Position numbers and translations under genes: made by a program
Part shown: positions 1 to 64,000 of the stretch, one piece after another
Numbering within the stretch: position 1 is the stretch's first letter
Layout: each line of letters begins with the position of its first letter
Assembly: GCA_033032865.1 (NCBI GenBank)
Contig: JAWHQI010000028.1
Coordinates: 8,389,001-8,453,000 of the forward strand
Length of the DNA stretch: 64,000 nt
Source: Dactylorhiza incarnata
Lineage: Eukaryota; Streptophyta; Magnoliopsida; Asparagales; Orchidaceae
Direction of reading: 5' to 3'
The notes under the pieces: model-generated
Told to the model about the DNA's origin: nothing
Database searches by the model: none
The model's input: only the letters and a program-made list of their open reading frames with translations

Positions 1-609
1 ACCAAGCACAAGGCGCTTGTTTTAATCCATAAAGCGCTTTATCTAATTTATAAACATAATTTGGATATTTCTCATTTATAAAGCCAGGGGGTTGCTCTAC
101 ATAAACCTCTTCTTTTATATACCCGTTTAAAAATGCGGTTTTGACATCCATTTGATACAATTTAAATCTTTTAAAACAAGTAAATGCAAGAAATATTCTA
201 ACCGCTTCTAATCTTGCTACGGGTGCAAAAGTTTCATCAAAATCTACCCCTTCAATTTGTGCATAACCTTTTGCAACTAATCTGGCTTTATTTCTAACAA
301 TTCTAGATTCATTATCCATTTTATTTTTAAAAATCCACTTAACACCAACTACAGGACGATTTTTGGGTCGTTCTACAAGATTCCAAACCTTATTACGTTC
401 AAATTGATTAAGTTCTTCATTCATAGCTGAAAACCAAAATTCATCATTTAAAGTGGTGGAAACATCTTTTGGTTCTATTTCAGAAACAAAACAAAGGTTT
501 GAAAATAAAACATGTAGCGATGAACGAGTACTAACCCCTTTTTGCGGATCTCCAATGATAAGCTCCTTTGGATGATCCTTTGAGAATTTCAATTCACTTG
601 GAGGCACAT
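1..609 (-). CDS. COP1a reverse transcriptase, N-terminal part (runs off the window)
   Basis: The reverse complement reads continuously as a copia RT from the linker after integrase into the polymerase domain. Recognisable blocks are the N-terminal [17 protein letters not shown] block near 330-370, [13 protein letters not shown] near 190-230, [10 protein letters not shown] near 120-150, [11 protein letters not shown] near 80-115 and YGLKQAP near 5-30. The catalytic YVDD and RNase H lie beyond base 1. The segment opens through a frameshift near 610-640 from the integrase frame rather than at a methionine, as expected for a processed polyprotein. No stop occurs within it. The domain identity is secure; whether the element is coding-competent outside the window cannot be judged. 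Confidence 0.88.
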
Positions 610-1554
610 ATCCTTCTCTTTCTTCTTCTTCTCTATCTTCTTCTCCTCTTTCTTCTTCTCTTCTTCTCCGTTTTCTTCTTCATTTTCTCCAAGTTCTTCT
701 TCATCATTCTCCATCGTGGGAAGGAGTTCATCTTCTTTTTCTGTAATTTTCTTTTCTACACATGAAGCAAACTCATCAAACCTAACATGAATAGATTCTT
801 CAACTATTTTTGTTCTTTTATTAAAAATTCTATAAGCTTTACTAGTTGAAGAATAGCCAATAAAAATACCTTCATCACATTTTTCATCAAATTTTCCTAA
901 AGAATCTTTAGAGTTCAAAATAAAACATTTACAACCAAAAACTTTGAAATAAGAAACATTTGGTTGTTTACTAAATATTAATTCATAAGGAATTAATTTT
1001 AAAATAGGACGAAGCATTACTCTATTAATTACATAACATGCCGTGCTGACCGTTTCAGCCCAAAAAGATTTTGGTAATTTAAATTCAGATAACATTGTAC
1101 GGGCTAACTCTTGAAGAGTTCTATTTTTCCTTTCCACTACACCATTTTGCTGTGGTGTGCGTGGAGCGGAAAATTCATGTTTAATTCCTAACTCCATAAA
1201 AAAAGAAATAAACTTTTCATTTTTAACATCTCCTCCATGATCCGATCGTATGCGTTTAATTTTTAACTCCAATTCATTTTGAATACGCAAACATAATTTT
1301 GAAAATTCTGAAAATGCTTCGGATTTGGTGGTTAGAAATAAAGTCCAACAAAAACGAGAATAATCATCAATCAAAACAAATGTGTATTTTCTACCTCCTA
1401 AGCTAGAAATTCCAATTGGCCCAAATAGGTCCATATGTAATAATTGAAGTGGCCTAGTGGTAGGAATAATGTTTTTACTTTTGAAAGATGATTTTGAAAA
1501 CTTTCCTTTTTGGCAAGGCACACATAGTGAAGAAGATAAATTTCCATTTAGCAA
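589..1554 (-). pseudogene. COP1a integrase (copia), frame-disrupted polyprotein segment
   Basis: This is the copia integrase, which joins element cDNA to host DNA. The zinc-binding C-x2-C (CVPCQKGKF) lies near the start of the segment. The catalytic core has HMDLFGP (first Asp), RSDHGGD (second Asp) and GVVERKNR (Glu), so the D,D,E triad is present. The copia C-terminal blocks YFKVFGCKCFI and FDEKCDEGIFIGYS follow. The end is a Glu/Lys-rich low-complexity tract of about 40 residues where the frame is lost before RT. It is out of frame with the upstream protease segment: a frameshift lies near 1550 in the GAG-pre-integrase/integrase linker. Confidence 0.88.
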
Positions 1555-2060
1555 AGTAAACCTTTAATTAATTTATCTTTTGAAAGTTTTGAAATTAACT
1601 TGGCACTAGCATGTCCAAGTCGCCTATGCCATAAATCTAATTCATCATTTTTTGATAGAAAACATTTCAAAGTAGAATTTGAAAAATCAAGAAATTTAAT
1701 CATATATACATTATGACATCTAGGTGCGGTAAAAACAATTTCATTTGTTTTGGAATTAATAATTTTGCACAAATTTGTAGAAGATTCAAATAAAACATTT
1801 AAACCCTTATCACATAATTGACTAATGGAAATCAAATTATGCTTTAATCCTTCTACAAATAAAACATTTGAAATTGAAAAATTTTCGTTACCCACAACAC
1901 CGATGCCGATGATTTTTCCTTTTCCATTGTCACCGAATGTAACAACTCCTCCTTTCTTCATCTCCAGGCTAAGGAACTTCTCTTTATTGCCCGTCATGTG
2001 CTTTGAACAACCCGAGTCCAAGTACCACACGTCTTCTTTGTCCTTAGCCTGCCAACACAC
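1548..2060 (-). pseudogene. COP1a aspartic protease and GAG-pre-integrase segment
   Basis: Follows gag in the same frame after a single TAG. It contains the copia aspartic protease signature WYLDSGCSKHMTG near the start (catalytic D-S-G) and the GAG-pre-integrase block LWHRRLGHAS near the end, with the conserved VEGLKHNLISISQL between. The protease matures the polyprotein; the pre-integrase domain carries the histidines of the integrase zinc site. A stop and frameshift end the segment before the C-x2-C pair of that site. The stop before it could be read through or be simple decay: its context (TAG GTG) is not the TMV-like read-through context. Confidence 0.85.
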
Positions 2061-4013
2061 CTAGAAAGAAGAGGTGAGTAAAGATCTGGTTACCCAAGTG
2101 GTTCCACCCATAGTATAGGTAGAAGCCTTAGGCACCCAGATTTGTTTAATTTTGCTTTTTCCTTCCTTCCAGCAAGAGTCCGTAGTGTGACCAAATCTAT
2201 TGCATTTGGCACAAGTAATGTATTTAGAAGAGTATAACTTTTCTGGACTTTTACTGGATGAGGATGCAGTATTTGATGATTCATTAATTTTAGAATTTTT
2301 TAAAACAAATTTTTTGGATTTTTCACTATCGCTGGCGACAGTGGTTGTCGCTGGGCGACAGCTTTTAGACGTGTATCCGAGTCCAAACCTTCCAGATCCA
2401 TGGCATTTGTATCCTAAGATCATATCCAGTGATCTTCGGCCCATTCCAAATTTTTTCATGGCTAGTATTAAGTCATGAATCTGGTTTCTCATTTTTGTAT
2501 TCTCGGATACTAGATTTACGCATCTACGTTCAAAAGATTTCTTTCCCTCATGGACCTTGGAAATTGAAGATTTCAGATCTCTCTCTAAAATCTCATTCTT
2601 TTTAGTAAGTACTTTTATTGTAGAATGAGATTTGGAAAGAGATTCTTCAAGTTCATTAATTCTTCCCAAAAAGTGATCACACTCTTGGCAAGAAATATCT
2701 CTTTTTCCAATAGTCTTAATTTCATTTAACAATTTTTTGTTTTCTTTAAGTAAAATTCCATTTTCTGATTTTAGAAGATCATTATCTTTTAAACTTTTTT
2801 CAAGAAATTTCCAAGTCTTTAAAAATTCAGAGAATAATTCATCATAGGTTGGAGGAGTTACCTCAGTGTCGCTTTGGACACTGCATTCGTCATCAGATAT
2901 GACTCTCTTTCCCATTAAGCATATGTTGGCCTCCTCTTCTTTACTTGAGTCGGAACTGCTTGCATCCTCAGACGTAGTATCATCCCAGGTTTCCGCCTTC
3001 AACACCTTCTTCGACCCTTTGTGCTTCTTTTCTTTAAGTTCTTTCAAGTACTTTGGACACTTGCTTCGAATGTGTCCTAACTTCTTGCAGTGATAGCACT
3101 CCGGTGGCGGTCTCTCTTCCTCCTCATCGCCTTCCTTTCCTTTTTTCTTCCTAAAGGTTTCCTTCTTAAAATACTTCTTAAACGAATTCCTTCTCTCTGG
3201 ATTTTTCATAAATTTTCTAAATTTTTTAACAAATAAACTTTCCTCATCTTCTTCATCCTCCTCAGAATCACTAGTTTCTTCCTTCTTTGATCTTAGAGCC
3301 AATCCCTTCTTCCTTGGCTCCATATACTCTTGTTGTTGAATTTTCAATTCAACTTCATGAGTTATCAAGTTCCCAATGAGGCTCTCCAATTTTAGGGTCT
3401 TAAGATCATGTGACTCGGAAATTGCTGTCACTTTAGGATTGAACTTCGGGGGAAGTGATCTTAAGATTTTCCGTACCAAATCTCCATTTGAGAACACCTT
3501 TCCTAGCACCTTTGAGTCGTTCACGATTTTTGTAAATCGTGTGTACATCGTATCAATCTCTTTATCTACCTCCATTTTGAACCTTTCAAATTCAGATTCT
3601 AGTTGAAATAGCTTTGAATCCTTTACCTGCGAAGTACCTTCATGAGTGATTTCTAATAAATTCCAAATTTCAAATGCAGTATTACAAGCACAAACTCTAT
3701 TAAATTCAGTGCGATCTAGTGCGCAAAATAAAGCATTCATGGCTTTTGCATTGTTCTTACATTTTAATTTATCGTTGTCATCCCACTTGTCTTTGGGCTT
3801 ATCCATGGTTACATCTCCTACAACAAATGTTGGAGAAGTGTAACTAGATTCTACCATATTCCAGACTTCTATATCTAGCGCAATTGGAAAACAACGCATA
3901 CGTGTTTTCCAATAATTGTAGTCTGTGCCCGTAAAAAGTGGTGGCCTACTAATTCCTTGCCCCTCAACGAACGCGTGATCGTTGTGCGCCATTACTCCCA
4001 GTGATAAAACCAT
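2061..4013 (-). CDS. COP1a Gag (capsid/nucleocapsid), about 650 residues
   Basis: Gag forms the cytoplasmic virus-like particle and binds element RNA. An N-terminal plant copia gag domain (FTGTDYNYWKTRM, CDxxKAMNALFxALD-like and FEIWNLLEITHEGTSQVKD blocks) is followed by an acidic and lysine-rich linker, a first zinc knuckle CYHCKKLGHIRSKC near residue 305, a coiled-coil-like stretch around 430-540 and a second knuckle CAKCNRFGHTTDSC near residue 600. The frame is open upstream to 4040, overlapping the primer site, so I take the ATG at 4013; the ATG at 3992 is an alternative. It ends at a TAG with protease continuing in frame. The linker before the second knuckle is partly encoded by the palindromic motif also found in the LTR (2324-2361). 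Confidence 0.88.
   Translation of the reverse strand: MVLSLGVMAHNDHAFVEGQGISRPPLFTGTDYNYWKTRMRCFPIALDIEVWNMVESSYTSPTFVVGDVTMDKPKDKWDDNDKLKCKNNAKAMNALFCALDRTEFNRVCACNTAFEIWNLLEITHEGTSQVKDSKLFQLESEFERFKMEVDKEIDTMYTRFTKIVNDSKVLGKVFSNGDLVRKILRSLPPKFNPKVTAISESHDLKTLKLESLIGNLITHEVELKIQQQEYMEPRKKGLALRSKKEETSDSEEDEEDEESLFVKKFRKFMKNPERRNSFKKYFKKETFRKKKGKEGDEEEERPPPECYHCKKLGHIRSKCPKYLKELKEKKHKGSKKVLKAETWDDTTSEDASSSDSSKEEEANICLMGKRVISDDECSVQSDTEVTPPTYDELFSEFLKTWKFLEKSLKDNDLLKSENGILLKENKKLLNEIKTIGKRDISCQECDHFLGRINELEESLSKSHSTIKVLTKKNEILERDLKSSISKVHEGKKSFERRCVNLVSENTKMRNQIHDLILAMKKFGMGRRSLDMILGYKCHGSGRFGLGYTSKSCRPATTTVASDSEKSKKFVLKNSKINESSNTASSSSKSPEKLYSSKYITCAKCNRFGHTTDSCWKEGKSKIKQIWVPKASTYTMGGTTWVTRSLLTSSF
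2324..2361. repeat. LTR-type GTCGC...GCGAC motif inside COP1a gag coding
   Basis: Two tandem TGTCGC/GCGACA-type inverted pairs, closely matching the array units of the COP1 LTRs at 4841-5173 and 6541-6770. On the minus strand they encode a Cys-Arg-Pro-Ala-Thr-rich piece of the linker between the coiled coil and second zinc knuckle of Gag. They are in frame and introduce no stop. Confidence 0.75.
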
Positions 4014-4027
4014 TTTGGAGTAGCCTA

Positions 4028-4039
4028 CCTCTGATACCA
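4028..4039 (-). other. COP1a primer binding site
   Basis: Minus-strand TGGTATCAGAGG, matching the 3' end of plant initiator methionine tRNA, the usual primer of plant copia elements. It lies two bases from the LTR edge at 4042. Confidence 0.9.
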
Positions 4040-4826
4040 CTTGTTGGATCGTATAACGCCCTTAGAGGGGGGGTGAATAAGGGTGTGTTTAAAAATTAAA
4101 TTTTTACATAGTATTTTTTTTTAAAGAGATTTTACTTTACTAAAAAATTACTTCTAAATACTTTCAAACCAATGCAATTTTAGTATTAAACAAAAACACA
4201 AATTTCTAAGATAAAGATTATGCCATCAAATATATAATTAAAGAAAGAGACATAATTATATTAATCATGAAATTTGAGTACAATAAAAATGATCTTAACA
4301 ATGCTTAAGATCAAGGCACAATTATATTTACTAAAAATTCTACAATTTTGGTTTACCAATCCTTCTCCCAAGGATCGGAAGGCTATCGCTTGTCTCTCCC
4401 AAGATCAAGCCCAAGCCTATCCTCTAGATCTTCCCAAGATCTAGACGTAGCACACAAGGCCACGATTTCCCACCAAGCCACGCAAGGACTTGGACGGTCT
4501 GCACAAGGAAGCGATTTTCCCCTAAGCCGCGCAAGGACTTAGACGCCGCACGCAAGACGACGATTTCTCTACCAATACAAAATGAAAAATATGTGAATGA
4601 AAATACAATATGAAAAGAACAACTCCCTAGAAAATCAGATCTCTGAACGGATTGTTGAAGCCTCGAGATGATTGATGATGTAGAAGCGCGCCCGATCTCG
4701 TCTTCAATCTTCAATCCTTCTTTGCACAAATGGGAGTTGAGGAGGTTCTGGAGCTCTCTGGTTCGTATGCACTCAGGAAGGGACTGGAATTCTCAAAAGC
4801 TTGGAATGCACGAACCAAAGGAACCA

Positions 4827-4834
4827 ATTTATAG
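4827..4834 (-). promoter_or_regulatory. TATA box of the COP1a LTR
   Basis: Minus-strand CTATAAAT, about 7 bp downstream of the palindromic array; the COP1b LTR has CTATAATT at the matching place (6527-6534). Confidence 0.65.
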
Positions 4835-4840
4835 AAATTC

Positions 4841-5173
4841 ACTGTCGCATGGGCGACAGTGATTGTCGGAATTTTCCGACAGCGCTAAACTGCCGCTGGA
4901 GTGCCGTCGTGGGTGGAGTCGTGGGCAGTTGTTGTAACCGCCGAGCTGTCGCCTGGGCGACATCGATGTCGGATTTCCGACAGCGCTAAACTGCCGGTCG
5001 TGGGTGGAGACGTGGGCAGTTATTGTAACCGCCGAGCTGTCGCCTGGGCGACATCGATGTCGGATTTCCGACAGCGCAAAACTGTCTTTCGTCGATCTGC
5101 CGTGGAGGGAAGTAGTTGTAACTTCTCTGCTGTCGCCTGGGCGACAGTGGCTGTCGGAATTTTCCGACAGTGA
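4841..5173. repeat. COP1a U3 array of short inverted repeats (TGTCGC/GCGACA and TGTCGG/CCGACA)
   Basis: Four units spaced about 90-115 bp apart. Each unit has two hairpin-like palindromes: a TGTCGC-4 nt-GCGACA type followed about 6 nt later by TGTCGG-4 to 6 nt-CCGACA. The DNA between units is also repeated (gtcgtgggtggagtcgtgggcagtt type). The array lies directly upstream of the TATA box on the transcribed strand. Confidence 0.88.
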
Positions 5174-5318
5174 AATTTTCCCACATTCAATTTTAGCTCC
5201 AGTAGCAATGTGAACATCTCATACCTGTTATCTGCACACCATTAATGAAAATAGAATCAAATACAAAAGGGACTTTGTTATTATCAAACCGGAGGAGTGC
5301 GAAACGCATGCTCCAACA

Positions 5319-5692
5319 TCCTTTACCTGCGAAGTACCTTCATGAGTGATTTCTAAAAGATTCCAAATTTCAAATGCAGTATTACAAGCACAAACTCTAT
5401 TAAATTCAGTGCGATCTAGTGCGCAAAATAAAGCATTCATGGATTTTGCATTGTTCTTACATTTTAATTTATCATTGTCATCCCACTTGTCTTTGGGTTT
5501 GTCCATAGTTACATCTCCTACAACAAATGTTGGGGAAGTATAACTCGTCTCGACCATATTCCAAACTTCTATGTCGAGAGCTATTAGAAAACACCGCATT
5601 CGGGTTTTCTAATAGTTATAGTCTGTGCCCGTAAAAAGTGGTGGCCTACTAATTCCTTGCCCCTCAACGAACGCGTGATCGTTGTGCGCCAT
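5319..5692 (-). pseudogene. COP1b gag, N-terminal fragment
   Basis: Starts at the ATG 5690-5692 that matches the COP1a Gag methionine at 3992. The same N-terminal gag domain is readable (DIEVWNMVE, KWDDNDKLKCKNNAK, RTEFNRVCACNTAFEIWN). A Trp codon of the conserved NYWKTRM block is a TAG (near 5609), and the frame is cut at 5319 by the COP1a LTR, after which it reads out of frame into LTR sequence. It is a dead fragment. Confidence 0.85.
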
Positions 5693-5741
5693 TACTCCCG
5701 GTGGTAAAACCGTTTTGGAGTAACCTCCCTCTGATACCACG

Positions 5742-6916
5742 TGTTGGATCTTGTGGCGCCCTTAGAGGGGGGGGGGGGGGAGTTAATAAGGGCCTTTTTA
5801 AATTCAGAGTTTTTACTTAAGAATTGTTAAAACAAATTTTTGCTTTTCTAAAAACCACTTATAAAAATTTTCAAACTATGAAAATTTTAAATTAATTCAA
5901 ACACAAATTTCTAAGTTAAAGATTAATCAACCAAATTTGCAATTAAAGAAAAAGTCATAATTTTTAATAATGAAATTCACATACAATAAAAATGATCTTA
6001 ACAATGCTTAAGATCAAGACACAAATATGATAATAAACTTTTACAATTTGAGTTTACCAATCCTTCTCCCAAGGATCGGAAGGCTATCACTTGTCTCTCC
6101 CTAGACCAAGCCCAAGCCTATCCTCTAGATTTTCCCAAGATCTAGACGTAGCACACAAGGCCACGATTTCCTACTAAGCCACGCAAGGACTTGGACGCTC
6201 CGCATAAGGAAGCGATTTCCCCCTAAGCCACACAAGGACTTAGACGTCATGCACAAGGAGACGATTTCCCTACCAATACAAAGTGAAATGTATATAAATG
6301 AAAATACAAAATGAAAAGAAGAACTCCCTAGAAATTCAGATCTCTGAAAGGAAGGTTGAAGCCTCGAGATGATCATTGATGTAGAAGTGCGTCCGATCAC
6401 ATCTTCAATCTCAAACCTTCTAAGCACAATTGGGAGTTGATGAGGTTCTGGAGCTCTCTGGTTCGGATGCACTCAGGAAAGGACTTTGAATTCTCAAAGC
6501 TTGCAATGCACGAACAAAATGAACCAAATTATAGTTTCTCACTGTCGCCTGGGCGACATCGCTGTCGGAATTCCGACAGCGCTAAATTGCCGTTCGTTGT
6601 GCTGTTGTGCGAGCAGTTGCTGTAACTTCTGTCCTGTCGCCTGGGAGACATCGTTATCGGAATTCCGACAGCGCTAAACTGCCGCTCGTCGTGCTGCCGT
6701 GCGGGTTGTTTCTGTAACTTCTATCCTGTCGCCTGGGCGACAGTAGATGTCGGAAAATTCCGACATCGAAATTCTCCATACAGTCAAATTGAGCTCCAAT
6801 CAGAATTGTGAACATCTCATACTTGTTACCTGCACACCAACAATAAAAATAGAATCAAATACAAACGGGATTTTGTTATTATCAAACTGGAAGAGTGCGA
6901 AACGCATGCTCCAACA
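5742..6916 (-). repeat. COP1b 5' LTR
   Basis: 1175 bp, TGTTGGA...TCCAACA ends as in COP1a. It carries a run of about 14 G at 5767-5780 in the U5 motif, the same 45-bp direct repeats at about 6150-6270, a TATA-like CTATAATT (minus, 6527-6534) and a three-unit inverted-repeat array at 6541-6770. It is about 100 bp shorter than the COP1a LTR, mostly because it has one array unit fewer. Confidence 0.9.
6541..6770. repeat. COP1b U3 inverted-repeat array
   Basis: Three units of the COP1 motif (TGTCGC-CTGG-GCGACA followed by TGTCGG-AATT-CCGACA and variants), immediately upstream of the TATA-like box on the minus strand. Confidence 0.85.
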
Positions 6917-7798
6917 TACTCCATAGCAATGCAGTTAAATGAAGCTGCTGACATCTACAAGGAAGAGTTGAGAGGAGAACTTGCAACTCTATCATAAGCT
7001 CTTGATGCAAAAGCCACTTCTTCCCATCTGAATGAAGAAGTTGGCAGGTTAAAAAGTGACCTTCAAGCTGATCTTGAGAATGTATTCCAAACTCTCTCTG
7101 GCACAATCACAACAGTTAAGCAAGAGCTCCATCAACAAATATATGAAGAAGCTAGAAAGGGGGAGAATACAAATGCACACATCAATTCTGACCTCACACT
7201 AAAAGTTCTACAAGGCACTAGGATAGCTCTGAACCTGCCATTACTAGATGTTAATAGGGCAGAAGATTGGGATTTTCCTCATCAAGAAGCAACAGCATAA
7301 AATCAGAGATTGAAAGAGCAAAGAGAAAGAGAGCATGTATTGCTCACTGAGGAATTCATGGCCAACCAAAGGGATGAAAACAGGAGAGACCCTAACTTTG
7401 AATACTGGAGTGATGATTCCAAGAAGATAATCCTTAATGCTTGGGTAAGCCATGGTCAGATGTGCAAAGATATTGATAAGTTATATCCAACTGAGGAATG
7501 GATAAGACATCTTGAAAGGAACACTAAAAGAGATAAGGTATTCAAAGAAAACCTAGTCAAGAAAGATAACCCACAAAGAATGCCATCTAGGTACATCCCA
7601 AAACCTTTTATGTACTTTAGAAGGCAAGAGCTCAAGAGGAAGATTGCTGAGATTAAGGCAACCAATGCGGAAAAGGACTCAGCTATAAATCTGAATGAAG
7701 ACACTGTTGTACCTACTGAAGACAAGGAGCCTGCAGTCCAAGAAGAAGCTGCTGCTGAGATTCCTGAATGTTATTCCTCTAAGAAAAGAAAATATTGA
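6917..7798 (+). pseudogene. COP2a extra ORF downstream of pol, 3' part
   Basis: About 290 residues in one frame, interrupted by TAA at 6994 and 7298. It is a charged, helix-rich protein with coiled-coil character at the start (LNEEVGRLKSDLQADLEN) and a conserved central block (FEYWSDDSKKIILNAW, LYPTEEWIRHLERN), ending in a basic SSKKRKY tail. The same blocks occur in COP2b. Position after pol and before the polypurine tract matches the envelope-like extra ORF of SIRE/Maximus elements, but I see no signal peptide or membrane segment. The basic tail looks like a nuclear localisation signal. Function unknown. Confidence 0.7.
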
Positions 7799-8153
7799 TT
7801 TAATGTATAAAACTCCTAGGAATGGTTGAATGGTGATTGAACTAGCATCTGTCTAAAATATTTTGTGCAAACTGAGGTTAATTAAATACTGCTTTATCTG
7901 AAACACTAGTCTGGGATTTAGCTAAGTTTTACCTTGGTATTATTGGTTATGTTATTATGAGATGCATTGTCATATCTTTCAACTCACAGTGATAGATTGA
8001 TTATCTGCTGTGGATATATATTTTTGATCATCTGTTATAAAATTTGTTTACTTAATATGATGAATTCATTGGAGCATTGATATATATCAAAAATTTATAA
8101 GTCATGTACTCTTGCATTTGAGAGTGTTCTGCCTTCTTCATATTGGGGGAGAT
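7799..8153 (+). other. COP2a 3' UTR and polypurine tract
   Basis: AT-rich and without coding. It ends in the polypurine tract TTGGGGGAGAT (8143-8153) that primes plus-strand synthesis, directly against the LTR start at 8154. Confidence 0.75.
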
Positions 8154-8311
8154 TGTTGGGAAATTGACCCTCAATGTCCCTTTAATTTGAAGAGGCCTCA
8201 CACTCAAATACAAAGTACAAGTTGTATTTGATAAACCCTATTTGTATCTCAAAAGCATGCAGGGTTAGGTTATTCCAAGACAAGGAATAGTATTGGTAAC
8301 AATCTGCCCAA

Positions 8312-8441
8312 AACCGCTGAGACTTGTGTCTGTCCCAGCGGAACCGCTGAGAAGGAGACTGGAGCTGCCGCTGAGACTGGAAGCTGTCTCAGTCCAACCT
8401 CTGAGACTGGAAGCTATCTCAGCCACACCGCTGAGACAGAT
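8312..8441. repeat. COP2a U3 inverted-repeat array (CCGCTGAGAC / GTCTCAG)
   Basis: Repeated CCGCTGAGAC with inverted GTCTCAG partners, about five units in 130 bp, some 120 bp upstream of the TATA box. Several halves contain TGTCTC/GAGACA. Confidence 0.82.
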
Positions 8442-8879
8442 TCAAATGTGATGACGGGATCTGCTTTTGGCGCAAGCGAAAATAAAAAGGGAAAAGCAAC
8501 TCCAATCTGCCCCCATACTGAGTCAGGAGGATTGAAATAGCCGTTGAAGCCTTCTGGAGGTATAAAAGCAAAAGCTAGGGCACACCAACAAGCACTATTT
8601 CATTAAAAAGCTTTGCTGCAAGCCGCAATCGTGCATTTACGTTCCAGCCAGTTGAAGTTGTTCTCTGAAGCTGGAGTTAATCTTCTGAAGGAGATTAGTT
8701 AGCTCTTCTGTACCAACTCAAGGAGGGCAAGTTGATCTTCTGCTTTGCTGAAGGAGAAGATCAAGGTGATTCAAATCTGAAGCTGTTGTCTTTCAGATGT
8801 GAAGAAAGAAATCAGAAGGCCTGAGAGTAAACCTTTTGTCTTCTGTATTTAGTACAAACTCTTTTATATCTCTGTAAGG

Positions 8880-9125
8880 CATTGTTGCCTGAGTGAAAGG
8901 TTGTTGAGCCTGTGTGTAAAGCTGTGTTGACAGCTTGAGTGGTAGGACTTCTTTATAGGTCTGAAGTAGGAAATCTGTGTGATTTCTAAGTGGTAGGAGT
9001 TCATAACTCTGAGTAGTAGGGCTGTTGTGCCTGAGGTGTAGGGATGTTGAGCCTGAGTGTAGGGCTGCTGTGCCTGAGGTGTAGGGCTGCTGAGCCTGAG
9101 TGTAGGGCTGCTGTGCCTGAGGTAG
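8880..9125. repeat. COP2a tandem repeats, unit gtgtagggctgctgtgcctgag
   Basis: Direct repeats of about 21-22 bp downstream of the TATA box, most regular at 9012-9125. COP2b has fewer and more diverged copies around 16350-16500. An open minus-strand frame over it is only a product of the repetition. Confidence 0.8.
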
Positions 9126-9402
9126 GATCACTCTTGATCTGAGAAGTTCTGACGAACTTGTGGTGTAAGCTCAAGGAGCTGAGATTGGAGTTTGTGGCCT
9201 TGTCTAACTCACTGTTAGAAAGGTGAAGGGGGAAAGAGGACTACTCAAGACACCCTGTCTTGAGTAACCTCTATACATCCTTGGGTGCTTTCTGTGATTG
9301 AGTTTTCTACAGCTAGATACATTTGGATTACATAAAGAAAATAAGTAAAACCTATTCACCCCCCCCCCCCCCCCCTCTAGGTAATATTGACTACACCTAA
9401 CA

Positions 9403-10704
9403 AATTTTCAAAGTCATCGTACATGCACTTCGCTAGTGGCGCCATTATCTCCTACATAAGGAGTTTATTCTATATTCTGATCAACAAACCCCGTGGTATC
9501 TCGACTTGAAGAAGAAATTAATCCACCGCCACGCGTGGTGGGTGGAATATATGCAAGAACATCATTACGTTCTCAAACACCGAGCGGGTGTTTAGAACTA
9601 GTCATTTGACGCCTTGAGTCGCTAGGTCAGCATCCTCCACACCATGAGCACACCAGTTGAGCGTCTAGTTTATAATTACCCAGAGTGCTTAGATTTTGGT
9701 GGCATTTATGCTACGCTATCGAGGGGCCCTCCTGACCTATGAGAGGGTTATACGATCTCTGACGGATACTTATTCTTGGGCTCTCGCCTTTGTGTTCCTC
9801 AGACATCCCTCCGAGATTTCCTCATCTGGGAGCTGCAAACAGGCGGAGCAGCATGTCACTTTGGTCGAGGCAAGACGATTAGTTGAGGATCGTTTCTTCT
9901 GGCCTAGCCTGAAGAGGGACGTTATTCAGGTTGTTCGGCATTGTCGATTCTGCCAGACCGTGAAGGGATCTCGTCAGCCCATGAGATTATACACTCCACT
10001 ACCTATTCCACAAAGGCCCTAGGCCAATATTAGTATGGATTTTGTTCTCGGGCTCCCTCGTACTCCGAGGAAGCTCGACTCAATCTTTATTATGGTGGAT
10101 CATTTTTCCAAAATGGCCCACTTTATCCCTTATCGTAGGACCGTGGATGCTTCTCATGTGGCTGCACTGTTCTTTAGAGAGGTATTTAAGTATCACGGGT
10201 TACCCACTTTCATAGTCTCTGACCGAGAAGTTCGTTTCATGAGTTACTTTTGGAAAATGTTATGGAAGAAGACTAGTGCGACTTTGAAGTTCTCTGCCTA
10301 CCACCCATAGACGGATGGTAAAACTGAGGTTGTCAACCGTAGTCTAGAGACCCTTCTGCGTTGTCTTATTGGGGATAGTCCATCCACCCTGGATTCAGCC
10401 CTACCCATAGCTGAGTTTGCATATAATAGTTCAGTCAATAGGACCACAGGTTTGAGCTCATTTCATATCATATTAGGGTATGGACCTAGGAAGCCTATTG
10501 AATTGATTGATGTCCCTCTTGAGTCCTGATCTAATGAGTCTGCAGAGTCCTTTATTCAGCAATGCCTGCACTTCATGAGTCCGTCTGTAAGAAAATTGCA
10601 TATAGTAATGATTATTATAAAGATCAAGGAGATCAGCACTGGAGGGAACAAATCTTTGAGGTGGGAGAACAAATTATGATTCACATACGATCTGAGAGGG
10701 TCCC
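9403..10704 (+). pseudogene. GYP1: chromovirus-like Ty3/gypsy RNase H end and integrase fragment
   Basis: Begins mid-RNase H (KKLIHRHAWWVEYMQEHHY, then a DALSR-like end), then the integrase zinc region (EDRFFWPSLKRDVIQVVRHC and a second Cys), the core with SMDFVLGLP (first Asp), VSDREVRF (second Asp) and KTEVVNRS (Glu), and the AEFAYNSSVNRTTG block. There are several in-frame stops and frameshifts, so it is dead. It is cut on the left by the COP2a LTR and on the right by the ATH1 LTR at about 10704, just after the C-terminal EVGEQIMIHIRSER block. The exact gypsy clade cannot be fixed without RT. Confidence 0.8.
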
Positions 10705-12442
10705 TGATGCGCAAAACAATGACTGCAAACAACAACGGCAAGTGTACCGCATCGAATGTAGTATAAGTTATAAAAACCAAGGTCGTATTAGACTCGGGGC
10801 GGTTGAGTACTCTTACTTCAATAAAATCTCTATTATTCTATCAATTAAAACTTTGGGTTGATTTTGCAAAAAGAAAATAAAAATAAGATTAAAGCAATGA
10901 GTAAAAAGGCTAGCACTCGATCTTGAATCACCTAGGAAAATAAATATAATAAGAACAACTTCTAATTCTCTTAAGAAATTACTTGACCGTGGAGGTTCCC
11001 GAATTATGAACACACCTCTCTCGAGGATACGCTCAACTGAGTTTAGGTTGATCAATCGAAATTTCGTTCTAGAATCAAAATCCCTAAAACTCGCTTTATC
11101 GTAGTGAAGCCCTCTATTGGCTTTTACTCCAATCCGGGAGAATTATGTCATCCTCTCTTGAGGAGTGCATTCAACTCTCTTTATCCTTGAAGTGATCAAT
11201 TCGAATTCAAAACCTCTCGGTTATTAGATTACGAAAACAAGAATGAGAATTATATATCGACAATATAATCTCAAACAATAAAGTTCAAGGATAAATCTTA
11301 AGCATTCTAAGGAAGAGAAAGAGAAGCTAAGGATTAAATCATGAATTATTCATTCCTTGGATCATCTAGATCGAGTACTTATAATATTTTAGCTACTCAT
11401 GGAGATTGAGGAATCAAAATAAATAAAAGAGCACATCATAAAAGAGAGAGGAAATGAGAGAAGAAAAGAACTATTTTATTAAATTGCTAAGAAAGTTACA
11501 AGCTAGGAATTAAAAATTACAAACTATTTTAATTGAACGTACCAATTGCAAGAAGAAAAGGAGTACAATAACTACAAAAACATGAAAATAACGACATGAA
11601 ATGAAAAGTCTAAGTCCTAAAAATTCATCCTTTAAACATCTGGAGAAGGTCCCCTTAAATAGCTGACATTTTGGTGTTACACGCCCTTGGTCACGCCCGT
11701 GACCAGGGCGTGTCGGGGGCGTGATCGGCTGGGTGCGGGAAGGGCGCCGTCTGTCTTCAATGCAGGCGTTTCGGGTGCGTCACGCCCTAGGTCACGCCCG
11801 TGAACTAGGGCGTGTAATCTCAATTAAGTGCTGCTGGCGCGAATCTTCGGCGGGAAGGCGCGCTGTTGAATTTTCGTCTATCTCATCATTTTCGTCGAAC
11901 GCCAGAATATTCGTCGAACACAGCCATGGAGCAGTTCGTCGATCACCTCAATATTTGTCGAACGCAGCAGCCGGGCGCAGTTCGTCGAACGCCAGAATAT
12001 TCGTCGAACGCTGCTCATATCTAGTGGTCACGCCCCCAGGTCACGCCCGTGACCTAGGGCGTGTAACTTTAAAGTTACGTGGTCGGTGTGCTAGCAGAGG
12101 GTGGTGGGTTCCGGCCGTGACTATGATGTCACGACCTTGGTCACGCCCGTGACCTGGGCCGTGTACTTGGCGAACTTTTCATGGAACGTGCCCGGAGTGG
12201 CAGAAACAGGTCTGGAACACTGCGCAGGTTACACGCCCATGGTCACGCCCGTGACCTGGGGCGTGTAAATATATTTTCTGCTCCAAATGTCCAGAAAACC
12301 TGAAAATATAAAATAAACATAAGTTAGCTTATGAAATTAACATAGGAAAGATTTATACGATATAATTTATAAAAATAACATAATTTCATAATAAAATTGT
12401 AATAATACTATACTACAAGATGAGTAAATAAATTACTCATCA
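10705..12442 (-). repeat. ATH1 3' LTR
   Basis: About 1738 bp. The left edge TGATGCGC at 10705 follows the GYP1 coding end directly; the right edge is CTCATCA at 12442. It includes a TATA-like CTATTTAAG on the minus strand (11654-11661) and a long inverted-repeat array upstream of it (11679-12267). Overall form resembles the ATH2 LTR, but the sequence outside the array is different. The left edge is less certain than the right. Confidence 0.75.
11679..12267. repeat. ATH1 U3 array of two motif types (GGTCACG/CGTGACC in CACGCCC frames; TTCGTCGAACG)
   Basis: At least five units of an inverted CACGCCC...GGTCACGCCCGTGACC...GGGCGTG type, near 11680, 11780, 12030, 12135 and 12230. Between 11870 and 12010 lies a second block of TTCGTCGAACG repeats, itself an inverted TTCG/CGAA. 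The array sits upstream of the TATA-like box on the minus strand. Confidence 0.85.
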
Positions 12443-13337
12443 AACACCCCCATACTTACTCGTTTGCTAGTCCCGAGCAAACAACTTTTCATAGGTGTGG
12501 AGAACTTTAAATACTAGAAAAAGAAATTTGAGCTCATGGAATAAAAATGCGAAGTCTTACGCCTACGTGAAGAGATCCTAGTTGAAAGACCTATTCAACA
12601 TAACGATTAGCTTATAATTTTCAAAAATGCGATTTAACATATTGCTTTTACTTTTAAGTTGAAAGCTCGGTAAATTCTCGAATGTTATTCAGGGAGCGGG
12701 TAGCGTGTTTTCTATGATCAATATTACCCAAAATCGAGTTTCGGGATAGCCTCCAAAGAAATCCATCAATGACGATGGCCATAAGCTTGCCCGGTCGCAC
12801 TCTCTCCACTACACATGTATAACGTCATAGCTTAAAGATCAAAAGGACTTTCATTAGGAGTGGAACTTGGCTTAGGTATATGAATTGGGATTGGTAATCA
12901 AAGAGATAAAATATGATGGCTAAGGATCATACTAAACCAAGGTGAGAGTAAAATTATCAAAATTTAAACCTCGCATAAGAGTTGTCATGAAGCAAAACAT
13001 ACAAAACTCTCTTATTTTTCAAGCATAAGGACATGAATAATTTTCTTTATTTTTCATAATTGGCCAACAAAATAATTTTTCACATTTTTTTTATTATAGC
13101 TCCAAATAAGAAATTGCAACTTCCTTATTTTCACAATAGAACCCATTGCAAAATTGTAATAAATCTCAAATATTTAGTGTGATCATGGGGTGGATCTTTT
13201 GGCTTTGGTGAAAATGAAAGGTGGAGGTAGCAAAGGAAATAAGGAAAGGCCCAAAGTGTTTAAACAATGAAAAATTTTAAAGGTGGGAAAACAGGCACAA
13301 ACGATCAAAAGATGGCCTAAATCACTTCTAAAAGCTA
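12443..13337 (-). other. ATH1 non-coding 3' region
   Basis: No coding seen on either strand. It begins with the polypurine tract (minus strand) and a TCCCGAGCAAACAAC-type stretch like that next to the ATH2 LTR. AT-rich throughout. It ends where a GC-richer sequence begins at about 13338. Confidence 0.6.
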
Positions 13338-13981
13338 TGACGATCTCACCGTCTCAGCGATCGACGAATAAGCGACAGATCTTCCGTTCGACGAAGTTGC
13401 CTCTCAGGTCGACGAACTCAATCCTTCCAGCCAGATTCAAGCAGATTACCTGAGTTCAACGAAACCCGAGATCTCGGCAGGGCGAGCCAGAATGAGCTCG
13501 CCAAGCCAACCCGATCTCGCAGAGGCGGGTAGGATTCTCGCGTAAGGGTCCGCGAGGATGGAGAAGAGGGGAGTTGTCGCAAACCTCTCTTCCAGGGGTC
13601 CAGGAGTTGGAATTACCCTTCTGCCCCTAGTGGTCTGTCAATAGCCCCTCAGAACAGCGGAGTTTGGCTGTTAGCAGACCAAATTGGGGTGCATATAGAA
13701 AAATCAAGAGGCGGAATCCCGTTATCAGCAGACCAATTCAGGAAAACTATAAATAAGACCCAAAGGGCACCTTTGGAGAGGACTTTTCTTTTGCTTCTCT
13801 CACCTCAGGTCATCCTTGGTTAGCATTCTCAGAGCTCTCCAGGGTGCCCGGGCCTCAGCTTTGGATTTGGAGGGGAAGTGCTCAAAAGATCTTCCGGGTG
13901 TGTTGTGGGTCTTCCCTGCTGAGTCTAAGGGTCAGTGTCTAGTTCTGAGGCTTCAGTCTGTTTCCCTCAAGGGATAAGTAA
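13338..13981 (+). promoter_or_regulatory. LTR/promoter-like block of unassigned origin
   Basis: GC-rich stretch that starts TGACGATCTCACCG. It holds short inverted repeats (CCGTCTCAGCGATCGACG, CGAGATCTCG, GAGCTCGCC types) to about 13530, then a pyrimidine-rich TTACCCTTCTGCCCC segment and a TATA box TATAAATA at 13748-13755. This U3 order resembles the TAT1 LTR (short palindromes, GAAATTACC...CCCCTGCCC, TATAAAAG). I find no clear 3' end, primer site or target duplication, so it is either a truncated Tat-like LTR or a leader fused to COP2b. Confidence 0.45.
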
Positions 13982-15160
13982 GTGCTAGCTGCCCCCCAAC
14001 CTGTTGGGGGCCCCGAACTCCACAGAGGCCATTTATTGGTTTCAACAACCAAATGGTTTGACTTAGCAGAAAAGATAGTGATTTCTCAGAATAAAATTCT
14101 CAGATCCATGGACAAACAGCTCAGACTCTCTGAACAAGATTTGTCCTATGCCAAAAATTATGTCAGCAAGACAGATGAGGTGATAACACAATCAACCAAT
14201 CACCTCCAAGATTATGTCTACTCCACTGCCATGCAGTTGGATCAAGAAGCTGACAGGAATAAGGAAGAGCTGAAAGCAGACATAGCTAATGTTTTCCACT
14301 CTATTGCTGACTCAGTCACTGCTTCCCAATTAAATTCTGAAGTAGTCAAACTGCAAGAGGTGCTGTAAGATGATGTTGAGAATGTTGTCCAAACCCTGTC
14401 TGGCTCAATCTATACAGCTAAACAAGATCTACATCAACAAGTATTTGAAGAAGCCAGAAAGGGGGAGGTTATAAATGCTATTATAAATGCTGACTTAACT
14501 CTCAATATACTGCAAGGTACTAGGCTTGCTCTGAATCTTCCTCTCTTAAATATAAATAGGGCAGAAGATTAGGACTTCCCAAGTCAAGAAGCAATAGCCC
14601 AAAATGAAAATCTGAAGAAGAAAAGAGAAAGATAAAAGACATTACTGGCAGATGAATTCATGCCCAAGCAAAGGGATGTTCAGCACAGAGATCCAGATTA
14701 TGAATATTGGATTGATGACTCCAAAGAAATCATTTTAAATGCCTGACTAAGCCATGGTCAAATTGGAAAAGACATTAATAAGCTCTATCCATCTGAAGAG
14801 TGGATAAAGAATTTAGAAAGAAACATAAAGAGAGACAGGGTTTTCAAAGCTAACATAGTAAGAAAAGATAACCCAAGAAAAATGCCTTCTAGATATATCC
14901 AAAGCCATATCTGTATTTCCAAAGGCAAGAGAATAAAAAGAGAATAGATGAGATTGAGGCTGTAAATGCTGAAAAAGACTCAGCTACTAATCTTCCTGAA
15001 AACAGGATAGTAGCTGCTGAAGATAAGGAGCTCCCAGCTCAGGAAGAAATGGTTGCTGAGAACATGGATGCTGCGGCAGACCAATTGACCTCAGACAAAG
15101 GAAAAGAAGTTGCTGATGACACTCCTGGGAGATCTTCAGCTTCTAAGAAAAGAAAACTCT
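13982..15160 (+). pseudogene. COP2b extra ORF downstream of pol
   Basis: Homologous to the COP2a extra ORF from about 14230. The N-terminal 128 residues (13982-14368) are open and predicted helical (KILRSMDKQLRLSEQDLSYA). They are followed by stops at about 14366, 14569 (Trp to TAG), 14632 and 14744 (Trp to TGA), and a 1-nt loss near 14908 that shifts the RYIPKP block. Conserved blocks EYWIDDSKEIILNA and LYPSEEWIKNLERN match COP2a, and it ends ASKKRKL. No membrane segment is visible. Together the two copies show a real, conserved accessory protein of unknown function. Confidence 0.7.
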
Positions 15161-15553
15161 AAATAAATGTATAAATGTTTGGATGTAAATTGAACTAAAA
15201 TTTATCTGAAATGTTTTAGAATTGAACTATGATAAATTATCTTTTATGCATTTCAAATGAATGAATGGTTAAATTAGTCACTTTATATCCAAAGCTAATC
15301 TAAGCCTTAGCTTAATATTACCCTGTATTGTTGGTTAAATTTGTCTGTGCTGCATTGTCATATTTATCTAATCACACTGTTGGATTGTTAAACTCTGTGG
15401 TTATATGTCTTTCATACTCATTATCTGCTATAATATTTCTAATGAAATGAGTGCGATATGATAATCTCTTAGTAGTGAAGCTACATGTTAAGAATTTATG
15501 GATTATGTACCTTAGCATTGAAGGTGTTCAGCCTTCTTCAAATAGGGGGAGAT
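15161..15553 (+). other. COP2b 3' UTR and polypurine tract
   Basis: AT-rich, no coding, clearly related to the COP2a 3' UTR; it ends with a polypurine tract against the LTR. Confidence 0.7.
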
Positions 15554-16754
15554 TGTTGGGAATTTGACCCTCAATATTCCCTTGATTTGAAAAGGCTTCA
15601 TACTCAATGCTAAGTACAAAGTTGTATTTGATAAACCCCATTTCCTCTCATAGTTATGCAGGGTTTGTTCATACCAGGGTATGAAGAAAGTTCAGTTGAT
15701 TTGCTGCCAAAACCGCTGAGACGAGCTCTTAGTCTCAGCTGAACCGCTGAGATAAGACCAAGAGCCGCTGAGAAGGAGACTGGGCTAGCTAAGCTGCAGA
15801 TAGACAAAATCCACTGAGATAACTGCCTATCTTAGCTGATCAGCTGAGACGGAACACATGCATCCACTGAGACGGGAAGCTATCTCAGCCCATCCACTGA
15901 GACAGATTCAAATATGCAGACGGGCTTTACTTTTGGCACAAAGAGCTGTAAAGTGAAAAGGATGTTCCAATCACTCCCATGCTGTGTCAGGAGGACATAT
16001 GATAGCCATTGAAAGTCGAGAGCATTATAAAAGAAACAATTAGGGCTTTGTAAAGTCTCTCGATCACTAAAAAAAAGAACATTACTGTTCCATTACAGGC
16101 AGCCAAGAAAACCTTCATTCCTGTTGCCTGAAGCTGCAAGGAGAGAATAGATTGCTTATCTTGATCAAGTCAATATAAGGCAAGTTGATCCTCACTCTTT
16201 CTCTGAAGTCAAGGATCAAAAGAATCAAAGTTGAGGCCACTGGACTCATCCCAGATTCAAGACTTCTTCTACAACTGTTCAGCAACAGAAGTTAGGTGTA
16301 TTCCATCTACTTTTGTTATTCATACATTGTTATTGTTGTAGGAATTTAACAATTCTGAGTTGTAGGGCATAATTGCCTGAGTGCAAGGTTGTTTAGCCTG
16401 AGAAGTAGAGCTATGTGTTCAGCTTGAGTGGAGGATCATTGGATGATCTGAGGTAGGGCTATTAAGCCTGAGGTAAGGTTTGAGAAAACCTGAGAGATTC
16501 TGAGGGATCTGTGTTGTAATCTCTTGGAGCTGAGTTTGGAGGTGTTGGCCTTTTCTAACTTTGTGTTAGAAAGGTGAAGGGGGAAAGAGGACTACTCAAG
16601 ACACCCTGTCTTGAGGAACCTCTATAAATCTTGGTGTGGTTTCTGGATGCTTGATACATAACTAACTTAAAATCAAAAAACAGCTAATTTATAGCCAAAA
16701 GAAAAAGAAACCTATTCACCCCTCCCCTCTAGGTGACTAAGACTACATCCTAAA
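15554..16754 (+). repeat. COP2b 3' LTR
   Basis: About 1200 bp, starts TGTTGGGAATTTGACCC. The inverted-repeat array is at 15711-15905, the TATA box TATAAAAG at 16026-16033 and the U5 motif CCTATTCACCCCTCCCCTCTAG near 16710. The end (ACATCCTAAA) has lost the canonical ACA, so the right edge is set by comparison with COP2a and by the start of GYP2 coding. Confidence 0.85.
15711..15905. repeat. COP2b U3 inverted-repeat array (CCGCTGAGAC / GTCTCAG)
   Basis: About eight CCGCTGAGA(C/T) or CCACTGAGAC units with inverted CTCAG partners, ending about 120 bp upstream of the TATA box. It is longer than the COP2a array (about 195 against 130 bp). Confidence 0.82.
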
Positions 16755-16760
16755 AAAACT

Positions 16761-17757
16761 ATCACAAGCTACCACCTCGGAGGGAGGTGGAACACAAGAT
16801 CGAGCTGGAGCTAGGGACAAAGCCACCCGCCAAGGCAACATATAGGATGGCTCCCCTGAATTTGAGGAGTTGAGGAAGCAACTTCAAGTTCAACTTGAGT
16901 CAGGGATGATTAGGCCATCAAAGGCGCCATTTGGTGCCCCGGTGGTCTTCCAAAAGAAGAAGGATGGAACGTTGCAGCTTTGCATGGACTACCGAGAACT
17001 AAACAAGGCGACAATCAAGAACAAGTATCCTATCCCTCTCATTGTGGATCTCTTTGAAATGCTTGGGAAGGCGAGGATCTACTCCAATTTGGATTTGAAA
17101 AAGGGATATCATCATGTGTGGATTTTAGAGGGGGACGAGACTAAGACCACTTGCATCACAAGGTACGGATCATTCGAATGGTTGGTAATGCCTTTCGGTT
17201 TAACCAATGCACCGACAACTTTCTGCACTTTGATGAACCAAATATTCCACCCATACTTGGATAAATTTGTGGTGGTGTACTTGGATGACATAGTGGTGTA
17301 CAACGACACCATAGAGGAGCATGCCAAGCACCTTGGCTTTGTGTTCCAAGCATTATGGGAGAATGAGCTATATGTGAAGAGGTCTAAATGCTCATTTGGA
17401 CAAGAGGAGATACAATTTTTGGGACATGTCATTGGACATGGCCAACTACTGATGGACATGGAAAAGATCAAGACAATTGATGAATGGGAACCGCCAACGA
17501 AGGTACCAGACTTACGATCATTTTTGGTCCTGGTGAACTACTATCGCTGGTTCATCAAGGATTACTCAAGGAGGGCAGTGCCGTTGACGAACCTGTTGAA
17601 GAAGAGCAAGGTTTGGCTTTGGATGGAGGAATGCCAAAGCGCTGTCAAAGACTTGAAGGCAGCGATTTGTACAGAATCGGTGCTTGCTTTGCCATACTTT
17701 AGTAAGAGGTTCGAGCTGCATACGGATGCATCAGACTTTGCGATTGGAGGAGTGTGA
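16761..17757 (+). pseudogene. GYP2 reverse transcriptase
   Basis: Ty3/gypsy RT with most blocks intact: HLGREVEHKIELELGTKPP (in another frame before 16870), APVVFQKKKDGTLQLCMDYR, LNKATIKNKYPIPLI, TRYGSFEWLVMPFGLTNAP, the catalytic VVYLDDIVVY (both Asp present) and the thumb/connection LRSFLVLVNYYRWFIKDYS. It then enters RNase H with FELHTDASDFAIGGV and a TGA at 17755. A frameshift lies near 16860. Otherwise the frame is open for 295 residues, so this copy is recently decayed. Confidence 0.88.
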
Positions 17758-18055
17758 ATGCAAGATGGTCACCCCTTAGCTTTTGAAAGTCGGAAACTCA
17801 ACGAGGCGAAACAGAGATACACCGTTCAAGAGAAAGAGATGACGGCCATCATCCATTGCTTGCAAGTATTGAGGCATTATCTACTTGGGGGGGGGGGGCA
17901 GTTCACGATCATGCTTACTTCCAGACGCAAAAGAAATTGACCGCTAAGCAAGCAAGATGGCAAGATTTCTTGACAGAGTTTGACTTTGTGTTAGAGCATA
18001 AGGCGGGTAAGACCAACGTTGTGGCTGATGTACTAAGCCGCAAAGCTGAGATAGC
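17758..18055 (+). pseudogene. GYP2 RNase H, frameshifted
   Basis: Continues RT after the TGA: PLAFESRKLNEAKQRYTVQE and EKEMTAIIHCLQVLRHYL. It then shifts frame at a run of nine or ten G (17888-17897) where the catalytic-Asp block should follow, and resumes with QARWQDFLTEFDFVLEHKAG and NVVADVLSRK. The homopolymer is the likely frameshift site. Confidence 0.82.
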
Positions 18056-19542
18056 CGCAATGTCCACAGCTAATGGGGAATTGTTGGGCAAAATTAGGCA
18101 ATGGTTGAAGGAGGATCCTCTTGCCGTGCAACTCATGGGGTTGGCCAAGGAGGGCCAAGCTAGAAAATTTTGGGTAGAGGATAAGCTACTCTGCACCAAA
18201 GGGAGGCGATTGTACATCCCAAAGTGGGAAAACCTGTGGAGGGATCTCATCAAGGAGTGCCATGACACCAAGTGGTCTGGACATCCAGGATAGAAACACA
18301 CTTTGGCTTTGATGGAGGAGTCATATTTCTGGCCACGGATGAGGGATGAAGTGGAGCTATACATGAAGACTTGTCTTGTTTGCCAACAAGACAAGGTGGA
18401 AAACAAGCAGCCCGCGGGATTATTGGAGCCTTTACTCATTGCAGAGCATCCTTAGGAGTCGGTGACACTTGACTTCATCAATGCTTTGCCAAAATCTGAA
18501 TGATGTGGGTCAATCTTAGTGGTAGTATATCAATTCTCCAAGTATGAAACATTTATCCCTAGCATAAGAGACACTACCACGGAAGAGACAACGTGTCTTT
18601 TCTTCAAGAATGTGGTGAAGTATTGGGGGTTGCTGAAGACGATTATCAACGACCGAGACCCCAGATTCACAAGAAAATTATGGAAGGAGTTGTTCAAGTT
18701 GTTGGGATCTAAACTGAACTTCTCTGCTAGCTTCCACCCTCAAACTGATGGGCAAACTGAGAGGGTGAATGCTCAACTCGAATGCTATTTACGGCACTTT
18801 GTAAGTGCTAATCAACAAGACTGGGCCAAGTTGATTGATGTAGCACAATTCTCCTACAATCTACAACCGAGTAAGGCAACTGGAAGAAGTCCATTTGAGC
18901 TTGCAACGGGAAGACAGTCACTTACTCCGCACACTTTGGAGACCACAGCCAATGAAGGAAGAAGCCCGGTAACATGGAAAATGCCTAAGTCATGGGAGGA
19001 ACAAGCGTACATAGCTAGGGCATGTTTGGAGAAAGCGCGCAAACGGATGAAGAAGTGGGCTGATTCAAAGCGACGGATGGTGGAGTATTCAGTTGGCGAC
19101 AACATCATGGTAAAACTTCTACCTCAACAATTCAAGGCCTTGCGTAATTTACACAAGGGTTTGGTTAGAAGATATAAAGGCCCATTTCCGGTGATTGCTA
19201 AGGTGGGTAACGTTTCCTACTGCCTCGACCTACCCGAATCTTTGAAGATACATCCAGTGTTTCATGTCAGCATGTTAAAGCCTTATCATGAAGACCATGA
19301 AGACCTTCAAAGAGGAGCATCTCATAGAGCACCACCAGTGATGACCAAGTCTTTTGATAAAGAGGTGGAAGATGTGCTCACAAAAAAGATTGTGCGGCGA
19401 AGAGGTGTGCAACCTAGCATACAATATTTGATCAAGTGGAAAGGAAAGCCAGAGTCCGAAGCTACATGGGAATCCATTGAAGATCTCGGGTAGCTCAAGG
19501 ACATCATCCAGCAGTACGAGGTGACGAGGGCATCGCCGGGCT
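18056..19542 (+). pseudogene. GYP2 integrase with C-terminal chromodomain
   Basis: Zinc region with His residues (CHDTKWSGHPG) and CLVCQQDK; TAG or TGA stops interrupt at 18291, 18454 and 18501. From 18519 the core is open: catalytic blocks VTLDFI (in the broken part), INDRDPRF and TERVNA keep D,D,E. The GPF/Y-type region (RRYKGPFPVIAKVG) and HPVFHVSMLKPY are followed by a chromodomain, VQPSIQYLIKWKGKPESEATWE (near 19410-19480). A TAG follows, then about 15 more codons to the polypurine tract. In other chromoviruses such chromodomains target integration to particular chromatin. Confidence 0.87.
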
Positions 19543-19647
19543 AGGTGGGGGAGGATGTCACGACTTGGGGTTAGCCTCCGGAGATTTCTAGAGAAATCTA
19601 GGATCTTGGAGTATATTCTTGTACATAGAGTTCTAGAGATTAGTCTA

Positions 19648-19660
19648 GAAGATTCTTGAA
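19648..19660 (+). promoter_or_regulatory. Heat-shock-element-like site in the GYP2 LTR
   Basis: GAAGATTCTTGAA fits the three-unit consensus GAAnnTTCnnGAA exactly and lies 72 bp upstream of the TATA box. Other imperfect TTCTAGA elements flank it. Confidence 0.6.
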
Positions 19661-19732
19661 AGATGTAGATACAGGAAATAGGTAGAAAAGTCTAGATCCT
19701 TCCATCTTTTGGAGGAAACCCCTTTGGGGGCC

Positions 19733-19740
19733 TATATAAG
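19733..19740 (+). promoter_or_regulatory. TATA box of the GYP2 LTR
   Basis: TATATAAG in a GC-rich setting (GGGGGCC before, GGGGGAG after), about 180 bp into the LTR. Confidence 0.7.
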
Positions 19741-19958
19741 GGGGAGAACCCCTCATTTGTAAATCATCCAAGAATTCAAGCAATTTAAGCATTCTTTTTC
19801 TCTTCACTCTTGTTCTCTTGCTCTCTCTTTTAAGTGCTCACTTACTCTCTTCATCTTGCCACGATTAGTGTTGGAGAAGGCTGACTTAGCTAACTGCAAA
19901 GGGAACGGAAAGGAGCTAAGGCCGCACGCGACATTGTCAAGGGGACAAGTCCATGACA

Positions 19959-20788
19959 GTGTAAGCAAACTAAACATACGTACGTGAAAAATAAAAATAA
20001 CTATGTTCGATGCAAATATGAATAAAAATGAGAGAAATAACAAAGGGATGCGACTCAAGTTGCATCACTTTATGTGATAATATGACATAAGTACTGACTG
20101 AACTAACTTGCCCTAACAATTAAGGTTCGTTATAAAGCCTTTTTCTGTATTGCTCTTCAGTCTCCAACCCGATCATCGGGATATCTGGGCTTTTTGAACT
20201 CAGCACGACTGACCCCCCACTATAGTTGATGAACGTTTGCAATCAAAACTGATGCTTCCAACCCTATACGCTACTTCGATCATGAGAATGATTCCTTCAA
20301 TCGATGACACCTCCATGCATCGAACTTGAAATTTTACATTCGAAATATGGAGGTTAGGGAAAAAATATGTTGAGCTAGTTGGCTAAATTAGAGTCAGTTT
20401 ATTAATGGTAGTGGTTGTTGATTCACACATTTAAACTACAGGCTATCTTTTTTTTTTAGCTTATATGAGAGACTTTATTGATTTAATTATTTTTACAGCA
20501 TCATAATAACATGTTGGTTTTTCTTCAAATTTTGTTTTAGGTCAATGAGAGTTAGTTTGCTAAAATGTAAGTTGCGACAAAGTTGTGTTTTTTGAGTCCA
20601 CTTGGTTTGTGCTGAATGCAATTCATGGAAGTGTTGAATGTATTTTACTAAAAATGCATCAGCATTTCAGAGAACTGCTTACCTGAATCGTTGAATGCAA
20701 TTCACTGAAAGCAATTGACTGAACTACATCTACAATTTTGTGAATTGCTAAATGATTATTTCATTATTGGTTTACTTTTATTATATAT
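19959..20788. other. Unassigned DNA between GYP2 and COP3
   Basis: No coding, repeat family or RNA gene recognised. It flanks both GYP2 and COP3, so it is older than COP3, and is continuous with 40539-41153 across the COP3 insertion. The last five bases (20784-20788, TATAT) are the COP3 target duplication. Confidence 0.6.
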
Positions 20789-20970
20789 TGTTGGGAAAAA
20801 CCCTGAGATTTAACTTAACAAATTATATGAAAAGTGATTTTATCCCAAAGTATTAAATTACCCATTTTATAGTGAGGTTAATCTGTTCAATCGATGTCTT
20901 TGGATATCACACTCAACCTTGGGTGTCATGACCAGATCATGAGATGAATATTTGGACAAAGTTAATATTT

Positions 20971-21390
20971 GCGTCGAATAGAATTCGACGCAATATCGAA
21001 TTCATATCGACGCTACTCTGATTAGAAGTCCAAGTGCTTCAACCCTTTTGTTGAAGTAACTCAAGTCAACGTTACGTCGAATAGATATCGACATAGAGGT
21101 CAGGAACTTATCGAAGTAACTTCAGAAGTTGACACTGCTTCTACTTCAAAACGACGCAGAAGGGGATATCTGTCGAAGCCATCTAAAGTTGACGCAACGT
21201 CGACATCATCTCGACGCAGATAATGAAAGTTAGAGCCATGCTGTTCAACTTGACGAGTGCGTCGATAAGATATCAACACAACGTCGACTAACATAGTTCA
21301 ATCAGAGCACAGATGAAATCAAAACTGCTCCTACAAGAACTCGAAGCTGCGTCGATAAGAGAGGAAGTGAATTCGACGCTACGTTGAATA
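20971..21390. repeat. COP3 5' LTR U3 array (GCGTCGAA / TTCGACGC)
   Basis: About nine units built on GCGTCGAATAGAATTCGACG-like inverted pairs, spaced 30-60 bp, running almost into the TATA box (6 bp gap). CpG occurs in each half-site. Confidence 0.88.
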
Positions 21391-21395
21391 TAGTC

Positions 21396-21403
21396 TATAA
21401 AAG
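21396..21403 (+). promoter_or_regulatory. TATA box of the COP3 5' LTR
   Basis: TATAAAAG; the 3' LTR has TGTAAAAG at the same place (39445-39452), a transition that should weaken it. Confidence 0.7.
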
Positions 21404-21724
21404 TTTAACTTTTTAGCTGTCATTCTGATGCCTCTCTCATGGACCACACTTTTCAAGACCGTTCTCCAACAACCTAATAATTGCCTGAAGTATAAGGAAG
21501 AATTAAAGAAGGAGACAAAGGATTTCTTGGAAGTATATTCCTCTTTGGTGGATGGGTCGAGAATTAATAATGGAATGAAAGAGAATGTCCATGGAAAAAT
21601 TCCTTTTCTGGTCTTACCAGAAAGGGAAGGAAATTGAAATTAAATACAATCTAAAAAAGGATAGAGAAGAAAGAGAAGGATACAACACTCATCACTATCA
21701 GCCGTCTTCTTCTGATTAGGGTTT

Positions 21725-21790
21725 CTCTTCTTCTTCTTCTTCTTCTTCTTCTTCTTCTTCTTCTTCTTCTTCTTCTTCTTCTTCTTCTTC
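21725..21790. repeat. (TTC)n microsatellite in the COP3 5' LTR
   Basis: About 22 TTC units. The matching place in the 3' LTR (about 39773-39788) has only three or four, so the tract expanded after insertion. Confidence 0.95.
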
Positions 21791-22539
21791 CTCTCTCAGG
21801 AACCCTAATAAAGAAAAGAATAGAAAGAGAATACAACTGTTCTTCATCTGATAGAACAGGAGATCTGAAAGCTTCTCTTCATCACCATCATATATCAGCC
21901 AGATCTCAATCAGCAGAAGTTCAAAGGATCTGACAAACAAAGCCTCTGCAGTTCATCGCCATCTAAAGTAGGGGTTAGTCAAGAGGAAATTCCGTGGAAC
22001 ATCTGATAGCATGTTCTTCAAACAGCCATCTCAAGAATTTTGAGAACAGAATTCCTTCAAACTTCTCCCTTCTTCTTCTCATTCTATTTTATGTAAAAGA
22101 GTTTTATTAATCCCTCTTCAAAGGATTCAGTGGTTCAAGATCTCCTTATCGAAAGATCTGGTGGTTCAAGATCTCCTTATCAAAAGATCTGGTAGTTCAT
22201 GATCTCCTTATCAAAAGATTAGTGGTTCTAAGAGTCTTCTTATCAAAAGACTCTGACACTGCTGGTGCATTCCTACCATGTGGTAGAAGAGAGGAGTACC
22301 CACATTTTGAGGAACCTCTATAAAATTCTTTGTGTTTCTGTTGTGATTTTCTGTGCTGTCCCAATCTTCTATTCCGCATTTTATTTCCTGCATTTTACTT
22401 ATTTTGCCTGTGTTGTTAAGTATAACTCCTTAGTTTAATTAATTGTAAACACAGTTAAGATAGAAATATTTTAAATCTCTATTCACCCCCCCCCCCCCCC
22501 CTCTAGAGAATTCTCAGAGGCATATTGTGCACTTTCAAT

Positions 22540-22551
22540 TGGTATCAGAGG
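22540..22551 (+). other. COP3 primer binding site
   Basis: TGGTATCAGAGG, initiator methionine tRNA type, two bases after the LTR. Confidence 0.92.
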
Positions 22552-22638
22552 GAGGCTGATCAATAAAAGGCTAACACCTTGATCAGAAAGACCTCCTACT
22601 TTTATTTTCTTTTATACAAATATATTACATAAAGAAAA

Positions 22639-22868
22639 ATGAGTTCTAAGGATTATGCTTAACAAGACCTCCAGTGTGTAATCTGAACAAGTTTACACTC
22701 TGGAAGGCTAGAATAAAATTATATATGAATTCTATTGATGAGGAGATTTTCAATGTCATCCTCACAGGTCCCCCGGTTCCAATCAGGAAAGACAGCAGTT
22801 GAAAGGTTATACAAAATTCAGTTCCCAGAGCAGAGTGGACTGATGATGAGAAGAAGGTCAAGGCATGT
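22639..22868 (+). pseudogene. COP3 gag, N-terminal fragment before the GYP3 insertion
   Basis: ATG at 22639 is followed by a TAA after seven codons. One frame over, the SIRE-type gag start is readable: NLNKFTLWKARIKLYMNSID, EEIFNVILTGPPVP, then a TGA, then AEWTDDEKKVKA. The frame is cut at 22868 by GYP3 and resumes at 30018-30023 on the far side. This N-terminal domain of plant copia gag builds the particle. Confidence 0.82.
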
Positions 22869-24106
22869 TGATGTAGTGAAGGACGGGACACGCGTTCGAT
22901 TACGCTAACGGAAAACCATCATCACAGAAATTAAAAACAACATAGGAGGGCTCCGACCAAAAGCGAACGAATAGGGGTCGGTTGGCTCCAAAATCCGATT
23001 GATAAAATTAAGCCGGACTCGATACAACGTCCTTAGGACCTACCTCTCCAACAAGCACACAACTCACCTAAAGTCGGACTCAAGACAACGTCCTTAAGAC
23101 CTACCTCTCCAACAAGCACACAACTCACCGCACCTACACAAGCATCTATTCTTTCAACTTGAGCCGTTTCAAGCGCAGCAATTAATTTTTTTCGGAGAGG
23201 AGGCAAACGATTTGTAGTAGTCGAAATTTTAGTTGGGATTAATTCCCTTGTTAACACTAAATGTGCCAAATCTTGGAGAACAAGTCAAGGCTAGGACGAG
23301 TTTGCTCCCGCAACGGATCTTCCCAATCCGGGTCACAAGAGATTCATTAACAACGAATCGAAATTAGAACTTGCAAGCGATGAGTTTTAAAAATCATGGA
23401 AAGGACAGTTCGAATAAACTTCCACAAATCTCACAGAAAGAAGTCACAATATGAAGTAGAGATTACCCAACCAAAGAAGATGAACACACACAAGATAAGG
23501 TGGAGATTCACTCTCTCCACGGATCCACCAGCGTCACACCGAATGGGGTTGCAACCTTCTTCCTTGGAGTCGCACCGAAGGAAGCCACGCCGGAGTTGCA
23601 CCGAACGGGATGGAGATCGCAAGGGAGGCTTCACACCAAGGGGGCGGCGGCTGGAGGAGTTCCTCCTTGTGGCCGAAATTTCCAATGAGGGAAATAGGGG
23701 TTTGTTTTTCTTCTTCAATCATCCTAATCTCATCATAAAGGCCTCCTGGTATAGGAGTTACAACAAAATCTTAACCATCCATGATGGAGATGTAATCTCA
23801 TCCATCCGTATGGTTAAATACACACAATAATAAAATAAAATGTCCCAAAATAAAAAAGACAAACTTTTATGAATATAAAATTATCATCAAACATGAAATA
23901 ATTTTATATTCATAAAGGTAAAATAAAAGTGCATAAATAAAAGTGCATAAATAAAACTTTAATTTTTCACGGCGGCTTTGGCACGCCGCGGGCGGAGATT
24001 GTAACGCGGTCTTCCTTCAGCAGCATCATGGCACCTCAGATCTTTGTGTCGCAGCGCCTCGGCAACCGGGTCATCATCAAGGAGTGTCGGAGGGGCCGCG
24101 CCATCA
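22869..24106 (-). repeat. GYP3 3' LTR
   Basis: 1238 bp, closely similar to the 5' LTR at 28778-30017. Two tandem copies of about 59 bp (aacgtccttaggacctacctctcc type) at about 23012-23130, a 19-bp-arm inverted repeat at 23866-23916, and on the minus strand the last 49 codons of pol at 23959-24106. The polypurine tract (minus-strand GAGTGGGGGAGGAT) abuts at 24107-24120. Confidence 0.93.
23866..23916. repeat. Perfect 19-bp inverted repeat in the GYP3 3' LTR
   Basis: Arms TTTATGAATATAAAATTAT (23866-23884) and its exact complement (23898-23916) around a 13-nt loop. The same structure is intact in the other LTR at 29777-29827. Confidence 0.92.
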
Positions 24107-24606
24107 ATCCTCCCCCACTCAAAATCACGTATCTCCGATGCGTGGTCCGAGAGATAGCGGCGGAGAAGCTCGACGTCCAAACATTGAAGCTCTGTCACGA
24201 GTACCCATGAGTCATCTGAGGGAGGGCGGTCACGCCAACGGATGAGGAAGCGGTAGGTAGCACCATCAGGAGTAGCAAGTGGCTCAGCAGCGAGAATCAC
24301 ATCTGGAGTGAGAAATGTCTTGGGGAACCTGGGAAACATGTCAGCAGTAGGAATAAAGGAAGACAACGTACCATCCGAACTACCACTCCCCAACCCATTA
24401 GAATTTTTAGTGGAGGGAGAAGACGACAAAGAATCCAACTCATGCGGAGGAGAAACAAACGGCGTCAAATCTGAGACATTAAAAATAGGGGATATACCCC
24501 AATCAGCCGGCAAATCTAACACGAAAGCGTTGTCACCTAGCTTCTTTATAATCCGAAAAGGGCCGGCACGCTTTGGTGCTAACTTTTTAACGGTGCCAGT
24601 TGGCAT
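23959..24606 (-). CDS. GYP3 integrase C-terminus with chromodomain, ending inside the 3' LTR
   Basis: Continues the fusion frame after one TGA at 24607. Blocks: [20 protein letters not shown] (GPF/Y-type module), [13 protein letters not shown], a Ser/Pro-rich linker, the chromodomain-like [26 protein letters not shown], then a basic end. The polypurine tract is part of the coding (EWGRIDG), and the last 49 codons and TAA lie in the LTR. Chromodomain or integrase tails overlapping the LTR are known from CRM-type chromoviruses; clade assignment here is uncertain. The frame is open for 215 residues. Confidence 0.82.
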
Positions 24607-25251
24607 TCATTCGGGAACTAACCGTACTAAAACCAGATCGCCGACTTGAAAGTGTGACACCCTCCTATGTAAATTAGCGTGCGTTCGATTAGACTCGTAT
24701 TGTTCGGTCAAGGTAGCTCGTATACGTGCATGTAAGTCATTAATATGTTGGGCAAAGGATTGTGCGAACTGACTTGTCTTGTACGTTGGGGGCAACGGAA
24801 CCAAGTCAAGTGGCACATGGGCCTTGTACCCGTGAACAATCTCGTTTGGAGACAGACCGGTGGACCGATTTTTGGAGTTATTATAGGCCAGCTGTGCGTG
24901 AGGAAGAAGAAGATCCCACGTGCCATTATGATTGCTCACTAGACATCTAAGAAGGTCTCCTAGGCTTCTATTGACTACCTCCGTCTGCCCATCAGTTTGC
25001 GGGTGATAAGCCGCGGAGAATAGTAATTTGGTTCCCAGAAGAATCCACAACGTTTTCCAAAAGTAGCTAGTGAACTTTACGTCCCTATCCGAGACAATAG
25101 TCTTCGGGACTCCGCGGTGACTAATGACGTCCTTAAACTCTTCCAACAATACTCGTAGCTCTCGGGGTAAATCATCCATTATGCCACTATCAGTCTTTGC
25201 ACTCATGAGAACGAGAGCGTACATCATACCCTCAAGGAAGGAGTCCTTCAA
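24607..25251 (-). pseudogene. GYP3 protease-RT linker fused to mid-integrase (internal deletion)
   Basis: Residues 1-42 are the region after protease and the first RT block (LPRELRVLLEEFKD). Without interruption the frame then continues as the integrase core (GVPKTIVSDRDVKFTSYFW, second Asp; HPQTDGQTEVVNRS, Glu). The junction is near 25125. About 2 kb that should encode RT, RNase H, the integrase zinc region and first catalytic Asp is missing. The deletion keeps the frame, so an aberrant 215-residue protein could be made; it would lack every polymerase activity. A TGA then separates it from the C-terminal module. Confidence 0.9.
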
Positions 25252-25254
25252 AAA

Positions 25255-25974
25255 TTATTTCCTTCCAACTAAAATCAACGCTTTCCTTTCTACCGGGACA
25301 GAGGTATCCTTAGCCAACACTATCGGCTCTTTCGGCACAGTCGGTCTCAAGGTGACGGTCTTGCCGTTGAATTTGAACTCATATGTGTTGGCGCGACCAT
25401 AATTCGTCACATCACGGTCATAGAGCCAGGGGCGGCCTAACAACACATGACAAACGTCCATCGGCAGGATGTCGCACAAAACCTCATCCGTGTAGGATTT
25501 GAATGACAGGGGAACTAAGCAGCGCTGGGTAACCTTAATAGTAACCTTACTGATCCAAGCAACCTGATAGGGGGTCGGATGCGGTTAAGCAGTCAAGGAC
25601 ATACGCTTAACGACGTTCTCAGAAACAGCGTTCACGCAGCTACCGCCATCAATAACTAGTTTGCAAAGTTTCTCGCCACTCTTAAAGATCAGGGAAAATA
25701 TTCACGTCCTCTTCCAGTCGTCCACGGGACGAGGAGTGGTCAAGATGCAACGCATCACCATACGGTGGTGATCATCCTCTAAATCGCTTGGAACCCCTTC
25801 CGGGTCACTTTCCTCAGCAGCCTCGTACACATAATCAGCAGGGTCAGTAGACGATTCTAGTAAGGCTATGGCTTTTGTCTTCGTTGGGCATTCAAAGGCG
25901 TAATGACCCTGAACGCCGCAAGAATAACATGTGGTGTTAGACTTGCTAACCTTCCCAATAGGGATACACTCACT
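25255..25974 (-). pseudogene. GYP3 gag zinc knuckle and aspartic protease
   Basis: On the minus strand from the edge of SOLO-D1: zinc knuckle CYSCGVQGHYAFEC (about 25880-25925), an acidic linker, then a protease with LVIDGGSCVNAVSENVV, the D-G-G-S-C form usual in chromoviruses, and VCHVLLGRPWLYDRDV (second protease block). The reading is broken by a TGA near 25698, a TAA near 25587 and a TAA at 25255. The protease would mature the polyprotein. Confidence 0.83.
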
Positions 25975-27384
25975 TGATGAGTCCCATTTATATACACTTT
26001 TATGGACTCATCTGGACTAGTTTTCACGCACTTGCACTTCACTTTTTGTGTATTAATGCTTATATTTCATTTAGTCACAATTCTCACATGAAGTGCACTT
26101 CTAGGCCCGATGTGGTGCATTTTCTTGATTATCACTCTTAATGTCTTTCATGCTGTGTTATGTGCCACTTTCAGTGGTTTTGATTTGTGTTTATGCTGGA
26201 ACAAGGGTCGTGCAGGTGTTCACGGTACAAATCTGTACAGGAACACTGCGCATGATCACTGGTTATACCGCGCATGACCACTGATCGTGCGCCGCCGATC
26301 GTGCGCGTTCATTTGCTTCCCAATGTTGCATTATGAATTTGGTCGTGCGTTTTTACGCACGGTCGTGCGATCTTTATATTTTATAAAGTTTTTGTCGCAG
26401 GTTCCGCTGGGACAGTGCGCACGAGCGCCAAACTTCTAGTGTGCACGACCACTGGTCGTGTGCACTATTTTGCCAGCGCCTCTTTAATGCCTTGTTCCAC
26501 GATTTTAGGGTATTCATTCCGCCCCGTAGCCGCCCATCCACGGATTTTGGGAGCTTCTCTCCCCCCATTCGCCTCCCTTCGTCCATCCATCCTCCGTTCA
26601 AGATCCGGGCATCGATTCATCATCCAAATGCTCCGCTGCCTCCACTCCGGCGAGTTCTCAACCACGCAACACTATTTGTGTGAAAAGAAGAAGAAGATGC
26701 AGGGATTCGGTGCCAGCTCAGAGGTTCAAGTGAAGAAGACGGGACGTTAGCGGAGGATTGACAACCCTTCGAGTATCCTGGACGTTAGCCGAAGCCGAGC
26801 CCGGTTCCGGATTGACAACCCGGAATTCCGGCTGTGAACGACGGCGAGTCTTCATCCTTTGGTGACGAAACCTCTATCTCTCATTTTCATATTATTATTT
26901 GTTGTGTAATTTCTGAGATTTTGATGTATTGAACAATTAGTTGTGATAATATAATCATGTCTCGTTATATTATTGGTTGATGATCTCGTTGTGACAATCG
27001 TTTCGTTTCATTCACATTCACAATCCACGCTATAGCAAAAGTGCTATTAGCATTTGCGAAGAGGTGCTCTCGACCCTCAACACTTCCGCCCTTGCGATCG
27101 CCCATCCGCGTGCCTTCTCGTCCATGCGCTTTCCTAAGCACGGCATCGCGGCCGTTGCATCCATCCCGCCTTGCGAAGCAGAGTTTTGACCCGCATCTCA
27201 TTTCTGTGTAGTAATTTAGGAAACCAAAATCAAAGCCCCTATTTTTCCTTTAATTTACTCTTGTAATTATTTTCTCAATCCGAAGAGTCAAACTAACCAC
27301 GCGCATTCCTTGAGAGACGATATTTGGGGACGTACTCCTAACTTTATTACTTGTGCGACTGGTGCACTTGCCGAGCACGCATCA
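25975..27384 (+). mobile_element. SOLO-D1: solo LTR inside GYP3 gag
   Basis: 1410 bp, TGATG...CATCA, flanked by a perfect 5-bp duplication TCACT (25970-25974 and 27385-27389). No primer site, coding or second LTR lies inside. It is related to SOLO-D2 along its length (TGATGAGTCC start, GGACTCATCTGG, CGCACGACCACTGGTCGTGCG array, GCGAAGAGGTGCT segment). It formed by recombination between the two LTRs of a full element. Superfamily unknown. Confidence 0.92.
26247..26460. repeat. SOLO-D1 inverted-repeat array (CGCACGACC / GGTCGTGCG)
   Basis: Degenerate units of CGCACGACC-ACT-GGTCGTGCG type over about 210 bp, more worn than in SOLO-D2. The place matching the SOLO-D2 TATA box reads CTTTAATG here. 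Confidence 0.78.
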
Positions 27385-28283
27385 TCACTCGCGGGGTTCT
27401 TAGTGTTTCTAGCGGTGATCATAACAGACTTTGACTCGGTGGACCTATACTTTCCCTTATCAAGATATGTGGAAGAAGAAGCCCCAGTGGTGGAATTATT
27501 CTTCGCATGAGAGTATCGGGAGTGAGCCTTAGAGGCTAGGTGTTTTTCAATGTCCAGGGCGGCATTGAAGGTCGTGTTTAAGTCCGTATGCCCATAGCGC
27601 AGGAGCTTCCTTTGGATATCAGGATGAAGTCTCTTACGGAAACTAGATAACGTGACTTCCGGAATCTCCCTAAGGTCGCAACGCACCATGCGGTCCTTTA
27701 GTTCTCACATATATTCGGCTACCGAATTTGAGCCCTGCCGCAGGGTGGCAAGCTCATCGAACATTTGAGTTCGGTGGTACGCAGGGACGTACTGATCGGT
27801 GAGCAAATTCTTCATCACCTCCCAGCCTATAAGGGGAACTCCGCGACCGGATCCTAATCTCCGTTCCTCGTTTAGCCAAAATTTCTTTGCGTGACCCACT
27901 AATTTCATTCTAGCGACTTGGACCTTTTGATGGTCCGTGAGGTTGTGCCACTCGTAATAACACTCCGTGTCTACTACCCAATTAAGGAAGATCTGGGCGT
28001 CTCCCAATCAGTCATAAGTGGGTGCATTTATCTTAATGGCTCTAGTGATGTCGAAACCACGCTCGGGACGGTGTTCTCGAGGGGGCACTCTGGGATGGTC
28101 CCCATCAGAATCTGAATCAGTGACCGGTTGGTGACGGTTGGGCTCCTCAACATCACCGGGTGGTGGTGGAGGTCCTCCTTGATTCCGTAAAATTTGTGCT
28201 AACATTGTCCTAAGCTCAGTCATTTCGGTACGTAGACTTGATATGACCTCGGTGTTGGGATCATCATGCTGATTCGCAGCCAT
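27385..28283 (-). pseudogene. GYP3 gag, N-terminal and capsid part
   Basis: ATG at 28283. MAANQHDDPNTEVISSLRTE opens a coiled-coil-prone start, then a Pro/Asp-rich linker, and the Retrotrans_gag capsid region (AQIFLNWVVDTECYYEWHN, HAKKFWLNEERRLG, PAYHRTQMFDELATLRQG, SVAEYM, EIPEVTLSSFRKRLHPDIQ). Two in-frame TGA stops (28008, 27705) fit CGA-to-TGA decay. The frame continues past SOLO-D1 into the zinc knuckle once the insertion and one duplicated TCACT are left out. It would form the particle in trans or cis if intact. Confidence 0.85.
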
Positions 28284-28777
28284 CCTAGACGTAGACGGTG
28301 TGTTATACTCCGTTCATAGCCTAGTGCACATACAGGGTTGGACAAAATTATGAAGTGAATTTTGTAGTGCAGATTATAGGAGATATTGGGTAGGAAAATA
28401 TATTCGGGATGTGTCTAACAGTGAGAATTTCCAGAATTTGTTTTTTTTTTTAATTTCGACAAAAATTGAAAGTTTTGGCCCGCTATTCGCAGACCAACTG
28501 GAGACGTTTCCAATTTTCAGGCCGACCTAACGAGGACGAATCGAAAAATTTTCTGTTTTAATGTTGCTGGAAATACGTGCAAGAAGCTACAAAATTTTTT
28601 TTCAGATTTTTTGACAAGTTTTAAATTCTGAGATTTTACTAAATGCAGACCAATCCGAAAATTTTCAGATTTTGACCGTTCTAACGAACGTACCGACTAG
28701 AGGACGGATAGCCTACAGATCTGAGAGTAAGGATGGTGTCGAGATAGCACTCAACACGACCGGCTTTGATACCAAAT
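28284..28777 (-). other. GYP3 5' leader with primer binding site
   Basis: Untranslated leader of about 490 bp. The primer site TGGTATCAAAGCC (minus strand, plus coordinates 28762-28774) is one base off the initiator methionine tRNA complement and lies 3 bp from the LTR. An A run and AT-rich stretch follow near 28430. No coding seen. Confidence 0.8.
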
Positions 28778-30017
28778 TGATGTAGTGAAGGATGGGACAC
28801 GCGTTCGTTTACGCTAACGGAAAACCATCATCACATAAATTAAAAACAACATAGGAGGGCTCCGACCAATAGCGAACAAAAAGGGGTCGGTTGGCTCCAA
28901 AATCTGATTTATAAAATTAAGCCGGACTCGATACAACGTCCTTAGGACCTACCTCTCCAACAAGCACACAACTCACCGAAAGTCGGACTCGATACAACGT
29001 CCTTAAGACCTACCTCTCCAACAAGCACACAACTCACCGCACCTACACAAGCATCTATTATTTCAACTTGAACCATTTCAAACGCAGCAATTAATTTATT
29101 TCGGAGCGGCGGCAAACGATTAGTAGCGGTGGAAACTTTTGTTGAGATTAATTCCCTTGTTAACACTAATTGTGCCAAATCTTGGAGAATAAGTCAAGGC
29201 TAGACCGAGTTTGCTCCCGCAATGGATCTTCCCAATCCGGGTCACAAGAGATTCAATAACAACGAATCGAAATCAGAACTTGCAAGCGATGCGTTTTAAA
29301 AATCATGGAAAGGACGGTTCGAATAAACCTCCACAAATTTCACAGAAAGAAGTCACAATATGAAGTAGAGATTACCCAACCAAAGAAGATGAACACACAC
29401 AAGATAAGGTGCGAGATTCACTCTCTCCACAGATCCACCGGCGTCACACCGAATGGGTTTGCAACCTTCTTCCTTGGCGTCGCACCGAAGGAAGCCACGC
29501 CGGAGTCGCACCGAACGGGATGGAGATCGAAAGGGAGGCTTCACACCAAGGGGGCGGCGGCTGGAGGAGTGCCTCCTTGTGGCCGAAATTTCCAATGAGG
29601 GAAATAGGGTTTTGTTTTTCTTCTTCAATCATCCTAATCTCATCAAAAAGGCCTCCTTATATAGGAGTTACAACAAAACCTTAACCATCCATGATGGTGA
29701 TGTAATCTCATCCATCCATATGGTTAAATACACACCATAATAAAATAAAATGTCCCAAAATAAAAAAAGACAAACTTTTATGAATATAAAATTATCATCA
29801 AACATGAAATAATTTTATATTCATAAAGATAAAATATAAGTGCATAAATAAAAGTGCATAAATAAAACTTTAATTTTTTACGGCGGCTTTGGCACGCCAC
29901 GGGCGGAGATTGTAACGCGGACTTCCTTCAGCATCATCATGGCACCTCAGATCTTTGTGTCGCAGCGCCTCGGCAACCGGGTCATCATCAAGGAGTGTCG
30001 GAGGGGCCGCGCCATCA
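28778..30017 (-). repeat. GYP3 5' LTR
   Basis: 1240 bp, TGATG...CATCA. TATA box TATATAAG on the minus strand (29656-29663), 19-bp-arm inverted repeat upstream of it (29777-29827), short AAGTGCATAAAT direct repeats near 29838-29870, and the two 59-bp tandem copies in U5 (about 28921-29039). It differs from the 3' LTR by scattered substitutions and small indels only, so GYP3 is a fairly recent insertion. Confidence 0.93.
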
Positions 30018-31800
30018 CATGTGATGCCAAGGCCATGAACATGCTGTTCTCAACCATGTTTGATGAAATATTTCAGAAAGTTGCTGATTGCAACTCTGCA
30101 AAAGAAATCTGGGAATCTCTCTCCAGATTAGTTGAAGGAAGCTCTGATGAAAGCAAAGACAAAAAGGCTCTTCTTATATCTTAATATGAGAATTTCAAGA
30201 AAATGGCTGATGAAAGCATTAGAGAAATGTATGGCAGATTCAGTCTCATCATAAATGAGTTGAGAGGGCTTGACAAGGAGATTTCTCTGACAGAAATCAA
30301 TGACAAGCTTCTCATGTGTTTCCCAAGCACATGAGACTCTAGAATCTGGGCCATCAGAGATTCTAGATGCCTCAGAGAGATATTAACAGATGCTTTCCTG
30401 GGAAAGCTCAAATCTTATGAGCTCCTATTGAAAAGCAGGGCTGAGTCAGAAGCCTATGAAAAGACACCATCTTATAAAGAAAGGACTCTTGCATTAAAAA
30501 TTATAGAAGCAGAGTCCTCCACCACTGAAGAGGAAATGTTTAATCTTTTAGCTAAGAGATTCAAAAAGTGGGTTAGGACAGAAGATTCCAGGAGGAGAGA
30601 GAAGAGCTCAAGCAAGCCAAGGTATGATAAAACTCCTAAATAGGAGGTTATCTGTTTTACTTGCAGGAGGCCAGGACACATTTCTACCAAGTGTCCTAAG
30701 GATGAAAAGAACAAGAAAAATAAGCAGAGGAAGGAGCACAAGAAGAAATCTTTCATGAGAAAGGATAAGAAAGGAGGGAAAGGTTTCATAGCTTAGACCT
30801 GGAGTGATTCAGACTCTGAATCAAGCTCCTCCTCATCTGATGATGAAGAAGAAGGTGGACCAGGAGAAGCCTGCTTAATGGCTCTGGAGAATTCCACTAG
30901 TGATGTTGAGGTAAGCATCTTTCGAGACTTTGACTTCTCCTCAAAAGATTTTAAAGTATGTTTCAAGGAATTCTGCCAAGATTTTATTAACAATCAAAAG
31001 GAACATGAAACAATCAAATTAGAACTAGAGGAACTTAAGAAGGAATACTTGTTAGACAATGATAATTCAAACTTAGAGAAAGAAATCACAAAGGCAAAGG
31101 CCTTGGTGGACTCTTTAAATGGAAGGAGTCAAGAGATTAGAAATATCTCACAAAATCTCTCCAAGAGATTTGATCATCTTGACCAAGGATCACAACCATC
31201 CACCAACACACAAATCCCTAGCATACATGCATGGTAAAACCATATAGCATCATTTAGGTCCGAGTCCTGTGAAATTCTTAATTATAATAACCCTAATAAA
31301 CTCACCATATTTAATAAGGAAAACACTAATAATCAACTTGGAATATTAGGAAAACACCCCTAGAAAAATCAAACTTAAACAATATATTTCTTAATAAAAA
31401 GAAAAATACATCGAATAGAACTCGACGTAATTTTATAAATACGTCGACTACAATTCGACGGAGCTCAGCATATGCGTCAACATCCATTCGAAGCAAACAT
31501 GAGGATGCGTCGAATTATATTCGACGCAACCAATATTCTGCATCGAATTGCTATCGACGGAACTATGTAGGCACGTTAAATTACATTCGATGCAACTCTA
31601 AGACTGCATCGAATTCTTCTTGATGCATGGTCTCTGCAGAAAATTTCTCATCATCTAAACCTTCCTTCTTATCTATTCCTAGATGCTTTTATTGTGCTAA
31701 ACTAAGACATATTGCAAGATATTACTAGCATAAAGATGCATCATTTCTTCACCTATGGGGGTATAATGGAAGACCTTCTCATTCTTTCATAACCTCATAT
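30018..31800 (+). pseudogene. COP3 gag, remainder after GYP3
   Basis: Resumes with CDAKAMNMLFSTM and KEIWESLSRLVEGSSDESKD, then MYGRFSLIINELRGLDKE. A zinc knuckle CFTCRRPGHISTKC lies near 30656-30700, then basic and acidic linkers and a coiled coil (LELEELKKEYL, KEITKAKALVDSL) to the TAA at 31237. Further on, in readable frame, come the palindrome-encoded tract (31410-31625) and a second, decayed knuckle CFYCAKLRHIARYY near 31680. Stops at 30182, 30333, 30641 and 30794 break it. The order knuckle, coiled coil, linker, knuckle matches COP1a Gag. Confidence 0.82.
31410..31625. repeat. TCGAA/GTCGA inverted-repeat array inside COP3 gag
   Basis: Six or seven units of the COP3 LTR motif (for example GCGTCGAATTATATTCGACG near 31507) in the linker before the second zinc knuckle. 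Read with the downstream knuckle, the array is in frame and encodes a repetitive Ser-Asn-Tyr-Ile-Arg-Arg-rich tract with a single stop near its end. Confidence 0.82.
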
Positions 31801-33371
31801 GATGATAGAAGAAATAGACCCCAGCATGAGAGGGTCTGTACTAATGTTTAAACTAATGTACAGAGGGAAGGCTGTTCTACCACAAACCAGCAGTTGTATC
31901 TGGACAGTGGGTGCTCCATGCAAAAGATTTGCTGGAACAAAAGATTTGCTGGAAAATTTTAAGGCCAAGGAAGGGCCCATGATAATTTTTGGGAAATCCC
32001 ACTCTGAGCAAACCAAAGGATATGGGCTGCTCAGGATTGGAGAAATCTCCTCTAAAGTAGCTTATGTTGAAGGGCTTCAACATAATCTGATTAGTATCAG
32101 TCAGTTGTGTGATGGTGAATACAAAGTTGTATTCACCAAGTCTTTGTGTCATATAGTAAGCTCTAAGACTGATCAAACAGTTTTGACTGGTCTCAGAAAA
32201 GGTAAGGAACATGTTGTAGACTTTGAGTATACAAAGTCTGAGATCTGCTTATTTAACTACCAATTAGAAAACAGTGAGTTGTGGCATACGAGACTCAGTC
32301 ACCTTAATTTTAAGACCATAGCTAAACTTTCCAAACTCAACCTAGTCAGGGGTTTACCAACTGGTAAATTCAACAAAGACCAGCCCCATAGAGCCTGCCA
32401 ATTAGGAAAGCAGATCAAAGCCTCATTCAAACGAATTGGTAAGAATGATTCTCCTAGAATCCTATTTCTATTGCACATGGATCTATTTGGTCCTATCTCC
32501 ACTCAAAGCTTAGCAGGAAAGTCCTACACCTTCGTCATAGTTGATGATTTTTCTAGATTCAGCTGGGTGTTCTTTCTAAAAGCTTAGCCAGACACATTCA
32601 ATATCCTCTCAAGATTCATTAGACAGATTCAATCTGAACTCAATACACAGGTTGGTGTGATCAGAAGTGATCATGACACTGAGTTTGAGAATCAGTTAAT
32701 GTGTAGATTCTGTGAGGATGAAGGTATCAGGAAAAACGTTTCAGCTCCTAGAACCCCCCAGTAAAATGGGGTGTCTGAAAGGAAAAATAGAACCCTAATT
32801 GAATCAAGAAGAACATTATTAGTTGAATTTAATATGCCAAAGTCCTACTGGGCTGAGGCAGTAAATACTGCAAATTATGTTCTGAATAGAAGTCTCATCC
32901 ACAAGACTAAGTTGAAGACTCCCTATGAGTTGTTGAAGGGAAAAACACCTATAGTCTCCTACTTTAGAATCTTTGGGTGTACTTGCTTTATCCTTAACAA
33001 TGGGAAATACCATCTTGCCAAATTTGACAAGAAGGCTGATGATTGAATATTCTTGGGATATTCTTCATCAAGCAAGGCCTACATGTGCTTCAATAAAAGC
33101 TCTCTCAAAATTGAGGAGTCCATGCATGTAGTTTTTGATGATACTAACATAGTTTACAAGGAGAAGGAAACTTCCACCAGTCCTATTCTATAGGAAGAAG
33201 ACCTGCATGCAGAGCAGGTTGAAAGGATGAGCTTAGTAGATCATCCATCAGTCTGTCAAGAAAAAGAACAACAGGAGATTGATACTGACTCTGGTGAGGA
33301 GTCTATATCAGATGTAGAGGAAACAGCAGCACATGTGGTACCAGCCACAGATACTGTTCCAGTACATGATG
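31801..33371 (+). pseudogene. COP3 protease, GAG-pre-integrase and integrase
   Basis: Protease remnant QLYLDSGCSMQKICW near 31890 (D-S-G kept), then VEGLQHNLISISQLCDGEY, the pre-integrase block LWHTRLSHLNFKTIAKLSK, ACQLGKQIKASF (one Cys of the C-x2-C kept), and the core LHMDLFGP (Asp), IRSDHDTEF (Asp), SERKNRTLIE (Glu). The C-terminal blocks YFRIFGCTCFILNN and IFLGYSSSSKAY follow. Stops at 32586, 32762, 33044 and 33191 plus small frameshifts break it. It ends at SOLO-D2, after which the same linker resumes at 34862. Confidence 0.85.
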
Positions 33372-33376
33372 CTGAT

Positions 33377-34856
33377 TGATGAGTCCAGTTTATATAGTGA
33401 TTTACGGACTCATCTGGGCTAGTTTTCATGCACATGCACTTCACTTTAGGCCTATTTTCAATTCTATTTGATCACGTTGCCCATTTCATTGCTTAGTGCA
33501 CATTTATGCCCCATCTTGGTGTGATTTCATGTATTTTTGTGGTCTAGTATATTTTCATGCAGGTCCAAGGGTTGTGCGACACTCGGGATGGGTTCTGGGG
33601 GATTTTCGGTCGAAAAATCCACTGGTCGTGCGTTTTCCTTCTCGCACGACCAGGCGCACGACCACTGGTCGTGCGTTAATTCCCTTCCCTGTTCGAGCGA
33701 CGGCACACGATCATTGCTTCTTCGCGCACGACCACTGGTCGTGCGCCGCTGACCGTGCGCAATTTTGCAGTTCAGGCCTATGCTACAGGTTCTTCGCGCA
33801 CGATCAGAGGCATTCCTTCGCGCACGACCATTGGTCGTGCGCCTGATCGTGCGCGGTGTTTATTTCCTGCTCCGCCTATAAATAGGCAAGCACGATTTTA
33901 GGTCGGGATCACTTCCAGTCCGCCGTTTTCCGCCTATTTCGGGGGGTTCCGACTCCTCCAGCGCCGCCCACCTTAGGGAGGATCTCCGGACAAGCTTTCA
34001 ACGCCAAATCGTCGCCGGAGCTTCCTCTTGGCCTCCTCCTTCATCCTTGGGCTTAAAGAAGGGAGTCAACCTAGTCTTCTTCTTCAAGATTGGAGCAGCT
34101 TGTGATCATTCCTCCGGTTCGTGACACGAAGAAGATAGGTCCACTGGAAGGTAGTGACAGCCTTCTCTACCCCGGATGCAGTTGAGGACCGAGCTTGGAC
34201 GCGGATTGACAACCCGGCGATTCCTTCCGTGAATCCTCAACAAGACTTCGGAGTCGGTCGATTTCGCACACTCACCTCCTCTTGTAGTTGATAGTTTAGT
34301 TGGATTTCTTATATGTTTGATGAAGTATACTTCTATTTTTTAACATTAGTATGAAATCATGTCTATGTGATTGAGTAATCTTGTTATATTTTCATTTGAG
34401 GTGTGCCTAGTGGTGTGGATTGTTTGTTGTGTTGTGCCGCCCTAACAATTGTTAGTGGTGTGCTTTGCGAAGAGGTGCTTGCGACCCTCATTCCGCCGCT
34501 CTCTCCACTCCATCCGCTAGCCTACTCATCCATCCACTTAGTGATTCGGTGCATTGCGGCCCGTGTAGTCTTCCATCCCTCCTGGCGAAGCAGTGCGCTC
34601 AAGGCCTGCATAGGAGTAGTCGTAGCTATTTTATTTTGTTTTCCGCAATCCAAACCAAGCCTCCCGCAATCCATCCGACCTTAAGGACTTCAATCTCAAG
34701 TCCTCCTCAATAGTCAACTCCACCTTACTGTGTTCCTTCCGAGATCGATACTCGGGGATTTACTCCTCGTTTTATATTACATGAACGATCGGTACACTGC
34801 CGTTTCGTGCTACAGTCGAGCTACCGCCTATAGCGGTGTGTGAGATTTGTGCATCA
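33377..34856 (+). mobile_element. SOLO-D2: solo LTR between COP3 integrase and RT
   Basis: 1480 bp, TGATG...CATCA, flanked by a perfect 5-bp duplication CTGAT (33372-33376 and 34857-34861). Array at 33570-33856, TATA box TATAAATA (33877-33884), then a GC-rich R/U5-like part. Same family as SOLO-D1; no coding inside. Confidence 0.93.
33570..33856. repeat. SOLO-D2 U3 inverted-repeat array (CGCACGACC / GGTCGTGCG)
   Basis: Four to five units such as CGCACGACCACTGGTCGTGC (33655, 33726, 33822 regions), each a near-perfect palindrome, ending about 20 bp upstream of the TATA box. Confidence 0.87.
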
Positions 34857-34861
34857 CTGAT

Positions 34862-36569
34862 GTTCCAACTGTCTTTGAGCAAGTGACAACCCAGGAGGAA
34901 GAGCAGATCCTAGATCACTCAACAAGATCTAGGATGACTCAAAAAGACCATCCTTCAACTTAAGTGATAGGAAACTTGACAGCAGGAGTCAAGACAAGGA
35001 ACTAACTCACAAGTGAGACTATGCTGGAGTGATTTCTATCACTATATGAACCCAAGAAGTTTGAAGAAGCAGACAGTGACCCTAATTGGATATCTGCTAT
35101 GCAAGAGGAACTGACCCAGTTTGAGAGAAACAAAGTGTGGACATTGGTTGAAAGACCAAAGAACTACCCAGTTATTGGCACCAAGTGGGTGTTCAAGAAT
35201 AAAATGGACTCAATATGGGTCATTATCAGAAACAAGGCTAGACTTGTAGCACAAGGGTACAGGTAAGAGGAAGGCATTGACTTCAACCAGACATTTGCCC
35301 CTGTAGCAAGGCTGGAGGCAATCAGAATGTTCCTGGCATATGCTGCCCACATGAAGATAAAAGTATATCAAATGGATGTCAAGTGCTTTCCTCAATGGAA
35401 AACTACAAGAAGAGGTGTATGTGGAACAACCACCAGGTTTTGTCATTCCAACCTTTCCCTCGTTTGTATTTAGATTAGATAAAGCAATATATGGTCTCAA
35501 GCAAGCTCCAAGAGTTTGGTATGACCTTATCCACTTTTCTCCTGGAACACAAATTTGAAAGGGGGGAAGGTAGATAAAACCCTTTTCACAAGAGCACACA
35601 AGAACCAGCTACTTTTTGTACAAATATATGTGGATGATATTATATTTCCATTGATCAATCTTTATGCAAAAGGTTTGCTTACCTTATGCAGTCAAGATTT
35701 GAAAGGAGTAGCATGGGGGAATTATCCTATTTCCTTGGACTCCAGGTTAAACAAATCCAGATGGCATTTTCATATCCCAATCCAAATATACAAGAGAACT
35801 CATCAAAAGGTTTGGGATGGAGAATGCCTCTGTTATGAAAACCACCATGGCCACTAATGCTGTCTTAGATAGATATGAACAAGGTAAGTCATTTGATCAG
35901 AAGACTTATAGAGCAGCCATTGGCTCTCTTCTCTATCTAACAACTAGCAGACCTGATATAATATTTGCTACCTATATTTGTGCAAGATTTCAGGTTGACC
36001 CAAAGGAATCCCACATGAGTTCTGTCAAAAGAATTCTTAGATATCGAAAGGGCACTCCTGAGCTTGGATTATGCTATCCAGCTGAATCTGGGATTGAATT
36101 GATTGGATATTCAGATGCAGACTATGCTGGAAGTAGGATGGATAGAAAAAGCACCTCAGGGACATGTCAATTTCTGGGTGCTAGGCTGATCTCATGGTTT
36201 AGAAAGAAGCAAACCACATTCTCCACTTCTACAGCTGAGGCTGAGTATATTGCTGCAGGAAGCTGCTGTTCATAAATCTTGTGGATGCAAAATCAGTTGT
36301 TGAATTACATCTTTTCACTTGCCAATTCCACAATATATTGTGACAGCTCTAGTGCTATATCAATTGCTTCCAATCCTATTCTCCACAGCAGAACTAAGCA
36401 ATTAGAGATAAGGCACCACTTTCTCAGAGACAATGTAGAGAAGGATAAGATTAACCTTCAATACATCTCTACTGACACTCAAAGGGCTGACATTTTCACT
36501 AAGCCTCTTGATGAAAGTAAGCACAAGTTCTTCATTAATGCACTAGGGATGCTTGATGGAGCTTTGTAG
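34862..36569 (+). pseudogene. COP3 reverse transcriptase and RNase H
   Basis: Linker and the RT blocks [46 protein letters not shown], then a 1-nt frameshift at the MDVKSAFLNG block (about 35380). Next come [23 protein letters not shown], the catalytic QIYVDDIIF (both Asp present, about 35625), and a frame-broken MQSRFERS..MGELSYFLGLQVK. From 35817 RNase H is readable: YSDADYAGSRMDRKSTSG, STAEAEYIAA, YCDSSSAISIASNP, HSRTKQLEIRHHFLRD and ADIFTKPL, ending at 36569 with one TAA at 36273. Function would be cDNA synthesis; this copy is dead. Confidence 0.87.
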
Positions 36570-36670
36570 GTTCCCTTTATTATGTATAAACAACTATTTT
36601 CAATAGCAAACTATTACTGGTCAAAACAACAAGAATCTTAAAGAGAATCATATATGTATACTAAAAGCTA

Positions 36671-36856
36671 CATCGAATACAAATCGACAAAACGTCGAAT
36701 TCTACTCAATGCAAGCTTAGAGAGCACTTTGGAATAGATCCTTCGAATATCATTCGACGTAACATCGAATTGCTATCGACGCTTACGTCGATATCATCAT
36801 TGATGACTTCTTCTCGAAGCCATGTCGACATCAACTCGACGCTCCATCGACATTGA
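36671..36856. repeat. Third COP3 array (CATCGAA/TTCGACG) between pol and the extra ORF
   Basis: Six or so units of the COP3 LTR motif in the non-coding spacer after RNase H, ending about 215 bp before the extra ORF start. A TATA-like CTATAACC follows at about 36919. Confidence 0.78.
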
Positions 36857-37040
36857 TAGGTCGCACACACTTCCATATTTTTGGCATGCTGAATTCCGCT
36901 TTTCTCGACATTGCTTTGACTATAACCCTAAGTTGCGACGATTCATCTACTCAAAACAACTATTGTGCCTAATTTGTCTGGTGCTATTCGAAGTCTCTTT
37001 CTCTCCTCTCTTCTCTCTACCCTCTCTTCGTCTCTTCTCT

Positions 37041-37054
37041 CTGTTTTCGTGCAG
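37041..37054 (+). promoter_or_regulatory. Candidate 3' splice site before the COP3 extra ORF
   Basis: A long polypyrimidine stretch (36995-37045) ends TGTTTTCGTGCAG, with the AG at 37053-37054 and the extra ORF's ATG 18 bp later. This is the usual form of a plant acceptor site and would let the ORF be made from a spliced RNA. Confidence 0.45.
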
Positions 37055-37071
37055 GTACTCTCCAACTTCCA

Positions 37072-38645
37072 ATGGCATCCCCGTCAAACCAGCATGATGT
37101 TGTTGAGGCAGTCAACTTTGAAATTGAGGCGGTACTGTCAAAGTTCTGTTCCCTCTACCTTGATCTTTCTAATGACTACTACCGTAAAGTACGCCGTCAA
37201 CATAGAAGGTTGCACGACCTCACTTCCGAAATAAAGGCCCTTGATGATGAAGCAAGATCGGCAGCCGTGCCTGCTGATGGTTTTACATCCTTCTTCCAGG
37301 ATTTAAAGCAGGGGCAGATTTGTACCAGTAGGCCCAAAGTTCCACAGGACTCGGTCTATACAACAGCAATCCCTCTCTCATTTATTTCTGAAGGAGAGCC
37401 TGCTGTTGTGTCTAAACTACAGCTCACAGATGACGGAGATCCAGGGGGAGTCTTCACTCCCAAGAATTCTGCCAGTAATATAGGGGGAGTCTTCAAGACA
37501 GGGGGAGAGTCATGTCTACTCAGACGATCAGATCCATGTCATGCACATTCAAGGATACATTGCTAATAATCAGACACCTATTCCCGATCCTCTTTAATTT
37601 AGGGTGTCCTCTGGTGATTCTACTACAGAACCTCCCCCTTCCAAAGTTGCTGATTAAGAATTTGACTCAACACCTGAATAAGCTCCAGATCTTTCTGCAA
37701 CAGATCCCATTTCAACACCAGCTCAGCCTCCTTGTCCACCACCTGCTCCAAGACACACAATTGCTCCTATCCTTCCAACTCCTATTCTTAAAGGAAGACC
37801 TCCTTATCAAGGTAGAGGAAGAGGAAGAAGGGGCAGGGGAAGAATTCCAATCTGGGAACAATACACTAAGGAACAAAGGAAAGAGTACAAGAAGGATAAA
37901 TCTTATTATAAGAAGTATGAAAAGGTTGAAATTCCAGAGAACACAATGAAGAACTATACTAATCCAGGACTGGATAAAGTATTAGAAGATATTAGAGAGA
38001 GAGAGAGAAAGGTATTAATATGAAGCAGCTCAAAAGGAGCTTCAAGACAAGAAAGACAGATTAATTGATATACTAAAAAGAGGGAAGGAAGTGGTTGAAA
38101 AGGAGGAACTTGCCAAGGCAATCTCTATTAAGTCTTCTTGGTTTGACTATTCAAGATACACTGCAAAGAACCCTCAAGCTAAAGTGCTTGAAGGAGTAGG
38201 ACAACTCCACAAAGGAGGTATTGGGTGTAATCCAAAGGAAGTAGTGCAGTTTTCTCAGAAAAGGAAGAAAGGGGAAGAGTCACCTGAAAAGGAGAAGAAG
38301 ATGTAGAAGATCATGTTCACAAAGGCATCAACTTATGGGAAAGAAAAGGCAACAGTTGGTGAAACCCAAGCATTGCCTGCTGAATCCAAATTAGAGGAAG
38401 ATCCAGAATCAACTGATCTGAACCTAAAACTTATAAATCTAATGACAGCCAAGATTTTTGGGCTGGGCTTTACACTCAGGGATGTTCATCCTAATACAGA
38501 AGTAGACCTAGAAAAGCTATTCAAAGGCCATGGAAGGATACAGAGGAATCCAAAGAAAGCCAATCAAGCATATTTCAAATATGTGGAGAGCAAATACAGA
38601 AGAGTGTATGAAGATCTATTCTTATTTCTCAAAGACAAGAAGTGA
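37072..38645 (+). pseudogene. COP3 extra ORF downstream of pol
   Basis: ATG at 37072. Pieces in shifting frames total about 500 residues: an N-terminal helical part (EAVNFEIEAVLSKFCSLYLD, DYYRKVRRQHRRLHDLTSEI), a GGVFTPKN..GGVFKTGGES repeat, a Pro-rich part, an Arg/Gly-rich part (GRGRGRRGRGR type near 37810-37840), a Lys/Glu-rich part (KGEESPEKEKKM) and a C-terminal domain (NLMTAKIFGLGFTLRD, YFKYVESKYRRVYEDLFLFL) ending 38645. Position matches the envelope-like ORF of SIRE/Maximus elements, but no transmembrane segment is visible and the RGR and basic stretches suggest nucleic-acid binding. Confidence 0.65.
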
Positions 38646-38837
38646 TACTCACTCTGGGTAATCTATGATAATCTTTTGACTATCATTAATTTGTATCTGT
38701 GCTGTTATCAGATCATCTAGCTTACTCATTTTCTTATGTCTATACTGCTTTGTATGAAATGTTCTATTTATATGAAAGGATTGTGTAAAATTACTTTGAA
38801 TAATTTGTAAAATTTGGTTAAGATAAATAGGGGAGAT
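38646..38837 (+). other. COP3 3' UTR and polypurine tract
   Basis: Short AT-rich spacer ending in AAATAGGGGAGAT (about 38825-38837) directly before the 3' LTR. Confidence 0.8.
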
Positions 38838-40533
38838 TGATGGAAAAAACCCTGATATTTAACTTAACAAATTATATGAAAAGTGATTTTATCCCCTAGG
38901 ATTAAATTACCCATTGTATAATGAGGGTAATCTGGTCATTAGATGTCTTAGGATATCACACTCAACCTAGGGTGTCAAGACCAGATCATGAGATGAATAT
39001 TTGGACAAAGTTAATATTTGCGTCGAATAGAATTCGACGCAACATCGAGTTCATATCGACGCTACACTGATTAGAAGTCCAAGTGGTTCAACCCCTCTGT
39101 CAAAGTAACTCAAGACGACGTTACATCGAATAGATATCGACATAGAGGTCAGGGACTTATTGAAGTAACTTCAGAAGTCGACACTGCTTCTACTTCAACA
39201 CGACGCAGAAGGGGATATCTGTCGAAGCCATCTAAAATCGACGCAACGTCGACTTCATCTTGACGCAGATAATGAAAGTCAGAGCCATGTTGTTCAACTC
39301 GACGGGTGCGTCGATAAGATATCGATGCAACGTCGACTAGCAGAGTTCAATCAGAGCTCAGATGAAATCCAAGCTTCTCCTACAAGAACTCGAAGCTGTG
39401 TCGATAAGAGAGGAAGTGAATTCGACGCTACGTCGAATATAGTCTGTAAAAGTTTAACTTTTCAGCTATCATTCTGATGCCTCTCTCATGGCCCACATTT
39501 TTCAAGACTGTTCTCCAACGGCCTAATAATTGCCTGAAGTAGAAGGAAGCATTAAAGAAGGAGACAAAGGATTTCTTGGAAGTATATTCCTCTTTGGTGG
39601 ACGGGTCGAGAATTAATAATGGAATGAAAGAGAATGTCTATGGAAAAATACCTTTTCAGGTCTTACTAGAAAGGGAAGGAAATTGAAATTAAAGACAGTC
39701 TATAAAAGGATAGAGAAGAAAGAGAAGGATACATCACTCATCACTATCAGTCGCCTTCTTATAATTAGGGTTTCTCTTCTTCTTCCTCCTCTCTCAGGAA
39801 CCCTAACAAAGAAAAGAATAGAAAGAGAATGCAGCTGTTCTTCATCTGATAGAACAGGAGATCTAAAAGCTGCTCTTCATCACCATCACAAAGAAGCTAG
39901 ATCTCAATCAACAGAAGTTCAAAGGATTTGACAAACAAAGCCTCTGCAACTCACACCATGTAAAGCAGAGGTTAATCAAGAGCAGATTTTGTGGAACATC
40001 TGATTGGTTGTTCTTCAAACAGCCATCTCAAGAATTTTGAGAACGGAATTCCTTCAACCTTATCACTTCTTCTTCTCATTCTATTTTCTGTAAAAGAGTT
40101 TTATTAATCCCTCTTCAAAGGATTCAGTAGTTTAAGATCTCCTTATCAAAAGATCTGGTGGTTCAAGATCTCCTTATCAAAAGATCTGGTGGTTCATGAT
40201 CTCCTTATCAAAAGATCAGTGGTTCTAACAGTCTCCTTATCAAAAGACTCTAGCACTGCTGGTGCATTCCTACCAGGTGGTAGAAGAGAGGAGTACCCCA
40301 CATTTTGGGGAGCCTCTATAAAATTCTTTGTGTTTGTGTTGTGATTTTCTGTGCTGTCCCAATCTTCTATTCAACATTTTATTTCCTGCATTTTACTTAT
40401 TCTGCCTGTGTTGTTAACTATAACTCCTTAGTTTAATTTATTTTTAACACAATTAGGATAGAAATATTGTAAATCTCTATTCACCCCCCCCCCCCCCTTT
40501 AGAGGATTCTCAGAGGCACACTGTGCACTTTCA
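38838..40533 (+). repeat. COP3 3' LTR
   Basis: 1696 bp. Starts TGATGGAAAAAACCC and ends ACTTTCA. Array at 39020-39440, TATA position mutated to TGTAAAAG (39445-39452), short TTC run, direct GGTTCAAGATCTCC repeats near 40130-40260, U5 motif with a C run near 40484-40497. Paired with the 5' LTR by sequence and by the flanking TATAT. Confidence 0.95.
39020..39440. repeat. COP3 3' LTR U3 array
   Basis: Same units and almost the same length as 20971-21390, with scattered substitutions in both directions (some halves restored, some broken). Confidence 0.87.
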
Positions 40534-41153
40534 TATATTATTACTCCAACAATACTATTATATTCCTAATATATTTTCACCAATACAAATCCTATCAGGT
40601 TCCAGTTCTTTGCTCTTGTGGTTGCTCACTACAACAAATATGTCAATTAGAAATAAAAAAATAGGAAGGAAATTAATAAAAGTTCTTGAAGATATCCCCC
40701 ATATAGAGGATCCAAATTCTTTAAATCTTGATTGTGTGTGGATTATTTCTTCACTTCCTTGCGTTGTGGGAGTTTCCTTAAACATCTACTTCATCTTAGA
40801 GTGACCCATCATTATTGATGAACTAAGAGCTTCTTGCTTGAGGGAGGAGTGCATAAACTTGAATGGAGGGTTAAATGAAAAATAATTCTAAATCACCTTA
40901 CTCTAATCAATAGTCCTGAATGAACTTTATAAACTTCATATCTCTTATAAATTAGCGTCACCAATGCATCAAGAAAGTCTCATTGGGCGCCAAAAGTAAT
41001 GTCACTATTCTTAGTCATTTTGTTCATTATTATGGCTGAATATCACGATCAGAATTCAAAAGTTATCGCCCAAATGATAATGAAGAAACAGTCAGAGGGA
41101 TGACTTATAACTTCAATTCACACAATATTTGTTAGAATCTTGCGATCTACAAG
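40534..41153. other. Unassigned DNA between COP3 and TAT1
   Basis: Begins with the COP3 target duplicate TATAT (40534-40538) and ends with the presumed TAT1 duplicate ACAAG (41149-41153). One open frame of 93 codons (40523-40804, +) starts inside the COP3 LTR, shows no known domain and is probably chance. No other feature seen. Confidence 0.55.
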
Positions 41154-41338
41154 TGATATGCTCCTCATAAATGGATAAATGTTGCATGGGTTGCGATTAG
41201 CAGAAACTCCATCATAAGAAAGCGGAAATAATAGAAGAGAAGTCCGAACCATATCAACGAAGGGAAGGAGTCCACCGGCGCGCAGTTCACGCCCTGTCAG
41301 AGTCGGTCAAAGCCCAAAGACCGCACCCCACTACTTGG

Positions 41339-41605
41339 GTGTGGTTAGTCCACACCCCACTAAGTGGGGTGCGGACAGCTCGCACCCCGCCTGAGGGTCA
41401 AGCTGCACCCTCTCCATAGGGGGGTGCAGCCAAACTGCACCCCCCCCATGAGCGGGTGCGGCCGAACCGCACCCCCCCCATAGGGGGGTGCAGCCAAGGC
41501 GCACCCCCTATGAGGGGGTACGACCAAACCGCACCCCCATGGTGAGAGGGTGCGGCCTAGCCCCTTCCCGCTAGGGATGCGGCTGAAACCGCATCCCCCT
41601 TTGAC
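41339..41605. repeat. TAT1 5' LTR U3 array (GGGTGCGGCC / CCGCACCCC)
   Basis: About seven or eight units in which GGGGGTGCGGCC and an inverted CCGCACCCCC alternate with short CCATGAGG spacers. Each unit can fold as a strong GC hairpin. Confidence 0.87.
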
Positions 41606-41669
41606 AGGAGGAGTCAGAGATCATTTTCCCCTTAGTAGTATGATTCCCCCTCGCTTCCACTGTCATGGA

Positions 41670-41755
41670 GCGCTCAGAATGCTTCTGAGCATGTTCAGGA
41701 TGCCTCCGTGTTCGTTGCACGCTCAGAATGCTTCTGAGCGCGCTCAGAACACTTC
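41670..41755. repeat. TAT1 5' LTR second palindrome type (GCTCAGAA / TTCTGAGC)
   Basis: Two clear GCTCAGAATGCTTCTGAGC palindromes and partial ones between the first array and the TATA box; the 3' LTR has the same set at about 49365-49445. Confidence 0.8.
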
Positions 41756-42524
41756 CACATTTCTGACATGCTCACATTTTATCTTTCTAATTTCTCAGAT
41801 TTCAGGAACCGTCCATCGTCTTTTTTACCTTCAATGAAGCTGCCCGAACTGCCCGAAGGGTGAGACTGTCATTTACGAAAAATGGTGATCCAGGTGCCCC
41901 AAATAGGCAAACGTGATTCATCTGTATGGTAGTTACAGTGGTTACAATGACGAAATTACCAGGCTACCCCTGCCCAAAGCTATAAAAGGAGCCAAGAGCC
42001 TTCATTTCAAGACACCTTGCCTTCGACACCCGAGAGAGCTCTGTGGAAGATTTCCCTTGAGTTCTCCTTCGGTGCTTGAAGATCCCCTTCACGCTTCGAA
42101 GATCTCCTTCGAATCTTTGAAGATCTCCTTCAGTTCTCGAAAGGTGACTCGACATTCTCACTTTTGTTCTCACCAGCATTCTCACTTTCATTCCCAGGAC
42201 AGTTCTCAGAAGAAATATTTAGCTTTCCGAGAGGCAGTTTGTTGCCTTCGAGCTCCCTCGCTCTCTCTCTCTCTCATTGTAACGAGCAGTGGCCTGTCGT
42301 GCTCGCATTCTTAGAACTTGATTGTAACCCCCAAGAAGATAGTGAAGTTTGGTCGGCACAGCTCCGGCCGCGTGGTTTTTTACACTTTCCGAGTTTTTCG
42401 AGTTAATAAGTCCCAATATACTCAACGAATCTCTAATTGACTGTTTATGCGCTTGGTTTGCTTCAGAGCTAAGGTAGTCCAAGTCGACCAGTCTACCAAG
42501 AGCCCCAAGCGACCCGCAACAGTT

Positions 42525-42543
42525 TGGCGCTGTCTATAAGAAC
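42525..42543 (+). other. TAT1 primer binding site
   Basis: TGGCGCTGTCTATAAGAAC. This fits the Tat-type TGGCGCCGTCTGTGGGAAC with four transitions (one C-to-T, three G-to-A), the same decay type as in its coding region. Confidence 0.8.
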
Positions 42544-42617
42544 CAGTTCCCAGCTACTCAGCAAAGATCCCCCCAAAGGAAGAATCCGTCCCAAGACCGT
42601 GCTCGCTATCAACTACA

Positions 42618-44217
42618 ATGGCGAGAAGAAGCACCCGCACTACTGAGGGATCAATCCCAGAAGGGCACATGGACCCAACTCCCTCCCACTCACTTATCAA
42701 TGTACCCCTCATGGAAGAAGCAGCGATCATGCCCGCAGCAGCGCTGGAAGGATGCGTGCTGCAGATGGAGGAGTAGCAAGCTAAAATGTTGGCTCTCTTG
42801 AGAAATCTGGGAGTCCCTCGAGATCCCATTCCACCCCCCGCGCTGAACATTCCGTCTCCTCCCGCTCCGAATCATGCTCTAGGCAATGGTGTAGCAAGGG
42901 AGGAAGATGTTTCCGAAAAACTCTCCGATGTAGCAAGTTCCACTCACCCCGCCCGACCGACTAGGGGGCCGGAAGCCGATCCCCATCACCAGCACCAAGG
43001 GAGAGCCGGCCCCGGGCAAGTTGTAGAAAGGGACACTTGCGAGGAGATACGCGAGATGATAGCTAAAGAATACGGCCAGGTCGGGCGACGTGCAGCCTTA
43101 GCTCACCGCCCTCTGCACCGCAGCTCTCCACTAACACCTCATGTCTTGGCTCACCCAGTTCCAAATGGTTTCAAGATTTCGAATATCAAGACGTTTGACG
43201 GAATGGACGACCCTTTGGAACACGTCAACCACTTCACTACCATTATGAGAATTTACAACGCTCTCAATAAGCTCCTTTGCCAGGTGTTCCCTGCAACCTT
43301 GAAAGGACAAGAGCATACTTGGTTTCATTCCCTTGGGGACAGAGCGATTGATAGCTTCATGGCAATGGCTTAGCAGTTCATAGATCAGTTCATCGCCAAC
43401 CATCGGATTGTCCGAGACCCCTCCCACCTTTCAGGAATACATCAGAATGATGGAGAAACCCTTAAGGAATTTTTCTGCCGCTTCACTACCGAGGCATGAC
43501 AAATCCCGGGAGTTGATCCCGAGTTTCTGCGAGGAGTTTTCCTAGGAGTTCTCCATCCGAGTGGCTTTTACTCGGCTCTGATGAGAGAAATAGTGTCAAG
43601 TTATCTCGATCTCGTTCATCAGGTAAAAGTTTAGATAACTGCCAATGAGGCCATCGAAGCGCACCATCAACAGTTTAAAGACAGCCAAAAGAGGAAGAGG
43701 GGATCAGAGCAGACTCCCAGAGGGCATGAGGATGACACAATGAAGAATGCCGCAATGGTGAGCGTCGTCACGATCCCTAAAGAGATTTAGAACCGCGACC
43801 ACCCCAAGTATACACCCCATTGAACACCACCAGGACCAACGTGCTCTACGCCATCCAGAATAACCCAGAGCTCCAAAGGCCCAGGGTACCTCCCCCGAAT
43901 CCGAGGAACGATCAATCAAGATACTGCGAGTTCCATCGAGGAATTGGGTACACCACTGAAGAATGCTCCAAATTGAAAGACGAAATCGAGCGACTCATCC
44001 GCCAGGGACTCATAGGGAGATTCCTGCAAGGACAGGTTCCCGGCCAACAGCAGCAACCCCGGGAAGCAAGAGAGAAGCCTCCCTCCCCGTGAGGCGCGCC
44101 CGAGGTAGGCCTATGGTAGGTGAAATTGAGATCATCGCCGGACCACCAGCCCTAGCTGCACAGATCCTCTCAATTGTCAAGCCCCCAAGGGACCATGAGG
44201 AGAAGAAGCTCAAATAG
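42618..44217 (+). pseudogene. TAT1 gag
   Basis: ATG at 42618 (MARRSTRTTEGSIPEGHMDP), TAG at 42774, then an open segment to 43373 with the Tat capsid start (NGFKISNIKTFDGMDDPLEH, LCQVFPATLKGQEHTWFHSL). Next TAG at the expected Trp of the MAWQF block (43371), further stops at 43497, 43633 and 43789, and a frameshift near 43815. It then reads to YCEFHRGIGYTTEECSKLKDE near 43925-43985, the Tat gag C-terminus in place of a classical zinc knuckle, and ends in Gln/Pro-rich sequence. It would form the particle. Confidence 0.85.
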
Positions 44218-44796
44218 GACATCACCATCACCTTCGGAGAAGAGGACCTGCAAGGGTTACGACTACCGCATCAAGACCCGCTCGTCATTAGCACGAGAAT
44301 TGGGGACCCATGCTTCAACATCAAGAGGATATTGGTCGACAATGGAAGCTCAGTCGACATCCTATTCATGTCCACTCTGCAAAGCATGAAGCTCCTGAAG
44401 GACCAGCTTATCCCAGCGGCCGGGTCCATTTATGGCTTTGACAACAGACCCATCCCAGTTCAGGGAATGATAACTCTTCCATTGACATTAGGCAAATTTC
44501 TGAAGCAAGCAATGCACAACATCCAGTTTGTGGTGGTAGAATCTACTTCCGCCTACAATGCCATCTTTGGAAGACCGCTGAAATCCATTTTCGGAGCAAT
44601 CCCATCTATCCCGCACCTGGCCCTGAAATTCCCAACCGCCGCTGGGATAGGGGTCATAAGAGGAAACCAGGATGAAACAAGAACGTGTTTCCTAAAGCAG
44701 GCCCAACCGGTAGAAGCTATCGCCCTCAACATCGACAACTTTGACTACGGGACGAAGCCACACTACAGCGCGGATCGCCTATCAATTGGCTCATAG
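44218..44796 (+). pseudogene. TAT1 aspartic protease
   Basis: Open for about 190 codons after a TAG. VISTRIGDPCFNIKRILVDN leads into the active site VDNGSSVDILF (normally V-D-x-G-S-S), then QFVVVESTSAYNAIFGRP, the second conserved protease block of the Tat lineage. The frame ends with TAG at 44794, where RT continues in another frame, so a frameshift or stop separates protease from RT. Confidence 0.85.
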
Positions 44797-44798
44797 AA

Positions 44799-45896
44799 GT
44801 GTCGCTTTCCCAGCAGGATCCGACCAGAATAGTCCAAGTCGGGTCTCTTCTTTCCAAGGAAGAGCGGGAGGAATACATCCTCTTCCTCCGCGCTAACGAA
44901 AACATCTTCGCATGGAGTCCGGAAGACATGCCATGGGTAGATCCCCAAGTCATTTCCCATTCTCTGAACATTACCCATGCTTGCAGACCGGTGATCCAGA
45001 AGAAGCAGAACTTCGCCCCAGAATGGCTTAAGGCAATTGAAGATGAAGTGGAGAAGCTCCTAGATGCGTGGTTTATCCGCGAGGCAAAATACCTCACATG
45101 GCTGGCCAATCTGGTCATGGTCAAGAAAGCCCCAGGGAAGTGGCGGATGTGTGTCGACTACAGCAATCTGAACCAGGCATGCCCGAAAGATAGCTTCCCC
45201 CTTCTGAGAATCAACCAGCTGGTTGATGCAATAGCTGGGCAAGAGCTTCTTAGTTTCATGGACGCATATTCGGGCTACAATCAAATCAGGATGAATCCAG
45301 AACACGAGGAACACACCGCCTTCCGGATAGACAAAGGAGTTTACTGCTACAAGGTCATGCCTTTCGACCTCAAGAACGTTGGGGCAACTTACCAGAGGCT
45401 GATGAATAAAGCGTTCAAAGATCTCATCGGGAACACAATGGAGGTTTACGTAGACAACATGTTAGTCAAGAGCATCCACCACCAAGACCACTTGGAAGAT
45501 CTGGAAGGATGCTTTCAGCTCCTTCGCTGTTTCCAAATGCAACTCAGCCCCAGCAAGTGCACGTTTGGTGTAACGGCAGGAAAGTTTCTAGGTTTCATGG
45601 TGACCCATCGAGAAATCGAGGCAAATCTAGAAAAGATCAAGGCGCTTGGAGACATATCGCCGCCCCAATCCTTCAAGGAAGTACATCGCTTAAATGGGAG
45701 GATCGTCACTCTTTCACGGTTCCTGGTGCGAACAGGAGATGAATACCTCCCCTTCTTCAACATTCTAGTGGACGGACAAGTGCCAAACGTATTTCAAGCA
45801 TCTCAAATAGTACCTGGCCATGCCCCTACTTTTGTCAAAACCTATCCCCGGGGAAGTCCTATTCCTCTATCTGGTAATATCTCCTATGGCCGTTAG
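44799..45896 (+). pseudogene. TAT1 reverse transcriptase with altered active site
   Basis: 365 open codons: IFAWSPEDMPWVDPQVISHS, GKWRMCVDYSNLNQACPKDS, LLSFMDAYSGYNQI (first Asp), KVMPFDLKNVGATYQRLMN, then EVYVDNMLVKS where other Tat elements have Y-[IV]-D-D, so the second catalytic Asp is Asn (about 45455). LGFMVTHREIEANLEKIKAL and the thumb/connection follow. It ends at a TAG inside RNase H. The Asp-to-Asn change alone should abolish polymerase activity. Confidence 0.88.
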
Positions 45897-46215
45897 CTCG
45901 GTATTGGTAAAAGATGAGGGAGGAGTTCAGTAGCCCGTCAACTTCCTCAGCAAGGTCCTCACCGACACCGAAGCCATATAAAACAGACTTCACTCTCATC
46001 TGTTCCACAAGAAAGATTCAGCCTTACTTCCAGGCCCACACAATAAAAGTACTAATTCAGCTACTGTTGCGGGCTATCCTCCAGAAACCAGAAGTGTCCG
46101 GGAGACTGCTAAAGTGGGCGGTCGAATTAGGCGAGTTCGATATTCACTTCCTACCACGGCCAGATATCAAGTCTCAAGTGCTTGCCGACTTTATTGTGGA
46201 GAATACTCTCCCTCC
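45897..46215 (+). pseudogene. TAT1 first RNase H, decayed
   Basis: Only traces are readable across frames (AVSSVLVKDE, PVNFLSKVLTDTEA, then a second frame with LLRAILQKPEVSGRLLKWAV and ELGEFDIHFLPRPDIKSQVL). At least two frameshifts and two stops. The stretch GEFDIHFLPRP-ADFI is the end of this domain before the second RNase H. Confidence 0.75.
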
Positions 46216-46969
46216 AGAGGATGCTCCAGCCAAAGATGTCTCCACTACCCAATGGGCTCTCTACGTCGACGAGGCATCAGCAGCCGAAGGAGCAGGAGCG
46301 GGGTTTCTCCTGGTAAGTCCAGAAGGCATCACCATCGAGTACGACCTCAGGTTGAAGTTCTCGGCAACCAACAATATGGCCAAATACGAGGTCCTAATTT
46401 TCGGCCTGCGGCTCGCCATCGACTGCAAGGCGGAAAACCTGACAATCTATACTGATTCGCAGCTAGTGGTCTCGCAGGTCGAAGAAAACTATGATGCAAA
46501 GAATGATCAAATGACACAATACCTCGCAGTCGTGAGACTGCTTCTACAGAAAATACCATCACATCAGATCCTGCACATTCCCATGGAGCAGAATTCTAGA
46601 GCCAAAGCGCTCTCCAAGCTTGCGACCTCACCATCTAGATATCAATCTCGGAGACATCGAGTCGAAGAAATTATGACTCCCAGTATTTATGGAGCATGGG
46701 ACATCGTCGAGATCAATGAAGGAGAATCATCTTGGATAATGCCCCTCCGAGCCTACATCGAGCGCGGAGACCTACCCAACAACCAATTAGAAGTAGGACG
46801 GTTGCGAATACGGGCTGCCTCGTATGTCATCATCGAGGGAGAGCATTACCAACGAGCCTTCTCGGAGCCCTACCTAAAATGCCTTCCGGTAGCGGAGGCC
46901 GAGTACTCCTTGAAAGAGGTTCATAGAGGAATATGTGGAGAACACTTGGGCGCAAGAGCACTGGTCTGA
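46216..46969 (+). pseudogene. TAT1 second (archaeal-type) RNase H and integrase zinc region
   Basis: WALYVDEASAAEGAGAGFLL (first Asp), LKFSATNNMAKYEVLIFGLR (Glu in the NN-x-A-x-YE block), NLTIYTDSQLVVSQVE (Asp) and QILHIPMEQNSRAKALSKLA: the second RNase H that marks the Tat lineage. It is followed in frame by YLKCLPVAEAEYSLKEVHRG, CGEHLGARALV, the start of the integrase zinc region (His residues), and TGA at 46967. Three of the four usual acidic or His blocks look intact; this is the best-kept part of TAT1. Confidence 0.88.
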
Positions 46970-47960
46970 AAGACCCTACGTCAGGGATTCTATTGGCCCG
47001 CAATAAAGAAAGATGCAGCTGAATTCGTCCGAAAGTGCGAAAGCTACCAGCTTCACGCGAATGTTTCTCACCAACTCCCGATGACGCTTACAACACTTCA
47101 GTGCGCCTGACCATTTTCTCAGTGGGGGATCGAACTCCTCAGCCCCCTCCTGATAGCATCCGGCCAGAGAAAGTTCATCATCATGACAATTGACTACTTC
47201 ACAAAGTGGGTGGAAGCTGAACCACTCGCCAAGATTACCAAAGAATATGCCAAGCAGTTCGTATGGAAAAACATCGTTTGCTGCTTTGGGATTCTAGCAG
47301 TAATCGTCGCCGACAACATCACTCAGTTCACGGGAAAGACATTCACCAAGATGTGTGAAGACCTAAAGATCAACCTTCGCCATACGTTCGTAGCTCACCC
47401 GCAAATGAACGGTCAAATCAAAGTAACAAATCGCACCATCCCCAAGGGGCTTAAAACTTGCCTGTAGGAGGAAGGGGGCAGTTGGCGGACGCACTTCTGA
47501 ATGTTCTGTGGGCGCACCGTACCACGGAAAGGACTCCCATTAGAGAAACCTCGTATAATCTCTGCTACGGCATAGAAGCAATCATCCCCATCGACATCGG
47601 CATCCCCAACAGTCGCACAGAGACCTTCGATCCCGAAAAGAATGACGAACTACTCCAAGAAAGCCTGGACTTGATCACCGAAGTCAGATATGCGGCCGCC
47701 CAGCCCATTGCACATTACCAGAGGCATGTATCCCGACTCTATGATCGAAGGGTAAAGCCCAGGCTAATCAACATCGGAGACCTTGTCCTACACAGCATCG
47801 AGGCAACCGGAAAAGGCCCGCAAAGGGACAAGCTCTCACCAACTTGGGAAGGGCCATATGTCATCACTACAGTTGTAAAGCCCGGGACATACAGGCTCAG
47901 AACTGCGAAAGGGAAGACTCCGCCATGCACCTAGAATGTTCAGAACCTGCATCGCTTCTA
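46970..47960 (+). pseudogene. TAT1 integrase core and C-terminus
   Basis: RQGFYWPAIKKDAAEFVRKC, with the next zinc Cys changed (CESYQ), then QWGIELLSPL where Asp is expected (Glu here), IMTIDYFTKWVEAEPL, IVADNITQF (second Asp kept) and MNGQIKVTNR where Glu is expected (Lys here). TAG at 47465 splits off the C-terminal part, which reads LLNVLWAHRTTERTPIRETS, VSRLYDRRVKPRLINIGDLV and GPYVITTVVKPGTYRLRT to a TAG at the expected Trp (47933). Two of three catalytic residues are lost. Confidence 0.87.
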
Positions 47961-48704
47961 CCAGTATACTTGTGTTTTTTTTCTATTAAAAAAGCCGCGA
48001 GCTCAGGCTCGCGCATACTTATCTTTTATTACGCAAAAAGTGGCGAACTTAAGCTCGCGCAAACTTATTTTTTATTATGTAAAAAGTCACGGGTCCCGAC
48101 TCGCGCAAGCTAAATTTCTATAATAGAGATCATATTTAAGTAAAAATATTTTGCACAAAGCTATTACCGTCACAGTGAATCACAACACCATAAGGGCCTG
48201 TCCCTTATGAAGCACTTTTTATTTACTAACTCTGGGGCCCTGCCCCTGGGACTTTGCACTACCGTTGATCGAAGGTTAGCCCTTCTCCCCGCAGTCAGGT
48301 CTTGACGCCGTAAGGGCCTGCCCCCTTATGGATGTCACGATTTGAAGGCATACACTCTTCATCGGGAACTTTAGGGCCTTGCCCCAGGGACTTCACACTG
48401 CCGTCGATCGAAAGCCAACCCTTCTCCCCGCAGTAAGGTCCCAGCGTCGTAAGGGCATGCCCCTCTTACAGTTGCCACAGTTTGAATAAACACGCTCTTC
48501 ACCGACCATCCTGGGGCCAGTCCCCCCGACTAACGCTCCGAAGATAATCGGAATCACAGGGGGCGGCCGAAGGAATGAGAAAGGAAAAAAATCTTTTTCC
48601 CATCTTCCAATAATGATTACAACCCAAAATGCCTCCAGAGAAGGCAGTAAAACCCTTAAACTCCTCCAAAGAATGGTGTGGACTTCAAAGGTTTAGGGGG
48701 AAAT
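47961..48704 (+). repeat. TAT1 3' UTR with two tandem-repeat blocks, and polypurine tract
   Basis: Non-coding. 47990-48110 has three copies of about 45-50 bp (GCTCGCGCAAACTTATTTTTT type). 48185-48530 has two to three copies of about 145 bp, each with ATAAGGGCCTG-CCCTTAT and GGGGCC-TGCCCCTGGGACTT palindromes and CCCTTCTCCCCGCAGT. It ends in the polypurine tract TTTAGGGGGAAAT (48692-48704). Tandem repeats in this place are a known trait of Tat-lineage elements. Confidence 0.82.
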
Positions 48705-49592
48705 TGTTATGCTCCTCATGAACGGGTAAATGTTGCACGGGGTGTGATTAGCAAAAACTCCATCATAAGAAAGAGGAAATGATGGAAGAGAAGTTTGAAC
48801 CATATCAAGGAAGGGAAGGAGTCCGTCGGCGCGTAGTTCACACCCTGTCAGAGCCGGTCAAAGCCCAAACACCGCACCCCACTACTGGGGTGTGGTTAGT
48901 CCATACCCCACTAAGTGGGGTTCAGACAACCTGCACCCCTCCTTGGCAGGGTGTGGCCAAACCGCACCCCACCTTGGTGGGGTACGGCTAAGGCACACCC
49001 CCCATGGGTGGGGGGGGGTGCGACCAAGCTGCACCCTCTCCATGGGGGGGGGGGGGGGGTATGGCCAAACTGCACCCCCCCCCATAAGGGGGTGCGGCCA
49101 AACTGCACCCCCCATGAGGGGGTGCGGCCAAGTCGCACCCCCCCATGAGGGGATGCGACCAAACCGCACCCCCGCTATGAGGGGGTGCAGCCAAGGCCCC
49201 CATGAGGGGGTGCATCCAAACCACACCCCCAATGGGGAGAGGGTGCGGCCTAGCCCCTTCCCGCTGGGGATATGGCCAAAATCGCATCCCCTTTTGATAG
49301 GAGGAGTCGTAGATCATTTTCCTCTTAGGGGCGTGATTCCCCCTCACTTCCATAGTCATGGCGCGCTCAGAACGCTTCTGAGCACTCTCAGGATGCCTCT
49401 ATGTTTGTTGCATGCTCAGAACGCTTCTGATCGTGCTCAGAATATTTCCACATTTTCGACATGCTCACATTTTGTCTTTCTAATTTCTCAGATTTTAGGA
49501 ACCGTCCGTCGCCTTTTTTACCTTCAACGAAGCTGCCCAAACTGCCCGAAGGGCGAAACTGTCATTTATGAAAATTGTTGATCAAGGTGCCC
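48705..49592 (+). repeat. TAT1 3' LTR, truncated by ATH2
   Basis: Starts TGTTATGCTCC; corresponds to the first 750 bp or so of the 5' LTR (41154-41903) but is 888 bp long because its palindrome array is larger. It stops at GGTGCCC (49592) where the ATH2 LTR begins; the rest should lie beyond the right window edge. Confidence 0.9.
48883..49292. repeat. TAT1 3' LTR U3 array, expanded
   Basis: About eleven or twelve GGGTGCGGCC/CCGCACCCC units against seven or eight in the 5' LTR; G runs up to about 17 occur (49045-49061). Open frames over this block on both strands are repeat products. Confidence 0.87.
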
Positions 49593-50165
49593 TGATATGG
49601 ATTTTTCGGTTTAGAAATTTAGTGAAGGTTTGAGATTTTCTCCAAAACTATATCCGATAAAGGCAAGTGAACCTTATCGTCTATAGTATAGGATATTTAG
49701 GAATATCAAGGTCGTATTCCACGGGGCGCGTTGATTACTTCTACTTCGAGGAAAATCACTATTATTTTATCGACGAAAATTTGAGGTTTTGATTACTTAG
49801 CTAAAAAGAGAAACTAATTGCAAGCTAAATGAGAAGATTAAACATTGCATGAAGGGAAAGGAAAATTAACATTCATAAAAGAGAAAATACTAAGGAGAGA
49901 AAGAGAACATGAAAGAGGAAACTTAATTTTATTGAAAACCAAAACGATTACAAGCTTAAAGAGAGATTACAAAGCTAGGAAAGTAAAGTTACAAGCTTTA
50001 ATTTACTAGTGCAAGCAAGAAATAAAAACTAGTACATTACATGAAAAAGAGAACATGAAAGCTTAAGGAAGAACATGAACATGAACATGAAAGACTCACT
50101 ATCAGCTCTAGCAGCAGCTCCCCCACTCCAAAATTCTGAACCCTGGACTCAAGGAGAGCCTCTGA

Positions 50166-50173
50166 ATTTATAG
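50166..50173 (-). promoter_or_regulatory. TATA box of the ATH2 LTR
   Basis: Minus-strand CTATAAAT about 20 bp downstream of the palindrome array; the 5' LTR keeps the same sequence at about 57950-57957. Confidence 0.7.
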
Positions 50174-50189
50174 GCAAAAATTTCAGATT

Positions 50190-50642
50190 ACACGCCCTCA
50201 GTCACGGGCGTGACCAAGGGCGTGACTGCACTATTCACATCGGATCTGACAGCGGCGTGGGCTTTCTGGACGGCGCGGCAAAAAGTGGCATGTCACGGGC
50301 GTGACATGTTGGGTCACGGCCGTGACTTTGGACGGCTTCATTTAATGCAGCGTGGGTTGTTTACGGCGCGGCGGCAGAGCAGGGATCACGCGGGCAAGTC
50401 ACGGCCGTGACATGTGAGTCACGGGCGTGACTAGGGTTGACTTCTCGACAGCATCTCCACGTCTCGATGGCAGCCAGATGGAGGATTCTAAGATTACACG
50501 CCCTTGGTCACGGGCGTGACACTGGGTCACGAGCGTGACCGAGGGCGTGACTTGCTGTGGACTAGCTCAATTGGCGCGGCATCGACCCTGGACTGATCTT
50601 TAGGTTACACGTCCTTGGTCACGGGCATGACTGAGGGCGTGT
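50190..50642. repeat. ATH2 U3 inverted-repeat array (CACGCCC / GTCACGGGCGTGAC)
   Basis: Seven or so units of GTCACGGGCGTGAC-type palindromes with flanking TTACACGCCC and GGGCGTG, some nested (for example near 50495-50550). The core is closely related to that of ATH1. Confidence 0.87.
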
Positions 50643-50816
50643 ACTTGTCAATTTCTCCAATTTGTCCCAAAATTCTGCAAAAATCGAAATTAAGCTAAAT
50701 TAGAATTAGAAATTCAAAATAAACACTTATGACCTAGAAATGACATAAAAAAGGAAAATACAAATTAAATTTTTACAAAATTTTCTATTAAAAAGTTATG
50801 AAAGTACTACTTATCA

Positions 50817-52591
50817 AATACCCCCATACTTGAGGTTTTGTTATTCCAGAGCAAAAGTGTGAGACATAATTTATAAGACATCCTTAAAAAATATTTTTTA
50901 ATTTAAAACTAAAATTTCATTTAACCAAAAGTTAAGTTAAGAGTAAATTCAAGGGGGAGTTAAGTCCTAAATTATGATGATGATTTGAAAAGAGGGAAAA
51001 ATGTTTAGGCAAGAACTTCTCAAGAAAATTAAGTAGTTTGACAAAATTGTAGAAATTATAAAACTAAATTAAATTAAAATTATAAGAACTCTACCTTAAA
51101 AGAAACTTAAGGAAAAGTAAATTTCTAAATATTGCTCTCTCCATAATTTTCAACTAAAACTAGAACAATGATAATTGGCTAAGGGGGATTTCATAAAATT
51201 TGGCATGAGAAGAGATCTTTGATTTGAGGTGATGAATTTTATCCTCTCACCTTTATATTTTTTTTTCTCTTCTAATAACAACCCAAAATGTATATGGTTT
51301 AGGAGTAATGAATTTTATCCTCTTACTCCATGCCATATAATCTTTTCAAATATTTTGGGTGCATATGTTTTAGGGAATAATGAATTTTATCCTCTTATTC
51401 CCATGACATATGATCTTTTAAACTTCATTTTTCTTATGCCACAAAGGGGGTAAGGAAGGGAAATAAATCTAGCTAGCTTTAAATTATATTGAGAGCAAAT
51501 TCTAGTAACATTAAATTTCCTAAGATCTAAAAAGTTAGAAGAAAATATAATTGAAATCTAAAGAGCTTTAGGAAATTCACTACAAAATGAAGCCATTTAA
51601 AAATAAAAAGAGAAGTCATGCTAAAAAAATTCTCTAATCAATTTAAAATCATAAGATGATTCTTAAATCAAGATTACCTCAAATTTAAAATTAACAAACT
51701 ATGATAAGCAAAATTTTAGCCATTAAAAACTTAAACATGCTTATAAACATTCTCAACTAGATTTCTAAGGAATCACAAAAACAACAAATAGGAGAGGTAT
51801 AAGATTTAAATTTTTTGTACTTTAAGTTTTTTCATATATTTTTTTGAATTTTTATATTATCTTTTTTTTTGGATTTTTGATAAGAAATAAACAAAAACAA
51901 ATATTAAAAAGCTAACAACTTTTTTTTGTTAATTCTTGGACTTCCCGAGGTATACCCCGTGAAGGGTTCTCACGGTACTAGGAGGTGAGATGGGGTGAGG
52001 TCCCAAACGTCCCTTTCCAAGATTTAATTTTTTCTATTTTCTAAATTTTTTGAGTTTTTGGGTTTTACAAGTGCTAAAATAGAAGAAAACATAAGAAAAT
52101 ATTTTTTTTTTGTTTTGAAAATTTTCTAATTTAACAACTATTTACAAAGAACTATTTACACACTCATACTTAAAGTTAAACATTGTCCCCAATGTTTAAA
52201 ACTAAGTATGAAGTAAAAGAAAATAAAGTGCAAGACAAAACAAAAAGGAAATGCATGATAAAAGAGAAGAAAGAAAGAGAAAGGGCTTCCCTTATTTTTT
52301 GATGTTTGCGCGGGGAAGCGACGATTACCTACAAAATATGTTAAAGAACAAGAGAAAACAATAAAAAGATAACTTTGGGGTGCCTCCCAAAAGCTCTTTG
52401 TTTAAGGTCGCGTAGCTTGACACACTTGCCGATCATATTATAGGTTGAAATACAATCGAATCACTCTTTTCATTAGTTAATTCTCCCGGAAGATATAATT
52501 TAAGGCGGTGCCCGTTAACTTTGAAGGTACCTTTTTCCGGGTGGGAAATTAAAATTGTCCCATAGGACCAAATCTCTTTAACAATAAAGGG
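50817..52591 (-). other. ATH2 polypurine tract and non-coding 3' region
   Basis: Polypurine tract (minus strand CCTCAAGTATGGGGGTATTT, 50817-50836) next to the LTR, then about 1.75 kb without coding. 51225-51420 holds three direct repeats of about 75-80 bp sharing AATGAATTTTATCCTCT. AT-rich with many T/A runs; a short GC-richer segment at 51940-52010. Athila elements often carry an envelope-like ORF here; I see none. Confidence 0.75.
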
Positions 52592-53506
52592 TCAAGACCA
52601 TCGGTATTTTAGTTTTCCCGGAAAAAGGCGAAGGCGGGAATTATAAAGGAGGACGAGATCGCCCGGCGAAAAAGTTTTTGGAAATTTTATATGCTTATCG
52701 TGATAAAACTTTGTTCGCACCTTATATAATTTATTGCTCTCATACGCATTCGCTCGCCACTCATCTAATTCGTTCATTTGGAATTTTCTTTGTTCTCCCG
52801 CTAGAGTGGAATCGAGGTTTAAAAATTTAAGCGCCCAAAATGCGCGGTGTTCTAATTCGACCGAAAGGTGGCAAGCCTTGCCATAAACCATTCGATACGG
52901 TGTACAACCGATAGCGGTCTTGTACGCCGTTTGATAGGCCCATAGCGCGTCATCGATCTTTATTGCCCAATCCTACCGATTAATAGAAACTATTTTTTCT
53001 AAAATCCGTTTTAATTCTCGATTAACAACTTCGCCTTGGCCGCTCATTTGTGGGTGATATGCAGTGGATAATTTGTGCGTGACACCATATTTTGCTAAAT
53101 TTTTTGTAAATTGACTATTGCAAAAATGGGTGCCCCGATCACACACAATAGCGCGTGGCATGCCAAATCGAGAAAATAATTTTTTTAAGAAATTAACGAC
53201 GACTCGCGCATCGTTGGTGGGGAGACCTTGCGCTTCCGCCCACCTCGATACGTAGTCGACCGCCACTAGAATATATTTATTTGAAAAAGAGGGAGGGAGA
53301 GGACCAACAAAATCGATACCCCAAAGGTCGAAAATTTCGAATTCTAAGAAAATGTTTTGGGGCATCTCATCCCGGCGAGAGATGTTCCCCGACCGCTGGC
53401 AGCTGTCGCAAGTACTCACAAGGGTGTGAGCATCTTTGAAGAGCGTGGGCCAATAAAAGCCCGCCTCCAGCGCCTTCCTCGCGGTCCGGTGGGTCCCTCG
53501 TGACAA
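52592..53506 (-). pseudogene. ATH2 integrase
   Basis: [20 protein letters not shown] and [17 protein letters not shown] (zinc region Cys pair), [11 protein letters not shown] (Asp), [15 protein letters not shown] (Asp), [15 protein letters not shown] (Glu), then TAG at 52970, then [38 protein letters not shown] and [11 protein letters not shown], the Athila C-terminal blocks. The D,D,E triad is present. A frameshift near 53500 separates the zinc-site His residues, read in the RNase H frame, from the rest. One stop plus one frameshift is the whole visible damage. Confidence 0.9.
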
Positions 53507-54036
53507 TGACGTAAAATTGTAAAGCCTTCCTCACTTGAAACACATCTTCTCACACCCTGGCATGCGCATACACGGAATAAAAAGGGGTCCTCCCAGAAGT
53601 TATTCTTTAAATCAGAAAAGAATTTCTTCTTTTGCTGACTCGAGAATTCTTTTGGCAGGACCCGGGCTACTAAATAGTTAGCCAAATCCGCAAACCAGGG
53701 GGTAGAAGATGAATTAATATTTTCGAGAGCTAGGAGGCGCTCTTCGGGAAATTTATCGTTGATGTCGGCCTCTATTAATGCTTCCGAGGAGAGATTTTCT
53801 AAACGAGAAAGGTAATCGGCCGCCAAGTTTTCTGCTCCTCTTTTATCCCGGATCTCTAAATCAAACTCCTGCAAGAGGAGGATCCATCGCAAAAGACGAG
53901 GCCTGGCGTCCGATTTACTTAAGAGATACCTAAGCGCGGAGTGATCAGTGAAGACGATAACTTTTGAGAGAGTGATATACGACCTAAACTTATCGAAGGT
54001 GAAAACGATTGCTAGAAGTTCCTTCTCGGTCGTGGT
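53507..54036 (-). pseudogene. ATH2 RNase H
   Basis: Follows RT after a TAG (54034-54036). [30 protein letters not shown] (Asp) and [20 protein letters not shown], then [12 protein letters not shown] (Asp), and a linker to the integrase zinc site. The frame is shared with RT apart from the one stop, and is lost near 53500. Confidence 0.87.
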
Positions 54037-55965
54037 CTAGTTTTCTTGTGCCGACGTGAGTGTTTTGCTCGCATAAAAGATCGGGTGAAAATACTTACTC
54101 ACCCGTTGGCCTAAAACGGCACCAACCGCAATATCACTCGCATCGCACATGATTTCAAAAGGGAGCGACCAATCTGGGGCGACTAGAATCGGGGAGTTTA
54201 TAAGTTTCTCTTTGATAAGTTGAAAGGCTAAATGGCATTCATTGTTAAAAAGAAAAGATGTTTCTTTCTCGAGAAGATGGGTTAACGGCTTTGTGATTTT
54301 GGAAAAATTTTGTATAAAGCGCCGATAGAACCCCGCGTGGCCTAGGAAACTCCTAATAGCTTTTACGTTTGTTGGAGGGGGGAGCTTTTCAATTACTTCG
54401 ATCTTGGCCCTATCGACCTCGATCCCCTTGCCCAAAATTTTATGGCCAAGGACTAGTCCTTCCTTGACCATAAAATGGCATTTTTCCCAATTAAGCGCTA
54501 AATTCGTTTCCTCACATCGCTGCAACACGCGCTCGAGATTTTTTAAACAGTTTTCAAATGAACTTTCGTATACAGAGAAGTCGTCCATAAATACTTCAAT
54601 CACCTCCTCTACTAACTCGTCAAATATTGCCAGCATACATCTTTGGAATGTAGCTGGTGAGTTACAAAGACCGAATGGCATCCTTCGGTAAGCGAAGGTG
54701 CCAAAGGGACAAGTGAAAGTGGTTTTCTCTTGGTCGTCGGACGAAATCAGGATTTGGAAGTATCCCGACAAACCATCGAGAAAATAGTAGTAGGAGTGAC
54801 CCGAGAGGCGCTCTAAAATTTGGTCGATAAATGGTAGAGGGAAGTGATCCTTATGGGTGGCATCATTTAGTTTCCGATAGTCGATGCACATCCGCCAACC
54901 CGTAATAGTACGGGTTGGGATCAATTCGTTATTTTCGTTCGCAACTACCGTGACACCACCTTTCTTTGGCACGACTTGTACTGGGCTAACCCAAGTACTA
55001 TCTGATATCGGGTAGATGATTCCCGCGTCCAGAAGTTTTATAACTTCGGCCTTAACGACTTCTTTCATGTTTGGGTTTAGTAGTCGTTGAGGCTGGACTA
55101 AGTTGCGGGAATTTTCTTCAAGAAAGATTTTATGAGTGCAGAAAGATGGGTTTATACCCTTTATATCCGATAATTGCCACGCAATTGCGTGGCGGTGCTT
55201 TCTTAAGACTGTAGTCAACTCAGAAATTTCTGAGTTGCTAAGATCGGATGAAATGATGATGGGTAGCTTAGACTCTTTTTCCAAAAACAAATATTTAAGG
55301 TGAGGGGGAAGTTGTTTCAACTCTAATTCGGGTGGTTCTTCATAAGAAGTTTTAATTTTCAATTTTTCTAGAAATAACGGTTCGGGTGGAGTGGGGTGAG
55401 AAATTTCTTCTTCAACATAAAAGAGCTCTACTGGCTCGGAATCACTACTTGCTGATGAAACTAACTCGAGGGATGAATCGAACTCACAACACTCTTCCAA
55501 GTAAGAACATGAATCGTCGTTTTCTAGCGTGTTCCGCATCGAGGAATTTATGCTGAAAGTATCTTCATCGTCTCCAACCCGTAGGAGGTGCTTTCCGTTA
55601 CTTAGGTCTATAATAGCGCGGGAGGTGGCAAGGAAGGGGCGACCGAGTATGAGCGGTACTTCGGCATCCTCTTCGATGTCAAGAATGACAAAATCCACCG
55701 GGAAGATGAATTTGTCAACCTTGACGAGCACGTCCTCCACTATTCCTATCGGATATTTTAAAGAACGATCCGCTAATTGGATACTCATTCGAGTGGGCCT
55801 TGGATTTCCTAGACCTAGCTTTTTGAACAAAGAAAACGGCATAAGGTTGATGCTTGCTCCAAGATCCGCTAAGGCGTGTTTTACTAACGAATTGCCAAAT
55901 AGATATGGGATGGAAAACCGTCCCGGGTGGTTTGCTTTTTTAGGCAATTTATTGAGTACAACCAC
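54037..55965 (-). CDS. ATH2 protease and reverse transcriptase
   Basis: 642 open codons. Protease: HALADLGASINLMPFSLFKK (active Asp) and VPLILGRPFLATSRAIIDLS near residues 30-140. Acidic linker to about 250. RT: KHRHAIAWQLSDIKGINPSF, GWRMCIDYRKLNDATHKDHF, YYYFLDGLSGYFQI (Asp), AYRRMPFGLCNSPATFQRCM, EVFMDDFSVYESS (catalytic F-M-D-D), LGHKILGKGIEVDRAKIEVI and SFLGHAGFYRRFIQNFSKIT. It ends in the RNase H start (CDASDIAVGAVLGQR). All RT catalytic residues are present. It is in frame with gag across one TAA; the start given is only the first methionine. Confidence 0.92.
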   Translation of the reverse strand: MVVLNKLPKKANHPGRFSIPYLFGNSLVKHALADLGASINLMPFSLFKKLGLGNPRPTRMSIQLADRSLKYPIGIVEDVLVKVDKFIFPVDFVILDIEEDAEVPLILGRPFLATSRAIIDLSNGKHLLRVGDDEDTFSINSSMRNTLENDDSCSYLEECCEFDSSLELVSSASSDSEPVELFYVEEEISHPTPPEPLFLEKLKIKTSYEEPPELELKQLPPHLKYLFLEKESKLPIIISSDLSNSEISELTTVLRKHRHAIAWQLSDIKGINPSFCTHKIFLEENSRNLVQPQRLLNPNMKEVVKAEVIKLLDAGIIYPISDSTWVSPVQVVPKKGGVTVVANENNELIPTRTITGWRMCIDYRKLNDATHKDHFPLPFIDQILERLSGHSYYYFLDGLSGYFQILISSDDQEKTTFTCPFGTFAYRRMPFGLCNSPATFQRCMLAIFDELVEEVIEVFMDDFSVYESSFENCLKNLERVLQRCEETNLALNWEKCHFMVKEGLVLGHKILGKGIEVDRAKIEVIEKLPPPTNVKAIRSFLGHAGFYRRFIQNFSKITKPLTHLLEKETSFLFNNECHLAFQLIKEKLINSPILVAPDWSLPFEIMCDASDIAVGAVLGQRVSKYFHPIFYASKTLTSAQEN

Positions 55966-56004
55966 GGAGCATTCTGCAAAAACCTCTTCAATCGGAGAGA
56001 GTTT

Positions 56005-57225
56005 TTATTGTTGCGGTGGAAAACCAGGTGGATTAAAATTTTGAGAAATCAAATTTGGAGGCGGAGTTAAGTTAAGAAGTTCATTAGGGGGAGGTTGATT
56101 TAAATTCATAGGACGCTGAGCATTTCCTTGGTTGCTCCATGAGAAATTCGAATGATTCCTATAACCTGCATTGTATGTGTTGTTATACGGAGCGGTATTG
56201 GGGTTATAGGAAGGCCGAGGCGGATTTCCCATGTAGTCAACGTGTTCTTCAATTAAAACGTTATTAGCCCAAGGAGGAGTGGCGGAGGAAGCAGACATCT
56301 CCGCCACTTGCTTTGTTAAGCGCTCAACTTGTAAAGCCAAATTCGCGTTTGCGTCTATTTCGAAAATTTCGGCCGGCTTATTAGGCCGCGCTCGGGGCAT
56401 GTTCCATTGGTACGCATTTGTGGCCATCTCTTCGAAAAGCTCTTGAGCGGCGACCGGGGTTTTGTTATTTAAATTCCCCCCGGCGGCCGCATCAATCATT
56501 TGCCTCGTTTGGAGATTTAAGCCATTATAAAATATTTGCACTTGTTGCCAAGTGGCAAGTGCGTGGTGAGGGCATCGGCGCAAAAGCTCCTTGTAGCGCT
56601 CCCATGTGTCATAGAGAGTCTCCAAGTCGATTTGCATGAACGACGCAATATCCGTGCGCAATTTAGCGGTCTTTGAAGGCGGGAAATATTTATTGAGAAA
56701 TTTTTCCGCCATTTCGGCCCATGTAGTGATGGATCCCCTAGGTAGGGAGCCCAGCCATTGCTTGGCCTTAGACCACAAAGAAAAAGGAAAAAGACGTAAT
56801 CGAATGGCGTCATCGGTGACGCCATTGATCTTAAAAGTGTCGCAAATTTCAAGAAAGTAAGAAATATGTGAATTTGGATCCTCGTCCGGTTGACCATCAA
56901 AGGTCACCGATTGTTGCACCATTTGTATGATGCTGGACTTGATCTCAAAATTATTGTTCGCCACCGTGGGGCGAACAATACTCGATTGTGTGCCTTCCAA
57001 ATTCGCCCGCGCATAATAGGACATAGTCCGTTGCGCGTCCTCATCAGGATTTGGCTCGTTAAGATTAGGAGGATTAAGATTATGATCCATATTCGCTGTG
57101 TTAGTGTCCCCGATCGACTCTTCGGATTCTACTTGATTTCCCTGATCACGAGAATGGCGGTGCCTCAAAAGGGTTCGCTCGATCTCCAGATCAAAAGGTA
57201 GAATCGAAGTGCTACCTCGGGTCAT
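56005..57225 (-). CDS. ATH2 Gag
   Basis: ATG at 57225, 406 codons. Basic N-terminus (RTLLRHRHSRDQG), then the capsid region: SIIQMVQQSVTFDGQPDEDP, YFLEICDTFKINGVTDDAIR, LRLFPFSLWSKAKQWLGSLP, ITTWAEMAEKFLNKYFPPSK, ERYKELLRRCPHHALATWQQ, TRQMIDAAAGGNLNNKTPV; then an Asn/Pro-rich tail. The Athila gag normally continues through a basic, coiled segment before protease; here the tail meets a TAA and the protease leader (IEEVFAECSVVVLNKLPKK) follows at once, so that segment may be deleted. Particle protein. Confidence 0.9.
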   Translation of the reverse strand: MTRGSTSILPFDLEIERTLLRHRHSRDQGNQVESEESIGDTNTANMDHNLNPPNLNEPNPDEDAQRTMSYYARANLEGTQSSIVRPTVANNNFEIKSSIIQMVQQSVTFDGQPDEDPNSHISYFLEICDTFKINGVTDDAIRLRLFPFSLWSKAKQWLGSLPRGSITTWAEMAEKFLNKYFPPSKTAKLRTDIASFMQIDLETLYDTWERYKELLRRCPHHALATWQQVQIFYNGLNLQTRQMIDAAAGGNLNNKTPVAAQELFEEMATNAYQWNMPRARPNKPAEIFEIDANANLALQVERLTKQVAEMSASSATPPWANNVLIEEHVDYMGNPPRPSYNPNTAPYNNTYNAGYRNHSNFSWSNQGNAQRPMNLNQPPPNELLNLTPPPNLISQNFNPPGFPPQQ

Positions 57226-57382
57226 ACACTAAAAAGAGAAGAAAGGAAGAAGAAAAACTAATTTTTTTTTCTTTTTAAAATTTAGAAAAAGCAAAATAAA
57301 ATAAAAAGAAGCATGATAAAATTAATAGCTATCCTCTTTTCAAAATATCCACGCAAAGTCCCCGTCAACGGCGCCAAAAACT
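57226..57382 (-). other. ATH2 leader and primer binding site
   Basis: Minus strand TGGCGCCGTTGACGGGGAC (57358-57376), an Athila-type primer site of aspartate-tRNA form, then about 130 bp of A-rich leader to the gag ATG. Confidence 0.88.
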
Positions 57383-57975
57383 TGATATAGATTTTTCGGT
57401 TTAGAAATTTAGTGAAGGTTTGAGATTTTCTCCAAAACTATATCTGATAAAGACAAGTGTACCTTATCGTCTATAGTATAGGATATTTAGGAATATCAAG
57501 GTCGTATTCCACGGGGCGCGTTGATTACTTCTACTTCGAGGAAAATCACTATTATTTTATCGACGAAAATTTGAGGTTTTGATTACTTACTAAAAAGAGA
57601 AACTAATTGCAAGCTAAATGAGAAGATTAAACATTGCATGAAGGGAAAGGAAAATTAACATTCATAAAAGAGAAAATACTAAGGAGAGAAAGAGAACATG
57701 AAAGAGGAAACTTAATTTTATTGAAAACCAAAACGATTACAAGCTTAAAGAGAGGTTACAAAAAGCTAGAAAAGTAAAGTTACAAGCTTTAATTAACTAA
57801 TGCAAGCAAGAAATAAAAACTAGTACATTACATGAAAAAGAGAACATGAAAGATTAAGGAAGAACATGAACATGAAAGACTCACTATCAGCTCTAGCAGT
57901 ACCTCACCCACTCCAAAATTCTGAACCCTGGACTCAAGGAGAGCCTCTAAATTTATAGGCAAAAATTCCAGATTA
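57383..57975 (-). repeat. ATH2 5' LTR, truncated by TEK1
   Basis: Matches 49593-50187 of the 3' LTR, including the TATA box, and breaks off at CCAGATTA (57975). The U3 array is missing because the TEK1 LTR starts exactly where it would begin. Confidence 0.9.
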
Positions 57976-58999
57976 TGTAAGACCCACCTCCCGGAACACA
58001 AGACACGGCCAAGGGGAGTCTTATGCCCAGGACAGCCTCCTTGCGAAAGTGCAAGCACACGAGCTAGCCTCCCCCACAAGACGCCTATCCTGCCAGCCAA
58101 ACCAACTAAACAGCGCCAACCCATCAAAAAAAGAAAGCATTAAAAGCCATATATTCACAATAAGTACAAGAAGGACAGAAAGCTACGCAAGCTCCTGCAA
58201 ATCATCAGAGTATCAAACTAAATGCCCCAAGGGCTACATCTCAGAACACTCACTCGCCTCTGCCACTAACGGTAGCCAGGGTATCATGGTCTCCGGCCCT
58301 GTCATCCTGACCTGACTATCCTCCTCCAGCACCGTGCACTACTGCTCTAAGGAACACTCCTAATAAGAGGGACGTAGCAACCGTTAGTCATAAAGACTAA
58401 GTGGCTTCACATCTGCTCCCCCGGCGACTCCAAGGCACCGGGCGGAAGGAAGGAAGAAAAGCTGCAATATAAGCAATAGTATATACAAGCAGGTGACAGG
58501 AATGGTTGATCATATATGTCGGTTGTATAAGTACCCAAGTACTTGTAATGGCACTAACTAAGTTGTTCATAAGTATATAAGTAGCAATGGTTGTAAATGC
58601 AAGTACTGGTAACATGTATAATAAGCACAACTAACAAGTATATGACAATGGCAGAGTATAAGTAAGTAGTGAAATAACACAGAAGTAAGCAGTTCATATC
58701 GTACCTTAACTTATATGAATGCCCATACAAACTTATAAGTTAAGATTTCCAAACTGGGACCCATCATATAAAAGAGCCCATACTAATTTATATGATGGAC
58801 CCGATGCGGTGCAATGCTATGATTATGAATGATGAATGCAATGCAATGATTATGATATGATGAACTCACCCATGCATTTTCCTATGTCGACATAGACCTT
58901 TAGTTCTCGCTTTTTGAGGGGTAGCTAACTGCTCAGGCATCTCCCGTCGTGGCCATACGGAGATAGTGGAACGAGCTCCTCCACTACTAGGAGGGTATG

Positions 59000-59405
59000 A
59001 ACAGTACCAGTCCTAGGCCTCTGTATGCCTCGACGCTAAGAACACACAGCGGAGACCCTGCGTACTGCTCGACGCTAAGAGCACACAGCGGGGCCTCCAA
59101 GGACACAGAAGGGGACTTGGGTAGGTGAGCTCCAAGAGTCCAACCCAATCGGTCTAGAGTCTAACTGTCAGCTTCTGTCGGTGTCACGACTAGCAAGCCC
59201 GTAGACCCGCCACAAGTATCCTCCAACCAGGATCACTACACCACCATGTGTGAACCATGCATATTCATGTAGTTCCCATGCATACACCGTGCTATCAAGC
59301 ACCCAAGGACTCAACCAGTCCTAGGCCTTTGTACGCCTCGATGCTAAGAACACACATCGGAGACCCTGCGTACTGCTCGACGCTAAGAGCACACAGTGGA
59401 GCCTT
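59000..59405. repeat. Direct repeat pair in the TEK1 LTR
   Basis: 59000-59096 and 59315-59405 share about 90 bp (CCTCGACGCTAAGAACACAC type), each with an internal half-repeat CTCGACGCTAAGA(A/G)CACACAG. Confidence 0.85.
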
Positions 59406-61304
59406 CTTATCTTTCACATCATACCAGTCAACTGATGCTAACTAGCATCCAAGGCCCCCAACATTAGGGTCCTTAACATATCACCGCAAGATATAACCAT
59501 ACCTTATAATCCACCCCAAGCCATCAATGCTAACCATACCAAGTTATCATAACTCTTTTGCGGTGGCGAGTGTATATCATGGAAATTACTCTACGAAAAT
59601 CTGTAGGACTAGTTGTGTACGGTGTCATATTCATATTTTACTAAATATGTAATCCCCAACATATCACCAATATTCAATCGTCTTAGGTACAAATCACAAC
59701 GTGATTCAACACGATTAAAGCTATCAAGCTTATGGGGAGGTCATCACCAATCTACCTCATCCAATAGATTATCGAGCAATGTGAATATTAATTCATTCAT
59801 GTCCTTTTTACGATTCCACATAAATCTACAATTGAAGGTTCATTCAAGGGGTCATCTTAACAGAAATAAATCTGAAATCATTATCACAAGCCAATGCTAG
59901 CATATTCATGATTCATACAAAATTCCGGCCCAAACAGGCTTCACATTCAGCATTTATATCCCTTTCGAGTTGTGAAATAACACGGCAATAACTTTAATAC
60001 TACTTAATCACAAATTATGAATTTCAACAAGGATGTACATATTTTTATCACCTATGTCTCTAACAATTTTCATGAGCATCCCACCAATATAATAAGAGAA
60101 ATCCACAAAATACTGAGATCGGAAGTGTTATGACACAGTTTACTAAAACTGGATTTCTGGGAGTTCTACTCCACCCCAAATTATGTGCCACACCATTTTG
60201 GAAAGCTCTCATCAAGGACTACAACATTCATGTTGAGTTCGAAACCCAGATCCAAGTGGATCCTACCTAAAATCTGCTCTGAAGTGAACTACAGCAATCT
60301 GGACAGCAAAAACAGAACGCACTTAACACCTCCCAGCTTTCTGGACAGTCCACTCGACTGGACTTGTAGGGAGCTACAGGTCACTTCAGAAAACACGTAA
60401 CCTATCGTCGGAAAGCTCTTTCCGGGGGATACAACTTTCATGTTGAGGCCGAAGTCTAATACCAGTGGGATCAAGCCTAAAAATTGGCTTGAACCCAGCT
60501 GCGCATAATTTTTCCCTTAATAACCAAGTGCAATGTTATAAATTGAAACCTTCTTTAGCAAGGGGCTATTACCATCTTTATCTCAAGATATAATCAAAAG
60601 GCATATTTAACATGGGATTTTCCAGCATTTTTATCACAAAAGATATAATTTAAAGCCTACTTAACAGGGGACTATTCATCATCTTCCCAAAACAAGGGTT
60701 AGGTCATTTCACATCCTCTCCTCCAATACTCCCTCCAAAGACCACCATTCTTCACGAAATCAAGCTTTAAATCTTCGTATTGAAGAGAGGAGTTGATTGA
60801 AGGTAATAACATGGCGACGGCGCCTTAGAACGAAAGTTCTAGCGTGGTCTCTTCCTACGAAACTTCATGGAACTCACTGAATCAAACTCTTTTGAGTTCA
60901 ATGTCTCTCATAATATTCAGATCTAAAGATCTAACACCAAGGGAGAGGGGTCGGAAGTCACCTTATTTCCGGCCGACGATCACGATTGTCTCCTCGGCGG
61001 TATGGCGGCGGTTGGACGAGCTGAAATCCTCCTCCAAGCTTGCTCCTTCAAAACCCTAGGTCAAAACCTTGAGGGGAGGTTGGAAATGAAGAGGAAGTAA
61101 AAGAAGAAGAAGAAGAGAGGAAGGAGAAGGTGAACAATCCCATCTGATTGGGAGAGTTCAGCTCTTTAGGAAGAATCAAGTAGTGGGATTAGCTTAGGAT
61201 TGCATTAATGGTAAACCTTTCCCCTAAGCATAAATCTTGAAACTCTACCATTACATGTCAACCTCCTATTGGTCCCAAACTCCACCAGGAGCCTTATCCT
61301 ATGC

Positions 61305-61312
61305 ATTATAAG
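61305..61312 (-). promoter_or_regulatory. TATA-like box of the TEK1 LTR
   Basis: Minus strand TTATAATG, 28 bp downstream of the palindrome array. A weak match, listed because its place fits the other LTRs. Confidence 0.35.
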
Positions 61313-61340
61313 CCACCACCAAACAGAAACCCCGTGACTC

Positions 61341-61492
61341 TGACACGGCCGGTAGCACCGACGGTAGCACTACGCCGGGTGCTAGCCCTTCTCAGCCATC
61401 TCGACGGCACCGCTGAGATAATTCGGTCGTCTCGACGGCCGCTGAGACGATTCGCTAGCGCCGGCGGTAGCGATACCGCCGGGCGCTAGCGA
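61341..61492. repeat. TEK1 U3 inverted-repeat array (CCGCTGAGA, CTAGCGCC/GGCGCTAG, CTCGACGGC)
   Basis: A mix of CCGCTGAGA(T/C) with CTCAG partners, GGTAGCACCGACGGTAGCAC repeats and CTAGCGCCGGCGGTAGCG/CCGCCGGGCGCTAGCG palindromes in 150 bp. The CCGCTGAGAC core is the same as in COP2. Confidence 0.8.
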
Positions 61493-61761
61493 CAGAGATC
61501 AAAATATAGCAGTTTTGATTTTAATCCTAGGGAGCTACACAGCTCTCCAGAAAACGTGCAACCAGTCGATGGAAAGGTATTTTCGAGGGCTACAACTTTC
61601 ACGTTGAGCCCAAGGTCTGAATCCTGCTGGGTCATGCCTAAAAAGTGCCTCAAACCCAGCTGCGCGCCTTACCCAGATTCAGAATTTAGTAAATTTCTAG
61701 TTTATGCAACTCCAAGTGACACATGTCACTCGAGGGGTCTAGCGCGGACGGCGATGTTACA

Positions 61762-64000
61762 AATCCAATAAACGAAGAAACAATTTCGTCCCCGAAATTT
61801 TGGTTGGGCCTATGGGGATCGAAGATCAGATTACCAAAGTCATTCTTCCGAGTATACTTGAATCCCGCTCACCACAAGTGAGGGTCACACTCAATCACAT
61901 TTTATTCCACCCAATATAAATAGGAATAAAGTTATCCAAATTTTAGCCAATTAATTATAATCAGGAAATAAGCTATCCATATTATCAGCTAGCAAGCATA
62001 ATAAACCAAGCAGCCACTAGCCCTGAATTTTCCAAATAAATTCCAAATACTAAAACATGTAGGCAATGTGAAGCTTATAACCTGGAAGGAAATGGGGCAG
62101 ATGTAAACATATAATCCTGGAAAGAAATTCTAGCATATAAATCAAGCAGCTGCTAGTAATAAGCCAACAAATTATATTTATCAAACCTCCCCTCATCATA
62201 AACCTTGGCAGCTAGAGATAAGCCTAGAAATAAATTCATCAACTTTCATTGCACCTTTAATCTAAACCTCTTTAAGATCGGTGACCCCGATACACATGAG
62301 GTTACTACTCGTGCCTCCAGATAAAATTTAGGATCCTCCTCCAAAGGAGTCATGTGCTTTAGATTTGCTAAAAATAAATTGATTCTTCCAATCCCAAGCT
62401 TCGTTATACAAGTAACATGTAGCACTTTCAATATCATCACTTATGTGCATCCAAAAAAAAATTTGCGTTAAACGAGGATGGCCTCAAAGCCAAACGGGTG
62501 ATCAACCATAAAATTCACGATGTCATATCCTTGGGTCAAACCTCAAATACCCAAACAGTTATTTTACCCGCAAGATCGTCTCTCTTATGTATTAAAAAAA
62601 GTAGAAGCAAGCCTCAATCTCATCTTCTCGTACAACCATCATTATCTATTTCATTATCAATTGCTTCTATCAATGTCATCCCGTCCGAGGCAACCATTCA
62701 TACATCACGCATCTTTTACACTTAGCACGGCATCCACTTGATACTAAGTTTCAATAATCGTTATGATCACCTTATAATAATTCACGCAAAAGCCACCAAC
62801 CAAGTCCAGTATCGAGTTATGGCAAAATAATTACAAAGGTCGATCATCATGGATGCTTACCGCTTGACTTAAAATCCATATAATAGTCAAGTCCTGCAAT
62901 CACCCCACCGTACTTGCCTTTCATTATGCCCTTTCAATCCATCAACTACCAAAAATGATGTTACTAGCTCAAGAATTTAAGCTCAGGAAGCTTTTATGTT
63001 TCCAAATAGTTTCCAAATTCCGCACGTGATCATCCGATAATGCTAATCAATTGGTTCCAGTGATATTATGAATCGCTATCGAGGCTCAAAGTAAGGTGAG
63101 TCCATGACTCTACACCTCGCATGGGTTATAATCACATCATTCCCTTCTAGTAACACATGACCTCGAGTCAATTGTTACTTTTGTCTACTCCCGGTTCTAC
63201 TTAGATTTGCTCAGGATTCAAAGATTTGTGCTACTTTTATCTCGTGATTTAATTCATTTCAATTAAGGGCTCCTAAACCGTGAACACAAACCTTATCCAA
63301 TGGTTGGGTTTCGGCACAGAGTCTTTAGAGGACTGCCTTGTCGAGGTAATACAATTACACGTACACCTACCTGCACGTATAGAGACATATTCATATCTTC
63401 TTAAATAAGTAAATGCAACTTATCCTCAATATTCAATTCACGGCGTGTCTCAACACCCTTGACACTCTCCCCCGTATTGAGAGGTTATCACGAATCCAAT
63501 CATCATCGTTTACGTACTATTTAAATAAATAGGATCTACGGGAAAACGAAGTCGGCACGTAAATTGGCCAATAAACGAAGGGACAAGCCCCCGTACATTT
63601 TTGGACTAAAAATTTCTTCCACCGCCCATATGGTACATTCATCTCACATATGAGCACAACCTTAGGGACATATCTTCCTCGACTTAGAGTTCTTACCCTA
63701 TAGATCCCCTTATCGACACACTCATATACCAGCCGTGATGTAGAAATTTAAATTTTACGGCGATGACCAAGCTGCATCTCGTTGTAATGAGAGCATGTGC
63801 AAATAACATCCAATCACCTGGTACATTTATATATGTTTGTACTTAACAAGAGCCAAGGTGCAAGGCCCGGGATGATTTCCCTTCGACGCGAGTTATGCAG
63901 ACTACCAAAAGTAGGGCATACTTCACAATATGATAAACTAAATCAAATCCCTTCCAAGCGCCCTACCATCCCTGCCAACGATCATCCATGGCATGCATGT
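61762..64000 (-). other. Presumed internal or flanking DNA of TEK1
   Basis: Apart from the pol-end-like stretch at 61762-61800 I recognise no coding, LTR, primer site or RNA gene here. The longest frames are about 60-75 codons without known motifs. If the reading of TEK1 is right this should be its pol end; the lack of integrase or chromodomain blocks means either a long non-coding 3' region, heavy decay or another insertion. Confidence 0.45.

Follow-up and report, generated by a model that had tools for sequence, protein, structure and literature searches.

The window, that is, the whole 64,000-nucleotide stretch of the Dactylorhiza incarnata genome analyzed here, contains ten LTR families, of which eight carry arrays of short inverted repeats: the Copia families COP1, COP2, and COP3, the Gypsy families SOLO-D, TAT1, ATH1, and ATH2, and TEK1, a putative Gypsy family. 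These arrays lie at about the places given in a preliminary description of the sequence, with GYP2 and GYP3 as the two exceptions (Table 1).

Table 1. Arrays and related features of the LTR elements in the window.
Feature	Positions	Strand	Remarks
COP1 gag ORF (2061-4040), TGTCGC/GCGACA half-sites in coding region	2335..2369	-	
COP1 LTR (4043-5315), TGTCGC-N4-GCGACA and TGTCGG-N4/N6-CCGACA dyads	4838..5172	-	
Second COP1-type LTR (5744-6917), same TGTCGC/GCGACA and TGTCGG/CCGACA dyads	6540..6770	-	
COP2 LTR, CTGAGAC-N8-GTCTCAG array	8310..8445	+	CpG-poor
Second COP2-type LTR, CTGAGAC-N8-GTCTCAG array	15708..15905	+	decayed
COP3 5′ LTR, CGTCGA-N7-TCGACG array	20965..21440	+	
COP3 gag coding array, CGTCGA-N7-TCGACG in frame	31400..31640	+	33-bp (11-codon) units
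COP3 post-pol linker, CGTCGA-N7-TCGACG array	36660..36880	+	window copy only
COP3 3′ LTR, CGTCGA-N7-TCGACG array	39014..39450	+	
Poly-C runs	~4050-4075 (minus), 9355-9380, 16717-16733, 22483-22505, 40482-40502		read by eye
ATH1 LTR, GTCACG-N2-CGTGAC dyads and second word TTCGTCGAACG	11680..12270	-	
ATH2 LTR, GTCACG-N2-CGTGAC array	50190..50650	-	
SOLO-D1 LTR, GCACGACC/GGTCGTGC array	26260..26470	+	diverged
SOLO-D2 LTR, CGCACGACC-N3-GGTCGTGCG array	33600..33850	+	TATA word ~33876
TAT1 5′ LTR, repeated GTGCGG-N5-CCGCAC	41320..41600	+	
TAT1 5′ LTR, second dyad CGCTCAGAA/TTCTGAGCG	41717..41749	+	
TAT1 3′ LTR array	48870..49260	+	
TEK1 LTR, CCGCTGAGA words, long CGGCGGTA/TACCGCCG and GCTAGCG palindromes	61320..61500	-	
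GYP3 LTR	19555..19976	+	array-negative, per-LTR shuffle test
GYP2 LTR	28779..30017	-	array-negative, per-LTR shuffle test

COP1, COP2, and COP3 look like Sireviruses. All three have the poly-C integrase signal, a CACCCCCCCTCTA-type run close to where the LTR ends (read by eye), and a multi-copy palindromic motif upstream of TATA, and a TATCAGAG primer-binding site was read by eye after the LTR in COP1 (~4030-4042, minus strand) and COP3 (~22537-22552), in these two only. The nearest dyad of the first COP1 LTR is ~15 bp from the TATA word, and the second COP1-type LTR is ~15% diverged from the first. TGTCGG is an ARF word, for which a spacing of 7-8 is preferred; ARF-type auxin sites were dropped as a candidate for COP1, given the N4/N6 spacing of its dyads. 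TCGA words in the COP3 5′ LTR are often spaced 11 bp apart. The COP2 arrays of the two window LTRs hold 14 and 12 repeats against 3.1 and 3.7 in shuffles. Dyads are also found in the post-pol linker of COP3 and of COP1 (L129, 1356-1375, 1951-1993, and 3196-3239), in copies for which no intact ENV frame is shown. The placement of palindromic arrays upstream of TATA resembles the RM boxes of Sireviruses, described in 2010 as palindromic repeated LTR motifs that form CpG islands. These islands lie at a mean distance of 37 bp ahead of TATA, and further motif copies occur in the linker that precedes ENV and, in two elements, at the ENV start (PMC2829016). The CGG-CCG core of RM boxes, to which a table of that source lists Tnd-1 as an exception, occurs in the TGTCGG/CCGACA dyad of COP1 but not in COP2 or COP3 (PMC2829016). 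The Copia part of the pattern is already known as palindromic RM boxes (PMC2829016).

In the Gypsy families, one dyad, GTCACG-N2-CGTGAC, is common to ATH1 and ATH2, the latter containing gag (PF03732) and reverse transcriptase (PF00078) domains and a primer-binding site with one change (by eye). TAT1, which has PF00078 and RNase H, carries C/G runs of variable length between the GTGCGG-N5-CCGCAC units of its 5′ LTR, and its second dyad is expanded in the relative L144. When LTRs were chosen by primer-binding site, using the Athila/Tat-type words TGGCGCCGTTGCCGGGGA and TGGCGCCGTCTGTGGGAA, arrays were present in 7 of 10 Athila/Tat-type Gypsy LTRs. L139 and L141, picked in this way, match ATH1 and ATH2, the TAT1 relatives L144 and L147 lie upstream of a TGGCGCCGTCTGTGGGAA-type site, and the SOLO-D relatives L140, L142, and L143 lie upstream of a TGGCGCCGTTGCCGGGGA-type site. 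SOLO-D does not occur only as a solo LTR, as it has these relatives with an Athila-type primer-binding site and copies paired 4.7 kb apart. The TEK1 (Tekay) label was adopted from the preliminary description, and its LTR and purine tract were read by eye.

In a blind scan for inverted repeats (perfect arms of at least 6, spacers of at most 12, 400-bp segments, 100 dinucleotide shuffles each), the top segments belonged to TAT1 (z 27-35), SOLO-D2 (22-23), COP1 (17), and ATH1 (13.5), followed by ATH2 (12.5), the second COP1 LTR (12), and COP2 (10.5). Since 54 of 319 segments, coding DNA among them, reached z > 4, the dinucleotide-shuffle null is too tight and moderate z values carry little weight. 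In the per-LTR test of 16 LTRs with 300 shuffles each, the number of inverted repeats exceeded all shuffles in 11 and was matched by 4 shuffles for SOLO-D1 and 1 for SOLO-D2, with no excess in GYP2a, GYP2b, and GYP3, where 143, 139, and 39 of the 300 reached the count. The preliminary description had already set GYP2 and GYP3 apart, and the recurrence across Copia and Gypsy that it pointed out does go beyond chance. The location upstream of TATA is likewise borne out, as 13 LTRs, with ends and TATA words placed by eye, contain 61 CpG-containing repeats in the 6,956 bp that precede TATA and 4 in the 12,658 bp that follow it (SOLO-D1 and TAT1b, with no assigned TATA, and GYP2a, with an ambiguous one, were left out). 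The density of these repeats is higher upstream in 10 of the 13 and zero in COP2b, GYP2b, and GYP3. That the arrays are CpG-rich does not hold for COP2, whose LTRs are CpG-poor (o/e ~0.2), and TAT1b has a single CpG repeat, a number reached by 84 of 300 shuffles. That they are family-specific is only partly right, because a few words are common to unrelated families. Such words link COP2 with TEK1 and COP2 with SOLO-D (0 of 200 shuffles reach either), and a 16-mer is common to SOLO-D1 and COP2; most other family pairs show no excess of shared words in the shuffle comparison.

Arrays also occur inside gag coding sequence, and the internal arrays of COP3 and COP1 were missing from the preliminary description. 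The COP3 gag array sits ahead of the CCHC knuckle, and its dyad letters are kept while the remaining letters of the 33-bp units vary. The pattern inside this array is at the nucleotide level and favors CpG codons that neighboring sequence seldom uses, with Arg written as CGA in 149/152 cases against 4/315 nearby, TCG used in 117/158 against 7/491, ACG in 59/76 against 3/221, and GCG in 54/72 against 2/193. The half-sites of COP1 gag begin at about amino acid 559 in a 659-residue frame, before a second CCHC-like stretch, and form a dyad with a spacer of 3 as against 4 in the COP1 LTR; this segment is present at an identity of at least 97% in 40 of 40 scored copies, the genome copies examined being the best-scoring ones. 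Unlike the LTR arrays, the COP3 gag array allows selection at the DNA level to be told apart from selection at the protein level within one element.

Each dyad has a single preferred spacer, N2 for ATH, N3 for SOLO-D, N5 for TAT1, N7 for COP3, and N8 for COP2, with N4/N6 preferred by the COP1 dyads. The genome scanned, 3.27 Gb with plant-type elements, was searched with patterns allowing 15 spacers (N0..14) and with reversed patterns as the control. GTCACG-N0..14-CGTGAC gave 147,918 matches against 4,160 for its control, and CGTCGA-N0..14-TCGACG gave 151,774 against 4,056. Among the plus-strand matches listed for the former, the spacer is N2 in 42 of 50 and N14 in 8 of 50, and among the matches listed for the latter it is N7 in 46 of 54, with differing spacer sequences from unlike arrays. 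Spacer length is fixed and spacer sequence is free, as suits the dimeric transcription-factor sites proposed among the initial options; tandem duplication could account for part of the fixed spacing through inheritance. Judging from sequence, we favor with moderate confidence the reading that the arrays are clusters of dyad sites for putative dimeric DNA-binding proteins, crowded together in U3 immediately before the LTR promoter, and these proteins are probably encoded by the host. Each dyad would comprise two inverted half-sites at fixed spacing, each sized like a dimeric transcription-factor site, to which dimeric proteins, most likely several host factors, would bind, either raising transcription of the element or preventing silencing from closing its promoter. 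Tandem duplication would supply the units, binding would maintain half-site and spacing, and unrelated families needing the same service would arrive at the same architecture. The COP1 gag spacer of 3 and the ability of GYP2 and GYP3 to manage without arrays run against this reading, as do the strong predicted RNA folding of the arrays and the scarcity of family pairs with an excess of shared words.

It is rather unlikely that the U3, gag, and linker arrays are instead RNA hairpins, acting in genomic RNA (packaging, dimerization, or recoding) or as small-RNA templates for host silencing. Predicted folding is strong in COP1a (z -8.5), SOLO-D2 (-10.9), TAT1a (-11.5), ATH2 (-8.4), and COP3 gag (-6.0); array values range from -3.5 to -11.5, and because three control stretches also deviate (-2.9 to -4.5), the folding of the ATH1, TEK1, COP2, and COP3 LTRs is not clearly beyond controls. 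The LTR palindromes of maize Sireviruses, likewise arrays in the LTR cis-region, are hot spots of small RNAs (2016 work as cited in PMC10760457, PMC5311732), but small-RNA production may be a consequence rather than a function. Mispairs show no G-U excess (103 G-U against 120 A-C distinct events; 64 against 72 in LTR families alone), compensatory changes number 0 in 202 column pairs (none with two Watson-Crick types), and in TAT1 no correlation is seen between C-run and G-run lengths (rho 0.17, p 0.37, 31 units), although these three tests are weak since most copy differences are probably post-insertion decay. In Athila dyads, the innermost half-site base, which cannot pair if the RNA loop has two nucleotides, is at least as well conserved as the adjacent CpG base (mismatch 0.054 and 0.041 against 0.107 and 0.051). 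The hairpin option of the preliminary description is weakened on covariation, G-U pairing, and TAT1 stem length, despite the strong folding of the arrays.

An improbable reading, drawn by analogy, would make the arrays docking sites for an anti-silencing protein that the elements themselves encode, as VANDAL elements do with VANC. As in that system, the arrays are dense and consist of short motifs that differ between families (PMC5735166, PMC10398659), with one motif per family, and those of COP1 and COP3 extend over LTR, gag, and post-pol linker. However, VANC21 motifs have one orientation and are non-coding (PMC5735166), and VANDAL motifs are bound by a known element protein, whereas the arrays here are inverted dyads, one of them coding, with putative binders. 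In addition, the CGTCGA-N7-TCGACG dyad occurs in arrays with spacers unlike those of COP3, and short SOLO-D-type elements would depend on help in trans. That the arrays are a functionless by-product of tandem duplication and palindrome-making template switches in reverse transcription is improbable, for although several are tandem repeats of 30-92 bp, such an origin leaves unexplained the clustering upstream of TATA, the single spacer length with unlike spacer sequences, the retention of CpG-rich half-sites, and the gag CpG codons amid diverged spacers.

The present analysis extends the arrays to Gypsy LTRs and, unexpectedly, into protein-coding gag; RM boxes are reported from the LTR, the linker, and in two elements the ENV start, not from gag, in a comparison of Copia elements only (PMC2829016). 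With Gypsy arrays present, the architecture described from Sireviruses reaches beyond Copia in the Dactylorhiza incarnata genome. A literature search of open-licence papers found no description of Gypsy LTR arrays, which does not prove absence. Activator sites are also present in the U3 of plant LTRs as Tnt1 box I and further enhancer repeats, each a single-family case. The arrays resemble these palindromic or repeated U3 sites of plants (PMC2829016, PMC10760457), but here one architecture is found in more than one superfamily of a single genome. Maize Ty3 elements are reported to show no obvious structure peak (PMC10760457), unlike the Athila/Tat-type LTRs with clear arrays found here.

Tentatively, convergence may have given unrelated Copia and Gypsy families a limited set of fixed-spacing dyad words that a few dimeric host proteins recognize in order to open or drive LTR promoters, with the turnover of words between TAT1 and L144 as the trace of a silencing arms race. 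If so, the gag codons would be set by the DNA site rather than by the peptide, coding DNA would double as a binding platform, and demand would be strong enough for Sirevirus-like elements to keep a further array in gag. With ~150,000 copies in the genome, a dyad is a large sink for any protein that binds it, and the arrays bear on how LTR promoters are driven in large genomes and on why their control regions are palindromic.

The arrays of inverted repeats are a real and widespread feature of the window, which consists mostly of nested LTR elements from a genome of 3.27 Gb. LTRs were found through self-comparison and by eye, and inverted repeats were then tested blindly. As the preliminary description had claimed, arrays exist in eight families, namely the Sirevirus-like Copia families COP1, COP2, and COP3, the Athila/Tat-type Gypsy families SOLO-D, TAT1, ATH1, and ATH2, and TEK1, with inverted-repeat numbers exceeding all 300 dinucleotide shuffles in 11 of 16 LTRs; the window's GYP2 and GYP3 LTRs, described as departures from the rule, contain no array by the inverted-repeat test. 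The null of the blind scan is too tight (z > 4 in 54 of 319 windows, coding ones included), therefore position relative to the TATA box was used as the main evidence. Across the 13 LTRs with an assigned TATA box (3 LTRs were excluded), 61 CpG-containing repeats lie in 6,956 bp upstream and 4 in 12,658 bp downstream, which confirms the proposed placement. COP2 is an exception to the CpG richness claimed for the arrays: its arrays are present but CpG is scarce.

Dyads, arrays, and associated features of the window (N, spacer length in bases)
Feature	Word	Position	Spacing or arrangement
COP1 dyad	TGTCGC/TGTCGG		N4 or N6 preferred
COP1 gag half-sites	TGTCGC/GCGACA	2335-2369	open gag frame
Two COP1-type LTRs and same internal fragment		3618-6920	head to tail, resembling a recombinant tandem
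COP2 dyad	CTGAGAC		N8 in 4/5 pairs
COP3 dyad	CGTCGA		N7 preferred
COP3 gag array	COP3 dyad	31400-31640	in frame, 11-codon units
COP3 gag/protease junction		about 31840-31860	in-frame stop (CTNV*)
COP3 linker, third COP3 array		36660-36880	
SOLO-D dyad	CGCACGACC		N3 preferred, also N15
ATH1 and ATH2 dyad	GTCACG		N2 preferred, also N14
ATH1 second tandem array (46 bp)	TTCGTCGAAC	11891-12011	
TAT1 dyad	GTGCGG		N5 in 60/66 pairs <=30 bp
TAT1 arrays		41405-41557; 48979-49257	C and G runs of 5-20 bases between dyads, variable length

Genome-wide, patterns allowing 0-14 free bases between half-sites matched the ATH dyad 147,918 times (control pattern, 4,160) and the COP3 dyad 151,774 times (control, 4,056). 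Among the plus-strand matches listed, hand counts gave N2 in 42 and N14 in 8 of 50 for ATH, and N7 in 46 of 54 for COP3, with N14 in six and N6 and N5 in one each. The listed COP3-dyad matches include arrays with 41-bp steps and spacers unlike those of COP3; therefore, one dyad with one spacing is found in unlike arrays. Of the TCGA-TCGA distances no longer than 60 bp in copies of the COP3 LTR, 45% are divisible by 11. The variable C and G runs separating TAT1 units might form G-quadruplexes.

Other copies carry the arrays as well. With 40 candidates scored per query, the array segment was matched in 40/40 for COP1, the COP3 LTR, the COP3 gag array, SOLO-D, ATH2, and TEK1, these being best-scoring copies and hence no measure of array loss. 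For ATH1, 39/40 best-scoring copies align over practically the full query and the remaining copy is missing its first 112 bases; TAT1 matches are weaker and several span chiefly the array. A less biased sample was drawn from the Athila/Tat primer-binding site (28,368 genome occurrences; reversed control, 0) as ten sites chosen blind to their flanks. Inverted repeats in five of the 1-kb slices (L140, L142, L144, L145, and L148) exceeded all 200 shuffles, and the slice value was reached by 2 shuffles for L143, 4 for L146, 43 for L147, 149 for L139, and 177 for L141. By our count, seven of the ten slices contain clear arrays, though these are not ten independent families, as L140, L142, and L143 are related to SOLO-D, L144 and L147 are related to TAT1, and L139 and L141 match ATH1 and ATH2. 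The LTR of L139 does contain GTCACG-N2-CGTGAC dyads, but these lie beyond the slice, at 1.8-2.3 kb upstream of the primer site, and recur 9.3 kb further on.

The spacing between SOLO-D LTRs on contigs C299, C621, C444, C1995, and C2492 is 4.7-4.8 kb, both in pairs and in one triplet, and marks a short element with about 3.2 kb of internal sequence, once arranged LTR-internal-LTR-internal-LTR. The COP3 and TAT1 LTRs of the window have their closest relatives in matching groups on the same contig, C2089 (about 7.94-8.00, 8.43 [window], 8.85-8.89, and 9.34-9.36 Mb), as if the region were segmentally duplicated.

The most likely reading, held with modest confidence, is that the arrays are putative binding sites for dimeric DNA-binding proteins. 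That they act as RNA hairpins is unlikely: their predicted RNA folding is strong (z -3.5 to -11.5; three control stretches also deviate, at -2.9, -2.9, and -4.5), but none of 202 aligned column pairs shows two Watson-Crick types, C-run and G-run lengths in TAT1 are uncorrelated, and the innermost base pair of the Athila dyad is at least as conserved as the adjacent CpG base. Distinct mispair events comprise 103 G-U, 120 A-C, and 154 others (64 G-U and 72 A-C in LTR families alone), and the same count gave 43 alternative Watson-Crick events, chiefly in COP1 and COP3, whose models or registers overlap. In the column-wise alignment, 2 G-U, 2 A-C, and 5 other mispairs are fixed. DNA sites are thus favored over RNA, though not firmly.

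The COP3 gag array lies in frame between gag and the CCHC stretch in 30 copies. In 29 copies, with 174 units recognized through a protein-level pattern, TCG encodes serine at unit position 2 in 117/158 cases (7/491 nearby), CGA encodes arginine at position 6 in 149/152 (4/315), ACG encodes threonine at position 1 in 59/76 (3/221), and GCG encodes alanine in 54/72 (2/193). The simplest reading is that the nucleotide word, rather than the peptide, is kept. Across 27 copies, dyad letters are shared by 4-6 of 6 units and many spacer letters by 2-4 only, a contrast that argues for selection, although the units probably arose through duplication and their likeness is partly inherited; that the arrays are a mutational by-product is the least probable explanation. 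COP1 gag half-sites occupy a similar place but with a spacer of 3, and a COP1 copy (L129) has more dyads in its post-pol linker. The in-frame stop at the COP3 gag/protease junction recurs at the same place in many of 30 translated copies (L009-L038) and may indicate stop readthrough from gag to pol.

PMC2829016 reports palindromic RM boxes upstream of the TATA box in Sirevirus LTRs and in the linker before ENV, and their absence from other Copia, with Gypsy outside that comparison; a maize study (PMC10760457) describes LTR structure peaks in Copia and none obvious in Ty3. Inspection by eye finds Sirevirus-like signals in COP1-3. The Copia part of the arrays is hence already known as Sirevirus RM boxes, and the Gypsy arrays and gag-coding array are new, no earlier description having been found in the literature searched.

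Among 28 array pairs, shared words exceed all 200 shuffles only for ATH1-ATH2, which are related families, COP2-TEK1 (17 common 8-mers; shuffle mean, 1.9), and COP2-SOLO-D (15; shuffle mean, 3.2; one 16-mer in common). Vocabularies are therefore mostly different with few words in common, so that the arrays are family-specific as first described for most families, but not for the words COP2 shares with TEK1 and SOLO-D. By eye, the Tat-type slice L145 has an array similar to the second tandem array of ATH1, also with TTCGTCGAAC. TAT1 and L144 are alike downstream and differ in their dominant word, which points to word turnover. Docking sites for an element-encoded anti-silencing protein are a rather improbable reading of the arrays. 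Exchange of units is a possible source of the shared words; their occurrence across superfamilies favors host factors as the putative binding proteins.
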